This document shows positions 1-64,000 of a stretch of DNA of 64,000 nucleotides, in pieces (the first letter of the stretch is position 1; every line of letters begins with the position of its first letter). The notes under the pieces are model-generated. The model searched no databases and was not told the origin of the DNA. It saw only the letters and a program-made list of their open reading frames with translations. The position numbers and the translations under genes were made by a program. Source of the stretch: Pagrus major (lineage: Eukaryota; Chordata; Actinopteri; Spariformes; Sparidae); the NCBI RefSeq assembly GCF_040436345.1, contig NC_133223.1, positions 5,803,847 through 5,867,846 on the forward strand, given 5' to 3'.

Positions 1-3000
1 TGACTATTTACACCACACACCCCCTTCACCGACACTCTTCCTCATCCCTCGCCAGCAGAGGCACAGACCACTGTCCAGCTCACTAGCACCCCCGTACGAC
101 CCAACCAGTCATTATCCCTCCCACCTGAAACATTCCCCATACAATCCATCATAACACAGAGACCACCCCGCCCTTGCTGTACATCCAGGACTATGAAGAA
201 AAACAACTTGCTCCCCATACACTGCACTCCTGCCACCCCCTCCTCGACTCAGATCCAAAAACACCTCAAACTGGTCCTACTCAACACCCGCTCTCTGACC
301 AACAAAAGTGCCATCCTACATGAACTAATCACTGAAAATAAACTCGACCTCCTCTGTCTAACCGAAACCTGGCACAAACCTCTCGATTACCTCTCCCTAA
401 ATCAGACCACACCCACTGGCTACACCTACATTGACAAACCACGCCCTGACGGACGGGGTGGTGGCGTTGCTGCCATCTTCAAGAAAAATTTCCTTGCATC
501 CACTATCTCCATCCCTCCTGCTCAGTCTTTCGAACATATTGCCCTCAAACTGCCTGGTCCCACCCCCCTGGTCATCACCATCATCTACCGTCCCCCCAAA
601 CCAAACCACTCCTTCCTCTCAGACCTCGCCGAATTCCTCACCCAGCTATCCGCCATATCCCCCTCAATTCTGCTGCTGGGTGATTTCAATATCCATATCG
701 ATGACCCTAACTCCAAAAGTGCAACAGACCTCCTGGAACTGCTTCATTGCCTTCAATTCACTCAGCATGTCAACTTCCCCACCCACTGTCGCGGCCACAT
801 CCTGGACCTAGTCTGCTCTGCCGGTCTAACCCTTCATAAACTCTCCAGCCTCAACCTACAGATCTCTGATCACCTGGCCATCATCATGGATTTCATCACC
901 CCCCTGCGTCCCCCAAAACTCAAACGCAACATTACCTTCAGGAACATTAAATCCATCTCCCCCTCAGCTTTTTCTGACTTGCTGGCCAACAAACTGTCCA
1001 CCCCCCCTTTAACTTTTAACCCCACTGACCTGGTCAACCATTACAATGACACACTGTCCCTCTGCCTCAATAACCTGGCCCCCCTCAAAACCAAATCAGT
1101 CTCTTTCACCCACTCAGCTCCCTGGTACACTCCCCAACTCCGTCAAATGAAAATCCGTAAGCGCCAGCTTGAAAGACTCTACAAGAAAACCGGTCTCACA
1201 GTCCATCTCAACATTTACACAGACCACCTCTCAGACTACAAAAACGCCCTCACTGCTGCACGGTCCACCTACTACTCTCAGCTTATTCACTCTGGCTCCA
1301 ACAACCCCAAGACTCTCTTCTCCACCATCAACAAACTCCTCAAACCCTGCGACAACACCCTCACCTCCTTCACAGTCAACAAATGCAACTCCTTCCTGGC
1401 ATCCTTTCAGTCTAAGATTGACACTATCTACAACCAACTAAGCACTTCCCCCCCCATTTCAGCCTCTCCACCTCTCACCCCCCCCACCACCACCACCACT
1501 ACTCAACCTCTGTCACAGTTTACCCCTGTCTCTCCCCTGGAACTCCTCCCCATTATCACCAAGATAAAAAACTCGACTTCTGTTCTGGACCCTATCCCAT
1601 CCTCCATCGTGAAATCCTGCCTCCCTACAATCTCCCCATTAATCGCCATCATTATTAACTCCTCCCTCTCCTCTGGCTCTGTCCCCGAATCCCTCAAACT
1701 GGCCGCTGTCACCCCCATCCTCAAAAAACCAGGCCTGGATCCTGACATCATCTCAAACTTCCGTCCCATCTCAAACCTCCCTTTCCTGTCAAAGATTCTG
1801 GAACGTGTTGTCGCCTCACAAATCCGAACCCACCTCCACTCTCATGAACTATACGAACCTTTTCAATCTGGATTTCGCCCCAAACACAGCACCGAAACCG
1901 CTCTCCTGAAAATTACCAATGACCTCCTCCTCTCTTCAGACTCCGGCCACCTCAGTATACTCATCCTCCTTGACCTCACTGCAGCCTTCGACACCATCAA
2001 CCACTCCATCCTCCTGTCCCGCCTACAAACATTTCTCAACATCACTGGCTCCGCTCTCTCCTGGCTCAAATCCTACCTCTCAGACAGACAACAGTTCATC
2101 CATGTCAACAACTGCTCCTCCTCCATTGCCCCCCTGCTTCAAGGCGTCCCCCAGGGCTCAGTGCTTGGTCCACTCCTCTTCATCATCTATCTACTACCCC
2201 TTGGCTCCATCATCCGTCGGCATGGTCTCCGTTTTCACTGCTATGCCGACGACATCCAACTCCACATCTCCACAAAATCCATCACCCCTGCCACCCACTC
2301 TACCCTCACAAACTGCCTGTCAGAACTACAATCTTGGCTGCAAAAAAACTTTCTCAAACTCAACAGTGACAAATCTGAAATCATACTCATTGGCCCAAAA
2401 CATCTCACCGCATCGACCCAGAACTTCACCCTCAGCTTTGACAACATCAACCTGTCTCCCTCTCCCTCCATCCGTAACCTTGGCATCATCATGGACAGTA
2501 CTCTTTCATTCGAACAGCACATCAGCCGCCTCACCCAAACTGCTTTCTTCCATCTAAAAAACATTGCCCGCCTCCGCCCACTACTCTCCTTCTCTGCAGC
2601 TGAGACTCTCATCCACGCATTTATCACTTCAAGACTGGACTACTGCAACAGCATCCTCTATGGCTCATCTTCCAAAGTCCTCAATAAACTTCAATACATC
2701 CAAAACTCTGCTGCCCGCCTCCTCACCCACACCCGCTCCCGCGAACATATCACCCCCGTACTCCAAAACCTTCACTGGCTCCCTGTCCCTCACCGAATCA
2801 ACTTCAAGCTCCTCCTACTCACCCATAAAGCCCTCCACAATCAGGCCCCTCCCTACCTCACGGACATGCTCCACCACCACACTCCTTCTCGAAACCTCAG
2901 ATCCTCAGACGCTAACCTTCTCTCACCCCCCCTCAGGACCAAGCACCGTACCTGGGGGGATAGAGCCTTCTCCATTGCTGCCCCCTCCCTCTGGAACTCC

Positions 3001-3299
3001 CTCCCCAAACACATCCGTGACTGCCCAGACTCATCCACCTTCAAGTCATTACTCAAAACCCACCTCTTCAAACTCGCTTTTCATCTGCACCTGTAGCAGT
3101 TTGCTGTACTCAACCTGTTCTCCCAAAAACCTACACAGATCCATATCCTCATACACTGTTCTTTTTACTACATATTTCTCCTCTATCGCACTATGCACTT
3201 GAGTTTATGCACCATGCACTTGATTCTATGTATTCTTGTATGTATTCTATTCTTGTAAAGTGTCTTTGAGAGTTTTTAAAAGCGCTGTACAAATAAAAT

Positions 3300-3330
<31 letters not shown>
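1..3330 (+). mobile_element. L2-type LINE, nearly complete
   Basis: This is a non-LTR retrotransposon holding one long reading frame (193-3096), about 190 bp of leader and a short 3' UTR. The UTR has a polyadenylation-like AATAAA and ends in an (ATT)n run at about 3298-3330, the tail style of fish L2 elements. The true 5' end may lie left of the window. Immediately after the ATT tail the sequence continues inside a hAT-like repeat that is uninterrupted elsewhere (around 33117 and 59047), so the LINE inserted into that repeat. Confidence 0.9.
193..3096 (+). CDS. L2-like ORF2: endonuclease-reverse transcriptase (967 aa)
   Basis: The protein nicks target DNA and copies its RNA there by target-primed reverse transcription. 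The N-terminal third is an APE-type endonuclease with LNTRSL, LTETW near residue 55, LLLGDFNIH near 160 and SDHLAII near 225. The centre is a reverse transcriptase with FRPISNLPFLSKILERV, LLDLTAAFDTINHS, GVPQGSVLGPLLF and the catalytic YADD at about residues 684-687. The C-terminal part has SRLDYCNS and the fish L2 signature ending WNSLP. The length matches the family and the frame is uninterrupted from the first ATG, which is unusual beside the decayed LINEs elsewhere in the window. Whether it still moves cannot be told from sequence, and no separate ORF1 is visible here. Confidence 0.92.
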   Translation: MKKNNLLPIHCTPATPSSTQIQKHLKLVLLNTRSLTNKSAILHELITENKLDLLCLTETWHKPLDYLSLNQTTPTGYTYIDKPRPDGRGGGVAAIFKKNFLASTISIPPAQSFEHIALKLPGPTPLVITIIYRPPKPNHSFLSDLAEFLTQLSAISPSILLLGDFNIHIDDPNSKSATDLLELLHCLQFTQHVNFPTHCRGHILDLVCSAGLTLHKLSSLNLQISDHLAIIMDFITPLRPPKLKRNITFRNIKSISPSAFSDLLANKLSTPPLTFNPTDLVNHYNDTLSLCLNNLAPLKTKSVSFTHSAPWYTPQLRQMKIRKRQLERLYKKTGLTVHLNIYTDHLSDYKNALTAARSTYYSQLIHSGSNNPKTLFSTINKLLKPCDNTLTSFTVNKCNSFLASFQSKIDTIYNQLSTSPPISASPPLTPPTTTTTTQPLSQFTPVSPLELLPIITKIKNSTSVLDPIPSSIVKSCLPTISPLIAIIINSSLSSGSVPESLKLAAVTPILKKPGLDPDIISNFRPISNLPFLSKILERVVASQIRTHLHSHELYEPFQSGFRPKHSTETALLKITNDLLLSSDSGHLSILILLDLTAAFDTINHSILLSRLQTFLNITGSALSWLKSYLSDRQQFIHVNNCSSSIAPLLQGVPQGSVLGPLLFIIYLLPLGSIIRRHGLRFHCYADDIQLHISTKSITPATHSTLTNCLSELQSWLQKNFLKLNSDKSEIILIGPKHLTASTQNFTLSFDNINLSPSPSIRNLGIIMDSTLSFEQHISRLTQTAFFHLKNIARLRPLLSFSAAETLIHAFITSRLDYCNSILYGSSSKVLNKLQYIQNSAARLLTHTRSREHITPVLQNLHWLPVPHRINFKLLLLTHKALHNQAPPYLTDMLHHHTPSRNLRSSDANLLSPPLRTKHRTWGDRAFSIAAPSLWNSLPKHIRDCPDSSTFKSLLKTHLFKLAFHLHL

Positions 3331-4088
3331 CTGTCCCATCAACAACTCTGTTTGACTGCATATGAAAAAATACACTGATATTTAACTGAGGAGGAGGAGA
3401 AGTGCTGCTGCTGCGTCCCTCTGTGTGTGCACGGATCTCAGTCGGGGGATCAGACGAGTCATAAAAAGTGTCATCCTGATCAATAACCAGTGGGATGAGA
3501 GGGAGAAATACGTCCTTAATGAGGAGAAAATATTAATGACATTACCTGCAGCGACCCTCCAGCAGCAGAAACTATATGTGTATCTCTACATTAACATGCG
3601 CATTTGCGCACAACAAACAGCTGATAAACTTTACTGATTATTTCAAACTCCTAACTCGTTTCCTTTGGAGAGTTCATAACTACAGCTTTTAGTTTGCCAT
3701 GATATTTGATACAGTACATGGCTGTGTTCATGGAAATGTTTAAAATAACTGAAAGCAGCCTCTCAAATCATAAAATCAGAGTGTATGAACAGTGTGAACC
3801 CATCTGTGTAGGCGCATCTAATGTGCTCTTTAAATAGCAGGAAACAGACTGCGCTTTTGACTTTGGACCAGCGTTTTGTTCGTCCATGACACAGTCACTT
3901 TCCGCTGCCTCTAGATAGCAATGTGCCATCAATGCACCTGACCACACCTCATTTTCAGACCAACACACCAGGGGGCGCACAGGTGGGTGCAGGTACATCT
4001 ACTTTTTATACAATGTGGGCGCTGGGCGTGAAAATGACAGCTGCGTCGGTCTGAAACTTGCGCTGAGCATAAGATAGAATGGGTCAAC
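3331..4088. mobile_element. Non-autonomous hAT-like repeat, copy A (left part missing)
   Basis: The sequence matches the longer copies at 18439-19990 and 58728-59813. It ends with a subterminal GATAGAATGGGTC that is inverted relative to the GGGCCCTATTT at the other end of the full copies. The left part is cut off by the L2 insertion. No transposase is present. The hAT assignment rests on the ends and is tentative. Confidence 0.5.
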
Positions 4089-6484
4089 ATCATGTAAACT
4101 TACATGGTCCAAGTTCAATTTATTAACAATACACTCACTTGTTTTTTCTGAGGAAGTATCCAGGCGCTTGGCAAAACAATGCTATTGTATGACCTCAAAA
4201 TACCCCTGATAGCCTAAACAGAGTAACATGGGCAAAAACTCAATATAGTTCTTTATTTCCTTATTTACTCTACCTTTGTGCATATAAAATAGTCAAAAAA
4301 GTGCTTAAAGCCTATTAAAAGAAACAAAAGCATAAAACTACATAAACTTTAAATTTATAGCTTTAAAAACTGAAATAAACTGGTGTCTGCGAGGAGTTTT
4401 TTGGCAGATAAAAGCATGAATAGGCATCTGTAATCGCAATTTTTTGCCACTTCGACAGCATTTCATCATGGAATACTGTGTGGACTGTTTGGACTTAATA
4501 TGTTACTGAAATAGATGTACTGGATATTTGGGAATAAGAGAAAACTCTTTGTTTGAGCTGCCATTTGCCTCCTTTCATTCTGGCAGGGGTGTAGCTGAGC
4601 ACTCAGTGGAATTTAGGACTGTAGCTGCAGATGCTGGGTTGAATGATGAAGCCTCACAGGGGGTGTTTTTTTTTTAGGGGTGTTAGTGAGCAGCTTAAGG
4701 GTGCGTTAGTGGCCTGAGATGACCCAGACTTGGCTCTCTAACTTCCCTGACCATTAAGTTACGTAATTGCCTTTGCTCTGTAAGTGAGCGCCTCTCACCT
4801 GTCTTCACAACCATTCCAGAGTGCAGCGTCAGTCCCCATCCAAGCCAACCAAGCTACCCCAGGTCCGAACACCTCCCTGTCCCATGGAGAGGAATCAATG
4901 CAGAGAGTCAGTCGATAGTACCAACACCCTAGATGTACGTTTCAAGCAATTGCAAATTGCCTACACAGGCCCATTGTAGGTTGCCCAACACAGAGTTTTT
5001 CTCTTTGGGCCACAGAAATATCTGATGGATTCACATGTTTTAACTCATGCAGGGCCCCCTAAATGGTAATTGCTGATTATTTTCAACCTTGAAAATCAGT
5101 CCAACACAAGTGACCAGTCATAACGTCTGGTGAAAATGTCCTCATGAAGACATGAAGCAAACTTTGCGTTCAGCATGATCACATACAAAGTCTGAGGCCA
5201 TTTACTGACAGTAAATGTGAAGTGTAGATAATAGTCTGTCAGTGATGAAGGCTGCAGCTTCTCAACACCAAAGTAGGCTAAATCTCCCGTGTTGTTTCAA
5301 CTGCTGGAAAAGTGATGACACATTGTTTACAATCTCCCAATGCTCTGCTAATATAATGTAATACCAGACAGACTCCATTATAAAATCATGGTGAGTTCTT
5401 GAGTTAGAGGGAAACTTGATGAAGTGAAATGCCATCTCCAATAAAAGATTTGTATTCCTCCTCGTACCATTGTGTTGGCTAGTCTGTGACTAGATAAATT
5501 ATCTGCCTAGTTAACTGCTGATTAGCTGCACAGATGAGTGCACTGCACCGACTCAATTTTGACTTTACACCTGCTCCTGACTAGATGCAAGATTTACGAA
5601 GGGTCGTAGCAAGAAGAAGGCTTAAGCCCAGGTGTGGCAACCAGTGTAACTATGAGGTTGGACTTTAATGCCACGTTATGACCGATTTAGCTCAAGACTA
5701 GGGGCCAAATGTATAACCCATGCGACAGACGAAAAATGCACTCTTGCGGGTGGTGTAACTGTACGTACTGGTACACATCTTTAACACCATACGTACAATA
5801 CACAGTCTTTTCAGTCTGATTACTGTGATATTGCGAGTTGGCAAAAAGATAAGAAAAGTGGGTGTGTTTAAAAAAAAAACCCTTCACTATGATTACACAG
5901 TGGAGTCTGAGTTGTTAACCTTGCTTTTATGGTCTTTTGTGAATATGGTTATCAGTATGCATTATGATAATTACAATGAGAATGATCTGTATGTAAATAA
6001 ACAAATACATGATATACACTATATAAGGGCTGTAGCCCTGTGTAATGGCTGTGCTACATGGTACAATGACTGTGTTGGCGTTGCTAGAGAACATCGCCAA
6101 AGCATAAATTTAGTCTTGTTAGATCCCGAGTTTACCCATGTTCAGACTAGACCAGCTCTCCCTTATTAGGGTTAGGTCCCTAAATCTACAAGGTGTTACT
6201 TTAAAGTGAATTTAAATAGGGACTGCTTAAGCTGGTAGCAAGGAGACTCGTCTGGCTTCGCACTGCCTACGTCCGAACGTCTACCTTAGAGGTCCTTGAA
6301 TAAGATGGGCCACCAGCCACGGCCGTGAACGTCAGCTTTCCTCTAAATGATCTGTACACTTGGTGTGGTGCTAGGATGAATTTTAGGGGCTTTTTGTAAA
6401 CCCTAAGGGACTGTTTTTAGACTTACGATTTGTTAGGCTAGAGTTACTGTAGCCTTTCCTAGCTACCGCAAGTCTTCTCAGAGA

Positions 6485-6486
<2 letters not shown>

Positions 6487-6526
<40 letters not shown>
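6487..6526. repeat. (CA)n microsatellite
   Basis: About 20 CA dinucleotides occur in a row inside the duplicated block. The paralogous position near 35457 has only three or four units, so the run expanded after the duplication. Confidence 0.97.
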
Positions 6527-6529
<3 letters not shown>

Positions 6530-6664
6530 TCTGGGTTTAAGCCCTTTTTATTGCTCAACCCTCAGGCAATACATCACTACGGTCAGGGGGAACCGAAACG
6601 TGGCTCATGCCTCTCTTATAGTAGTAGTGTAACAGTAGCATGAGAAAAGAGGAGTCATTGTTCT

Positions 6665-7700
6665 TGTTACGTCCCCATTTGTGGTGTCCAGGCGAAAGGG
6701 GGGAGCAACAATTAATAACAGACCGGGTGTTTCAAGAAAGAGAGGAGACAGGAAGATGTGTACTATTAAACTATTTATTTAGATGTCAATGAGTCCAATG
6801 TTAACACCAAACAACTTCCTTATGGAAGTGAAGTGAAAAACCATTTAAACTAGACAAACCACTGATCCAACCAATAACTATGGATAACACTACGGCCGGA
6901 GCCCCGAGGGAGTAATGATAACATGAAGAGCACCACACAGCTCTGATTCACGACCTACAGCACCACAACACCATCTGGCGGCTTGGCCCACTGGCTCCGT
7001 CTACTCCCATCCCTGCAGCTTTATAGCAATCCACCTGATTGCTGATGTGCTGCAGGTGTGCCTGACCAGTCAGATGGGTAGGGCGGCACCTGGAGCAGGA
7101 CACAAGAGAGCAGAGGCAAAACATGCACACGTAACACCCCCTCCCATAAGTGCCAACTAATAGTTTGCTACATTAAACACTATCAACAACACGGTTACCG
7201 ATCAGACTTGTTACACATTAGAACTATTTCCTTTTTTCACTTTTTTTTTTTTTCTCACCCACGGGACAGGTTATCAGTCACCACCATTGTCGGTTCCCTT
7301 CTTGTGTTTAATCTCAAGGTTGTATCCTTGCGCCAACAGTGCCCAACGCATCAGTTGCTGGCTGTGGTTGTATCTGTGTTAGGAAGACAAGAGGGTTATG
7401 GTCTGTGTATACAACCACGGGAGATGAACTGGCACCAACATACACTTCAAAATGTTGAAGTGCGAGTAGCATAGCCAGGGTCTCTTTTTCAATGGTGGAG
7501 TAGTTCAGTTGATGGCATTTGAACTTGGCCAAGAAGTAACACACTGGATGACACATGTCACCCTCCCCATCTTGTATCAGCACAGCCCCAGCAGGTTTTC
7601 CCTGCCTATCTAAGGCAAAGGCGGCCGCCTTGGTGACTTTGGCCGCCGCCTTGGTTGAAAACGGGCAGAAAATGATGATTTCCAACCATCTTCACACAAT
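6665..7700 (-). mobile_element. Ty3/Gypsy fragment with 3' LTR, Gmr1-like arrangement
   Basis: On the minus strand an RNase H region at about 7314-7650 (STIEKETLAMLLALQHF, YTDHNPLVFL) is followed by a purine-rich tract (GGGAGGGGG) directly abutting an LTR at 6665-7136. The LTR is 472 bp and begins TGTTACG and ends CGTAACA. RNase H lying next to the 3' polypurine tract, with no integrase between, fits Gmr1-like Gypsy elements, in which integrase precedes reverse transcriptase. It could instead be an internally deleted ordinary Gypsy. It is a broken fossil: the 5' LTR and most of gag-pol are absent. Confidence 0.75.
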
Positions 7701-7724
7701 AGAAATATGAGGATTGTAGTCCCT

Positions 7725-7945
7725 CTACAGGGCGGATGGGGAACAGTCACCCTCCACATAGCGCGAACGTCACATGCGTCATACGTCACCAGCGTTTGCG
7801 TCGTATGCATGCGTGTCACGTGACGCCTCCCTTTCCCACTCCAGCGCGCTAAACAGATCGTTACTATGGTTACTACTTCCAACAACTCCCAGCGTTACGA
7901 CTTCCAACAGGATAAGGGCAGAGACGTTCTAGGACTTTGATAAAG
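7725..7945 (+). promoter_or_regulatory. CpG-rich patch with E-box, possible promoter and first exon
   Basis: The stretch is markedly richer in CG dinucleotides than its surroundings. It contains a perfect GTCACGTGAC palindrome (E-box of the USF/CLEAR type) at about 7815-7824 and a TGCATGCGT NRF1-like site just before it. At 7945 it runs into AAAG|GTAAGA, a good splice donor. This would suit a TATA-less promoter with a non-coding first exon, but no downstream coding exon on this strand was identified, so the call is weak. Confidence 0.25.
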
Positions 7946-8084
7946 GTAAGAGATTATTGTTTAGTTTAAAATATTAGTGTCTGTGTTAAAAGCTAGAAGT
8001 CACGAGTGTAACATTAGTTCTCAACTTCATGTGTGTCAGGCAGACAACAGCAAGAACGAGAGAGAGAGAGAGTAGCTCCATTCA

Positions 8085-8990
8085 CACTGCCGTTTGCATT
8101 TGGGGATCCTGCGCCAATTCTCCGCATCAGCCTCTGTGTGAAAGTTTCAGATGTGGCGAGGGGTGAAATTTCCCTCTGCCTCTGATGCGCCTTCGGAGGT
8201 AGTATCAGGGGGGCATTATTGGCGAACGGATAAAAGAGGGCGTGTCGGTCTGATGGTGTTCACTGTCTGATAACTGAACAGATCCTTCACTCAACAAAAT
8301 ATAGCTGTCCCAAAAAGCAACATTACAGGACCTAACAACAGGAACGTAGTAACTGGTCGTGTCTTTGACAACTTATATGAGGAATAAAATACCGCACTTA
8401 TATGTGGATAAGTGTCTGTCAGCCTGTAGGTCCTACTGACTCTTCGTCACATTTCTGCCCGAAAAACAGAGTCCGTCCCCGGCAAAAAACTTTAACTCAC
8501 CAACTGTTTGTCGCGATGAAAAAAATCTCCGCAACGTCAGCCCTCCACCGAGACTTCAGTGAACTTTCCCCCAGAAAACAGCCTCCCTCCCCGCGACTAA
8601 AATAGTCAGACAGCGTCCAGTTTACTTATGGCGATTATGTAATTATGTAATTAAGAGAAAAACGTAACTTTGTCACTTTCCAGGATGTTTGGTGGGTCAG
8701 GATCCCAATCACAACACATTATAACTGCATCCATATGATTATAAACAGTCAGTGTGTACATGTTTAGATTAACAGGAGGACACCGGGGAAACACATTGAA
8801 AAAAACACATATCGTCATGCCTCTTCTGGAGCTGCGGTGCCGGCTTGCTGTGTGAATTATACTCTGGTTCGTCTTTTACGGCGGAGCTGAACGGCTCTGT
8901 GTGAACAACCAGCGGTGGAGAATTTGGCGAACCACCACTGCTGTGATAATGCGGCGTTTGTGTGAAAAGGGCGAGAGAAATGAAAAAAAT
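8085..8990. mobile_element. Possible MITE with imperfect inverted ends
   Basis: TTCACACTGCCGTTTGCAT near 8090 and the complement of the TTTGTGTGAAAAGGGCG region near 8957-8975 are inverted relative to one another. So are a CGCCAATTCTCC-type stretch near 8111 and GGAGAATTTGGCG near 8916. No transposase is present and no clean target duplication was found. Confidence 0.3.
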
Positions 8991-9104
8991 AACGGCCTTC
9001 TTTGCCAAAAGACTGAGGCCAGAGGAAGAGAACCACCACACTCTCAAGGTGGGCTCACACACTTTGCACGTGCGCATGTCATCCAGGTTCTCCAGCCTTT
9101 ACCA

Positions 9105-9781
9105 CCTTGGTCTCAAAAAAACCCGTGGAAAACCCGGTCTCCTCGTTCTCCTCGTTCTCCTTTGAGTCCTGGGTCCCCTTTTGGTCCTTGAAGTCCAACG
9201 ACACCACTGTCACCTTTGGGGCCTTTCACTCTGGTGCACCTGATGGTCCATCTCTACCTGGAGGACCAGGAAGTCCTGCTTTGCGGCTGATGTTTGTCAG
9301 TTTGTCCTCCATGTTGTGGGTGCTGGTGTTGAGCAGCTTCAGGTCCAATCTCAGTCGGTCCAGCTGACCCTCCTCTCCACACATGCTCTGGACCTGGCTC
9401 TGCAGAGCCCACAGGTTGCTCCTAAGGGTTTGGGTTTCTTGACTGTTGTTTCGGAGCAGAGTTTGGAGGGTTTCGTCATCCTCTTCTCCACCCAGAGAAA
9501 TGTGATTGGACGTCAATTGGACGTCAACCGTTGCAGTCTTCAACCAGTGAAGACTGCAACGTGAAAACTTTATAAATGAGAAAGGCGTTGAGGGCGGTCT
9601 GCAGGATGAGGTAAATAACGATAACGTAAAAACACCACGGTCTTCTGGGCCTCACTGGCTTCAGATCTGACTGGGAGCTGTTGAGTGCCTCACGGTTCAG
9701 TGGCAGCATAAGAGCAGCAACAGGTTCTGCTCCACCCCCACACTTTTCTAGGCCTGCAGGACAGTTCTCCTCTTCCCGCAT
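9105..9781 (-). pseudogene. marco: Scavenger-receptor-like pseudogene, best guess MARCO
   Basis: The minus strand encodes a type II membrane protein start: a cytoplasmic tail rich in E, N and S, RPRRPW, and a membrane anchor CFYVIVIYLILQTALNAFLIY (9560-9640). A coiled spacer with NNS and NTS glycosylation sites follows, then Gly-X-Y collagen triplets (GPPGRDGPSGAP, GLQGPKGDPGLKGERG) down to about 9105. That order matches MARCO, a macrophage receptor that binds bacteria and particles. The frame is broken twice. One break is near 9541, beside a 13-bp inverted repeat around GTTGCAGTCTTCA. The other is near 9229, where one G of a glycine codon is missing. No introns separate parts that are normally on different exons, so a decayed retrocopy is likely. 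MSR1, COLEC12 or another collagenous receptor cannot be excluded. Confidence 0.5.
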
Positions 9782-10041
9782 AGGTGGCAGCCTGTCCTCA
9801 GATAAGGCAGAAGCAAAAATAGCATGAATAGATCCACATCACGATGAGGAGCCAGAGTACTAGAAGGAAGACGTTTAAGAAGGTTTAAGGGTTGCCCATG
9901 TGTTCAAGTTGGGCTTGTGTGTGTTTGGGGTGTGTGGGATGGGAAAACTCGCTCTCTTCATGTGCAGCATGGTACCAATTTTAGTTATTAAATTCAATGC
10001 CTTTTCATTATGTTTTCTTAAATATAAGGAAACCTTAAACC
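9782..10041. other. Unassigned spacer
   Basis: I see no coding potential or recognisable repeat here, only a GT-rich run near 9915-9940. Confidence 0.5.
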
Positions 10042-13035
10042 TTGGATACTTTAATTGAATGTATTTCATGGAACTGTAGAGGCCTGAACAAACCCATCAA
10101 AGTGAAACAGGTTATGAACAGGATCAAACAGTTAAGAGCTAAGATAGTATTCCTACAGGAAACGCATCTGGTAGCTAATGAGACATCTAAGATAAAACAT
10201 AGGTGGCCAGGGCATGTCATAGCATCTTCATATTCTACTAACGCCAGAGGTGTAATGACATTAATACATAAGTCTATTCCGATACAAATAGAAAGAGTAA
10301 TCGAAGATCCTAATGGTAGATTTTGAATTATACAAGGTTGTCTGCTGTCAACACAGATTAATTTAACTAACGTATATGGACCAAATATTGACGATGTTAA
10401 CTTTTATAATAACCTATTCCTGAGAATCTCAACACTGTCTGGTAAAAACATTATTGCTGGGGATTTTGATTGTGTCCTGGATCCAAGCAAGGATAGATCG
10501 GCTGGAGTGGACAACACTCATATGAAGTCCAGAAAAGCACTACATCATTTTATAAAAGAACTTAATATGGTGGATATATGGAGGCATTTGAACCCAACAG
10601 CGAAAGAGTTCTCCTGTTACTCTAGTACGTATAAATGTTACTCTAGAATAGATTACTTTCCGGTGTCAGCAGAACTCCTTTCCAATATTAAAGGATGCCA
10701 TTACAACAGCATAATCATCTCAGACCATGCTGTTATCTCTATGGTCTATGTGGAGCCAAAACTGGTTCACCAACCCCCTAAGTGGAGATTTCAAACAAAA
10801 TGGATGCAGGATTCAAAGTTCTTACAATTTTTAGGTGAACAAAGTGACATGTTTTTTGAGATTAATAGATCCCAAACTTCTGCCACAATCAGGTGGGAAG
10901 CCTTTAAATCATTTATTAGGGGTCAGATTATAAGTTATACAAGCAGGCAATCAAGAGAATCACAGGCTAAATGTAGGGAGTTGGAACTCCAAATTAAAAT
11001 TCTTGAGAACAGGAGTTGTCAGGAGGGGAAAAGTGACAATGATGTGCACAAGCAGTTATTATTACTAAGAACTCAATATAATGTGATAACATCCAATAAG
11101 GCCACTGCAAATTTAATGAGACTTTGACAAAATTATTACGATCAAAGAAAAAAACCTGGTAGGCTTCTTGCATGGCGCATTAAACAACAACAAACAGAGA
11201 GGACAATTATAAGGATAGCGGACGCGAATGGGAACGTCACTATCGAACCATTGGAAATTATCACAGCATTTAGAAACTTCTACGAAAATCTCTATAAATC
11301 AGAGTACAATATCAATATCGATACCCAGACCAAATTCTTATACCAACTTAATATTCCAAAGATCTCTGAGGAAAGTAAGAATATTTTAGACAAACGATTA
11401 AGTACAGTTGAAATTTCTGAAACTATAGGTGCATTGAAGACAGGGAAAAACAGCAGGACCGGACGGCCTTCCAATTGACTTATATAAACATTTCAAAGAC
11501 AAATTGATAGCCCCCTTATATGAGATGTATTTAGAATCCTACTGTAATGGCTACTTGCCTGATTCTATGAGAGAGGCTTTGATTATCCTGCTTCCAAAAC
11601 CAGGGAAAACTAACACTAAATGTGAGAATATGTGTCCTATAAGTTTAATAAACACAGACACAAAAATCCTCAGCAAAATTTTGGCAAAGAGGTTGGAGGG
11701 AGTACTTTCAAGCATTGTGGGGGACGATCAAAATGGTTTTATAAAGGGAAGACAAGGATTTCATAATGTAAGGCGTACTCTTAACATTCTCTACAACCAG
11801 AAGGGAGAAAGGGATACGGCTCTTCTGTCACTTGATGCTGAAAAAGCCTTTGATAGAGTTGAATGGCGTTATCTCTTCGATGTCATCATCCGATTTGGAT
11901 TTGGAGACACATTCTGTAGTTGGTTTAAACTATTACATCTTAACCCTGTAGCTGAGATACTAACAAACGATGTGACATCCAAACCTTTCAATATTACAAG
12001 AGGTTGTCCACAGGGTTCGCCTCTTTCCCCACTTTTATTCATACTAGCTATAGAACCATTAGCAATAGCAATTAAAACTAACAGGCAAATACAAGGAATT
12101 ACAATTGGCAACAAAGATCACAAAATAGCACTGTTCGCGGATGACGTAATTTTATTTTTAAAACAATTACCTGCACTGTTAGATCTGTTAGGCCTGTTCG
12201 GTGATATCTCTGGATACAAACTAAACGCTTCAAAATCTTCACTTATGTTGCTTAATGAAAATGAGGGACAAAATCCTGATCAACATATATCTTCTTTTAA
12301 GCTTTCAACTGGTTTTACCTATTTGGGCATTAAATTAGTACCTCAGTTACAAAATATATCATCAATAAATTATGAACCTGTATTAGACTCAGTATATAAA
12401 TCTTTAGAAAGATGGATGTCATTGCCTATCTCTCTGATAGGCAGAATAAATAATTTAAAGATGAACATATTACCGAAATTCTTATATTTATTCCAAAATA
12501 TTCCTTTGGCGCCACTTGACGGAATGTTTGAGAAAATAACACCACTCATCAGAAAATTTATATGGAATAAGAAATGTCCCAGAGTTCGCCTATCTCTGTT
12601 GTATCTTCCGTTTGACGCAGGGGGGTTGAAATGTCCAAACCTCTATTGGTACTACCTCGCAGCACAGCTGACCACTTTGAGATTCTGTTTTTCTGATGTA
12701 AACAAGACCCCATGGATGGACATAGAAGCACAATATGCTCAGATACCACTTCATTTATATTTGTACTCAGCTAAATTAAAATACCTAATTTTTTATCTTT
12801 CTATTTCATTTTATTTTTGCTAAGGTACCATGGATTTGTATTTTGTATCTCGTATCAACATTGTAATATAATTTTTTATAAATCTTAAGCTATGAGTATA
12901 AGAGAGACAACGAGTGTGTATGTGTTGGGGGGGTAATATTACAGTGTCATTCATTGGATAACTATTCGCACTTGTACCTTACCTGCACTGTAAAGAATGA
13001 TGCAAAATAAAATAAAAACATTGTTCAAAAAAAAT
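10042..13035 (+). mobile_element. L1/Tx1-like LINE, degraded
   Basis: The frame starting MDTLIECISWNCRGLNKPIK is an APE endonuclease start, with FLQETHL next. It continues through IIAGDFDCVLD near 10455 and SDHAVISM near 10720. A reverse transcriptase follows at 11504-12823 with DAEKAFDRVEWRY, GCPQGSPLSPLLF and FADDVILFL. The element is broken by in-frame stops at about 10324 and 11125 and a frameshift between about 11455 and 11504. It also lacks the C-terminal CCHC part that normally follows the RT. An A-rich tail (AAAATAAAATAAAAAC) ends at about 13030. The WNCRGL and FADD motifs place it in the L1/Tx1 group of fish. Confidence 0.85.
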
Positions 13036-13039
13036 GATG

Positions 13040-13900
13040 ACACAGTCTTTTCTTTTCATACATCACATTTATTGACAGTTGTTGATTAATTTGAGTGCAC
13101 GCATTTTGGTTGACAGGCTGTAAATTAACATTTCCAGTCGCACTTTATTTTACATTACATTAATAAGACGTAACAAGCCGCACTTTGTATCAAATAAGAC
13201 AAAAACAATAGCCAATAAGACGTAACAAGCCGCACTTTGTATCAAATTAGACAAAAACGATACGCTAATAAGACGTAACAAGCTGTACTTTGTATCAAAT
13301 TAGACAAAAACAATACGCTAATAAGACGTAACAAGCCGTACTTTGTATCAAATTAGACAAAAACAATACGCTAATAAGACGTAACAAGCCGTACTTTGTA
13401 TCAAATTAGACAACTAGAAATAATGTAATGTTAATTAGACAGTAAACAAGAAAATTAAACTGTTATTAGACACCATATAGCCTACCCAAATTATGCTGTA
13501 ATCAGAAACCGCATAAGTCTTATTACCTAAAATATAGTCTACTATACTGAGACACTATTATACCAAATTATACTGTAATTGCAAACCAAATCGGAGATCC
13601 TAATACACTATTAGACACCATTTTACAAGATCTTAGTCTAATTAGAAATCACACACAATACCATATCAGATCCAAAATATGCTAGTTAGACGCTATTCTA
13701 CCCTCACTACCAAATTATGCATTTAATGCTACCAACATCGGCCTATAGCTTAATTAGACGAATGTACTGCCATATTATATCGGGCATGGCCTTTAATAGT
13801 CGGACAAAACACACTTGTTTCTAAGAACATGTTGTTTTCATTTAGTTTAATGAAATAATAATCCGGCTTCAAACAATATCAGTAATTACCTATATATTAG
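13040..13900. repeat. TTAGAC-rich repeat of an unclassified family
   Basis: ATTAGAC recurs every 30-60 bp. The stretch at 13670-13790 (CAGATCCAAAATAT, AATGCTACCAACAT) is homologous to both arms of the fold-back repeat at 23676-24352, so they belong to one family. No ORF is present. Confidence 0.6.
13162..13417. repeat. 53/54-bp minisatellite, about five units
   Basis: Five head-to-tail units share AATAAGACGTAACAAGC, then ACTTTGTATCAAATTAGAC and AAAAACAATACGCT. The first unit has AAATAAGAC where the later ones have AAATTAGAC. There are no spacers, and each unit differs by only a few bases. Confidence 0.93.
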
Positions 13901-14793
13901 ACGCTAAATGCGGGACTTTTATTTTGAAAGCGTCTCGCTGTGAACCGAAAACATCCAGTGTTCTTGTGGATAGTGTGTGTCTGCGTGTTGGAAGTGTACC
14001 TGCATGGTGTTTGTTGAAAGTGATGAAAACAATCATTTTGTTTACTTAGCACCTGGCTGATAAAGGGCACAAGGTTTGTTGTCATATCGTTTCATGATAT
14101 GTTTAATGTTTAGTTCAGATCGCGGTAACTTTTATGGTTTTGTACAGTTTGATATAGCTTGTTTGAGCTAGCGGGAATGCTAATTAGCATTAGCTCAGCT
14201 ATCCTGTTGGATCAGAAGAACGGAGATGAGGCTGGTCGTTTCATTTCTATGTTTATTAATATAAAGAAACACATTTTGTGTGGTTTGTATCGGCTTTAAT
14301 ATATAAAGTTAAAGGTTCATATTAATGTACTGTAAAATAAAGTGCAACCACATTTCCTTTGTTTGAGTTGAAACTCACCTTGTGTGTCTTGTTGTATGCA
14401 GCTCTCCCCAGCTCTGGAAAGGAGGCGGCGCCATCCAAGATGGCCTCTTATGGAAGCAGGGCAGGAAATGGAGGAGGCCTCCTTGGAGGTGCCAGAGGGG
14501 AGGCTGTCTTTTTCTTTGAGATCTATTTAATTTGAGATGATTAGGAGCTTTAAGTTTACTTCATGATTTGAGTGTTTATATTGAGTATGTATAGGTTTCC
14601 ATTTGTAGACTCTGTTCACATTATGTTTCGTTTGCATTATGGAAGTAATGGTTTATGTCTGTTCCCCCCTATTGTCTGTGTTGGCTAGCCAGTGTCTATT
14701 GTTCCTTTGAATTGAGTTTGTAAATAAATTAACATCTTTTTGACCTTTACACCTTGTGTTCTTGAGCCTTTCCTGTTTGGTCCCTGACACAGC
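13901..14793. other. Unassigned; the end may be an old LTR
   Basis: No coding frame is supported. The last 80 bp contain AATAAA (around 14723) and end CCCTGACACA just where a different element starts, which resembles the 3' end of an LTR. No matching left edge was found. Confidence 0.25.
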
Positions 14794-15470
14794 CTCTTAG
14801 TGATTGGCCCATTCTCTAGCCCTCCATTCCCAAGCTACCACGTCAGCCCCATTGGCACTGCCACAAGGAAATTTTCTGGCAAGAAGAGACTCATAATAGA
14901 CCTCTCTTCTCCCCTGGCACACCCAGCATCAACAGCCTTATCCCCAGTCTGGATTCTCCTATGCCATCAACCTCACCCTTCTGGTGCAAGAGCAGCCCAA
15001 AACAACTCAACAATCACAAATTTCCACACGTCATTCACTTTCTGGATGACTCTTACTGTATCTCCTTATACATTACAAATGTCCTCCTTGCCCTCCGATG
15101 TACCAAGCATCAGCTTCTCTCCCTGCTTGCACACCTAAATTTCACCATCTTCCTTCAATGTCAATCCTTGATCTCCTACTTACTGTCCCCGTGTTCAACC
15201 ATTCTGTCCCTCCATGACTACATCATCATGGACGAATCCTGCAAATTGGAGTTGGGATTGTGGCACAACTTCTTTTCCTCTTGGAACATTTCTTTTTATC
15301 TATGACAACCACATTACTGTAGACCAACAAATCATTCCTGACTCACTGTTCTCATTCCAGAAATTCAAATCCTTACCCTACACCGGTTGCTCCAATCTCA
15401 GCCACCATTTTCACCTGAACACTCAGCCCCTCCACCTTTTCCACCAGTTCCTACTGTGTGTGTAGCCACT
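14794..15470 (+). mobile_element. DIRS/Ngaro-like retroelement fragment (fossil)
   Basis: Scattered frames resemble the RT-RNase H of tyrosine-recombinase retroelements: SGKKRLIIDLSSP near 14878, HFLDDS near 15032 and LELGLWHNFFSSWN near 15246. The fragment is clearly broken, with several breaks. A second copy of its left half lies at 55585-56210. The family call comes from motif resemblance only. Confidence 0.4.
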
Positions 15471-16329
15471 GCCTGATTAGGTGTTGAAGAGTGGGTTTTG
15501 TGGGAAGCATAGAAGGCTAGTCTCTGGTTTATGTTTAACCATGCTGTGTTCAAAACTTCGGAAAATGTATCATATCACTTTTACTTTGTGATCGGATGAA
15601 TAAAATAGCTCAAGAAAAAAACACTCTGTACTAAGCATTGATCACCCTTTCTCAGAATTTATAGAATTTGAAGAGTTCTTATTGTGGTTGCCATTACGTC
15701 TGGGTCATTTCACACAGTTAGGAACCTTCCTAAACAAAAAGGACTATAGACAGTAGCACACGACACCACCCCCGTTTGAGGTGAAGTTAGGGGATTAGCA
15801 GTCAATAGCCTTCCTTCTCTGGGAGGAAATCCAAGATTTCATGGCAGTCAATCTGTAATTGTTGAGATATTTCATTCTAGACTTATGCCACATGTATGGC
15901 TTAGTAGGCAACATACTGAAAACAAAAAATCACCAGCAATATATCACAGTGCTCAAATTATTTTGTGTTGAATTTAAAGGCTGTATGGGGCACACATTTT
16001 AGTTTAGCATTGATTGAGGAGAGTAAGTTTAATTGAATTGTATGTTTGTAAGGATTGAGTGTTGTTTTTATAGCATTACTTAGTAATGAAGCTGAGAAAC
16101 AATCCCTCAAAGATGGGCTGTGTTTTTTTCTTTTTTAAAATGTACTCTTTTGTCTAACTTGTATAATGGTTTATTGAAGCCACAAGGAATCAGAACAAAC
16201 AACGAATAGACCACAAATAGACCAAAATTCAAAAGTTGTTTCAAATGGGCTGGTATGTTCCAACTTTTTTCTTTTGTTTTTGTATTTCTTGAGGTTCTGA
16301 GCTGACTGTTAATTGCTGGCTCTTAGCTT
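15471..16329. other. No gene seen
   Basis: AT-rich sequence without supported coding frames. From about 16330 the sequence becomes homologous to the 3' flank of TAAR gene 2 (26360 onward). Confidence 0.5.
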
Positions 16330-16725
16330 TATTTTTGTTTGTAGGTGTTCACATACCAAATGGCTGCATTGAAGGCCTGGCTTGCACCACCAGTGAAGAC
16401 ACAGTGCCTGCTAAATTCTGTGGGCACGGACTTCAGTCAAGTATAAAATGGAGTACAACTTCCAACATTTTCTTCTGATGTGGATAATAACATCTAAAAA
16501 AAACACTACTAGAGGTTGGGAATGGAAACTCAGTTTTTGGAAAATTAACAAACCCAAAGTTGCTTCTCTGTTTCCACTCAGTCATTCTTAGAGAATATCA
16601 TATTGTAGCATTAGCAATGTAAAGACGCACATGTGATTCGCAGCATTTAATTACTCTTCACCGTGACAGAGTACATTTGTCTATTCATGCTCAGGGTCTC
16701 ATTTCAGGCCCCATGCAGAGTGTCT

Positions 16726-17860
16726 CTACAGTATGTTTGCCTCACAGGAGTCAGGCTGCAGTATCTTAAATGTAACTATGAGCTTAATTGATTTTCTTAA
16801 CCAGGGATAACAAAAGGCATAAACCACAGGATTTAGGCAGGAGTTAAAATAATACAAACATAAAACAAAGGCAGCAGATGAAGCATTGAGCAAGTTATCT
16901 TGACCTGTAAGAGCAACACAATAAAATGGGCAGAGACATATTAGAAACAAAACTACAACAACACCAAGAGTCCTGGCTGCTTTCATTTCAGATTTGTTTG
17001 CAGTTACTTTCCCTGATTGTGTGACAGCTGCAATATGAGACCGGATGGCACGAGCCTGAGACACAGCCACCACAAATACTCTCATATACAAAACAACAAT
17101 AACAGTAATGGGAACAATGAAGGAAAAAGTGAGATCTGCAAGTCCAGCAATGTAGTTAATGAAAAATAAACACTCTCCAATGCAGGAGTGATACCTGCCT
17201 GGTTCTTTCAATATATCCTTCAGGATCAGACTTTGAAAAATTACAGAGCATATCCAACACAGACAAACACACACCTGAACTCTTTTTTGTGTGATTTCAC
17301 TGGAGTAATGCAGAGGATGACAAATAGCCACATAGCGGTCAACAGATATGAGCACCATGGTTCCTACTGAGGCAGAGGAAATAACATAATCTACATACTG
17401 ATACAGAGAACACATGAGGTCACCAAGGAACCAGCAGCCGTCTATGAACATTATTTGAACGAACATAAGGGGGCCAATGAAGAAATCTGTGACAGCCAGA
17501 GAGAGGAGGAGGAGGTTGGTGGGAGTGTGGAGCTGCCTGGAGAGGAAGAACAGCATGAATTTATCATTATCATATCAATTTTTAGACAACAGCAGATACA
17601 ACGATCATACAATACTTTTTTATTCATTTATTTATTTTTACTTTATTTTTGTCTATGTATCAGTTTAATAAATTAATGAATCACTACTTGAAGTGGGAGA
17701 TGGAGATGATGACCAGCAGGTTAAGAGCTGCAGTGAGCAGAGCGATGAAGGACAGCAGAATGTAAATCAGCATGGTCTCAAAGTGAGGACGTATTGGCTT
17801 CCTGCAGGAGCTGTTGAGGAGTTGTGGAAAGCAGAGTTCAGTTCCCTCCAAGGTCTCCAT
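16726..17860 (-). CDS. taar: TAAR gene 1 (two exons, 327 aa)
   Basis: This is a G-protein-coupled amine receptor of the trace amine-associated family, which in fish is expressed mainly in olfactory neurons. Exon 1 (17688-17860) carries NSS glycosylation, the N-terminal Cys and TM1. Exon 2 (16726-17536) carries TM2-TM7. The intron (17537-17687) is GT-AG and phase 2, and joining restores HFKQLHTPTN, the usual TAAR TM1-TM2 loop. Key residues are Asp2.50 (D75), Cys3.25 (C100), Asp3.32 (D107), DRY (R125), Asp5.42 (D192) and NPVVY (P294). Both acidic anchors are present, as in diamine receptors such as zebrafish TAAR13c. Trp6.48 is replaced by Leu. I chose METLEG as the start because gene 4 starts there. 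An in-frame ATG 20 codons upstream (17920) is possible. The ligand is inferred, not known. Confidence 0.93.
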
Positions 17861-18330
17861 CACCAGAGAGAGGAGAACCTGCTGAGCTCTGGCAGCTTTT
17901 TGACCAAAGCTTTCCGTCATACAACTAATTTATCACTATCCTTCCAGCCCAGCCCTCCTTCCTCCTCACCTCTGCTGCTTTGTTCCTCTCCATAGAGATT
18001 GAAGTATTAGGCCTTCTTTGTTCATCCTCCTCAATGTTGGTGACTTTGGTTTATGTTTATCTCCACCTTTGGCCATCTGCCAGATGTCACAGGTCAAAGT
18101 TGGCTGAGCTCAAGCCTTAAATGTTGCTCTCTGTGGGAGTACATTTTTGCTCTAATCTTGTGCACTTGAGATTATCCCAGCTGCTAGAAATCCCATGAAC
18201 TTGTTTCTGGAAATGTATGTAAAATTATCCCAAAACACCTATCCCAGTCTAGCCCAAAGTAAATACAAAGCTGCTGGTGAACCATTTGGAGTACAGACAT
18301 GGTTTGGGGCTCTTTTGAAAGGTTATTAAG
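17861..18330 (-). promoter_or_regulatory. Shared 5' flank of the TAAR units
   Basis: About 450 bp upstream of the coding start is nearly the same in genes 1, 2 (28170-28500), 3 (32306-32800) and 5 (58184-58660). It includes a run around CATCTGCCAGATGTCACAGG with two E-box cores and the TGACCT half-site next to it. It probably holds the promoter and 5' UTR. The similarity may only reflect recent duplication. Confidence 0.35.
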
Positions 18331-18438
18331 ATGATTTTGTGCTGGGTTAGAAGAACCTAAATTACTGCTTAATTTTTTTTAAATACAAAATGAGCCTGCA
18401 GATGACCTGTAATGGCCTCTGTCAGCTGGAAGACACAA

Positions 18439-19990
18439 TGGGCCCTATTTAGACAGTCTATGGCGGCAGTCTAAGGCGCAGCCCGCTAGTGCGTTTAGGA
18501 CGTGTCCAAGTTCATTTTGCAAGTTGAACAACGGATAATCTGCAAGCATGGCGCATAGAGGTGGTTTTTCATGTGAATTACTCATGGGTGTGTTTTTTTG
18601 GCAGAAATAATTCAAACCAATCTGAGTGTCATCTCCCATTACCTTTAAGAGCCAGGTGCACCAGGGCCTGACATATTAAACAGTAGTACTTGTCTTCACT
18701 GAGGGAAAGGGATTCCTTGCCATTTCACAATCATCTGTCCCATCAACAACTCTGTTTGACTGCATATGAAAAAATACACTGATATTTAACTGAGGAGGAG
18801 GAGAAGTGCAAGTCTCGCAATTGAATTGGCTCTAGTTTTAAGTGAAACCACTGCAGGACAGATGCTTCCTCTAAAATGTGTCATTTATCCAATGGCTGTG
18901 AAGAAAGGAGGGACGGCTGTCATCCCCGGTCTGTGTCAGCAGCTGTCAAACTGCACAGTCAAGTTAACCGGTCACTGTCTCCACTGTCCTGCCCCCGCAA
19001 TGAGGAAAACTGAGTGAAAGGGATGCAGATTTTGGCAGAATATAATGGAAACTATTACAAAACACGACAAAGCAGCTACAACAGAGACTGGGAGACTACA
19101 ATTTTCACCAAGTTTTTTGCAGACTTTGCCAGAGTTATTTCTCAATTTCACACGGATACGACCTGAAGCAACACAGTATCTGCTAGTCTCATAAGAAACA
19201 TGTGGCTCAAAAAGATATGAGCCAATCTATGAAAACATTCATCCTGAACCTCAAAGACGACTGCCAGACAGATAAGGTAACAGCAGCTGAAATAACCAGC
19301 ATTTACCACACTGCAGCACTCTCAATCATACAGGTCAGCAGACTGTGGTTGTAAGCTAGCAACCGTCATTTTCCCAGACTCGGAGATTGCAAAACAAATG
19401 TCATGTGGTCCAACAAAATCAGCAGCTGTAGTTACAGATGTGGTTCCTCCGTGCAGAGTTGTTTGAGACAATTAAAAACACCAATGGTTCCCCCACGAAG
19501 TGACAGAAACACACACGCAATTTTTTTAGTGGTTCCAGATGCTTCTAAAATATAAACAGGGCTGCTTAAAATAAAATAATTGTTAAGTCCTTCACATGGT
19601 AAATAAAGGTCTTACCTGTATAGTCCTATTCTGTGCTACTAAATCAACCAGAAGGTAAAGCATAGATGTTATGAGCTACCAGGCAGAATAGAAATGTCTA
19701 TTTTTTAAAGTTAGATAGACAATATATCAAAATTTTTAGACTACGTCCATACATTGGTGACGTGTCCCACATTGTCCCACACAAACATACCCTTTGTCCC
19801 ACATTTGGCTTCTTGGGATATGGTCACCCTAGCCTGACCACACCTCATTTTCAGCCCAACACGCCAGGGGCGCACAGGTGGGCGCATCTACTTTTTATAC
19901 AATGTGGGCGCTGGGCAAGAAAATGACAGCTGTGTCAGTCTGAAACTAGCATTTACCGCTTTGCGCTGAGCATAAGATAGAATGGGTCCA
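18439..19990. mobile_element. Non-autonomous hAT-like repeat, copy B, with internal insertion
   Basis: The left end GGGCCCTATTTAGAC and the right end ATAAGATAGAATGGGTCC are imperfect inverted repeats. Compared with the copy at 58728-59813 this one has about 1 kb of unrelated sequence at roughly 18812-19832, ending GGGATATGGTCACCCT, a common end of fish DNA transposons. The continuing sequence to 20590 is shared with the other TAAR flanks. Confidence 0.5.
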
Positions 19991-20689
19991 CATTATGTAA
20001 TCTTACATGGTCCAAATTCAATTTATTAACAATACACTCAACACTTGTTTTTTCTGAGGAAATATCGGGCACTTGGCAAAACAATGCTATTGCATGACCT
20101 CAAAATACCCCATATAACCTAAACAGAGTAACACGGGCAAAAACTCATTATAGTTCTTGATTTCCGTATTTACTCTACCTTTGTGCATATAAAATAGTCA
20201 AAAAAGTGTTTAAAGCCTATTAAAAGAAAAAATGCATAAAACTACATAAACTTTAAATTTATAGCTTTAAAAACTGAAATAAACTGGTGTCTGCAAGGAG
20301 TTTTTTGACAGATAAAAGCATGAACAGGCAATTGTGATCGCAATTTTTTGCCACTTCGACAGCATTTCCTCATGGAATACTGTGTGTTTGGACATAATAT
20401 GTTGCTGAAATGGATGTACTGGACATTTGGGAATAAGAGAAAACTCTTTTTGTTTGCAGCTGCAGCTGCTGGGTTGAATGATGAAGCCTCACAGGGGGTG
20501 TTTTTTTTAGGGGTGTTAGTGAGTAGCTTAAGGTGCGTTAGTGGCCTGAGATGACCCAAACTTGGCTCTCTAATTTCCCTGACCATTAAGTTACATCCTT
20601 GCCTTAATCTTTTTGCAACCGGGTTATCCCAGCTGGTAGAAATCTCATAAACAGCACTGACTTCTTTGATTCAATTTCAGGAAGTCTAG

Positions 20690-23493
20690 TCTTATGGTCT
20701 GTTTACCCTTCCTGGTTTTCCTATTAAGGAGCCTGAAAAAGGCATCTTGTACATTCACGATAGGAATGTAGGCTGTGCCCCGTACCACCGGCACCAGGGC
20801 AGGAGAAGCAAGCAGTCCTGCTGGCAGGCCAGAGTCTAATGGCTCAAACAATACAGTGCTGCCGGAGTACTGTTCCGAGCATGTGGCCACAACGATCTTC
20901 ATCACACCGCCTGGGATACGACAAGCCCTTTTGCCACAAACTTTGACCTTCCCTGTGCTCTGTTCAGCCTTAACGCTGGCTTGATGGCACTTTTGCAGGG
21001 CCTGCATGACAAGCTTGGGGGCCTCAGACACCACCGGCAGGTTGAACAAAGCCAGGCCATGATGCCCAAACAACATTCTGTAGCAGCCTGGCAACCCCTT
21101 ACCACAAGGGGGGGGGGGGCATCACAAGGGACACGGGCCCCATCACACTCCCTAGCAATGTGACCTGGTTGCTGGCATCGCCTACAGATTATGGGACCGC
21201 GAGAAGTTACTCGGCCATGCTGCTGAGGGCCCTGCAGACAGGAGATGCTCCGAGTCAGTTGATTCAACTGCTCTTGCTGTAACTTTAGCATTTCCCTAAA
21301 CTCACGCAGCTCAGAGGCTTGTGGGGAACCAACACCTCCCGGGCTACTACCCTGAACCATGCACTGAGCACCAAAGACAGAAGGGACAGAATGACTCCGA
21401 CCCCTAACATCCCCGGGTAAGCCCTCTCGTTCCCACCTGATCGCCTCACTCCTAACCTCAAGTAAGGTAGCTGTAGGCTGCCAGCACACATACTGCTTCA
21501 GTTCACGATGAAGGGCTCCATCCAGCACATGCTCCACAAACTGGTCACGCAACAAAACCGCTGCGTTGGGTATGCCACTGGGTGCACGCTGCTTCACAGA
21601 TGTCATGAGACCTATCAACACAATTGAAAACTCTAACAGTCTCTCTCTCTTGCTGCCGTCGAGAGAATAAGGCATCTTGTAAAGCTACATAGGACTCTGC
21701 ACATCCATATAGCTCCTGTAGCACCTCTTTGATCTTACCTGGATCTGCACGCTCTCCACTGGGGCGGTACTTAATCTCCTCACGTGCCTCCCCCTCTAGG
21801 TGGTCAAATAAGAAGAATGCCTGATCGGATTGAGACAAGTGGCGTGCTCTCATACAGGCTTGCACCTCCTCCAGCCACTCAGTTTACCCTATCCTTGACT
21901 TTCCCCTAAATGTGGGACATTTTCTGTCTCGGGGCACAAAAATCAGTCGCTCCATTAAAGGAGCACTGGCGGTTGAAGAAGCAGCGGGTGTAAAAGGGCG
22001 CTGTACTAGGGCCAGGCACAGCCGCAACCTGTTTCTGTCTCAGCCTCTCGTTATCCGCTCTTAGCTGAGCTACTACTTCCCTCAGTTCCTGCAACTCCAC
22101 CTCCGTTACTAAACCTGTACCAGCTAAGGCTTTCCTACCGTGAAGATGAGACCAGGGAAAAAGGGAGAAGGAGGGCGGGCTCCTCCATAGGACTCTTCTC
22201 AGATCCAAGAAACCAACTGCTACTTTGCCTCAGAAGAAAAACACAGGTCAGACACTGACACTTAAAATAGTAACACTGTCACAAAAAAATGAACAAAAAC
22301 AGCAACAAACAACCAAAAAAAAGAAAACAGAACATGCGTCTCTGCTCTCAAATTGCAAATCCTGCCAATAACGCCAGATTGTGGCAGCACGAAGAGCATA
22401 CTTTGGGCAGCACTTGATTAAGAATGAATTTCACGCCAAACAACGCCACACTGGGGGTTTCACCTAGAGACCCTTTTTTTAAAGGATTATTTTTCAACCA
22501 AAGAAGGCACTCAGGTCCGTTTTACAAGTGAGGCAGACACAGCATTTCTGGTTACAAAAAAAAAAAGTTATTTATTAATTACATTTCAAAAATCTTTAAA
22601 ACTCCAATGTTCACTCACTGGGGCAAAAAGGGGAGCCCATCAGGGCTGAGACTTACTGGGGCAGATGTGTCCAAAACAAGGGGGATTCCAGGAACACCAC
22701 ACGTGAAGTAAATGAAAGTGAAACAAAATCAACCCAAAAAGTGCTAACACGAGAGGGACACAATTCGGCCATGGCAACGCTGAAATAAGACCTGGATGAA
22801 GGAGCAGAAGCTAGTGCTTAGCCAGCTGTAGTGAGCAGCCAGGAGCCAGGCAGACAGTGTTAGAGCACCGCGACAGCAAACTGCAAATAAAAGTCTGGAG
22901 GTGAAGCAGTGCGAAGCCAAGCAATGAGACGAAGCAATAGCAATGAAGCAAAGCAGCAGAGTTGCAAGGCGAAGCAGCGAGGAAACGCAGTGAGGCAACG
23001 CAGCAGTGACTTCCTGCAGAGAGGTAAGTGGTTGCTGTGCTGCTGACACAGGTGTCTTTACCCTACAATAAAAGAACAGATATGAGCAACTTACAAATGA
23101 CTGGAGGAGGAAGCTAAGGTCACTGTGCTACATACTGGTCAGGAAATCCTGGTCGGCACGGCGTGGAGCGAAGCAATCGGCTACACGAGGGCGAGCGGCA
23201 CACAGCGAACGGCACACATTGAGTGGTGAGCAGCGTGCAGCCAGCAGCAACACCCAAGCGAGCCTCTGAAATAAAATAACCAGAATGAACAACTGGATGG
23301 ACAGCGTGAGACCAGACTGCAGTCTCTGCTGCCAGCCTACCTGCCACAAAGCGAAAGAGGAAGTGGAGGGCATCAGGAAGTGATGTGACCCAGGATCCTC
23401 CAAGCAAGAGGACAACCAGGTGCTCTCTCACAGCGATTGGCTGGGAAGAGCCACACAGCTGAAACCCACCATACACAACTTCATACTGCTACA
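20690..23493 (-). mobile_element. Ty3/Gypsy-type fossil: LTR, leader, gag, part of pol
   Basis: Reading on the minus strand, the LTR at 23493-22380 (1,114 bp) has ends TGTAGCAGTATGAAG and CTTCGTGCTGCCACA, which are imperfect inverses. Three bases on is a TGGCGTTATTGGCAGG primer-site-like leader. A gag follows with a capsid-like FDHLEGEAREEIKYRP (about 21790) and a CCHC knuckle CRRCQQPGHIARECDG (about 21150). A protease-proximal pol region reaches about 20690. No second LTR is seen. It is broken. It belongs to the same family as the gag at 43554-44100 (same FDHLEGEA motif and near-identical leader). Confidence 0.75.
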
Positions 23494-23675
23494 ATCAGAA
23501 TGAAAAGAGAACAAGGAAATCAGACTACCATGTGAGTTATAAAAATATGTTTCTGTGACTTTATTTCAGCTATCTGTCATACTTTACTCTGAACCAATGG
23601 TTCTTAACTTTTTTCTTGGTCAGTGCCCCCATATCCATTATCCACGTCCCCCACAGTGTCCCATTTATTAAAATG

Positions 23676-24352
23676 TCAGATCAGAAATATACTACTTGAA
23701 CGCTATTTTACCCTTTCTACCACATAATACTGTAGACACTACACTTAATGCTACCAACTTGGACCTATGATGGCTTAATTAGACAGCACAGGCTGTAATT
23801 TGACAAAAGTAGTGCCATATTAATAATGGTCAGACAAAAAACAGAGCTCAGAGGATGATGCATTTATTTGGGTTTTACTAACATAGTTTTACTTTATTAC
23901 TGGGTAATTTGTTGCTAAAACCACATTGTTAGACCCGTATTAGATATTCTCAGAGGTTAATTAGTGACACATTACAACAGACCACCTGTTTGGCTGGTCT
24001 CTCACAATTTTACACTTCTGAGGTTTCAACTGCATGGCAGAGAAAGTGGCAACAGGATAAAGCATCCGATGTTTGTCAGAAGTACAGTATTCTACTGGAC
24101 CAGCCAAACAGGTGGTCTTATTGTAATTGCACTCAAATTAACCTCTAAGATAGTCTAATAATGGTCTAACAGGTAGGACATTTAATGTTCTCTGCTTTAA
24201 TTTGCAGTACAGTTTTCTTGTAATGTGCCGTCTGTGTTGTCTAATTAACCCACTTTAGGTCCATGCTGGTAGCATTAAGTGTGGTGTCTACAGTATTATT
24301 TAGTAATATGGATAAAATAGTGTTTAATTAATATATTTTGGATCTGATATGG
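23676..24352. repeat. Long imperfect fold-back repeat
   Basis: The left arm (about 23676-23999) is the imperfect reverse complement of the right arm (about 24098-24352). The innermost 18-20 bp pair is GACCAGCCAAACAGGTGGTC with one mismatch-free core. Pairs such as AATGCTACCAACTTGG against CCATGCTGGTAGCATT lie further out. The loop is about 98 bp. A single arm of the same family forms part of 13040-13900. There is no ORF. Confidence 0.8.
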
Positions 24353-24599
24353 AATTGCTTTTCATTACTTATTGCATGATCTTGCAAAATTGTATGTTAT
24401 AGTCTTTAAGGGTCTCCATTTGGTTCCTAATACATAATTTGCATGCATTTTCTAATTACAGTCTATTGAGGTGTATGGTTTATAATGAGGATATAAACAT
24501 GTATGTTATTTTTTCCAGGTTTTGTTTGATTTAATACAAAGTATGTCTTATTATGTCTTTATTAGATTACTTAGCATATAACTGTTTGTTTACTATCTC

Positions 24600-26270
24600 T
24601 ACAGGAGCACCATGGAGAGCATCCTGACCAGCTGCATCCCCATGTGGTGTGGAAGCTGCAAAGCCTCTGACTGGAGGAATGTGAGGAGAGTGGTGAGGAC
24701 AGCGGAGAAGATCATTGGGACTTCTCTCCCCTCCATTCAGGACATTGCTCCCAAGTGCTGCATGTCCCGAGCTGGGAATATTATCAGAGACTCCTCACAC
24801 CCTCACCAATGACTGTTTTCCGTGCTGGCCTCTGAAAAGAGGCTCTGCAGCATTCGGTGCAGGACCACAAGGGTCTGCAACAGCTTTTTCCCCCCATGTC
24901 ATCAGACTGCTGAACTCTAAGTGACAATTGTCGTTTATTCTTAACTCAACTATGTCACTTTAAAGCAACACTAGGTAGTTTTTTGACCTTAAAATAATGT
25001 TTCTAAACTCAGTCAAGTGGTAGAAAAACGGTTAATAGGATGAATGGTGACGTCTGCAGCCTGGGCCGCGCCGGCAGCAACCACACTGTGTAACTTCCCA
25101 GAGCGGGTAGGAACCTATCTGACGTTAAGGCGTCTTGTGCGACCTGCTTTACTGCATACGTCACTTGTTTATTCGCCGGTGGATTTAGCCAGCAGCTACT
25201 TGGATTTTTCGTGAACCACCGCCATGGCCGAGCCAGCTAAAACAGCTAAGAAGGTATTGTCTGATAGAAGAGAGCCCGGACACGGATAAATATTGGACTA
25301 GCTTACACTCGGTGGCGCGAGCTGAAAGAAGAAATGGGTTTCAAGACTGATGGCGACCTAGCCTTGATGCTACTGGATTTGTAAGTCATACATTACATAT
25401 ATACATATTTATTATCTTACCGACTTTTACTTTGAGTTGATTTGTTGTTATGTGGTGTTCACTGGGGCACTATTTGTCCACAGTTTATAACCGTAATAAA
25501 GCTGGGAGATAATCTAATGCTGTCCGTTTCGATAGCTTGTACGTTTTCATGTAGTGACTGTAAACGATGACTAACTTACTAAAACACTATGAACGTCTTG
25601 TCTTGAAAAGTTGCAGATTCCTTAGTTCATGCAGATAATCAATGTAATTGTTGAACAGTGTGGTTGGGAGGTAACGTTAGGCTATTGTTGTTATCGCTAA
25701 CGTTAGCATGCTACTTACTGTTGTCGTACCAAGTTGGTTGTAGTTCCCGAAAACACAGTTATATTTTCAGACGTTACTAAACACATTCACGCCCAAGCGT
25801 CGGTGCAATCACTATAACCGACTCGGTATGAGAATAATTCTATCATGCTAATGTGCTGTGCAGCCTATATGCTAACAAACTACCAACTGCTATCTCTGAA
25901 TCTAGCTTGTTGTTGGCACTCGAGTGAGGTTTTTTCAGACGATTTCGTGATTCGCTGGCTCCGTCAACAAATTCACGTGTATTCATTTTCCCAGGGATGC
26001 TCGTATAGCGACAGTATTTACGACACTGGTAACAGATAATTGCGCTTCTCAACCAGCTGGGGGTAGTAATGAGTCCAAACTACCTAGTGTTGCTTTAAAT
26101 AATTTGCACTTTTTAGTATGTTTCTGCTTTTGATATTTATTTTCTTATTGTGGAATTTTTTGATATACTTTCATTTTAAATTCTATGCTGAGCCTCTGAA
26201 ACAAAATTTCGTTCTGTGTTCATTTGTTGCTCACAGAATGACAATAAAATCTGTCTTAGTCTAATAAAGA
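24600..26270 (+). mobile_element. 5'-truncated LINE tail, split by a TTAA element
   Basis: The frame from 24612 (MESILTSCIPMWCGSCKASD, then WRNVRRVVRTAEKIIG) is the conserved C-terminus of a fish non-LTR reverse transcriptase. It ends at FPHVIRLLNSK near 24920. The 3' UTR is interrupted at 24964 and resumes at 26099, ending GACAATAAAATCTGTCT. Only the last few hundred bases of the LINE are present. Confidence 0.7.
24964..26094. mobile_element. TTAA-flanked DNA transposon, non-autonomous, with a gene-like exon
   Basis: The terminal inverted repeats are a perfect 18 bp (AGCAACACTAGGTAGTTT), with TTAA on both sides (24960-24963 and 26095-26098). It inserted into the LINE tail. TTAA targets occur in Kolobok and piggyBac elements. 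Inside, a Kozak-like GCCATGG (25223) starts MAEPAKTAKK. A frame INIGLAYTRWRELKEEMGF (about 25288-25344) runs to a consensus donor TTT|GTAAGT near 25380. No transposase core is seen, so this is a defective copy that keeps a first-exon region. Confidence 0.8.
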
Positions 26271-26689
26271 ACATTTTTTTCTAGTATTTCTTCAAAGCAT
26301 TTGAGAATTTCTGAAAAGTTCTGAGCTTAGTTCTGAATTTATTGTTATTTCTAACTCGTATGCATTTAAAGGTGTTTACATACAAAATGGCTGCATTACA
26401 GGCCTGGTACACCATCACCAGTGACACAGTACCAAGTGTCTGCTGATGTCTGTGGTTGACTGGAGACTGTTATATTCTTATGTGGATATAAACATCCGAA
26501 AATACTACTTGAAGTTTGTAGTTGGAGTACACAGTCAGCACAAGTTCACAGTTCTTTTTTTAAAGACTACACAGTCAACCCTAGATGCTTCTTAAAAAAA
26601 TAACTGAATAAACAAACCAGCAGTAGCTTCACACAGTCATTCTTAGAGAAGATCATATTGTAGTCTACACAATGTGAAGACAAATGCAC

Positions 26690-26780
26690 ACTGATCAGCC
26701 ACAACATTAAAACCATTGTCATCAATCAGCCACAACATTTCAATGTCATCAGATAAAGGTGTTGCCATGAGGGGGTGTAC
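26690..26780. repeat. Short interspersed repeat piece in TAAR gene 2 3' flank
   Basis: ATCAGCCACAACATT occurs twice, 36 bp apart. This resembles terminal sequences of common fish DNA transposons. The gene 3 flank (30960-31000) lacks it, so it arrived after that duplication or was lost there. Confidence 0.35.
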
Positions 26781-27010
26781 TTGGTCTGCAGCCGTGCACG
26801 GATAGTTGCTAATCTCTGTCAAAGAACATCCACTTGACCACTTAGCAGAACATTGCCTTGTAAAGAAATGATCAATGTCATTCACTTCACCAGTAGGCAG
26901 TTTTGACCTTGTATGATCTTGTGTATGATCTTTAAGTATTTATTACTTTTCACCATGACCAAGTATGTTTTTCAGTCATGCCGAGGGCCTAATTTCTAAT
27001 TTCAGTCTGT

Positions 27011-28169
27011 CTACAGTATGTTCACCTCACAGGAGTCAGGCTGCAGTATCTTAAATGTAACTATGAGCTTAATTGATTTTCTAAACCAAGTATAAAACAG
27101 GGCATATATTACAGGGTTTAGGCAGGAGTTAGAACTGTACATGTATATTACAAAGGCAGCAGATGAAGCATTGAGCAAGTTATCTTGGCCTGTAAGAGCA
27201 ACACAATAATATGGGCAGAGACATATTAGAAACACAACTACAACAACACCAAGAGTCCTGGCTGCTTTCATTTCAGATTTCTTTGCAGTTACTTTCCCTG
27301 ATTGTGTGACAGCTGCAATATGAGACCGCATGGCACGAGCCTGAGACACAGCCACCACAAATACTCTCATATACAAAACAACAATAACAGTAATGGGAAC
27401 AATGAAGGAAAAAGTGAGATCTGCAAGTCCAGCAATGTAGTTAATGAAAAATATACACTCTCCAATGCAGGAGTGATACCTGCCTGGTTCTTTCATTATA
27501 TCCTTCAGGATCAGACTTTGAAAAATTACAGAGCATATCCAACACAGACAAACACACACCTGAACTCTTTTTTGTGTGATTTCACTGGAGTAATGCAGAG
27601 GATGACATATAGCCACATAGCGGTCAACAGATACGAGCACCATGGTTCCTACTGAAGCAGAGGCAATAACATATGCTAGATACTGATACAGAGTACACAT
27701 GAGGTCACCAAGGAACCAGCAGCCGTCTATGAGCATAATTGGAAAAAACATGAAGAAGCCAACGAAGAAATCTGAGACAGCCAGAGAGAGGAGGATAATG
27801 TTGGTGGGGGTGTGGAGCTGCCTGGAGAGGAAGAACAGCAATATATTCATCAATATTTATAGCATCCATTACCATTGAGATAACAATAACAATAGCAATA
27901 AGATCACTATTTCTTGGTTTAATATCAGGCAATAATTTTTATCACTATTTATTAGTGTCATATATTAGTGATAATTATTGCCTGATATTAAACTACTTGA
28001 AGTGGGAGATAGAGATGATGACCAGCAGGTTAAGAGCTGCAGTGAGCAGAGAGATGAAGGACAGAAGAATGTAAATCAGCATGGTCTCAAAGTGAGGACG
28101 TATTGGCTTCCTGCAGGAGCTGTTGAGGAGTTGTGGAAAGCAGAGGTCAGTTCCCTCCAAGGTCTCCAT
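27011..28169 (-). CDS. taar: TAAR gene 2 (two exons, 327 aa)
   Basis: Olfactory-type amine receptor. Exon 1 is 27997-28169 and exon 2 is 27011-27821. The 175-bp GT-AG intron restores HFKQLHTPTN. Seven hydrophobic segments, DRY and NPVIY are intact, and both ECL2 cysteines are present. At position 3.32 (residue 107) the classical Asp is Ala (QYLAYVIAS), while Asp5.42 (D192) is kept. By analogy with fish TAARs studied experimentally, amine contact would be through TM5. Position 7.43 is Ser. It is closest to gene 3, but a patch of TM2 (FFMFFPIM) differs sharply. The intron contains a hairpin starting 3 bases after the donor dinucleotide. The coding frame is undamaged. The start choice is as in gene 1. 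Confidence 0.92.
27917..27993. repeat. Hairpin-forming inverted repeat in the TAAR gene 2 intron
   Basis: GTTTAATATCAGGCAATAAT at 27917 is matched by its reverse complement ending at 27993. The arms pair for about 28 bp with a 3-nt bulge around a loop of about 18 nt. The gene 3 intron has a diverged left arm but no matching right arm. Confidence 0.9.
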
Positions 28170-28879
28170 CACCAGAGAGAGGAGAACCTGCTGAGCTCTG
28201 GCAGCTTTTTGACCAAAGGTTTCCGTCATACAACTAATTTATCACTATCCTTCCGGCCCAGCCCTCCTTCCTCCTCACCTCTGCTGCTTTGTTCCTCTCC
28301 ATAGAGATTGAAGTATTAGGCCTTCTTTGTTCATCCTCCTCAATGTTGGTGACTTTGGTTTATGTTTATCTCCACCTCTGGCCATCTGCCAGATGTCACA
28401 GGTCAAAGCTGGCTTAGCTCAAGTGGTAAATGTTGCTCTCTGTGGGAGTACATCCTTGCTCTAATATTTGTGCACTTAAGATTATCCCAGCTGGTAGAAA
28501 TCCCATGAACAGCACTGACTTCTTTGATTCAGTTTCAGGAAGTCTTGTTTTTTTTGCCTCATGTTACTCGTGAGGTTGATTGTGGGGATCTTTTGTGTTT
28601 ACTTGCCCCAAAAAGCTACAACACTTTATTGTACATTAGCCTTAAGCTAGTGAGCAAAGGCTCACAATGAGGGTGTGTGTGTCTGTGTGTATAAATTCAG
28701 TTGAGCCTGTCAATGAAGTCAGTATTTGCCAGATATTGGAGTTCACTCGCTTCTTTTTCCCTTCTTTTCTGTGGATTCATAACTTAAAGTACAAATTCCC
28801 TGCAGCTCCATTGAGCTCAAAGTCTATGGGTTTTTTGAATGAGTTGAATTGAGTTCTTTGTTAAATGCAAATTGCCATG

Positions 28880-30383
28880 TGAACTCAGTATGCTCAGTTT
28901 TTCAGCAAAATGTGCACTTGGAAAGACAGCGGTAGAGATCTGCTGTCATGGATTGGCAGCATGGAAAGTGACCCAAGTTTCCTTACAACATCTGCGTCTC
29001 CCACAGGCACAGCTTCACTTTAAAACTGTCATTGCAGCATACATATCCATGATCACACAGTCCCGGGCTTGAAGCTGGAGGTTTAGCACATTTATGTCGC
29101 ACAGAAATGCCAACTCACGCAGCCACTTTTCATCCTGGAGCTCTGTGGTGTCTCTCCCTTTGTTTTCCACAAACTGACAGATTTCCTCATGTAACTCAAA
29201 ACATCTGTTCAGCATATTCCCTCGACTTAGCCAGTGCACCACTGTGTGATAGGGCACCATGTTCAGAACTTATCTCCTTCAGAAAAGACTTAAATTGTTG
29301 GTGATTTAAACCTTTGGCTCTTATAAAGTTAACTGCCCCTGTTACAGTGCTCATTACATTTTCCATTTTCAGGGCTTTACTGCACAACACTTACTGGTGT
29401 ATGATGCTTCTCCCGCATCCTGCCCATTAATCCACTCTTTTCACCGCACATCCCAGGTGCTACATTTGTCTTCAGTCCTACCAGTTTGTACAAAGGCAGC
29501 TTCATTTCATTCACACATTTAGATACTTCTTCAAATATGTCTTTTCCTGTGGTTGTGCCATGCATTGATTTAATTCCCCAAAGTTCCTCTGTAACCCATA
29601 AACTGGAGTCCACTCCACGGATGAAGATTGACAGCTGGGGAGTATCAGTTGTGTCGCTGCTCTCATCCACAGCAAGGGAATATGCAATGAAGTCTTTCCC
29701 TTTTTCCATCAGCTGTTTTTGTAGATTGATGGCAAGCCACATGATTGATCAGCAATGGTGTTTCCGCTTAGACTTGCATTCAAAAACGCTTACTTTTTGT
29801 CTGGACACATGCAGCGCACACTTTAATCATGCATCGCTTCATAAACTCTCTCTCGGTAAATGGCCAGGCTGATTGAGCTATTTCTTCTGCCACAATAAAA
29901 CTAGCTTTAATGGCAGCCTCACATTGAGATTTTGCTTTTGTGAACATAATCTGCTGTGACACCAGACTTTTTTTAACTCTTGTACCTTCTGGAGCTTCTG
30001 CTGTATGTCCAGATCCTTGATACTTGTCCTGGTGTATCGTTTCACAGTGTCGTCTTGTGTTATATTCTTTAATTACAGCCACATCAGCTCCGCACACAAG
30101 ACAAACAGGTTTACCCTTCATGTTAGTGAACAGATACTCTGAGTCCACCTTTCGTTTGGCCATTTCTTTTAGGGGCTATCTTAAATTTGACTCGAAGTGA
30201 CTGGATGAGCACAGGACTTAATGAGTATGTCAGTAAAGAGAGGGGAGAGGGGGGCTATTGCAGTGCAATCTGGGATTTGTAGTATCAGTGGTGTGCCTCC
30301 TATATACTGGTGGGCCAGTATAGACATAAGATATTATCACCAGATACAATTGTACCGGCGGGCCTTGAGTTTGACATGTATGG
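28880..30383 (-). pseudogene. hAT (Charlie-type) transposase relic
   Basis: From 30163 the minus strand reads MAKRKVDSEYLF, a BED-like zinc finger (CLVCGADVAVIKEYNTRRHC) and then FTEREFMKRCM. Downstream frames give LAVDESSDTTDTPQLSIFIR (29680), GLMGRMREKHHTP and ELHEEICQFVENKG (29180), all typical of the GTF2IRD2-like hAT transposases of fish. It is broken into at least four frames and lacks the C-terminal hAT dimerisation domain. The 5' terminal repeat is recognisable at about 30362-30383: reversed it reads GTCAAACTCAAGGCCCGCCGG. It lies in the 5' flank of TAAR gene 2 and is absent from the other units. Confidence 0.82.
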
Positions 30384-30899
30384 CTTAGATGTTGACTCAA
30401 CTATGTGACGTTTTATAGAAACCTTTTATTTTTGCTGATTTTGAAGGTTTAGAAGACATGCTGTGTGGCGGTGTGGAGACTAAATAGCCCACATTCATAT
30501 TATAAACAGCAAAACAGTGAATAGTTGTTGTCTGTATTAACATTTGACTAATTTAAGTCAGCCTGTCAAATATGAAATGGTATGTGAGGATTCAGATGTG
30601 AAGCCTTGACAATATAAATATGTGACAGATCAATAATGTAAACTACTGTCTTGTTTTTTTCCCTTTGTGTTTGACTTTTAGTGTAATCCAGTTATTAATG
30701 TGGTCTGAGAGGGACAGGTCTAGACAGCATCAAACTGATATGAAGCTGATTTACGTGAGAATTTATGTAAAGTGGGGGCTGATCCATGAACAGAAATCAC
30801 AGATCGCCTGTGTAGAGCTTTCAGTTTCAAATTTTATTTTTTCAATCAAATTCTTTTTTTTTCAAATTAACAAACCTTTTGTCCTTGATCTGGCTCCAT
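30384..30899. other. No gene seen
   Basis: AT-rich sequence with no supported coding frame. TAAR gene 3 3'-flank homology to gene 2 begins near 30900. Confidence 0.5.
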
Positions 30900-31149
30900 A
30901 CACAGTCAACCCTAGAGGCTTCTTTGTAAAACAATAACTGAATAAACAAACCAGCAGTAGCTTCACACAGTCATTCTTAGAGAACAGAACATTGCCTTGT
31001 AAAGAAATGATCAATGTCATTCACTTCACCTGTAGGCAGTTTTGACCTTGTATGATCTTGTGTATGATCTTTAAGTATTTATTACTTTTCACCATGACCA
31101 AGTATGTTTTTCAGTCATGCAGAGGGCCTAATTTCTAATTTCAGTCTGT

Positions 31150-32305
31150 CTACAGTATGTTCACCTCACAGGAGTCAGGCTGCAGTATCTTAAATGTAAC
31201 TATGAGCTTAATTGATTTTCTAAACCAAGTATAAAACAGGGCATATATTACAGGGTTTAGGCAGGAGTTAAAACTGTACATGCATATTACAAAGGCAGCA
31301 GATGAAGCATTGAGCAAGTTATCTTGGCCTGTAAGAGCAACACAATAATATGGGCAGAGACATATTAGAAACACAACTACAACAACACCAAGAGTCCTGG
31401 CTGCTTTCATTTCAGATTTCTTTGCAGTTACTTTCCCTGATTGTGTGACAGCTGCAATATGAGACCGCATGGCACGAGCCTGAGACACAGCCACCACAAA
31501 TACTCTCATATACAAAACAACAATAACAGTAATGGGAACAATGAAGGAAAAAGTGAGATCTGCAAGTCCAGCAATGTAGTTAATGAAAAATATACACTCT
31601 CCAATGCAGGAGTGATACCTGCCTGGTTCTTTCATTATATCCTTCAGGATCAGACTTTGAACAAATACAGAGCATATCCAACACAGACAAACACACACCT
31701 GAACTCTTTTTTGTGTGATTTCACTGGAGTAATGCAGAGGATGACAAATAGCCACATAGCGGTCAACAGATACGAGCACCATGGTTCCTACTGAAGCAGA
31801 GGCAATAACATATGCTAGATACTGATACAGAGTACACATGAGGTCACCAAGGAACCAGCAGCCATCTATGAGGACAATTTGAAAGAACGTGAGGAGACCC
31901 ACGAAGAAATCCGAGACAGCCAGAGAGAGGAGGATAATGTTGGTGGGGGTGTGGAGCTGCCTGGAGAGGAAGAACAGCAATATATTCATCAATAATTATC
32001 ATATCAATCATCATTCAGATAACAGCAAATCTAGCACATGACTGAACTACAATCAGATTACTATTTGTCATAGTTTAATATCAGGAAATACTTTTTATTA
32101 CTATACATTATCATCATATATTAATGAATGTCTACTTGAAGTGGGAGATAGAGATGATGACCAGCAGGTTAAGAGCTGCAGTGAGCAGAGAGATGAAGGA
32201 CAGCAGAATGTAAATCAGCATGGTCTCAAAGTGAGGACGTATTGGCTTCCTGCAGGAGCTGTTGAGTTGTGGAAAGCAGAGTTCAGTTCCCTCCAAGGTC
32301 TCCAT
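31150..32305 (-). CDS. taar: TAAR gene 3 (two exons, 326 aa)
   Basis: Olfactory-type amine receptor with exon 1 at 32136-32305 and exon 2 at 31150-31960, joined over a 175-bp GT-AG intron. It has one Leu fewer in the N-terminus than genes 1, 2 and 5 (PQLNSS). Asp3.32 is Ala (residue 106) and Asp5.42 (D191) is kept. Position 7.43 is Ser. It differs from gene 2 by only about nine residues in exon 2: five in eight positions of TM2 (LLTFFQIV), two in TM4 (VFVQ) and two in TM7 (ICMYSF). This is a recent tandem duplicate of gene 2, with both 3' flanks matching from about 30900 / 26560. The frame is intact. Confidence 0.92.
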
Positions 32306-32856
32306 CACCAGAGAGAGGAGAACCTGCTGAGCTCTGGCAGCTTTTTGACCAAAGGTTTCCGTCATACAACTAATTTATCACTATCCTTCCGGCCCAGCCC
32401 TCCTTCCTCCTCACCTCTGCTGCTTTGTTCCTCTCCATAGAGATTGAAGTATTACGCCTTCTTTGTTCATCCTCCTCAATGTTGGTGACTTTGGTTTATG
32501 TTTATCTCCACCTCTGGCCATCTGCCAGATGTCACAGGTCAAAGCTGGCTTAGCTCAAGTGGTAAATGTTGCTCTTTGTGGGAGTACATTGTTGCTCTAA
32601 TCTTTGTGCACTTGAGATTATCCCAGCTGCTAGAAATCCCATGAACTTGTTTCTGGAAATGTATGTAAAATCATCCCAAAATACCTATCCCAGTCTAGCC
32701 CAAAGTAAATACAAAGCTGCTGGTGAACCATTTAGAGTACAGGCATGGTTTGGGGCTCTTTTGAAAGGTTATTAAGATGATTTTGTGCTGGGTTAGAAGA
32801 ACCTAAATTACTGCTTTTTTTTTTTTTAATACAAAATGAGCCTGAAGATGACCTAG

Positions 32857-33482
32857 CGCAGCCCGCTAGTGCGTTTAGGACGTGTCCAAGTCCATTTTGC
32901 AAGTTGAACAACGGATAATCTGCAAGCATGGCACATAGAGGTGGTTTTTCGACTCTGAACTACTCATGGGTGTGTTTTTTTGGCGGAAATAAATCAAACC
33001 AATCTGAGTGTCATCTCCCATTGCCTTTAAGAGCCAGGTGCACCAGGGCCTGACACATATTAAACAGTAGTACTCGTCTTCACTGAGGGAAAGGGATTCC
33101 TTGCCATTTCACAATCATCTGTCCCATCAACAACTCTGTTTGACTGCATATGAAAAAATACACTGATATTTAACTGAGGAGGAGGAGAAGTGCTGCTGCT
33201 GCGTCCCTCTGTGTGTGCACGGATCTCAGTCCGTGGATCAGACGGGTCATAAAAAGTATCATCCTGATCAATAACCGGTGGGATGAGAGGGAGAAATACG
33301 TCCTTAATGAGGAGAAAATATTAATGACATTACCTGCAGCGACCCTCCAGCAGCAGAAACTACATGTGTATCTCTACATTAGGATTGTAGCTGCAGATGC
33401 TGGGTTGAATGATGAAGCCTCACAGGGAGTGTTTTTTTTTAGGGGTGTTAGTGAGCAGCTTAAGGGTGCGTTAGTGGCCTGA
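32857..33482. mobile_element. Non-autonomous hAT-like repeat, copy C (truncated)
   Basis: GCGCAGCCCGCTAGTGCGTT onward matches copies B and D, but the terminal GGGCCCTATTT is missing. A deletion relative to copies A and D fuses the middle (TCTCTACATTA near 33380) to the distal GATGCTGGGTTGAATGATG segment. Confidence 0.45.
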
Positions 33483-35570
33483 GATGACCCAGACTTGGCT
33501 CTCTAACTTCCCTGACCATTAAGTTACGTAATTGCCTTTGCTTTGTAAGTGAGCGCCTCTCACCTGTCTTCACAACCATTCCAGAGTGCAGCATCAGTCC
33601 CCATCCAAGCCAACCAAGCTACCCCGGGTCCTAACACCTCCCTGTCCCGTGGAGAGGAATCAATGCAGCTGGGCTGAGAGTCAGTTGATAGTACCAACAC
33701 TCATGTGCCCTTCCTCATGTGCCACCAGTCTGACGTCTCCCCTAATCCCTAATTGTTTCCACCTGTGTCCCTCACCTGATGTGTCTTATAGTCTGCGTCT
33801 CCATTTGTTCTGTGCCAGCGTGTTGTATTCGTCACGCACCCCAGCTCTCGTCCACAGCCTTGATTCAAGCCACGAATTCCAAGTTTGTATTTCTACTACC
33901 TTTTCCTCTTAAATTAGTGACTTTTTGTTTGTAATTATTTTCAGTGTATTTCAAGATAATTTCATAGCCTGTTGTTTGCCTCCGGTGGAGTGCCTCCTTT
34001 TGTTTCATTCGTTTTCATAGACAGTCGATAGAGTAGTTTTGTTTATAGCCTTTTTCCTTTTCCTCCGATTGGAGTGATTTTTTTTTTTTTTTTTTTTTTT
34101 TTTTATTATTTTTTTTTTTAATAGTTATAGTTTTTTATAGTCGTATGTGCCAGTGTAGTTTAGTTCTTAGTCTTTTTCTTTGCCTCTTCAGGAGTGATTT
34201 TTTTTTTTTTTTTTTGTTTCATTATTCTTTTGCTTTGAGGTCGTTTTGCCTCAAGTTTAATTGTAGTCTTGTTTCTTGTTTTCATAGCCTACAGATTAGA
34301 TTGGTTCATAGCCTATTTATTTGTCACCTTGTTTAAGAGCTCAAGTGGAGAAATCAAATCTCAATTAAAAACCTGCTCTAATTGCTCTAAATCTGCTCCT
34401 GAGTCCTCCTTTCTTGTCCATGCCTGACACCTCCTACCATTGTGTTGGCTAGTCTGTGACTGGATAAATTATCTGCCTAGTTAACTGCTGATTAGCTGCA
34501 CAGATGAGTGCACTGCACCGACTCAATTTTGACTTTACACCTGCTCCTGACAAGATGCAAGATTTACGAAGGGTCGTAGCGAGAAGAAGGCTTAAGCCCA
34601 GGTGTGGCAACCAGTGTAACTATGAGGTTGGACTTTAATGCCACATTATGACCAATTTAGCTCAAGACCAGGGGCCAAATGTATAACCCATGCGACAGAC
34701 GAAAAATGCACTCTTGCTAGTGGTGAAACTGTACTTACTGATACACATCTTTAACACCATACGTACAATACACACAGTCTTTTCAGTCTGATTACTGTGA
34801 TATTGCGAGTTGGCAAAAAGATAAAAGTGGGTGTGTTTTTAAAAAAAAAAAAACCCTTCACTATGATTACACAGTGGAGTCTGAGTTGTTAACCTTGCCC
34901 TTATGGTCTTTTGTGAATATGGTTATCAGTATGCATTATGATAATTACAATGAGAATGATCCGTATGTAAATAAACAAATACATGATATACACTATATAA
35001 GGGCTGTAGCCCTGTGTAATGGCTGTGCTACATGGTACAATGACTGCGTTGGCGTTGCTAGAGAACATCGCCAAAGCATAAGTCTTGTTAGATCCCGAGT
35101 TTACCCATGTTCAGACTAGACCAGCTCTCCCTTATAAGGGTTAGGTCCCTAAATCTACAAGGTGTTACTTTAAAGTGGATTTAAATAGGGACTGTTTAAG
35201 CTGGTAGCGAGGAGACTCGCCTGGCTTCGCACTGCCTACGTCCGAACGTCTACCTTAGAGGCCCTTGAATCAGATACGGCCACCAGCCACGGCCGTTAAC
35301 GACAGCTCTCCTCTAAATGATCTGTACACTTGGTGTGGTGCTAGGATGAATTTTAGGGGCTTTTTGTAAACCCTAAGGGACTGTTTTTAGACTTACAATT
35401 TGTTAGGCTAGAGTAACTGTAGCCTTTCCCAGCTACCGCGAGTCTTCTCAGAGACCACACGCACACAGGGATCTGGGTTTAAGCCCTTTTTATTGCTCAA
35501 CCCTCAGGCAATACATCACTACGGTCAGGGGGAACCGAACGTGGCTCATGCCTCTCTTATAGCTTCCCCC
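33117..35570. repeat. TAAR-flank duplication block, right copy
   Basis: This is the counterpart of 3331-6620, in the same orientation. It lies just 5' of TAAR gene 3. It differs by the solo-LTR-like insertion at about 33704-34428 and by replacement of the sequence at 4933-5450. Confidence 0.75.
33704..34428. mobile_element. Possible solo LTR of a Gypsy-like element (fossil)
   Basis: The insert is absent from the paralogous left block. It begins near TGTGCCCTTCC, contains CCCTAATTGTTTCCACCTGTG as in many fish Gypsy LTRs, and carries long T runs (34078-34123, 34198-34216). It ends CATGCCTGACA. Exact edges and target duplication are unclear. No internal region is present. Confidence 0.4.
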
Positions 35571-36059
35571 TTCTGTTCTCCGCAGCATCTCCTCTCTCTG
35601 AGGTCCAGCTCGCTACTGCATATAAAGGGGAGACAGTGGTTACTAATCAAGTGCCAGCCCTCTCAATCACTCACCTGGCGCTGCTCTCCTGAGCCCTCCC
35701 CACCTCTCACTCTCCCGCAGCCGCACCTCGACCACTCCCACCTCCACAGTAACCTATAAGAACATTAAGATATTTTGCACACTTATCACCCACTTTTTAT
35801 TTCCATCACATAATCATAAAATCAATGTCCACAACTTCTACATTAACTGCATTATGTTGGTTTTATTGCATAGTTTTAGCAAGGGCAAAGCATACAGCTC
35901 ATACTTATCTTAATTACTATCAGTTGTCATCAAGAATACCTATTGGTAAAAATCCCATCCCAAATACTTAGATTTAGTAGAGATTGAGAGGGTCAGGCCG
36001 TGGAGCTCAATATGCCTTTCCCTTCCTGCTGAAAGTTTAAGTCCTTACGGTAATTCACA
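35571..36059. other. Unassigned
   Basis: A C-rich stretch (35570-35755) and AT-rich sequence without a supported gene. Confidence 0.45.
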
Positions 36060-37650
36060 ACCCTGTTTGAGGTCCCCAAATTTCCTCAATGTCCAAACTT
36101 TATGCCAGCAAATACAGAGCTACAAAGATACAAAACTTTACAGCTACCAAGGCGCAGTGGAGGGACAGGCCTACCAAGCCTTAAAGACTACTATCTAGCG
36201 GCACAGATAAGACCACTGATGCTCTGGTGTAATCAAGAATATTTTGCAAAATGGAAAGCCATGGAGCTGTCGCTGCTAGACAGACCCTTACAGAGTTTTT
36301 TAGGATGCCCACTGGCTGCTAATCAATATGAAATCCAGAGTCATTTGGTTAGATTTTCTCAATAATTTCTCAAAACTCAATATTCAGAACTAAATACGAA
36401 TCTTAATGTGGCCAGCCCATGACCCAGACTTTAAGCCGGCTGTGAATGACACAGGGTTCATTCATTGGATGAGACAAGGACTTACAGCACTGTGTCTGTT
36501 GGTTGATAACCAGGAATTTATAGAATTCAAAACTATGTCAGAAAAATATGGCCTTTCTCGACAGGACTTCTATAGATTTCTCTAACTCCGACATCATTTT
36601 GACAAGAACATTAAAGTACATATGCCAAGAAATGTATCAGGCATCACCCAAATGTTTATTAGGGCTTATAATGCAAAATTGTCTAGTAAAATCATTGGTG
36701 AATTACACAAGTACATAGTTGAACTAAGAAGCCACTCAACCAATTACATAAAGGTAAAATGGGAAAAAGAATGGGGAATTGTCATTGCCTCTGTGGAATG
36801 GACAAATATAATTAACACACAAATCAACACCACAGCCTCACAACTGTGGAGGGATTTTTCTTGGAAAAACTGTGTCCAGACAGACCGAATCACTACCCAA
36901 GTGCTGGAGAGGATGTGGCAACTGTGTGGCAGACTATGCACACATATTCTGGGGCTGTCCAGTTCTTAAACCCTTCTGGGAGGGTGTTTATAGTATTATC
37001 AGAGAAGTCCTAAGCTACGATACTAAATTCACCTGCCTATCCGTTTACCTGGGGAATATGGACCCAGAATTACCAAAAAATGACAGATACCTTTTAAAAA
37101 TCTTTATGGCAGCAAGTAAAAAGGCCGTAACAAGGCGATGGCTGTGTAAAGAACCTCCCACTATCAACCAGTGGGTAGTTATAATTAAAAACATTCAATG
37201 TATGGAACATATGACATTCAGTCTAAGACTGCAAAAGAACAAAGGTGATGCCTTCTGGGAAAAATGGGACACATACCTTACACAAAGTGGTGATAACTCG
37301 TCCTGCATTTGATATACAGTGATTAGGGAAAACAATGATACCGTTATATTCTCTGGCAACCTAATCGTACCCCCATTCAAATGTTTGTTTGTTTTTTGTT
37401 TGTCTTGTATATCTCTCTTTTTTGGTTTGTTCCGTTCTCTCTAGCTTAACTAGAGGGCTACATAGTCTATTCTAGTGTTATCACTGGGATGTATTTCATG
37501 CAATTCCATATGCCTTTCTCCAAAGTGTACTTTCCATTGGTGTGCCTATTCATTGCTGCAATACTGTTTGTATTCTGTTTGCAAAATTCTGGAAAAAATC
37601 AAGTTAGTTTATCATTAATAGTAATATGAATTAAAGAAGTATGTTGGGTT
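36060..37650 (+). mobile_element. 5'-truncated L1-type LINE, C-terminal ORF2 remnant
   Basis: The frame from 36102 has LQLPRRSGGTGLPSLKDYYL AAQ, the post-RT region of L1-like ORF2 proteins. Frames at 36622 (TASQLWRDFSWKNCVQTD) and 36872 (GCGNCVADYAHIFWGCP) carry the C-terminal CCHC knuckle. It is interrupted by a stop near 36363 and by a frameshift near 36900. It holds just the part that the LINE at 10042-13035 lacks, but it is a separate insertion. Confidence 0.75.
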
Positions 37651-37863
37651 ATGGTTTTAGCTATAGTAATGATAATGACCACCATTTATTGTGTGACAGA
37701 CAACATGAATCATGAAGGTTTGTAAATTATAAAGTTATATGAACAATGCACTTTGTCTAGCCATGACACCTGTTTTACTTAACTTCAGTGTCTGGTTTGC
37801 AACAGTGAAAACTATTTCAATACTTCTCTGAAAATGTTATTGGGGTTGCGCACCAGTCAGTCT

Positions 37864-39105
37864 TTACAGTATTTTAGCATCACAAGAGTCATGCTGCAGT
37901 ATCTTAAGTGTTACAGTGAGTTTAATAGATTTTCTAAACCAGGGGTAAAATAAGGCATAGATCACAGGGTTCACACAGGAGTTAAAATACAGCAGCCACA
38001 CTATAATGGGTGAAGATGAACTACTGTCTTCAATATCCTGGCCTACAAGGGATGGGAAGTAATATGGACAGAAACATATTAGAAACACAATCACTAAAAC
38101 ACCAAGAGTCTTGGCTGCTTTCATCTCAGATTTCTTAGCAGTTACACACACTGAACTCTGCCGTGTGACAGCTGCGATGTGGGACCTCATAGCTTGAGCC
38201 TGAGACACAGCCACCACAAATACTCTCATATACAGAACTATGATGACAGTAATGGGGGCAACAAAGGTAAAGACAAAGTCAAAAGCTCCTGTGATCTGGT
38301 TGAGGACCACTACACACTCTCCATAGCAGGAATTGTGTGAATCAGGATGTCTCAGAAAGTCCTTTAAAATTACACTGTTATAGAGAATAGAGCATATCCA
38401 ACACAGACAAACACAGACTTTTGTTCTGTCCAGAGTAACTCTGGTGGTGTAATGTAGAGGGTCACAAATAGCAAAATAACGATCGATTGATATGAGCACC
38501 ATATTTCCAACTGAAGAAGAGGTAATGATAAAATCTGTAACATAATACAGAGCACACATGAGGTCACCCAGGAACCAGCAAGTGTCTGTCAAAAGGATCT
38601 CAACCGGCATCAGCAGGAGGCCCACAAGGAAGTCTGAGACAGCCAGGGAGACGATGAGAAGATTGGTGGGGGTGTGGAGCTGCCTGGGGAGGAAAAATCA
38701 TCATTAAATCACATTATCATCAACGATAGCTTGTTAGTTAATGCAGTAGCAGGAAGGGCATTCGTATGGATATGAATCTATTCTGGAGTGCCAGCTTAAA
38801 TTATTTTGTTACAACATTACATTTAAATATATATTTCTTTGTAAGAAACACAAATGGAACATTAACATTAAAAGAAGACATGCAGTTTTCATTCTGAAAA
38901 TTAATTATTTTGTGCTGAGCATTTATCTGTGCCTGAAGTGGGAGATGGAGATGATGACAAGCAGGTTGAGAGCTGCAGTGAGCAGAGAGATGAAGGACAG
39001 CAGAATGTTAGTCAGCATGGTCTCAGACTGAGATGGTGTGGGTTTCCTGCAGGAATTGTTGAGGAGGTCTGGAAAGCAGAGTTCAGCTCCTTTTGTAGTC
39101 TCCAT
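37864..39105 (-). CDS. taar: TAAR gene 4, divergent paralogue (two exons, 330 aa)
   Basis: Amine receptor with the same two-exon plan but clearly older divergence than its neighbours. Exon 1 (38933-39105) encodes METTKGAELCFPDLLNNS and TM1. Exon 2 (37864-38683) starts QLHTPTNLLIVSLAVSDFL. Both Asp3.32 (D108, YYVTDFIIT) and Asp5.42 (D193, GAFDFVF) are present, with Tyr7.43, which suggests classical and possibly diamine binding. Position 6.48 is Phe (CFCPYY). ICL3 has a short insertion (RQSSVCVTAKKSEM). The intron (38684-38932, 249 bp) ends in a normal AG, but at the donor position where the other copies have GT it reads AG|GCACAG, so a GC-AG intron is needed. METT is the only in-frame ATG upstream of TM1, which fixes the start. 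The frame is intact. Confidence 0.9.
38684..38932 (-). other. GC-AG intron of TAAR gene 4
   Basis: The donor dinucleotide is GC at 38932-38931 and the acceptor is CCCCAG ending at 38684. It is exactly homologous in position and phase to the GT-AG introns of the other four genes. No usable GT occurs within the next 40 bases. Confidence 0.75.
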
Positions 39106-39520
39106 CTTCAGAGAGTGAAGCTGCTGATTTCTAGCTGCTTTCTGACTGCATCGCTATGTTATACAGCTGATTTATTTATCCCTTTTCCTCTCTCTGAGTT
39201 GCTCCTGCCATTTTTTTCTCTCCAGCAGAGACTGAAGTCCCTCCCTTTATTACTATAGTTTATCTTTTTCACCATCCTCTGCAAGGACAATTTTATCTTT
39301 CTTTAATATCATCATTATTGGGTAACTTGGTACGTTACTGTGTTATCTACTGAAGCATTAGAGTACTTTAGAATTACCAAGAATTACAGTAAAACCCCTT
39401 TGTGACTCGTTGCACATGTCAGTTATATTGTTCAGACGGCATGTAGCCAACTGTACATGTACCTTTGAATGTATTGACTCTACTGTCATTTTGTAGCCTT
39501 CTTTACAGTTATGGCTTAGG

Positions 39521-39610
39521 AGTTCAGCTCCTGTAGTCTCTTCAGAGAGGGAAGCTGCTGTTTTAAAGCTGCTTTTTGACTGCAGCTCTTTGTCATACAG
39601 CTGATTTTAT
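39521..39610 (-). pseudogene. TAAR exon-1 fragment (5' end only)
   Basis: This 90 bp repeats, with small changes, the 5' UTR and first codons of TAAR gene 4 exon 1 (39084-39180). The CAT that encodes the initiator ATG on the minus strand is missing (GTCTCTTCAG here against GTCTCCATCTTCAG). No TM1 sequence follows. Confidence 0.7.
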
Positions 39611-39844
39611 GGAGTGCAAATTGCATAGGGTCCACAAGAGTGTCTCGTTTTTGGGCAACAGAAGTCTCAAATGGCTCCACATGATTTAGCGTATCTGGCC
39701 CAAAGCAATGTTTTCCCTTTTAAATCAAGTGGTTCATTTCAGAATGGTAAAGCTGGACTATTCATTATTTGATAAAGAGCTGCTGCTGTTGTCAAAAGAG
39801 GTGCGAGAGGTCTTAACTTTTGTGATAAACATTGAAGTATGTGC

Positions 39845-40150
39845 GATAAAGAAAGTTTTGTTCTCTTCGCAGATGAGAGCAGGTTCCCACTGAGCACACG
39901 TGACAGAGGTGAAAGAGTCTGGAGACGCTGTGGTGACTGTTATGCTGCCTGTAACATCATCCAGCATGACCGGTTTGGTGGTTGGTCAGTGATGGTCTCG
40001 GGAGGCATATCCTTGGAGGGTCGCACAGACCTCTGTGTCATAGCCAACATAGCCCTGACTGCTGTTAAGTACAGGGATGAAATCCTCAGAGCGATTGTCA
40101 GATCTTAGGCTGGTGCAGTGGGCCCTGGGTTCCTCCTGGTGCAATTCACA
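39845..40150 (+). pseudogene. Tc1-like transposase fragment
   Basis: FADESRFPLSTRDRGERVWR, HDRFGGWSVMV and GISLEGRTDL are signatures of the DDE core of Tc1/mariner transposases, with the first catalytic Asp in FADES. The fragment ends after AGAVGPGFLLVQ and lacks the second Asp region. A stop interrupts it near 40106. N-terminal helix-turn-helix domains and terminal repeats are absent. Confidence 0.85.
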
Positions 40151-40199
40151 CAAAACACTGGGTCTGGAACCAAACTCCTGGAGAGGGTGAACTGGCAGA

Positions 40200-40830
40200 G
40201 ACTCCAGTCTGTTGGCTCTTTTTAACTTCCACCTCAGAAGAATTTCTCGTTCATCCTCGGGGAGGTTTTGGACGTGGAATTCGAGTGTGCAATTTCAAGT
40301 GTGCCGCCATTGTAGAGGCGACTGCTAGGAGCTGTGATCAGAAGGTCATTTGTGGGCTTGGTTGGCCCAGGGGTCTCCTGAAGCAGCAGACAGGTACTGG
40401 GAGGCCAGATGGGCTGCAGCTTTAGCGGTTGCTGAAGCAAAATTCTGTGTGTGGGAGTTCAAGGAGGCTATGAAGAAGGACTATTGGTCAGCCTCAAAGA
40501 AGTTCTGCCAAATCATTCAGAGAAAGCGGGGATTAGCCAAAGCTATGTTCAGCCAAAGAGGAGAACTGCTCAACTGGGCTGGAAATATTGTCGGGTGGTG
40601 GAAGGAGCACTTTGTGGCCCACACAAACCCATCTAATATGTCTTCTGCAGAAGAGGCAGAGTCTCGGGAGCCAGTTGCAGTTGATCGGGCATCTGGTTAG
40701 GATGCTTCCTGGTTGCCTTCCATTGCAGGTTTTCCGAGTACGGCCAACTGGGAGGAGACCCTCGGCAGACTGAGAACTCGCTGGGGAAAGGGAACACAAA
40801 GAAGCTACAAAATGTGGATGCTTCACACAA
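40200..40830 (+). mobile_element. LINE remnant, internally deleted
   Basis: Frames give EAADRYWEARWAAALAVAEA, RKRGLAKAMFSQRGELL and VGWWKEHFVAHTNPSN, the region before the RT of a common fish non-LTR retrotransposon. It then jumps to VFRVRPTGRRPSAD, from near the C-terminus. The catalytic domain is gone. Clade not assigned. Confidence 0.65.
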
Positions 40831-40984
40831 ATATTGAACTTTTCACTAAAGTCACTTAAAGTAAAGTTTAAGATCTGTTTGTCTGTGGTGGATGTTTTCT
40901 GCTATCTGTCACAATCTGATGTTGAAAGATTTGTGCAAAATGTGTGTACTTTTAAGTTATATGTCTAAAAGATGTAAGTCCACT

Positions 40985-41400
40985 TATGACTAGAGCCCTG
41001 CGCTGGAGCCCGAGGCCCGGGGGCCCGACAGCCTGACAGCCCGAGGGCCGGGCTTTGGGCCAATTACCACATCATTACCTCGGACATGGGCTGGGCTCGG
41101 GCTTGAACGCAGCAGCCGCTCTGCCCCTCCCTCTCTGCTGCACGTCACTCACATCATATTATACTGATCCCATTCCCACGTCCAGCCCTAGGTCCCACCA
41201 CAAACATGGACAACATAAAGAAAAATATTGAAGATGGTGAACTTAAGATGGTGAGCAACACCAAGGGAAAAGCTCAGTATTGGACAAAGTTAGACCTGCC
41301 GCCTACAATTGCTGCGATATCAGGTCAGCTGTGACTGTGCCCGATGCAACATCATGCATCGCGCACAGTCACTTCAACAAACAAATTCATCAATTAAACA
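40985..41400. mobile_element. GC-rich repeat end with a possible BED-type start, hAT-like
   Basis: GAGCCCGAGGCCCGGGGGCCCG and the following 60 bp are GC-rich, palindrome-prone sequence seen at the ends of some fish hAT elements. A frame MDNIKKNIEDGELKMVSNTK, at about 41207, follows. Weak evidence. Confidence 0.25.
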
Positions 41401-41498
41401 ACCCCAAAAATGCTTCAAACACTTTTCTAAATAATCTTAATATTGAAAGGAAACTAAATATACCCACTTATGCCATTAAAAGTGCTCAGATAAAGTCA

Positions 41499-41538
41499 GA
41501 GGTCTACAACTGCACATATATGTGCAGTTGTAGACCTC
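41499..41538. repeat. 40-bp perfect palindrome
   Basis: The half-site GAGGTCTACAACTGCACATA is followed with no spacer by its exact reverse complement. It can extrude as a cruciform or fold as an RNA hairpin. Confidence 0.98.
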
Positions 41539-41559
41539 CTACAGCCTACAGGTTGTTAT

Positions 41560-41800
41560 GGGAGGTTTTAAAAAAAAAATGCTGCCCCAATACAGGGATC
41601 AGAGGAGGAGTAGTTCTGCAGAAGTCCACAATTAGCTCCTTCGTCATGCTAATGTCCAGCTGCAGGTGTTTGAGTCTGCACCACACAAAACTGTATCCAG
41701 CCATAGCCACCAGAACACTGCTATACTCTCCTTTCTCAGGCACTTGGTCAGACCAGAACAGGACCCCTTGCAGTTTGCCCACCAGAAGAACATCTTTGAT
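41560..41800 (-). mobile_element. LINE reverse-transcriptase scrap
   Basis: The minus strand reads LQLDISMTKELIVDFCRT, matching the conserved block after the RT catalytic motif in several fish LINEs (compare INASKTKEVVIDFRRK at 51935). Too short for a family call. Confidence 0.5.
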
Positions 41801-41927
41801 TTTTTAAAAATGAAATATAATAGTAATAATATAGCCATTGATTAAGCCAGTCTGAGATTTACTTTTTTTGGTTACTCTCTCTTTTTCTCTTCTTAGCTTC
41901 CTCCGTCAGTGTCCTTTAGTTTCTTAG

Positions 41928-44709
41928 TGTGGGAGGGTAGAAGATGCATGTCACATGACATGACAAGTCATGTGACCAGGAAGAGGTAAATCTCAGCAGG
42001 TAGTGGCAGAGGGCCCTTTTCTTTGTTCTGGTGAGGCGGTTGGGCAGCTCGCTCACGTAGCGAGAGATAGCCGGACTTCACAATTCCCGTGCCTCAGGGC
42101 TAAGAACGACCTCACGGTAATATATGAATTGTTTCGGGTGTTTTTTTATGCAAGTACATGTAGTGTGCTGTGTTGGATGTTTTTAATTTGTGTGTAAGCA
42201 ATATCATGACTCGAAAGTTTATACTTACTGTTTATATTTGTGTGTCTTCCAGTCGAGGGATGACATGACCATGACAGAGCGACTGTGGCTAAAGGTCCGG
42301 TAATTAATGTATTAAGTTATGTCTGTATTTTAATGTATGCCCAAGCCATGATATTTATAATGTCCTCTCCTTAGAGAGTCTCACACACTGGGACCTGCCC
42401 TCTGCCCAAGCAGAAAATTGCCACGTGAACCAGGGTGTATGAACTCATACCTGGCAAAGTAGGCTTATATTTTATTACCAGTCTTTAGTGTTTTTAACTA
42501 AGTATGGTGCCTTGAATGTGTACTAATAGATGTTGTGTCTTCCTTTCAAGGACCAGCCCAGCCACTGTTTTCTATGATTAAATTTTTCTTTTGTGTGTTC
42601 ATTTATTGGTTTAGTTCCTGAATATGTGATCTCATAAGCATAGGTTTGAGGCTATTTATTTTCATGGTTTACGAAATGTGTATTCTCTTGGATGGTGATT
42701 TGAGAGTTTGATTTTCTGTCTCCCCTCTTTGTCTGCAGCTTGAGTGTCCAAGGCCGGGTCTGCACCGACACACTGCTCCTGTCTGTGGTGGGACTGCACA
42801 GGGTGACACATTGTAGTGGTGTGTATATATATTGCCTAGTGACACTGCATGATATCTTTAAAGTAATTAGATGTAGAGTTTGTAGTGCATGTTTGCGGTG
42901 CTAGACTTGCTGTCCCCTCTTTCTGTCTTCCACAGCTTCATCTTTCAGCTGGTGAGCACAGCAGACCCGACCTTCTGAGCATAAGGAGACGTTAGTTTGT
43001 CGCCATCCACATTTTGTTTGTTATTTTGCCTCACTCCTATACCATATTGCGCCCTCAACATAGATTGATCTGATTGTAATAAAAAGAGATTATTTTTCAT
43101 ACAGTACTGGCTTCTTGTAAGTTGTTCCTGTTCTGGGGAAGTATGGGCCACACAACACAAAGAGAAATCTACTGCTAATCAAGGGTTCCTCCTGTCCTTT
43201 AATAGGAGGTGGCGTTGTTGACATGTTTAAGTGACTCCCAGTGCCAGGCACCTACATTTCTGGCGTTGTCGGCAGGGTCTTTTTTTTTTTTCTCTTTTTC
43301 TTTTTTCTGTCAGGAACAATTTGTATCTTGTTTATATTTTTTTTAGTAGAAACAGTGGCTGGGGCTGGACTACGAGAGAAGCCTCTTGGGGGTGCAACAG
43401 CGAACCTGTAACGGGATCCACGGACCAGTGAAGGCCACTCGACTTCGTCATTTACCTTTTTTTTTCTCGTTAAAAGAAAAACATAGCAAAAGACTGTTTT
43501 TTTTATCTACTCCTTGTTCTCATTGTAGCCAAACCATAAACTGAACCGCTGACATGAGTGTGGATCAGGAAATGGAGGAACTTTTGGCTCTGCGTGAAGA
43601 AGTACAGAGGCTGCGAGTGGCCAATGAACAACTCACCAGGATAGAGGCAGGTACTACTGGTACTTCTAGTACTAGCGCCGTAGACCCACCTCCCGGTGGC
43701 AGTTCAGCTTCACCAAATTTGCTTGCACCACATGTTGAACGATTTGTTTACATTCAAAGAGAAAGGAAGTGTCCCCACTTTTCAGGTTCTAAATCCAGAT
43801 CTGACTTGTCAATTTATGATTGAATTGAGAACATAGAGTCATCCTGGGGAGGGAGGCAGATGACTGCCAGAGAGAAGGCACTCTTCCTTTATGATCACCT
43901 GGAGGGGGAAGCAAAAACAGAGATCAGATTTCGTTCTTTGGCAGAGCGGGAGAATCCAGACACTATTTTAAACATTCTGAAAGAGCTGTATGGTTCCTCC
44001 TTTTCCTTTGTTAGCCTGCAAAAACAATTTTTTGATCGCAAACAGAAGGAAGGGGAATCTTTAAAAGAGTTTTCCCATTCTCTCAGGGCATTGAAAGGAA
44101 GACACATCTATTAGTACACATTCAAGGCACCATACTTAGTTAAAAACACTAAAGACTGGTAATAAAATATAAGCCTACTTTGCCAGGTATGAGTTCATAC
44201 ACCCTGGTTCACGTGGCAATTTTCTGCTTGGGCAGAGGGCAGGTCCCAGTGTGTGAGACTCTCTAAGGAGAGGACATTATAAATATCATGGCTTGGGCAT
44301 ACATTAAAATACAGACATAACTTAATACATTAATTACCGGACCTTTAGCCACAGTCGCTCTGTCATGGTCATGTCATCCCTTGACTGGAAGACACACAAA
44401 TATAAACAGTAAGTATAAACTTTCGAGTCATGATATTGCTTCCACACAAATTAAAAACATCCAACACAGCACACTACATGTACTTGCATAAAAAAACACC
44501 CGAAACAATTCATATATTACCGTGAGGTCGTTCTTAGCCCTGAGGCACGGAAATTGTGAAGTCCGGCTATCTCTCGCTACGTGAGCGAGCTGCCCAACCG
44601 CCTCACCAGAACAAAGAAAAGGGCCCTCTGCCACTACCTGCTCAGATTTATCTCTTCCTGGTCACATGACTTGTCATGTCATGTGACATGCATCTTCTAC
44701 CCTCCCACA
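41928..44709 (+). mobile_element. Gypsy-type fossil with LTR sequence inverted at its two ends
   Basis: The left end is a probable full LTR (41928-43256; starts TGTGGGAGGG, AATAAA at 43078, ends CACCTACA). A leader TGGCGTTGTCGGCAGGG (43261) and a gag region at 43554-44100 (MEELLALREEVQRLRVANEQ, YDHLEGEAKTEIRFRS) follow. From about 44099 to 44709 the first 610 bp of the LTR recur in reverse complement, ending CCCTCCCACA. TTAG flanks both outer ends (41924-41927 and 44710-44713). The gag is of the same family as in 20690-23493. The element is broken, with no pol. Confidence 0.8.
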
Positions 44710-45671
44710 TTAGCCTCCATTATGATGTTGACATTGAACTCAGCAGGATTTTACCTCAGGGCACCACAGATAGTTGTCATGCAATAATTATAAGAAAGGC
44801 TCAGGAACAAGACTATGTCACTCTCACTAATTCAGCCACCTGTACCTCACTAGTTCAATCTACTGTGAAGACCTTAGATTGCTTACTTTATGGATTATGA
44901 GATGGTTCTCAACCCCTCGGACAATGGTCTGTTTGATGATCAATCCGTGTTCTCTGCATCTCCATTCTGACACAACTAGCCACCAAGCCATCACGTCCAT
45001 TATTCCCTACTCTTCATAAGTAGCTCTGGCCAGACACCACTGAACCCACACAGAGGTTGTGGCTGCCATTGCCATCCTTCAGGAGAAAGTTGATCTTCAA
45101 GCTTTTCCAGCTCTTCATGGCCACCATCTTTCCAAACAGCTTGTCACTTCTGGGGATCCTACCCAGCACCACCCACAAGCAGCACACTGATGACATCACC
45201 ACACAACCTACTACAGTGGAGCAGCAAACTCATCCAGCCCTCACTGAGGCCCAGGTCATATCTCCCAATGTGCCTTCTCTCCATGTCTCTTATTTGTCTA
45301 ACGTGTTTTCTCTTTCACGGGGAGCAATGCCAGAGAGGTTTGGAGAGGCCTGAAAACCATCTCAGCGGGAGGGGCCCTGAATCTGGAGACCAGGGGCCTC
45401 ATGTACTAAGACTTGCGTGGATTTCCTACTGAAACATGGCGTACACTAGAACCCAGAAACTGTCGTACGCACAAAAAAAATCAGATGTATCAAAGTGAGC
45501 GCACGCATGGATCCAAGCACTTTTCCTTTGTACATCCCAATCAACGTGGAATTGAGCGCACATGTAGAAGTGCTAAACTCCTCCCTGTCCACGCCCCCAT
45601 TTAAATATGCAAATCAATTTAAATAGGGCCTGCACCGGAGATTCCCCTCTCTGCACCATCAGATTTACGGC

Positions 45672-46579
45672 ATGAGTAAAGGGAAGAAGCCCAACTTCAC
45701 CGAGTCTGAGCTCGAAATGCTATTGAATGAAGTCGAGACAAGAAGACCTGTATTATTTGGTAGCCTCTCGTCAGGGATAAACACAAAAAAAAAGAAATGT
45801 GAGTGGGAGCGTGTGTGTGAGGCAGTGAACGCTGTGGGGTTGGAGCAGCGCACACTCACTGAAATAAAAAAAAATAAAAAAAAGGTCCGACGTGAAGGTG
45901 GAGGTGAAGCGGAGGATTTCGGCCCACCGCCGAAGCGTGACCGCAACGGGCGGGGGGACAGGAGGGGAGGAACTGACCCCCTTTGAACAGAGAGTGGCGG
46001 CTATTGTGGGTGACACAGCTCTAACCGGAGTTGTGGGGGCCCATGAAGGCGACACAGATCATCCCCAAGGTAAATGTGTTAAACTCAGAAATGTTGTCAT
46101 TATACTGGTCGTACAATAGGCTGCTCACATTACACATGCTCGTGCGTAAAGTTGCCAGGATAACCACATTGACTCATGCTTAATTACTTCATTCTTTTTA
46201 TTATCATTCATGAATAGACTATGAGCCAGGAGAGGGCCCCTCCACCGGCTCCACCAGCACCTCCACCAGCACCATGCTCCCCGGCGTCTCCACTGGCACC
46301 TCCACCAGCACCATGCTCCCCGGCGTCTCCACCGGCTCCACGCCAGCTGCTGACGTCCGCCTGACTGGCCGTGTCCTCACACAAGCTGTGCTGGAATCAC
46401 AGGAGGAAATTGTGAGGGCAATCCGTGGCGTCAGTGATCGTCTAGATCAAATTACCAATGTCCTTAGAGATATTTGCAACGCAATAAATGCACTTAACCC
46501 TCTAGGCGCCAGAGTTTATTTAGGAAAATATTCCGTTTGGATTTTAAGATTTCAAAAGGCTGTAGCTTGGAAGTGGTGA
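45672..46579 (+). pseudogene. Harbinger Myb/SANT-like protein gene (two exons, frameshifted)
   Basis: In Harbingers this partner binds DNA and helps bring the transposase to the ends. Exon 1 (45672-46069) starts MSKGKKPNFTESELEMLLNE, a trihelix of the Myb/SANT type. The frame is lost within an A run near 45875-45890 and resumes as KVEVKRRISAHRRS. A GT-AG intron (46070-46217) leads to exon 2, which contains a duplicated STSTMLPGVSTG segment and a C-terminal coiled helix (SQEEIVRAIRGVSDRLDQI). The piggyBac inserted in the last codons. Read across the empty site, the original end would be NALKK and stop. Confidence 0.8.
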
Positions 46580-49257
46580 GAGATAAATTCATAGTGTAAA
46601 TGAGAAAAATATTCATAATGACCTAAAGTTTGTGATGGGAGTAAATGTATTCATCTAATTTGCATATTGTGACGTCACCAGGTGGCAGCCATATTGGATT
46701 ACATAACTTTCAGTAAAACTGATTTTTGAACATATTTACACAAAAAAAAAAATATTTATATTGTCATCTCATCCTCAAAATAAAGGAACAGGAGTGTGAT
46801 TGGAGTAAATTTACTAATCTAATTCGAAAATCACCAGGTAAAATTCAGTAAAACGGAATTCTGAACATATTTACACAGTAGATTTTTTTTCATTTCATTT
46901 CATTTTTTCATAGATTTTTTTCATCCTCTCATCCTCAGAGTAAATGAACAGGAATCTGATAGGAGTAAATTTCCTAATCTAACTTGTATATCAACAGGTA
47001 AAATTCTATTTTTATAGTTTTTTTTTTTGTTTTGTTTTTTGTTTTTTTGGTCTTTTTTAGATTTTTTTTTGGGGGCGGGGACTTGAACTTATGTACATCT
47101 ATCAAAATGGCATTGTTTGGGTTTTTTCAGTGTGTGGTATCTTTTATTGCAAGGCACGGCACACAGACCTACTCCACACTGACTGCACCTGAACTGTGTC
47201 TGGCGTCGCCCCTTAGGACGGGTGCGATCTGAGCAAACTACGCAATCCGGACGATCATCAGCATTGCATCAGCATTGATCAGCATTGCGGAGCCAGTGAC
47301 GTTCAGTGAGCCGCTGTGGCATTTCTCCCCCTTCCACTGAAGGCCTTCCTCCCTTCTTGCCTTCCTTCTTGGAGTAACCCTCAAGTAAAGCAGTCACAAT
47401 GTCCTGGATGAAGGCCTTCAGTGGTTTGTGTGGGCCAGGACTACACCGACTGTAGATGATGTGGGCATTGACCACACTGATGCTAAGAACCGCGTTGATA
47501 ATGCGGTTGTACCATTTCCTGGATCGGTGTGGAAAGAGGTATGTTTTCATACGCTGATCAGCCGTATCAACTCCCCCCATAAAGGAGTTGTAACTGTCAA
47601 CGCACTCTGGTTTCTTGATGTCACGAAAACCAGTCACATTTGCTTTTGAACGTATACGTTTCTGAACGCATGTGTTCCCGTGAACTGATGTCAGCATGGT
47701 GAGACGCTTTGTGTCATGCCACGCACAAGCCAGCAATTTGCCATGCCGCATGAACACAGGCTCATCTCCCCTTTTGGAAGGCAACTGAGCTGGTTTCAGG
47801 CCCCGTGGCATCCCTCGCCTGTTGCAGTTCACTGTCCCACACAGTCCCGTTCCGTTAGCTGCTAACTCGTTAGCTAAGGCTGGCGATGTGTAGTAACTAT
47901 CCATATACACCTCATGCCCTTTTCCAACGTATGGAGCCATCAGCTTACGGACAATAAAATGGGTCACACCGAGATGATCATCCTCATCTGCTGTGTGTCC
48001 TGTATACATGGACCACTGTAAAACATAGCCTGAGCTAGCTTCACTCAGTACAAATGCCTTGTAGCCATATTTATCTGGTTTTTTGGGATTGTACAGTTTC
48101 AAGGTTGACCTCCCCTTGAATGCAATGGTCATTTCATCCAGGGAAAGTTCCTTGAGTGGACCATACATGGCTGAAAAACGGGGGATGACCATATCGAGTA
48201 CTGGACGCACTTTGAATAATTTGTCATAGCCTGGCTGACCCCTCTCAACTTGCTCATCATTATTTGCAAAGTGGAGGAAAGAAAGGATGATCTCAAATCT
48301 GTTCCTTGTCATCACTTTGCCAAAGCCAGGTGTGTAACACGGCCAAAATCCTGCCCAGTTGTCCTCAATCTCAGGTTTTTCAACAAGCCCCATGCACAAA
48401 TGAAGTGACATAAAGGCTTTCATCTCAGGGATGGTGACATCATACCAGCCATGATATCTGGAGTTTGGCTGAAGTTGGTGTGTGTCAATGTACTGGTGAG
48501 CATATCTGTTGGTTTCATTTGTGATGAGGTTCCAGAAATCCTCATCCAAAAACAGAGACAGGAATACACATGCACTAGCATCTGTGAGATCCTTGTCTCC
48601 ACGATACCCCACAGGCTCATCAAAGTCCCTGATCCATTTTTGGAACACCTCCTCACTTCTCAAATACTCCCAGCCATCATCATCATTTACAGCCCTATTT
48701 TGATGACCCCCTCTGCCGCCCCCACGTCCCCTCCTTGCCCGATTTCTCCCACGACCGCGGCGGAGAAAACTCTCGCCGTGATCAGTATGTGATGCTTGTG
48801 TGACAGTGTCTGCAGCTGCAGCATCGTCAGAGTCACTCGTCTCTGACGAGCGATCGTCATCAGACGGCAAATCGTCCCCTTCTGAATCGCGATCAGCAAA
48901 GATCTGTGCAAGCACCTCATCTGCACTGTAAAGTCCTCTGGGCATTTTGTTTTTATTGAAAAAATCGCTATCTGTCTCGCTATCTATCCAACACGCTCCT
49001 GTCACCGCACCGCTCCGCTACTCTCTCCTCTCCCACTCTCCCGCTCAGGCGCTCCCACTCCGACAGCGGGTGTCGGGTTTCAAACTTTTTTTTCTCGGAT
49101 ATTTTGCATAGAAACACACCCCCAAATGACGTCAGGATTGAAGCTGAATCTATTGGCTATCTATTGGTAGCAAGCAGTAACATTACATTTAAAGATATGG
49201 GCTGTTTTAATGAGCAATGTTGCCTGTCGCAATAATGCGACTTTGGCGCCTAGAGGG
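46498..49257 (-). mobile_element. piggyBac transposon, structurally complete (2,760 bp)
   Basis: The terminal repeats CCCTCTAGGCGCCA are perfect inverses, and TTAA flanks both ends (46494-46497, 49258-49261). It contains one transposase ORF on the minus strand. Non-coding DNA at 46580-47088 is AT-rich with T and A runs. It inserted into the Harbinger at 45394-50897. Confidence 0.97.
47269..49005 (-). CDS. piggyBac transposase (578 aa, C-terminal zinc domain cut off)
   Basis: This is a DDD transposase that cuts and pastes at TTAA. The N-terminus is acidic (SDSD repeats, then an R/G-rich RRGRGRNRARRGRGGG). The catalytic core has D290 (SLDEMTIAFKG), D369 (VYMDSYYTSP) and D480 (MGGVDTADQ), all present. 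The ORF stops after LRNADQC. Past the stop, the same frame continues for 59 codons encoding a cysteine-rich domain (DCVVCSD, FRCSQCGVGLC, PCNKRYH) that ends at 47089. The stop lies in a 21-nt expansion made of AATGCTGAT repeats (about 47262-47290). So the zinc-binding domain used for end recognition is lost by a small in-frame repeat expansion, and the rest looks intact. It is related to PGBD4-like proteins. Confidence 0.93.
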   Translation of the reverse strand: MTGACWIDSETDSDFFNKNKMPRGLYSADEVLAQIFADRDSEGDDLPSDDDRSSETSDSDDAAAADTVTQASHTDHGESFLRRGRGRNRARRGRGGGRGGHQNRAVNDDDGWEYLRSEEVFQKWIRDFDEPVGYRGDKDLTDASACVFLSLFLDEDFWNLITNETNRYAHQYIDTHQLQPNSRYHGWYDVTIPEMKAFMSLHLCMGLVEKPEIEDNWAGFWPCYTPGFGKVMTRNRFEIILSFLHFANNDEQVERGQPGYDKLFKVRPVLDMVIPRFSAMYGPLKELSLDEMTIAFKGRSTLKLYNPKKPDKYGYKAFVLSEASSGYVLQWSMYTGHTADEDDHLGVTHFIVRKLMAPYVGKGHEVYMDSYYTSPALANELAANGTGLCGTVNCNRRGMPRGLKPAQLPSKRGDEPVFMRHGKLLACAWHDTKRLTMLTSVHGNTCVQKRIRSKANVTGFRDIKKPECVDSYNSFMGGVDTADQRMKTYLFPHRSRKWYNRIINAVLSISVVNAHIIYSRCSPGPHKPLKAFIQDIVTALLEGYSKKEGKKGGRPSVEGGEMPQRLTERHWLRNADQC

Positions 49258-49285
49258 TTAAAAAGTAAATTGTGTCCTTGCCTCT

Positions 49286-50577
49286 TTACATTGTTGAAAT
49301 CAGATGCTGCCGGGCCCATATCGCTTCCCGGGGTGGGTCGAGGTTGACGGGTCCAGCATCCGGTTCCTCTGGTGGGGGGATGTGTTCTGGCAGTGGTATG
49401 CCATGGCGGTGTGCCACGTTGTGCAGGACACCACAGGCCAGCACAATGCGGCACACCTTCTCTGGTGTGTACAGCAACACCCCCCCCCCGACCTGTCCAG
49501 ACAGCGCCAGCGCCCCTTCAGTTGGCCAATTGCCCTCTCCACCACTGCCCGAGTTCGGGAATGGAGGTCGTTGTACCTCCTCTTGTTCTGTGCCGGGGTT
49601 AGTGAGAGGGGTCAACAGCCACGTAGCCACGGTCCCCTGGAGTCAAATGAAGGAAGTATACAACATGTGAAATACTGCAGAAGTGCGCCGTGGCTACTGC
49701 AGTATGACATTTCCAACTTTACGCACGCGTTTATTGACACATACTGAACACAAGGAGACAATAAAGGGCTTGTTAGATAGCTCTGCTGCTCTATTTTCAC
49801 CAGGGGAAAACAAATGCACATATTTGAATGCACGTGCCCAAATGGGCATTGTGCTGGTTTACATTCGGGGCGCAATTAAACAGATACATTTACTCACCGA
49901 GAAGCCACCCATCGCGCACCGTGCCAGCCTCCAGCCTGTTACCAACCATGCTATTGGTAAGAATGAACGAGTCATGCGTTGAACCAGGCCACCTTGCCAC
50001 GATGTTGGTGAGCTGCATTTGCGCGTCACATTATTTGAACATTAATTGAATGAAAATGTTTCCTGTTCACAAAAACAAATTCATCCTGTGATGGCGCTTT
50101 TATAGCAACATGTGTGCAGTCAATAGCTCCGATTACATTAGGGAAACCAGCTCCTGCTGCAAATTGCGCTTTAATGTTGGCCTGTTCAACAACATTGTAT
50201 GGGAATTTGATGTACCTGGATGACATTCTTATGATCCCGTCCCACACAGCTGGCATGGCTCGGCTCAGAGTGGACTGGTGCACTCCTGAATGGTCGACCA
50301 GTTCCCTGTGGAAGGCTCCTGTTGCCAGGAACCCCAGAGTGGTCGGCACCTGTGTGGGCACGAACAACCCCTGGCTCCTGGCTGTGTTCCGTTCTAGGGC
50401 CGGCCGCAGCTCTGCGCACAGCTCCAGTAACAATGGCCTCGGAAACCTAAAACGACTCATGAGCCAGTTGTCGTCATTCGCCAACAGATCCTCCCGTTCT
50501 CTGAACACCCTCTCACGTCTGACATTACCATTTGCGATGTCTTCTAACAAGGCCAAGGCTGCCATTGTTAATGCCAT
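49286..50577 (-). pseudogene. Harbinger DDE transposase (two exons, frameshifted)
   Basis: Exon 1 (50577 to about 49898) starts MALTMAALALLEDIANGNVR and includes RFPRPLLLELCAELRP, the first catalytic Asp in IGAIDCTHVAIKAP, and PGSTHDSFIL with the second. A one-base loss near 50026 breaks the frame between them. A GT-AG intron (49637-49897) leads to exon 2 (49286-49636), with WLLTPLTNP, the Glu motif ERAIGQLKGRWRCL and CGVLHNVAHRHGI. Exon 2 is also out of frame at two or more places, including a G run near 49490. It is related to host HARBI1, but the terminal repeats show it is a transposon gene. Confidence 0.85.
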
Positions 50578-52590
50578 TTTTTCATCACTTTGCGCAGGCT
50601 TTTATATCCATCCATATGATTGCAAACACGTGTGTGTTAATTGTCCATTAATGTGTCTCCGATGTGCACATTACTCTGTGGACTAATTGTTTTCACATGA
50701 TTAACAATTTCCCAGCATCACCTCAAAGTGTCGCCAAAGGAACAATGGCTGTAGAAACGTGCGTACGCCAGCCATGAAGCTGGCGTGGGGCACCGCATAT
50801 TTCCACGGTCATTTCACTTTTGATACATCTGACTGTTGGCGTGGAAAATGACGTATGCCACGTTTTTGTGCGTACGCAACATTGATACACGAGGCCCCAG
50901 GACTGGGCAAATGAGTTGAATCTGTTTTTTAACAGATTCGACTGTGCCACCTCTCCCTCCCCCACTCACCAGAGCTCAGACCCTACTGTGCTGTCACACC
51001 CCCCCCCCGCCTCTCCCTCCAGTACACCTCCGACACCCCCACACCACGCCACCCCCCTCCACTTCCTCCCTGAATGACCGACACACCCCACCCCCGACCC
51101 ATCTCAACAGGAATCACTCCAGGGTCCCATCAACACCCCCAGCCTCCTCATAACAGCAGACCAAGTGAGGAAGGTGCTGAGGAAGACCAGGTGAGGAAGG
51201 CTACTGGCCCTGATGGCATCAACTCCAGACTGCTGAAGGACTGTGCAGATCAGCTCTGTGGAGTTCTCCTGCACATCTTCAACTTGAGCCTCAGTCTGGA
51301 GAGAGTTCCTCTCCTGTGGAAAACATCCTGCGTGGTTCCTGTCCTCAAGACTGCGCACCCCAGGGAGCCCAACCACTTCAGGCCAGTGGCTTTGACCTTG
51401 CACCTCATGAAGACCATGGAGAGGATTGTTCTCGCCCACCTTCGACACCTTGTGAACAGTGAAATGGACCCCCTGCAGTTTGCTTATTGACCTGGCATTG
51501 GTGTGGATGACGCTGTCATCTACCTGCTGCACAGGTCACTTTCACACCTGGAGAGCACCGGGAGCACTGTGAGAGTTTTTTGACTTCTCCAGTGCTTTCA
51601 ACACAATTCAACCATCACTGCTCAGGGGGAAGCTGGAAGGAGCTGGAGTCGACTGCCACCTGGCTGCATGGACCACCGACTACCTCACAAACAGACCGCA
51701 GTATGTGAGGCTCCGTGACTGTGTGTCTGATGTGGTAGTCTACACCACGGGAGCTCCACAGGGTACAGTGCTCTCTCCTTTCCTCTTCACACTCCAACAT
51801 CTGACTTCAGTTACAACACGGACAGCTGCCACCTCCAGAAGTTCTCCGATGACACAGCCATCGTTGCACGTGTGGTACAGGTACAGGAAGTACAGGAAGG
51901 TCATCACCAACTTTGTCGCCTGGTGTGAACTGAACCACCTGCGCATCAACGCCAGTAAGACAAAGGAGGTGGTGATCGATTTCAGGAGAAAGGCTCCTCA
52001 AACCGCACTGGTGAACATCCAGGGTTTGGACATTGAGATTGTAGAGGAGTACAAATACCTGGGTGTTCACATAAACAATAAACTGGACTGGACACAAAAC
52101 ACTGATGTCCTGTACAAGAAGGGCCAAAGTCGTCTCCATCTGTTGAGGAGACTGAGGTCCTTTGGTGTGTGCAGGTCACTGCTAAAAACTTTTTATGACT
52201 CTGTGGTAGCATCAGTGGTCTTCTACGCTGTGGTCTCCTGGGGCTGTGGAAGCTCAGTGAGAGACAGAAAGAGACTCAATAAGCTGGTTAAAAGGGCTGG
52301 CTCAGTCTCGGACTGTCCTCTGGACTCCATTGAGGAGGTGGGTGAGAGGAGGATGTTAGCCAAGCTGACATTGATTATGGACAACCCCTCTCACCCCCTA
52401 CATGAGACTGTGGGGGCCCTAAGCAGCTCCTTCAGTAACAGACTGCTCCATCCACAGTATAAAACTGAACGCTACCGCAGGTCGTTCATTCCATCTGCAG
52501 TCAGACTGTACAACAACAAAAACTCTTAATGTAGCACCATAAGCACCTTAAACACCTCCATATCTTGCACTATTACCACTTCTACCCAGT

Positions 52591-53037
52591 AGGTGATATG
52601 AGGGGGGATGCCGTCCCCCTTGTTAGCAAAATTACCAAAAAGCATCCCCCTTGTTAACCTGCCATCACTCTCCATCCCCTAGTAGCAGATAGTGGCCGCG
52701 ATCAGCTCAGGCGCACAGTAGAGTCAAGCCGTGCACAGCTGCTTTGCGTTCCGGCTGCCTAGTCTATTTTGACGGAAGCCGCAACAAGCTGCAAAGAGCA
52801 GATCACGCCGGCAGGAAGTCAGAGACACAGGAACGGCATAGAGCATCCGGTCAATTTTCAAAATAAAACACCCTGTGCAGAGTCCCGATTGTAAAAAAAT
52901 GAAAAATGACCAGATCAACAAAATTTGAGCAAGTCAACAAAATCGGGCAGACAAAAGGCTCGGCTTCTGAAACGTTCCCGCTGGGGTTCTCTCAAATGAT
53001 TTTCACAGAGAACACAGACTTGTTCTTTATTCATAGA
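52591..53037. other. Unassigned
   Basis: A short imperfect direct repeat (GCCGTCCCCCTTGTTA / GCATCCCCCTTGTTA at about 52609 and 52641). No supported gene. Confidence 0.4.
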
Positions 53038-53045
53038 CTCCACTC

Positions 53046-54066
53046 TAAGGCTGCACAAAAACTGACATTGCGATTTATTATTTTCTTGCGATATATATTG
53101 CGATATTAAAAAAATAGAAGAATTTTCACCAGATGACTTGAATAGCTCTATTTGGAAAGAATTTGGTTGATTCACAATGACACCATTGTATTCATATAAT
53201 ACCCTTCTATTAATCCAAGCTAACGTCAATGATCTAATGTCATACTCTAAAATAGGGGGGTTCATCTGTAATTGCAGCCGTTTTTGAATTTATTTTGAAA
53301 TACGTGCTTTTATTTTTAAATGAGATAAACTGGAAGTGGTATCTGTTAGCTCCGTACACTTCACTTGTTAGTTCGGTTTTCTTTTTTATCACTCCATGCT
53401 TCTTGGTGTTTGCTACAGCTGTGTGCACGTGGTTTTATGAGAAGTTTATGTTGAAGAAACAGATGTTTTGACTGTGAAGATTGCCTCTGGGGGATGACTC
53501 TGCCGTTGGTTGAGAAGCAGGCTAAAGTGGTCAGCATTACCCTATGTATTCTTTATCGGTATTAGCTACAGTGCTAAGCAATGCTATTTCTGTAATGATT
53601 GCAATAGCTGATGTTGTCTTTTATTTTGTTTACCTGAACTTTAGTTCTACGGTGTTAATAAACATCTGTGAAGGAAACTGGAGTCTAGTATCCAATCAAT
53701 GGGCGGCATATCATCTGTTCATCTGATCAAAATAGAGCGTTAGGGATGGAAGTCTCTTTAGCCAGCCTGTTGTGCAGTGCATTATAGGTGGAATAAGATG
53801 ATGCACAGAAGAGAAAAAAAATGCAACAGTGACACTTTTGACACTGTAGTGGACTTAGCTTTTAAGCTAGAGATTTCAATGAATCCGTTATTACCAAATA
53901 CACCATGGTGGCTTACTGGGAAAGGGGTGAAACGTCGCTCCAAAGTTGAACTGTTTTACCGCGAGTGAACTTTGAAGGGGGGACTTTAAATATCACCTGT
54001 CCTGCAATGTGACTTTTGCGCATGCGTCGTAATGGCGATGTTCAAACGATATATCGTGCAGCCCTA
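53046..54066. mobile_element. Non-autonomous hAT-like element
   Basis: The ends TAAGGCTGCAC and GTGCAGCCCTA are inverse with one mismatch. They are flanked by an 8-bp duplication with one mismatch, CTCCACTC (53038-53045) and CTCTACTC (54067-54074). GATATAT/GCGATA runs near both ends are typical of fish hAT elements with GGGCTGCACGAT termini. No transposase frame is seen inside. Confidence 0.8.
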
Positions 54067-54439
54067 CTCTACTCCCTTTGCTGGTTATATCAGGGGTGCA
54101 AATATTTCATGTTTATTTTCATTAATGTTCAAGTTTTTTCAGAAATGAGTTTTTTCTGACAGTTTAATATCAATAGTAACTTTGCTATTTATGTTCTATA
54201 ACTAAAAGTTACTTTTTGTAAGTGTTTTTAGTGTGTCTGTTCAGAACATAGTGGCTTATGTTATGTTGGTAATTGTCATTTTTGTGCTGGTTTATAGTTG
54301 AACCATTATTGAGGTAGCTGTTACATTTCCTGACACCAGCTGTTTTATCCCTGTTGAAGCGCACTCTGCTGGACAAACTATGTCATTACACCAATTTTAA
54401 ATTACCCCAAACATATTTTTCTGCATTATAGTTTTTAAA

Positions 54440-54555
54440 TATAAGGTTTTCATATTGGTGCATATCGGACAATATTACGCCGATACCGATATATCTGTGA
54501 TAGGCTAATATCGGCTGATAAAATCGGCCTACCAATAAATCAGTCAGGCTCTACT
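54440..54555. repeat. Terminal piece of another hAT-like repeat
   Basis: GCCGATACCGATATATC, then ATCGGCTGATAAAATCGGCC and AGTCAGGCTCTA resemble the widespread fish repeats with GGTCGACCGAT-like ends. The other end was not located. Confidence 0.35.
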
Positions 54556-55584
54556 ATTTTGCACAATGTTCATTGTGTGTCCTTCAAGGAATTTAGATGG
54601 TAAAAAATTCCAAGGGGTCATGTAACTTAAAATGACCCTGCATGTAGTGTATTGTGAGAAACATGAGAAAACCCTGCCTGAATAAACTCAGTGTACTGCA
54701 TACAATTTAAAGGTGCATTTACTCATTACTTTAATACAGTTATAAAAAGACAATTGTAGTAGGGAGAGAAGGAAGATAACTGGATCAATTGGAATTGTAG
54801 AATTAGAAATGTCACAGTTATGGTTAAGGCGTCCTGCAACAATGTCCTTTGGGAGGTGTACATAGGTGTGTCAGGGCAGGGTGGTGCTCCAATTGGGCCA
54901 TTCCCCTGTTAAAAATTAACAAATCACCTACTGCTTGTCATAATCCCCAGTCCACACATGCTGAGCCGATACAGTAGACAGACTGCATGCCAAAGAAGTT
55001 TATGGCGGCTTACAGGCTGGACACACTGGATGCATGTGCAGCGCTGCTGTGTGGCGTTACCTCTCGTGTTGACATTGGATGCCTGAGACGTGCTTCTCAT
55101 GCACGTGTCAAGCGTGGCTGCTGCGTCGTGTCATCTAGAAATTCAGAGTCTTGCCTATTTTTACCGCGACACTCGCGCAGTTCTTGGCAAAAATCAACCT
55201 GAAAACGACCTAGACAGTCATGGACATCATACCAGCATTTTAAGACAGTTTTAATGTCTGTATGTGTAGAATATGTCACAGACATGAAGAGAATACACAC
55301 TACAGGTGAGGGGCAGTTATTTTCCTGTGTACTCTTTCTTTCACTCTCACTTTCTCTTCCTCGCTCCCTTTTGTTCCCCCTCCAGCTTTCTCACCTTTTC
55401 AAAATCACGTCATCATATTCATCAAAAATTATCAAAGGCAAACTCCATGTAAACAGATAGGGCAGGCAGGAGCTGTGCTGCAGCAGCTGCCACGCAGCCT
55501 TTGTGAACCCAAACACGCAAGTGAGCAGCAGCAGCTCTGTAACGCAGCAGCCAGGCAGTACACAGGAATCCAGTGTGCCCAGCC
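54556..55584. other. No gene seen
   Basis: There are short frames only. ACGTGCTTCTCATGCACGTGTC near 55089-55110 holds a small palindrome (GACACGTGCATGAG-type). No repeat family was recognised. Confidence 0.4.
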
Positions 55585-56210
55585 TGTTAGTGATTGGCCC
55601 ATTCTCTAGCCCTCCATTCCCAGCATCAACAGCCTTATCCCCAGTCTGGATTTTCCTATGCCATCAACCTCATCCATCTCACCTGTCATGGTGCCTGGTT
55701 GGCCAGAGCAAATATCATTATTGCCTTCAAATTTCTGCCCAGATTTCCTAAAGTTCTTTGAGGTGTTTTCTGGAAAGGTTCTTTCTATTTCGGTGTCCAT
55801 CTCACCTTTTGGTGCAAGAGCAGCCCAAAACAACTTAACAATCACCAATTTCCACATATCATTCACTTTCTGGATGACTTTCTCACTGTATCTCCTTATA
55901 CATTACAAATGTCCTCCTTGCCCTCCGATGTACCAAGCATCAGCTTCTCTCCCTGCTTGCACACCTAAATTCCGGGGACGGCCTTCCATTCCGAAACACC
56001 GCTGTTCCGAATCCGACTTTCAAGTTCCAATTACTTCCCAATAGGGTTAGGGTTGGGGTCAGGGGTTCCCCATAGCCTTTTCGGAATAGTGGGGTCTTTA
56101 GAAAAAATGGGAAACCCTGCCATTACGAAGAATGGAAGTCTATTTTCGGAACAGCAGGGTTTCGGAAAGGCGGGGTGTAACCCTAAATTTCACCATCATC
56201 CTTCAATGTC
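55585..56210 (+). mobile_element. DIRS/Ngaro-like fragment, second copy (fossil), with a MITE inside
   Basis: It matches 14800-15160 (TTAGTGATTGGCCCATTCTC, then AGCATCAACAGCCTTATCCC and GCAAGAGCAGCCCAAAACAA) and is shorter on the right. Compared with the other copy it keeps an extra segment at 55680-55800 and carries the 210-bp insert at 55972-56181. It is broken. Confidence 0.45.
55972..56181. mobile_element. 210-bp MITE with 8-bp target duplication
   Basis: CCTAAATT occurs on both sides (55964-55971 and 56182-56189) and only once at the empty site of the other copy (near 15135). The ends contain TTCCGAAACACC and the inverse-like GGTTTCGGAAAGG. The 8-bp duplication suggests a hAT-type origin. 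Confidence 0.75.
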
Positions 56211-56909
56211 GTTCCAAAGGAGGGGAGGAGAATGTGCACAGCCCCACCAGATGCATACAAAGGCCAACAACCCCAAGACCCATGGTTGATGTCCGCCATG
56301 ATCAAGTGGATCACTTCCCAGCTTTTCACAGACGAGGGAAGGTGCAGGCCATAAAAAATTAAATATATACAGGAAATGAGGGGAATTGTTCGTAGAGTTC
56401 CCAGCATTATGGAAAACCTGGACCCATAAAACTTTCTCCAGTGTTCAGTTGTGTATGCATCATTTGAGAAAATGAAATTGCTGTGTTGTTTTGTTTTTAT
56501 GTAATCTTCAGTGCACAAAAAGTTCAATATGTTCATCATGAAATGTTCCGTTTTTGTGTCACTTTTTTATGAGATTGCTTTGTTATGAGATTACTAAACT
56601 GGATTGGTAAAAATGAATAAAATCAACTTTAAAAGTGCTATGTGTAATGTAAATGACCAAGGAATACAACAATGTATAATTTATCTACATCAAATTGAAC
56701 ATTAATATGTTTATCATTTGGGCTCTGTTTATACCTTAATAGGGCAACGTATCCTTGGAGATACAACTCATAAGATCCAAAATACTGAATATATGTATAT
56801 TTTGAATGTGGAAATATTTTTCTTAGGGCCTACAGAGATGAGTGATGACATTAAATTATTTTTTGCGACTTAGTTTCCACTCCTGCCTGTTTTAGGGGTA
56901 GCATAAGCA
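56211..56909. other. No gene seen
   Basis: AT-rich spacer. TAAR unit homology (to the 3' flank of gene 1) starts at about 56910. Confidence 0.5.
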
Positions 56910-57015
56910 ATGTAAAGACAAACGTGATTCACAGCATTTAATTACTCTTCACCGTGACATGTACGTTTGTCTATTCATGCTCAGGGTCTCATTTCAGGCC
57001 CCATGCAGAGTGTCT

Positions 57016-58183
57016 CTACAGTATGTTTGCCTCACTGGAGTCAGGCTGCAGTATCTTAAATGTAACTATGAGCTTAATTGATTTTCTTAACCAGGGATAA
57101 CAAAAGGCATAAACCACAGGATTTAGACAGGAGTTAAAATCATACAACCAGAAAATAAAGGCAGCAGATGAAGCATTAAGCACACTATCTTGGCCTGTAA
57201 GAGCAACACAATAATATGGGCAGAGACATATTAGAAACAAAACTACAACAACACCAAGAGTCCTGGCTGCTTTCATTTCAGATTTCTTTGCAGTTACTTT
57301 CCCTGATTGTGTGACAGCTGCAATATGAGACCGCATGGCACGAGCCTGAGACACAGCCACCACAAATACTCTCATATACAAAACAACAATAACAGTAATG
57401 GGAACAATGAAGGAAAAAGTGAGATCTGCAAGTCCAGCAATGTAGTTAATGAAAAATATACACTCCCCAATGCAGGAGTGATACCTGCCTGGTTCTTTCA
57501 TTATATCCTTCAGGATCAGACTTTGAAAAATTACAGAGCATATCCAACACAGACAAACACACACCTGAACTCTTTTTTGTGTGATTTCACTGGAGTAATG
57601 CAGGGGATGACAAATAGCCACATAGCGGTCAACAGATATGAGCACCATGGTTCCTACTGAGGCAGAGGCAATAACATATGCTAGATACTGATACACAGTG
57701 CACATGAGGTCACCAAGGTACCAGCAGCCGTCTACGACGACAATTTGAAAGAACACAAGGAGACCAATGAAGAAATCTGAGACAGCCAGAGAGAGGAGGA
57801 GGAGGTTGGTGGGAGTGTGGAGCTGCCTGTAAAGGAAGAACAGCATGAATTTATCATTATTAATCATATCAATCATCATTCAGATAACAGATGATCGAGC
57901 ACATGACTGAAATACGATCAGATTACTATCAAAAAAATCTGATTGTCACAGTTTAAATGTCAATACTTTTTACTACTATTCATTAGTTTATTAAATTAAT
58001 GAATGTCTACTTGAAGTGGGAGATGGAGATGATGACCAGCAGGTTAAGAGCTGCAGTGAGCAGAGAGCTGAAGGAAAGCAGAATGTAAATCGGCATGGTC
58101 TCAAAGTGAGGACGTATTGGCTTCCTGCAGGAGCTGTTGAAGAGTTGTGGAAAGCAGAGTTCAGTTCCCTCCAAGGTCTCCAT
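57016..58183 (-). CDS. taar: TAAR gene 5 (two exons, 327 aa)
   Basis: Olfactory-type amine receptor, exon 1 at 58011-58183 and exon 2 at 57016-57826. The 184-bp GT-AG intron has acceptor TTTACAG. TM1-TM7, DRY and NPVVY are intact. Its 3' flank and TM7 end (NPVVYAFCYPWL) pair it with gene 1, but TM3 (TVYQYLAYVIAS) is of the gene 2/3 type with Ala3.32. Asp5.42 (D192) is kept. Uniquely, position 7.43 (residue 287) is Asp instead of Tyr or Ser (WLYDFNS), one base away from the gene 1 codon. Position 7.43 faces 3.32 in class A receptors, so this may be a replacement amine anchor. The start was chosen as in gene 1. The ligand is unknown. Confidence 0.93.
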
Positions 58184-58727
58184 CACCAGAGAGAGGAGAA
58201 CCTGCTGAGCTCTGGCAGCTTTTTGACCAAAGCTTTCTGTCATACAACTAATTTATCACTATCCTTCCAGCCCAGCCCTCCTTCCTCCTCACCTCTGCTG
58301 CTTTGTTCCTCTCCATAGAGATTTAAGTATTAGGCCTTCTTTGTTCCTCCACCTCAATGTTGGTGACTTTGGTTTATGTTTAAATCCACCTTTGGCCATC
58401 TGCCAGATGTCACAGGTCAAAGTTGGCTGAGCTTAAGTGGTAAATGTCGCTCTTTGTGAGAGTACATTCTTGCCCTAATCTTTGTGCACTTGAGATTATC
58501 CCAGCTGGTAGAAATCCCATGAACTTGTTATTCCTGGAAATGTATGTAAAATTATCACAAAACACCTATCCCAGTCTAGCCCAAAGTAAATATAAAGCTG
58601 TTGGTGAACCATTTGGAGTACAGACATGGTTTGGGGCTCTCTTGAAAGGTTATTAAGATTACATCTTTTAATCCAAAAATAAGCCTGAAGATGATCTGTA
58701 ACGGCCTCTATCAGCTGGAAGACACAA

Positions 58728-59813
58728 TGGGCCCTATTTAGACAGTCTATAGCGCTCGGTCTAAAGCGTTGCACGCTAGTGCATTTAGGGCGTGTCCAAG
58801 TCCATTTTGCTAGTTAAATGATAGATAATCTGCAAGCAGGTGCACAGAGGTAGTATTTTGACTCTGAATTAGTCATGGGTGTGTTTTGGGTGGAACATAA
58901 ATCAAACTAATCTGAGTGTCGTCTCCCATTCCCTTTAAGAGCCAGGTGAGCCAGGGCCTGACACATTAAACAGTGGCATTCATCTTTGCTGAGGGAAAGG
59001 GATGTGGTCCTCGGCTGGTGGACCCTCTGCCCCGCCGTTTCAATCATCTGTCCCATCAACAACTCTGTTTGACTGCATATGAAAAAATACAGATATTTAA
59101 CTGAGGAGGAGGAGAAGTGCTGCTGCTGCGTCCCTCTGTGTTTGCAAGGATCTCGGTTCGTAGATCAGACGAGTCATAAAAAGTATCATCCTGATCAATA
59201 ACCGGTGGGATGAGAGGGGAGAAATATGTCCTTAATGAGGAAAATATTAATGACATTACCTGCAGCAACTCTCCAGCAGCAGAAACTATATGTGTATCTC
59301 TACATTAACATGCGCATTTGCGCACATGGAACATCTGATAAACTTCATTGATTATTTAAAACTCCTAACTCGTTTCCTTTGGAGAGTTTATAACTACAGC
59401 TTTTAGTTTGTCATGCTATTTGATACAGTACATGACTGCATTCACGGAAATGTTTAAATTAACTGAAAGCAGCCTCTCAACTCATAAAATCAGAGTGTAT
59501 GAACGGTGTCAACCCATCAGTGTAGGCGCATCTGATGTGCTCTTTAAATAGCAGGAAACAGACTGCGCTTTTGACTTTAGACCAGCATTTTGTTCGTCCA
59601 TGGCACAGTCACTTTCCGCTGCCTCAAGATAGAAATCCGTCATCAGCAAGCCTGACCACACCTCATTTAAGACAAACGCCAAGGAGCGCATGGGTGGGTG
59701 CAAGTAGATGTGCTATTTACACAGTGTGGGCGCTGGGCGTGAAAATGACAGCTGTGTCGGTCTGAAAACTAGCAAAGAGCGCTTTGTGCTGAGTGTAAGA
59801 TAGAATGGGTCCA
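58728..59813. mobile_element. Non-autonomous hAT-like repeat, copy D (fullest without insertion)
   Basis: It starts at TGGGCCCTATTTAGACAG and ends at GATAGAATGGGTCC. Its length is about 1.09 kb. It is upstream of gene 5 at the same distance as copy B is from gene 1, so it was carried along when the unit duplicated. Confidence 0.5.
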
Positions 59814-60361
59814 CATCATGTAGTCTTACATGGTCCAAGTTCAATTTACTAACAATATTACTGAAAATGGGCTCTTAACACTTATAGACTCTCAACAAAT
59901 ATCCAGGCGCTTGGCAAAACAATGCTATTGTACGGGCAAAAACTCATTATAGTTCTTTATTTCCTTATTTACTTTAACTTTGTGCATATAAAATAGTCAA
60001 AGGTGCTTAAAGCCTATTAAAAGAAAAAAAGTGCATAAAACTATATTAACTTGATTTTAAAAATGTATAGCTTTAAAAACAGAAATAAACTACATATTAC
60101 TGGATTTAAAATCTCAGCTGTAGTTTTGGCTACATGATGCATCAATCATTCGGAGGCTTGTGTGTAAGTGGCTCAGGAGAGAGGATCACTCATTGGTTAT
60201 TGTAGGCTCTAGGGCGGACATAGAAGCTCATATCTGCTCAAATGAGCTGTCAATCAAATGGCTGCCATCTCAGGATCTCCGGTGGAGAGGGATAATGGTG
60301 TCTGCGAGGAGTTGTTTGACAGATAAAAGCATGAATAAGCATCCGTGATCGCGACACCAAG
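59814..60361. repeat. TAAR-flank repeat, distal part
   Basis: It shares with 4100-4450 and 19990-20350 (TGGTCCAAGTTCAATTTA, then GGCAAAACAATGCTATTG and AAAATAGTCAAA). About 200 bp at 60090-60290 is unique to this copy. It is interrupted at 60362 by an LTR retroelement. No gene. Confidence 0.6.
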
Positions 60362-63300
60362 TGTTACAGGCCTCGTGTTATGTTCATATTATGTTTGTTT
60401 GCCTGCTTGTGCTTTTGTTTTTGTCCAGGCCCTCTCACTTCCTGGTGCTGATCGTGGTCACATGGCCTCCTGCTTAAAAGAGCAGGCCACACCTCTTTCT
60501 CCCTCTCTCACACTCCCATTGACAGCAGGCTATGCTGCAGCATCCCTGGCTGCTCATCCCTTTGTTCTGTTTTCTGTGTTTTCTTACATTAATAAACCGC
60601 CTTGCACTTAGTTTTGGTCCCCCTTGTTTCATTGTGTTGCTTCCCTGGAGCAGGGGATGTAACATAATGGGGGCTCGTCCATTTTTGATCATTTTCCCCT
60701 AGATTTTTGTTGGTTTCTTGGTGTTCCTTTGTTGCTTGGTGGAGTGTGGTGGTTGTGTGCTTCTCTCCTTTTTGGTTGGTTTTGGTTTGGTGAGTATTGT
60801 TGTCATTTGTGGGTCACATATTCCAGTGCTAGAGCTCCCTGGTTATGTAGAGTTGAGTGTTCCAGCTGGACTTTGGTCCTTCCATCGGTTCACTCTTTTG
60901 TTATTTTCCCTTTTTTGTTTTCGAGGGTATCCTGGGTAGGGGCACGCTTCAGGTTTCTGCAGCTAGCTGTGTTTTGGCTTTCTGCGGGGCTTTGGTTTCT
61001 GCGTTTAAAGCCGCCTCAAGCCTGGTAACCTCAGAAGATATTTAGGTTCAGTTTGGTTAGGCAGGTGCCCAGGGTTGCTTCACTATACTCTGTGTTGCAC
61101 TGGTTTTGTGGTTTACACTTGACAGCATGCTTCCTGTTTGTTTGTCTGGGGGGAGGGAAGAGAGAGAGCATTTGTGTTAAGTTAGGTGAGTTGTGCCTGG
61201 AGTGGCACCATGTTGGGTCCATGATCCTAACTTTAGTGAGTTCAGTGGCTTCTGTGTAGGTGAACTTCACCCTGTGTGTGTGTTTTGTGCCTTTGGGCAT
61301 AACCGTGATTACTAGCAGGCTCAGTCGTGTGCCTGTGTGGGGCAAGTAATCTTTTGTGCTGCTTTGGTGGCTTTAAGGGTGAGAGTTGTATATTGTGGTA
61401 GATGATGGTGTGGCCATCTTGTGTAGTTTAGCCACTTTGTGTCAGCTGTGTGCTGTGTTGGATCCGTCTTGTGTTCTGTGCTGTATGCATAGTTAACAGG
61501 CAGCGGTGGTTGCTCTGTGAGAAGCCCCATTTGTGTTTTGACTTGTTTGGTTTGTTTTCTAAGCTAGTAGTAAAGTTTAACTTTGCTTGTTAAACGATGG
61601 CATCTCTTGATGACTTCCTTGCGCAGCCATGTGAAGAGCTCCTCGAGGAGTTCACAAAAGAACAGCTCCTTCAGCTTGCGTCTAGTTATGGTATTGACAT
61701 TTCTGCCGAAGACAGGAAGCTGAAAAAATATTAAAAATGCCATTAGGAAGGAGCTCATGAGTAGCAGTGTGTTGAAGCCGTCTCCTCCAGTGGCTGAGTT
61801 TGTATTGCCCGTGTCCCCTGTTGCATCCGAGGCTGCAATCCAGCTACGTCATAGGGAGTTAGCTTTAAAGGAGAGAGAGCTGGAGGAAAGGCGAGACCAG
61901 CTCAGACTAGAGGAAAAGAAAATGCTGTTAAAGCATGAACGATTGTTGAAGGAGATTGAATTGAAACATGCCTCTTTACCAACCAGACCTGCATTTAACG
62001 TGGCCAGCCAGATTAAACTTGTTCCCCCTTTCCAGAAAAGGGATGTTGAAAGATTCTTCCCCCACTTTGAACGTGTAGCAGCTACCTCAGAGTGGCCAAA
62101 AGAGTCGTGGACGCTGCTTCTGCAGAGTGTCCTGGTTGGCAAGGCGCAGGAAGCTTATTCCTCCTTGGCAATTGATCAAAGCTTGGACTATGATCTGGTT
62201 AAGGAAGCCATCTTGAAGGTGTATGAGCTGGTTCCAGAGGCATATCGCCAGCGTTTCAGAGGTTCTATTAAGCAGGATAAGCAAACCTATGTGGAGTTTG
62301 CACGGGAGAAAGAAGGCCTATTTGATAGGTGGTGTTCTTCCCAGAAGGCTGAGTCCAGAGAGCAGCTTCGGCAGCTCATGTTGTTAGAGGAATTCAAGAA
62401 TTGTGTGCCACCGCCTGTGTGTGTGTATTTGAATGAGCAGAAGGTGACAACATTGAACCAAGCTGCTGTGTGTGCGGATGAGTTTGTCCTCACGCATAAG
62501 GCTGTTTTTCAAGGACACCATTCTCCTGGCAGGGGGAGGAGGGTACCCTTTAAAGGCAGTAAACCAACTTCTCCGCCTGGAGGGCCCTCTCTTACTCCCC
62601 CGTCAGACCGGCTGTGTTTCTATTGCAAGAAGCCTGGACATGTTGTTGCTGATTGCAGTGTGCTAGTTAAAAAACAGAGGTCTGCCAAGCCAGTAGCCTT
62701 TGTAAAGGTGGAGAATGCACCTTTGGGGCCACCTGGTGACCTCTCTGAAAAGGTGCTGGCAGGTTCCTCCTCATTTTTAATGGATGGTTTTATGTCTTTA
62801 ACTTCTGCTCCTGAGACGAAATATCCAGTTAAAATATGGCGAGACACTGGAGCTTTTCAGACTGTGGTGCTCCAGGATGCCCTCCCCTTTACTGAGAGTT
62901 CTTTTCTTGGGACTTATACGTTGGTGAAGGGGTTTGGTGACAGGGTTTTGAGCCTTCCTCTACACAAACTCACTCTTGACTCAGGGTTGGTATCCGGTGA
63001 AGTTGTCGTTGCTCTCTCCCAGCAGCTTCCAATTGATGGTGTCTCACTGCTTCTAGGAAATGATCTTGCTGGTGGCAAAGTTTGCGCTGCTCCCAAAGTG
63101 ACCTCTAATCCTCATTTAAACAGTCCTGACGATTTACAGCAAGTTTATCCAGGTATTTTTCCTGCTTGTGTCATCACCCGTGCCATGTCCAGGCAAGTGA
63201 AAGGTGAAGCCACTGTGTCTGACCCATTCGATCTTTCAGATACATTTATGGCAAAAGGTGGTTTGGATTTGGCTGGGTTTGGTAAAACAATGCCCTCTCA

Positions 63301-64000
63301 TGCTCAGTTGGTGTCGGAACAGAAGGCAGATCCCACTCTGTGCAGTCTGTTTAAAGAAGCTGTAGCAGAGAATGACCTTACTGATGAGGCCTGTGGTTAC
63401 TTCTTCAGTAATGGGGTTTTGATGAGGAAGTGGACTTCCCCTAGGGTTTCAAGTCAAGACGACTGGAGCAGTGTATTTCAGATTGTTGTTCCGACCTGTT
63501 TCAGGACTGAGATACTGCATTTGGCTCATGATCATTGCCTTTCTGGTCACAAAACTTGCAATCGTGTGCTAAGGCATTTCTATTGGCCTGGTATTAAGAC
63601 TGATGTTTCCCTGTATTGTAAATCATGTCATGTGTGCCAAATGGTTGGTAAACCAAACCAAAAGATCCCTGCAGCTCCTCTTCACCCTATCCCTGCTGTT
63701 GGGGAGCCCTTTGAACGCGTTTTGATTGATTGTGTTGGACCTCTGCCGCGCTGCAAATCTGGCAACCAATATCTTTTGACCATTATGTGTGCTGTAACTC
63801 GGTTTCCAGAGGCAGTTCCCCTGAGGAAGATTACAGCACCAGTTATTTCTAAGGCCTTGGTTAAGTTTTTCACCTTGTTTGGCCTTCCAAAAGTTGTTCA
63901 ATCGGATCAAGGCTCAAACTTTATGAGCCGGACCTTTTCTCAGGTTCTCAAACAGTTGTCTGTTCAACATTGTACCTCCTCTGCATATCACCCAGAGTCT
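60362..64000 (+). mobile_element. Gmr1-like Gypsy element: 5' LTR, leader, gag, protease, integrase (runs off window)
   Basis: The LTR at 60362-60664 (303 bp) starts TGTTACA and ends TGTAACA, with AATAAA near 60592. TGGGGGCTCGTCC at 60668 equals the first 13 bases of the tRNA-Pro primer site. A gag at about 61597-62760 has a long charged coil, a SCAN-like region (FARVAATSEW-type FERVAATSEWPKESW) and a CCHC knuckle CFYCKKPGHVVADC (62614). A retropepsin-like RDTGA (62840) follows. Next, with no reverse transcriptase between, comes an integrase: the zinc region HLAHDHCLSGHKT...CKSCHVC and the catalytic core LIDCVGPLP and VQSDQGSNF. This order is the hallmark of Gmr1-like elements. It carries at least one break, and its 3' half is outside the window. 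Confidence 0.85.

Follow-up and report, generated by a model that had tools for sequence, protein, structure and literature searches.

The window, by which we mean the whole 64,000-nt stretch of Pagrus major DNA analysed here, contains five intact TAAR genes, all on the minus strand and each with two exons (Table 1). Exon 1 ends with TM1 in every gene and is followed by one short intron and then exon 2, and all five frames run uninterrupted from ATG to stop. The span given in the initial annotation is exact, with 16726 being the stop of gene 1 and 58183 the ATG of gene 5. Genes 1, 2, 3, and 5 share 89.9-96.9% protein identity and match the earlier description of near-identical backbones, but gene 4 is a distant relative at 64.8-66.3% identity to the other four. 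A candidate degraded plus-strand TAAR near 40877 was rejected, as its tblastn match had an E value of 0.6 and the one frame inspected held nothing receptor-like beyond 21 residues.

Table 1 TAAR exons in the window (feature, position, strand, pocket codons or intron). Codon coordinates were calculated from the exon starts; those of 3.32 and 7.43 in gene 5 were also confirmed on the sequence.
TAAR gene 1 exon 2 (TM2-TM7)	16726..17536	-	D3.32 17391-17389, D5.42 17136-17134, Y7.43 16851-16849
TAAR gene 1 exon 1 (N-terminus and TM1)	17688..17860	-	GT-AG intron 17687-17537
TAAR gene 2 exon 2	27011..27821	-	A3.32 27676-27674, D5.42 27421-27419, S7.43 27136-27134
TAAR gene 2 exon 1	27997..28169	-	GT-AG intron 27996-27822
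TAAR gene 3 exon 2	31150..31960	-	A3.32 31815-31813, D5.42 31560-31558, S7.43 31275-31273
TAAR gene 3 exon 1	32136..32305	-	one codon shorter, frame kept; GT-AG intron 32135-31961
TAAR gene 4 exon 2, more distant subfamily	37864..38683	-	D3.32 38535-38533, D5.42 38280-38278, Y7.43 37989-37987
TAAR gene 4 exon 1	38933..39105	-	intron 38932-38684, GC donor (GC-AG)
TAAR gene 5 exon 2	57016..57826	-	A3.32 57681-57679, D5.42 57426-57424, D7.43 57141-57139
TAAR gene 5 exon 1	58011..58183	-	GT-AG intron 58010-57827

For gene 5, the 15 top-ranking distinct sequences with solved structures were all TAARs, ahead of the beta-1 adrenergic and histamine H2 receptors, and all 15 sequences that matched gene 4 at E <= 1e-35 were TAARs as well. 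Genes 1-3 were tied to the family through alignment with the other window genes, and Pfam 7tm_1 was found in all five. The NCBIfam profiles, a prokaryotic library, gave no match for genes 5 and 4. All five genes carry D5.42, the mark of clade III TAARs, and genes 2, 3, and 5 show the loss of D3.32 that is usual but not universal in teleost clade III, with D3.32 present in genes 1 and 4. In a quick tree, a fully supported branch separated the 50 copies described below from 15 others of this genome, among them a TAAR13-like cluster. Classification of the window genes as TAAR13 was rejected: the C10 cluster members L055 and L054 reach E = 1.4e-114 and 9.6e-102 against TAAR13e, compared with matches of gene 5 to TAAR1 (5.1e-52) and TAAR13d (3.6e-50) and of gene 4 to TAAR13c (3.3e-55) and TAAR1 (2.5e-54).

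With receptor numbering anchored on R3.50, P5.50, and P7.50, residues 3.32/5.42/7.43 are DDY in genes 1 and 4, ADS in genes 2 and 3, and ADD in gene 5, as first read. An alignment check placed 3.32 and 5.42 of gene 4 at residues 112 and 202 of zebrafish TAAR13c (counted by hand), and the alignments of gene 5 with TAAR13d and TAAR13a kept this register. These TAAR13c aspartates are published as Asp112(3.32) and Asp202(5.42), and D112A and D202A each abolish the cadaverine response (Li et al. 2015, PMC4695389). The link that the initial annotation drew to zebrafish work on D3.32 and D5.42 is correct. It also listed D7.43 in gene 5, without drawing out that this is a further pocket acid. W6.48, the toggle residue of canonical aminergic GPCRs, is absent from all five window genes (L in genes 1, 2, 3, and 5, F in gene 4), and aminergic activation rules may therefore not carry over.

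The host genome holds 31 such TAAR genes within 0.48 Mb, and our genome-wide set comprised 50 long copies with at least 51% identity. D5.42 was present in 49 of the 50 and D3.32 in 14, a pattern not due to chance. The gene 5 subfamily (15 genes) kept D5.42 in 14 members and carries D3.32 in gene 1, L009, L010, L013, and L015. Outside this subfamily D3.32 occurred in gene 4, L022, L024-L028, L030, and L033, and residue 3.32 elsewhere in the genome was S, T, N, G, or P, with L022 (D) and L023 (N) differing by one base there. D7.43 was found in five of the 48 copies readable there: gene 5, L009, L010, L011, and L012. Of the 269 residues of exon 2, five distinguish L009 from gene 5 and five distinguish L010 from it; their triads are DDD and DGD, compared with ADD in gene 5. 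These three genes form the tightest contrast in the set, one that lies mostly beyond the window. D7.43, including the DDD and DGD forms, is apparently unreported so far.

The 15-gene backbone tree requires four switches between D and A at 3.32, and among 1000 bootstrap trees three switches were needed in 156, four in 810, and five in 34. A single clade of D3.32 genes was rejected (AU p = 3.6e-7). The D/A state therefore has several origins, and "reshuffled", the word used in the initial annotation, is better supported than could be known at that stage. Codons at 3.32 were GAT in all five D genes and GCA in nine of ten A genes of the subfamily (14/15 with one or the other). The 12 bases GTA-GAT-TAT-GTT around 3.32 are identical in all five D genes, the A3.32 segment reads GTA/CTA-GCA-TAT, and almost all combinations of residues 3.31, 3.32, and 3.36 occur. 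It is improbable that the five D3.32 carriers of the subfamily merely keep an ancestral residue and that nothing moved: D3.32 is indeed widespread outside the subfamily, but by our own count on the tree retention needs some five independent losses, almost every one of them to the two-base codon GCA, including one in gene 5 after a duplication recent enough for an intron identical to that of L009.

Recurrent point mutation without conversion, with D3.32 lost (or regained) independently several times in tandem copies as in the published gain-then-loss model, is also unlikely. Teleost receptors have often lost D3.32 (84/91 zebrafish D5.42 receptors), the range of residues elsewhere in the genome indicates that 3.32 mutates on its own, the one-base L022/L023 difference suits point mutation, and the mixed 3.31/3.32/3.36 combinations would fit it too. 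However, D to A takes one base (GAT to GCT), yet GCA is the prevailing A codon. Silent divergence also argues against point mutation. Mean pS over the six pairs of genes 1, 2, 3, and 5 was 0.040 in exon 1, 0.147 in TM2-3, 0.016 in codons 123-256, and 0.157 from the end of TM6 to the C-terminus, placing the core roughly ninefold below TM2-3 or TM7 and far below the introns, which diverge by 0.19-0.39 per base. Core pS to gene 4 is 0.553, so silent sites in the core are free to change. Fourteen genes (L019 left out) gave the same mosaic pattern, with pS of 0.133 in TM2-3, 0.138 in TM6-7, and 0.020-0.033 between. Between gene 5 and its neighbour L009, 0/185 intron positions and 14/810 exon 2 positions differ, and of the latter five fall in codons 106-112 (21 bases around 3.32) and four in codons 272-274; such a cluster beside identical introns is difficult to reconcile with point mutation.

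A longest-identical-run test on 89 informative sites in the 15 genes gave P < 0.05 in 32/105 pairs. The all-site version gave 38/105 and may be inflated by private core variants, so we used the informative-site count. The test was weak on the four window genes alone (1/6 pairs below 0.05 for the whole gene, 2/6 for the coding part), and a PHI-like test was not uniform across windows of 4, 8, and 12 sites (P = 0.001, 0.017, and 0.07). Differences were clustered in the chosen pairs gene 5/L009, gene 5/L010, L014/L015, L009/L010, and genes 2/3 (nominal P = 0.015, 0.023, 0.033, 0.022, and 0.0004), with no clustering in the gene 1/L013 pair (P 0.98).

Pairwise dN/dS was below 1 in all ten window-gene pairs (0.33-0.83), so positive selection is not supported. 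Variable sites were modestly enriched in the cavity in one test (10/30 vs 23/159 elsewhere, P = 0.017), based on a list of positions that we take to be those of the cavity. A neutral mosaic, in which conversion shuffles the copies and D or A at 3.32 hardly changes function because D5.42 carries binding, is possible but doubtful, and is itself compatible with conversion. Both the absence of any pair with dN/dS above 1 and the near-universal retention of D5.42 suit it. Against it, mutation of either aspartate in zebrafish TAAR13a, 13d, 13e, and TAAR14d reduces or abolishes the response to two-charge ligands (Li et al. 2015, PMC4695389), and the differences here concentrate in TM2-3 and TM7.

The best overall explanation, to which we assign a probability of about 70%, is a tandem array of clade III-like TAARs with a conversion-shuffled TM3 segment and a near-fixed D5.42. 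Gene conversion fits best as the cause of the mosaic pattern, and we infer it from the sequence comparisons above. The window genes would be part of an array of teleost olfactory receptors, and the gene 5 subfamily pocket would combine the nearly fixed TM5 acid with variable TM2-3 and TM7 segments. Conversion between copies would homogenise exon 1, the adjoining upstream sequence, and the TM3-TM6 core, and would also have carried a short TM3 segment, in its D3.32 or A3.32 version, between backbones. Extrapolation from mutagenesis of the zebrafish relatives predicts that two-charge amines are bound between TM3 and TM5 in copies that have both D3.32 and D5.42 (gene 1, gene 4, L009, L013, L015, and others), and that single amines are bound via TM5 in A3.32/D5.42 copies whose residue 7.43 is neutral (genes 2 and 3). 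D7.43 in gene 5 and L009-L012 may speculatively serve as a second or third amine anchor beside 3.32. More tentatively, the array could combine amine anchors at 3.32, 5.42, and 7.43 through conversion, with D7.43 replacing or adding to D3.32 and the ADD, DDD, and DGD copies sensing different multi-charge amines by geometries new for TAARs. If the conversion reading is true, a receptor family would shift its ligand class through the exchange of a few pocket codons among neighbours while the remainder is kept uniform, and such change would not come solely by slow mutation after duplication. Gene 5, L009, and L010 differ little in background, so that the effects of the three pocket acids can be told apart and the published two-step amine-site model becomes directly testable.

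Like the two-exon TAARs of cichlid, stickleback, and medaka, the genes here have a single intron after TM1, near codons 55-57; Azzouzi et al. 2015 (PMC4415300) give its phase as 0, whereas codon 58 is split when the intron is read as GT-AG here. The same study reports orthologue mean dN/dS of 0.425 and 0.514 in two-exon teleost TAARs, and the term "gene conversion" has no occurrence in its text. The two-aspartate logic is already published, with a model of amine-site gain and then loss (Li et al. 2015, PMC4695389). As in zebrafish clade III and its TAAR13 and TAAR14 receptors, D5.42 is the second amine site, both aspartates occur in two-charge receptors, and most clade III receptors have D5.42 alone. 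Among the TAAR14s, the passages of that paper available to us name only TAAR14c and TAAR14d as keeping both aspartates, a precedent that implies mixed states among zebrafish TAAR14s. The mixing of states that the initial annotation called a natural experiment is real in this array, although the TAAR14s already offer a similar contrast. Exchange between tandem copies is not met in those passages, and "7.43" has no occurrence in the text of the paper. D3.32 accompanies D5.42 in 7/91 zebrafish receptors compared with 13/49 in the present copy set. Jia et al. 2021 (PMC8546428), as far as the available sections describe it, give residue 7.43 a part in amine recognition or in support of D3.32 at the polyamine sites of sea lamprey TAAR365 and mouse TAAR9; the residue there is Tyr, whereas the five D7.43 copies here carry Asp.

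Direct reading of positions 3.32, 5.42 and 7.43 bore out, for all five TAAR genes of the window (g1-g5; Table), the residues behind the initial annotation's claim that amine-anchor residues are reshuffled across the array. When g4 was aligned with zebrafish TAAR13c, its two aspartates fell on chain residues 112 and 202 (counted by hand), whose mutation abolishes cadaverine responses (PMC4695389, excerpt). W6.48 was missing from all five genes. Each gene matched Pfam 7tm_1, had open frames and lay on the minus strand, with a short exon 1 ending with TM1 and an exon 2 spanning TM2-TM7, separated by an intron 151-249 bases long. The best 15 solved-structure sequences for g5, and likewise for g4, were TAARs. 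Introns were GT-AG in 4/5 genes, the exception being g4, with a GC donor instead of GT (GC-AG). Exon 2 of g1, g2, g3 and g5 had one TM2 codon fewer than that of g4, missing at a proline common to g4 and TAAR13c that we take to be P2.59. TAARs of cichlids, stickleback and medaka, unlike those of zebrafish, are mostly two-exon with the intron at the same place, but excerpts of PMC4415300 give phase 0, whereas the GT-AG reading of the window genes splits codon 58.

The window corresponds to C9:5803847-5867846 of a 786 Mb genome (25 contigs). A search of that genome for relatives listed 143 of 810 candidates as scored matches, so copy counts are lower bounds. The main set comprised the 50 listed matches that were long and at least 51% identical (5 from the window and 45 fetched). 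Short ones with an identity of 50% or more, four in all (3 on contig C9, 1 on C18), were omitted, and a further set held 15 more distant matches (10 of 23 long matches in the C10 cluster, 4/4 long ones on C22 and one on C1). Among the matches listed, D5.42 was present in 49/50 copies and D3.32 in 14/50, and Asp7.43 occurred in five of the 48 copies readable at that position. A quick protein tree with the columns around 3.32 removed gave 9 changes between D and not-D at 3.32 among the 50. At least 31 of the 50 copies lay in the C9 array, including L019, which had an in-frame stop. L010, the sole clade III-like copy of the 50 without D5.42, had an open frame despite its Gly5.42 and kept D3.32 and D7.43. 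The D/N difference at 3.32 between the sister copies L022 and L023 was a single base. Considered alongside L026/L027 and L030/L033, two further pairs lying far apart, they hint that a segment of the array was duplicated.

Table. Locations and pocket residues (3.32/5.42/7.43) of receptor genes, loci and mobile-element frames
Feature	Location	Residues
Subfamily: g1, L013, L015		DDY
Subfamily: g2, g3, L016, L017		ADS
Subfamily: L019 (residues beyond its stop)		ADS
Subfamily: g5, L011, L012		ADD
Subfamily: L009		DDD
Subfamily: L010	48-857, minus strand of locus	DGD
Subfamily: L014		ADY
Subfamily: L018		ADN
g4 (more distant)		DDY
g4 intron	38932-38684 (window)	
C9 array	C9:5.76-6.24 Mb	
L022	C9:5.937 Mb	
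L023	C9:6.178 Mb	
Six genes of the C10 TAAR13-like cluster	C10:1.13-1.21 Mb	Glu3.32 in L054, L058, L059, L065, L066, L067
Mobile-element frame	193-3096 (window)	
Mobile-element frame	11504-12823 (window)	
Mobile-element frame	20902-21675 (window)	
Mobile-element frame	47269-49005 (window)	
Mobile-element frame	50026-50577 (window)	
Mobile-element frame	51705-52529 (window)	
Mobile-element frame	61757-64000 (window)	

For the 15-gene subfamily, a DNA tree with codons around 3.32 removed gave four D/A changes at 3.32, and 1000 bootstrap trees gave 3 changes in 156, 4 in 810 and 5 in 34. A single clade of the D3.32 genes, a group defined by that residue, was rejected (p-AU 3.6e-7). A single clade of D7.43 genes was not (p-AU 0.10), with two changes in 907 of 1000 bootstrap trees, one in 88 and three in 5. 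At 3.32 the five D genes all used GAT and shared GTAGATTATGTT; 9/10 A genes used GCA and one GCT.

Gene conversion between tandem copies is, judging from the sequences, our main explanation of the shuffled pocket residues, at a probability of roughly 70%, a figure set there because the pairwise clustering tests were nominal and mixed. Between g5 and L009 there were 0/185 differences in the intron, 10/480 upstream and 14/810 in exon 2. Five of those in exon 2 fell within the 21 bases of codons 106-112, and codons 272-274 held another four. L014 and L015 had 10 differing sites, four inside 21 bases at 3.32. Across six chosen pairs, differences were clustered in g5/L009 (P 0.015), g5/L010 (P 0.023), L014/L015 (P 0.033), L009/L010 (P 0.022, away from 3.32) and g2/g3 (P 0.0004, in TM2), and g1/L013 had no clustering (P 0.98). 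Counting against conversion, the mixed combinations at 3.31, 3.32 and 3.36 could also have been produced by recurrent mutation.

Evidence bearing on gene conversion also came from along the genes. Silent divergence among g1, g2, g3 and g5 was 0.016 in codons 123-256 vs 0.147 and 0.157 in the flanking parts, a roughly ninefold contrast; their introns diverged by 0.19-0.39 per base, and the same codons diverged from g4 by 0.553 at silent sites. Across 14 genes (L019 omitted), silent divergence was 0.020-0.033 in the core vs 0.133 and 0.138 either side. The nearest relative of g1 switched from g3 upstream to g5 in the final coding part. A run test on 89 informative sites gave P<0.05 in 32/105 pairs and <0.01 in 16/105, the pairs being non-independent, and a PHI-like test gave P of 0.001, 0.017 and 0.07 with windows of 4, 8 and 12 sites. 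In the four window genes alone, 1/6 pairs fell below 0.05 (2/6 in coding sequence).

Pairwise dN/dS was 0.33-0.83 over the 10 pairs of window genes. Variable sites occupied 10/30 cavity positions vs 23/159 other TM sites (P 0.017), using a cavity list that we take to be that of Surgand et al. 2006; this enrichment does not demonstrate positive selection.

Among the mobile-element frames around the receptor genes were reverse transcriptases, a DDE_Tnp_1_7 transposase (presumably piggyBac-type), a frame with a zinc knuckle and a SCAN/integrase frame, and a DDE_Tnp_4 match was sub-threshold. In the C10 cluster (23 long matches), 6/10 fetched genes had Glu3.32 with Ser/Gly5.42 and 3/10 had D3.32 with D5.42; TAARs with Glu3.32 had no known ligand as of 2015 (PMC4695389, excerpt).

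The D3.32/D5.42 logic is already published (PMC4695389, excerpt), and the available text of PMC8890504 discusses whether both aspartates were gained convergently or in a shared event. In their available portions, PMC4256280 tests gene conversion for duplicated genes in general, and PMC4786312, PMC6895882 and PMC10869828 concern selection and repertoire size, with 3.32 and 5.42 among the positively selected sites of mammalian TAAR7 and TAAR8 in PMC4786312. In the open-licence literature we found no paper linking Asp7.43 (D7.43) to TAARs, nor one that mentions it together with amines and GPCRs. D5.42 in TM5 would act as the amine anchor and D3.32, where kept, would hold a second charge, as shown in zebrafish TAAR13 members and TAAR14d (PMC4695389, excerpt); by analogy, g2 and g3 are predicted to bind single amines and g1 and g4 two-charge amines. 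D7.43 could serve as a second or third anchor, because at its site other TAARs have a Tyr7.43 that, according to excerpts of PMC8546428, stabilises D3.32 or meets polyamines.
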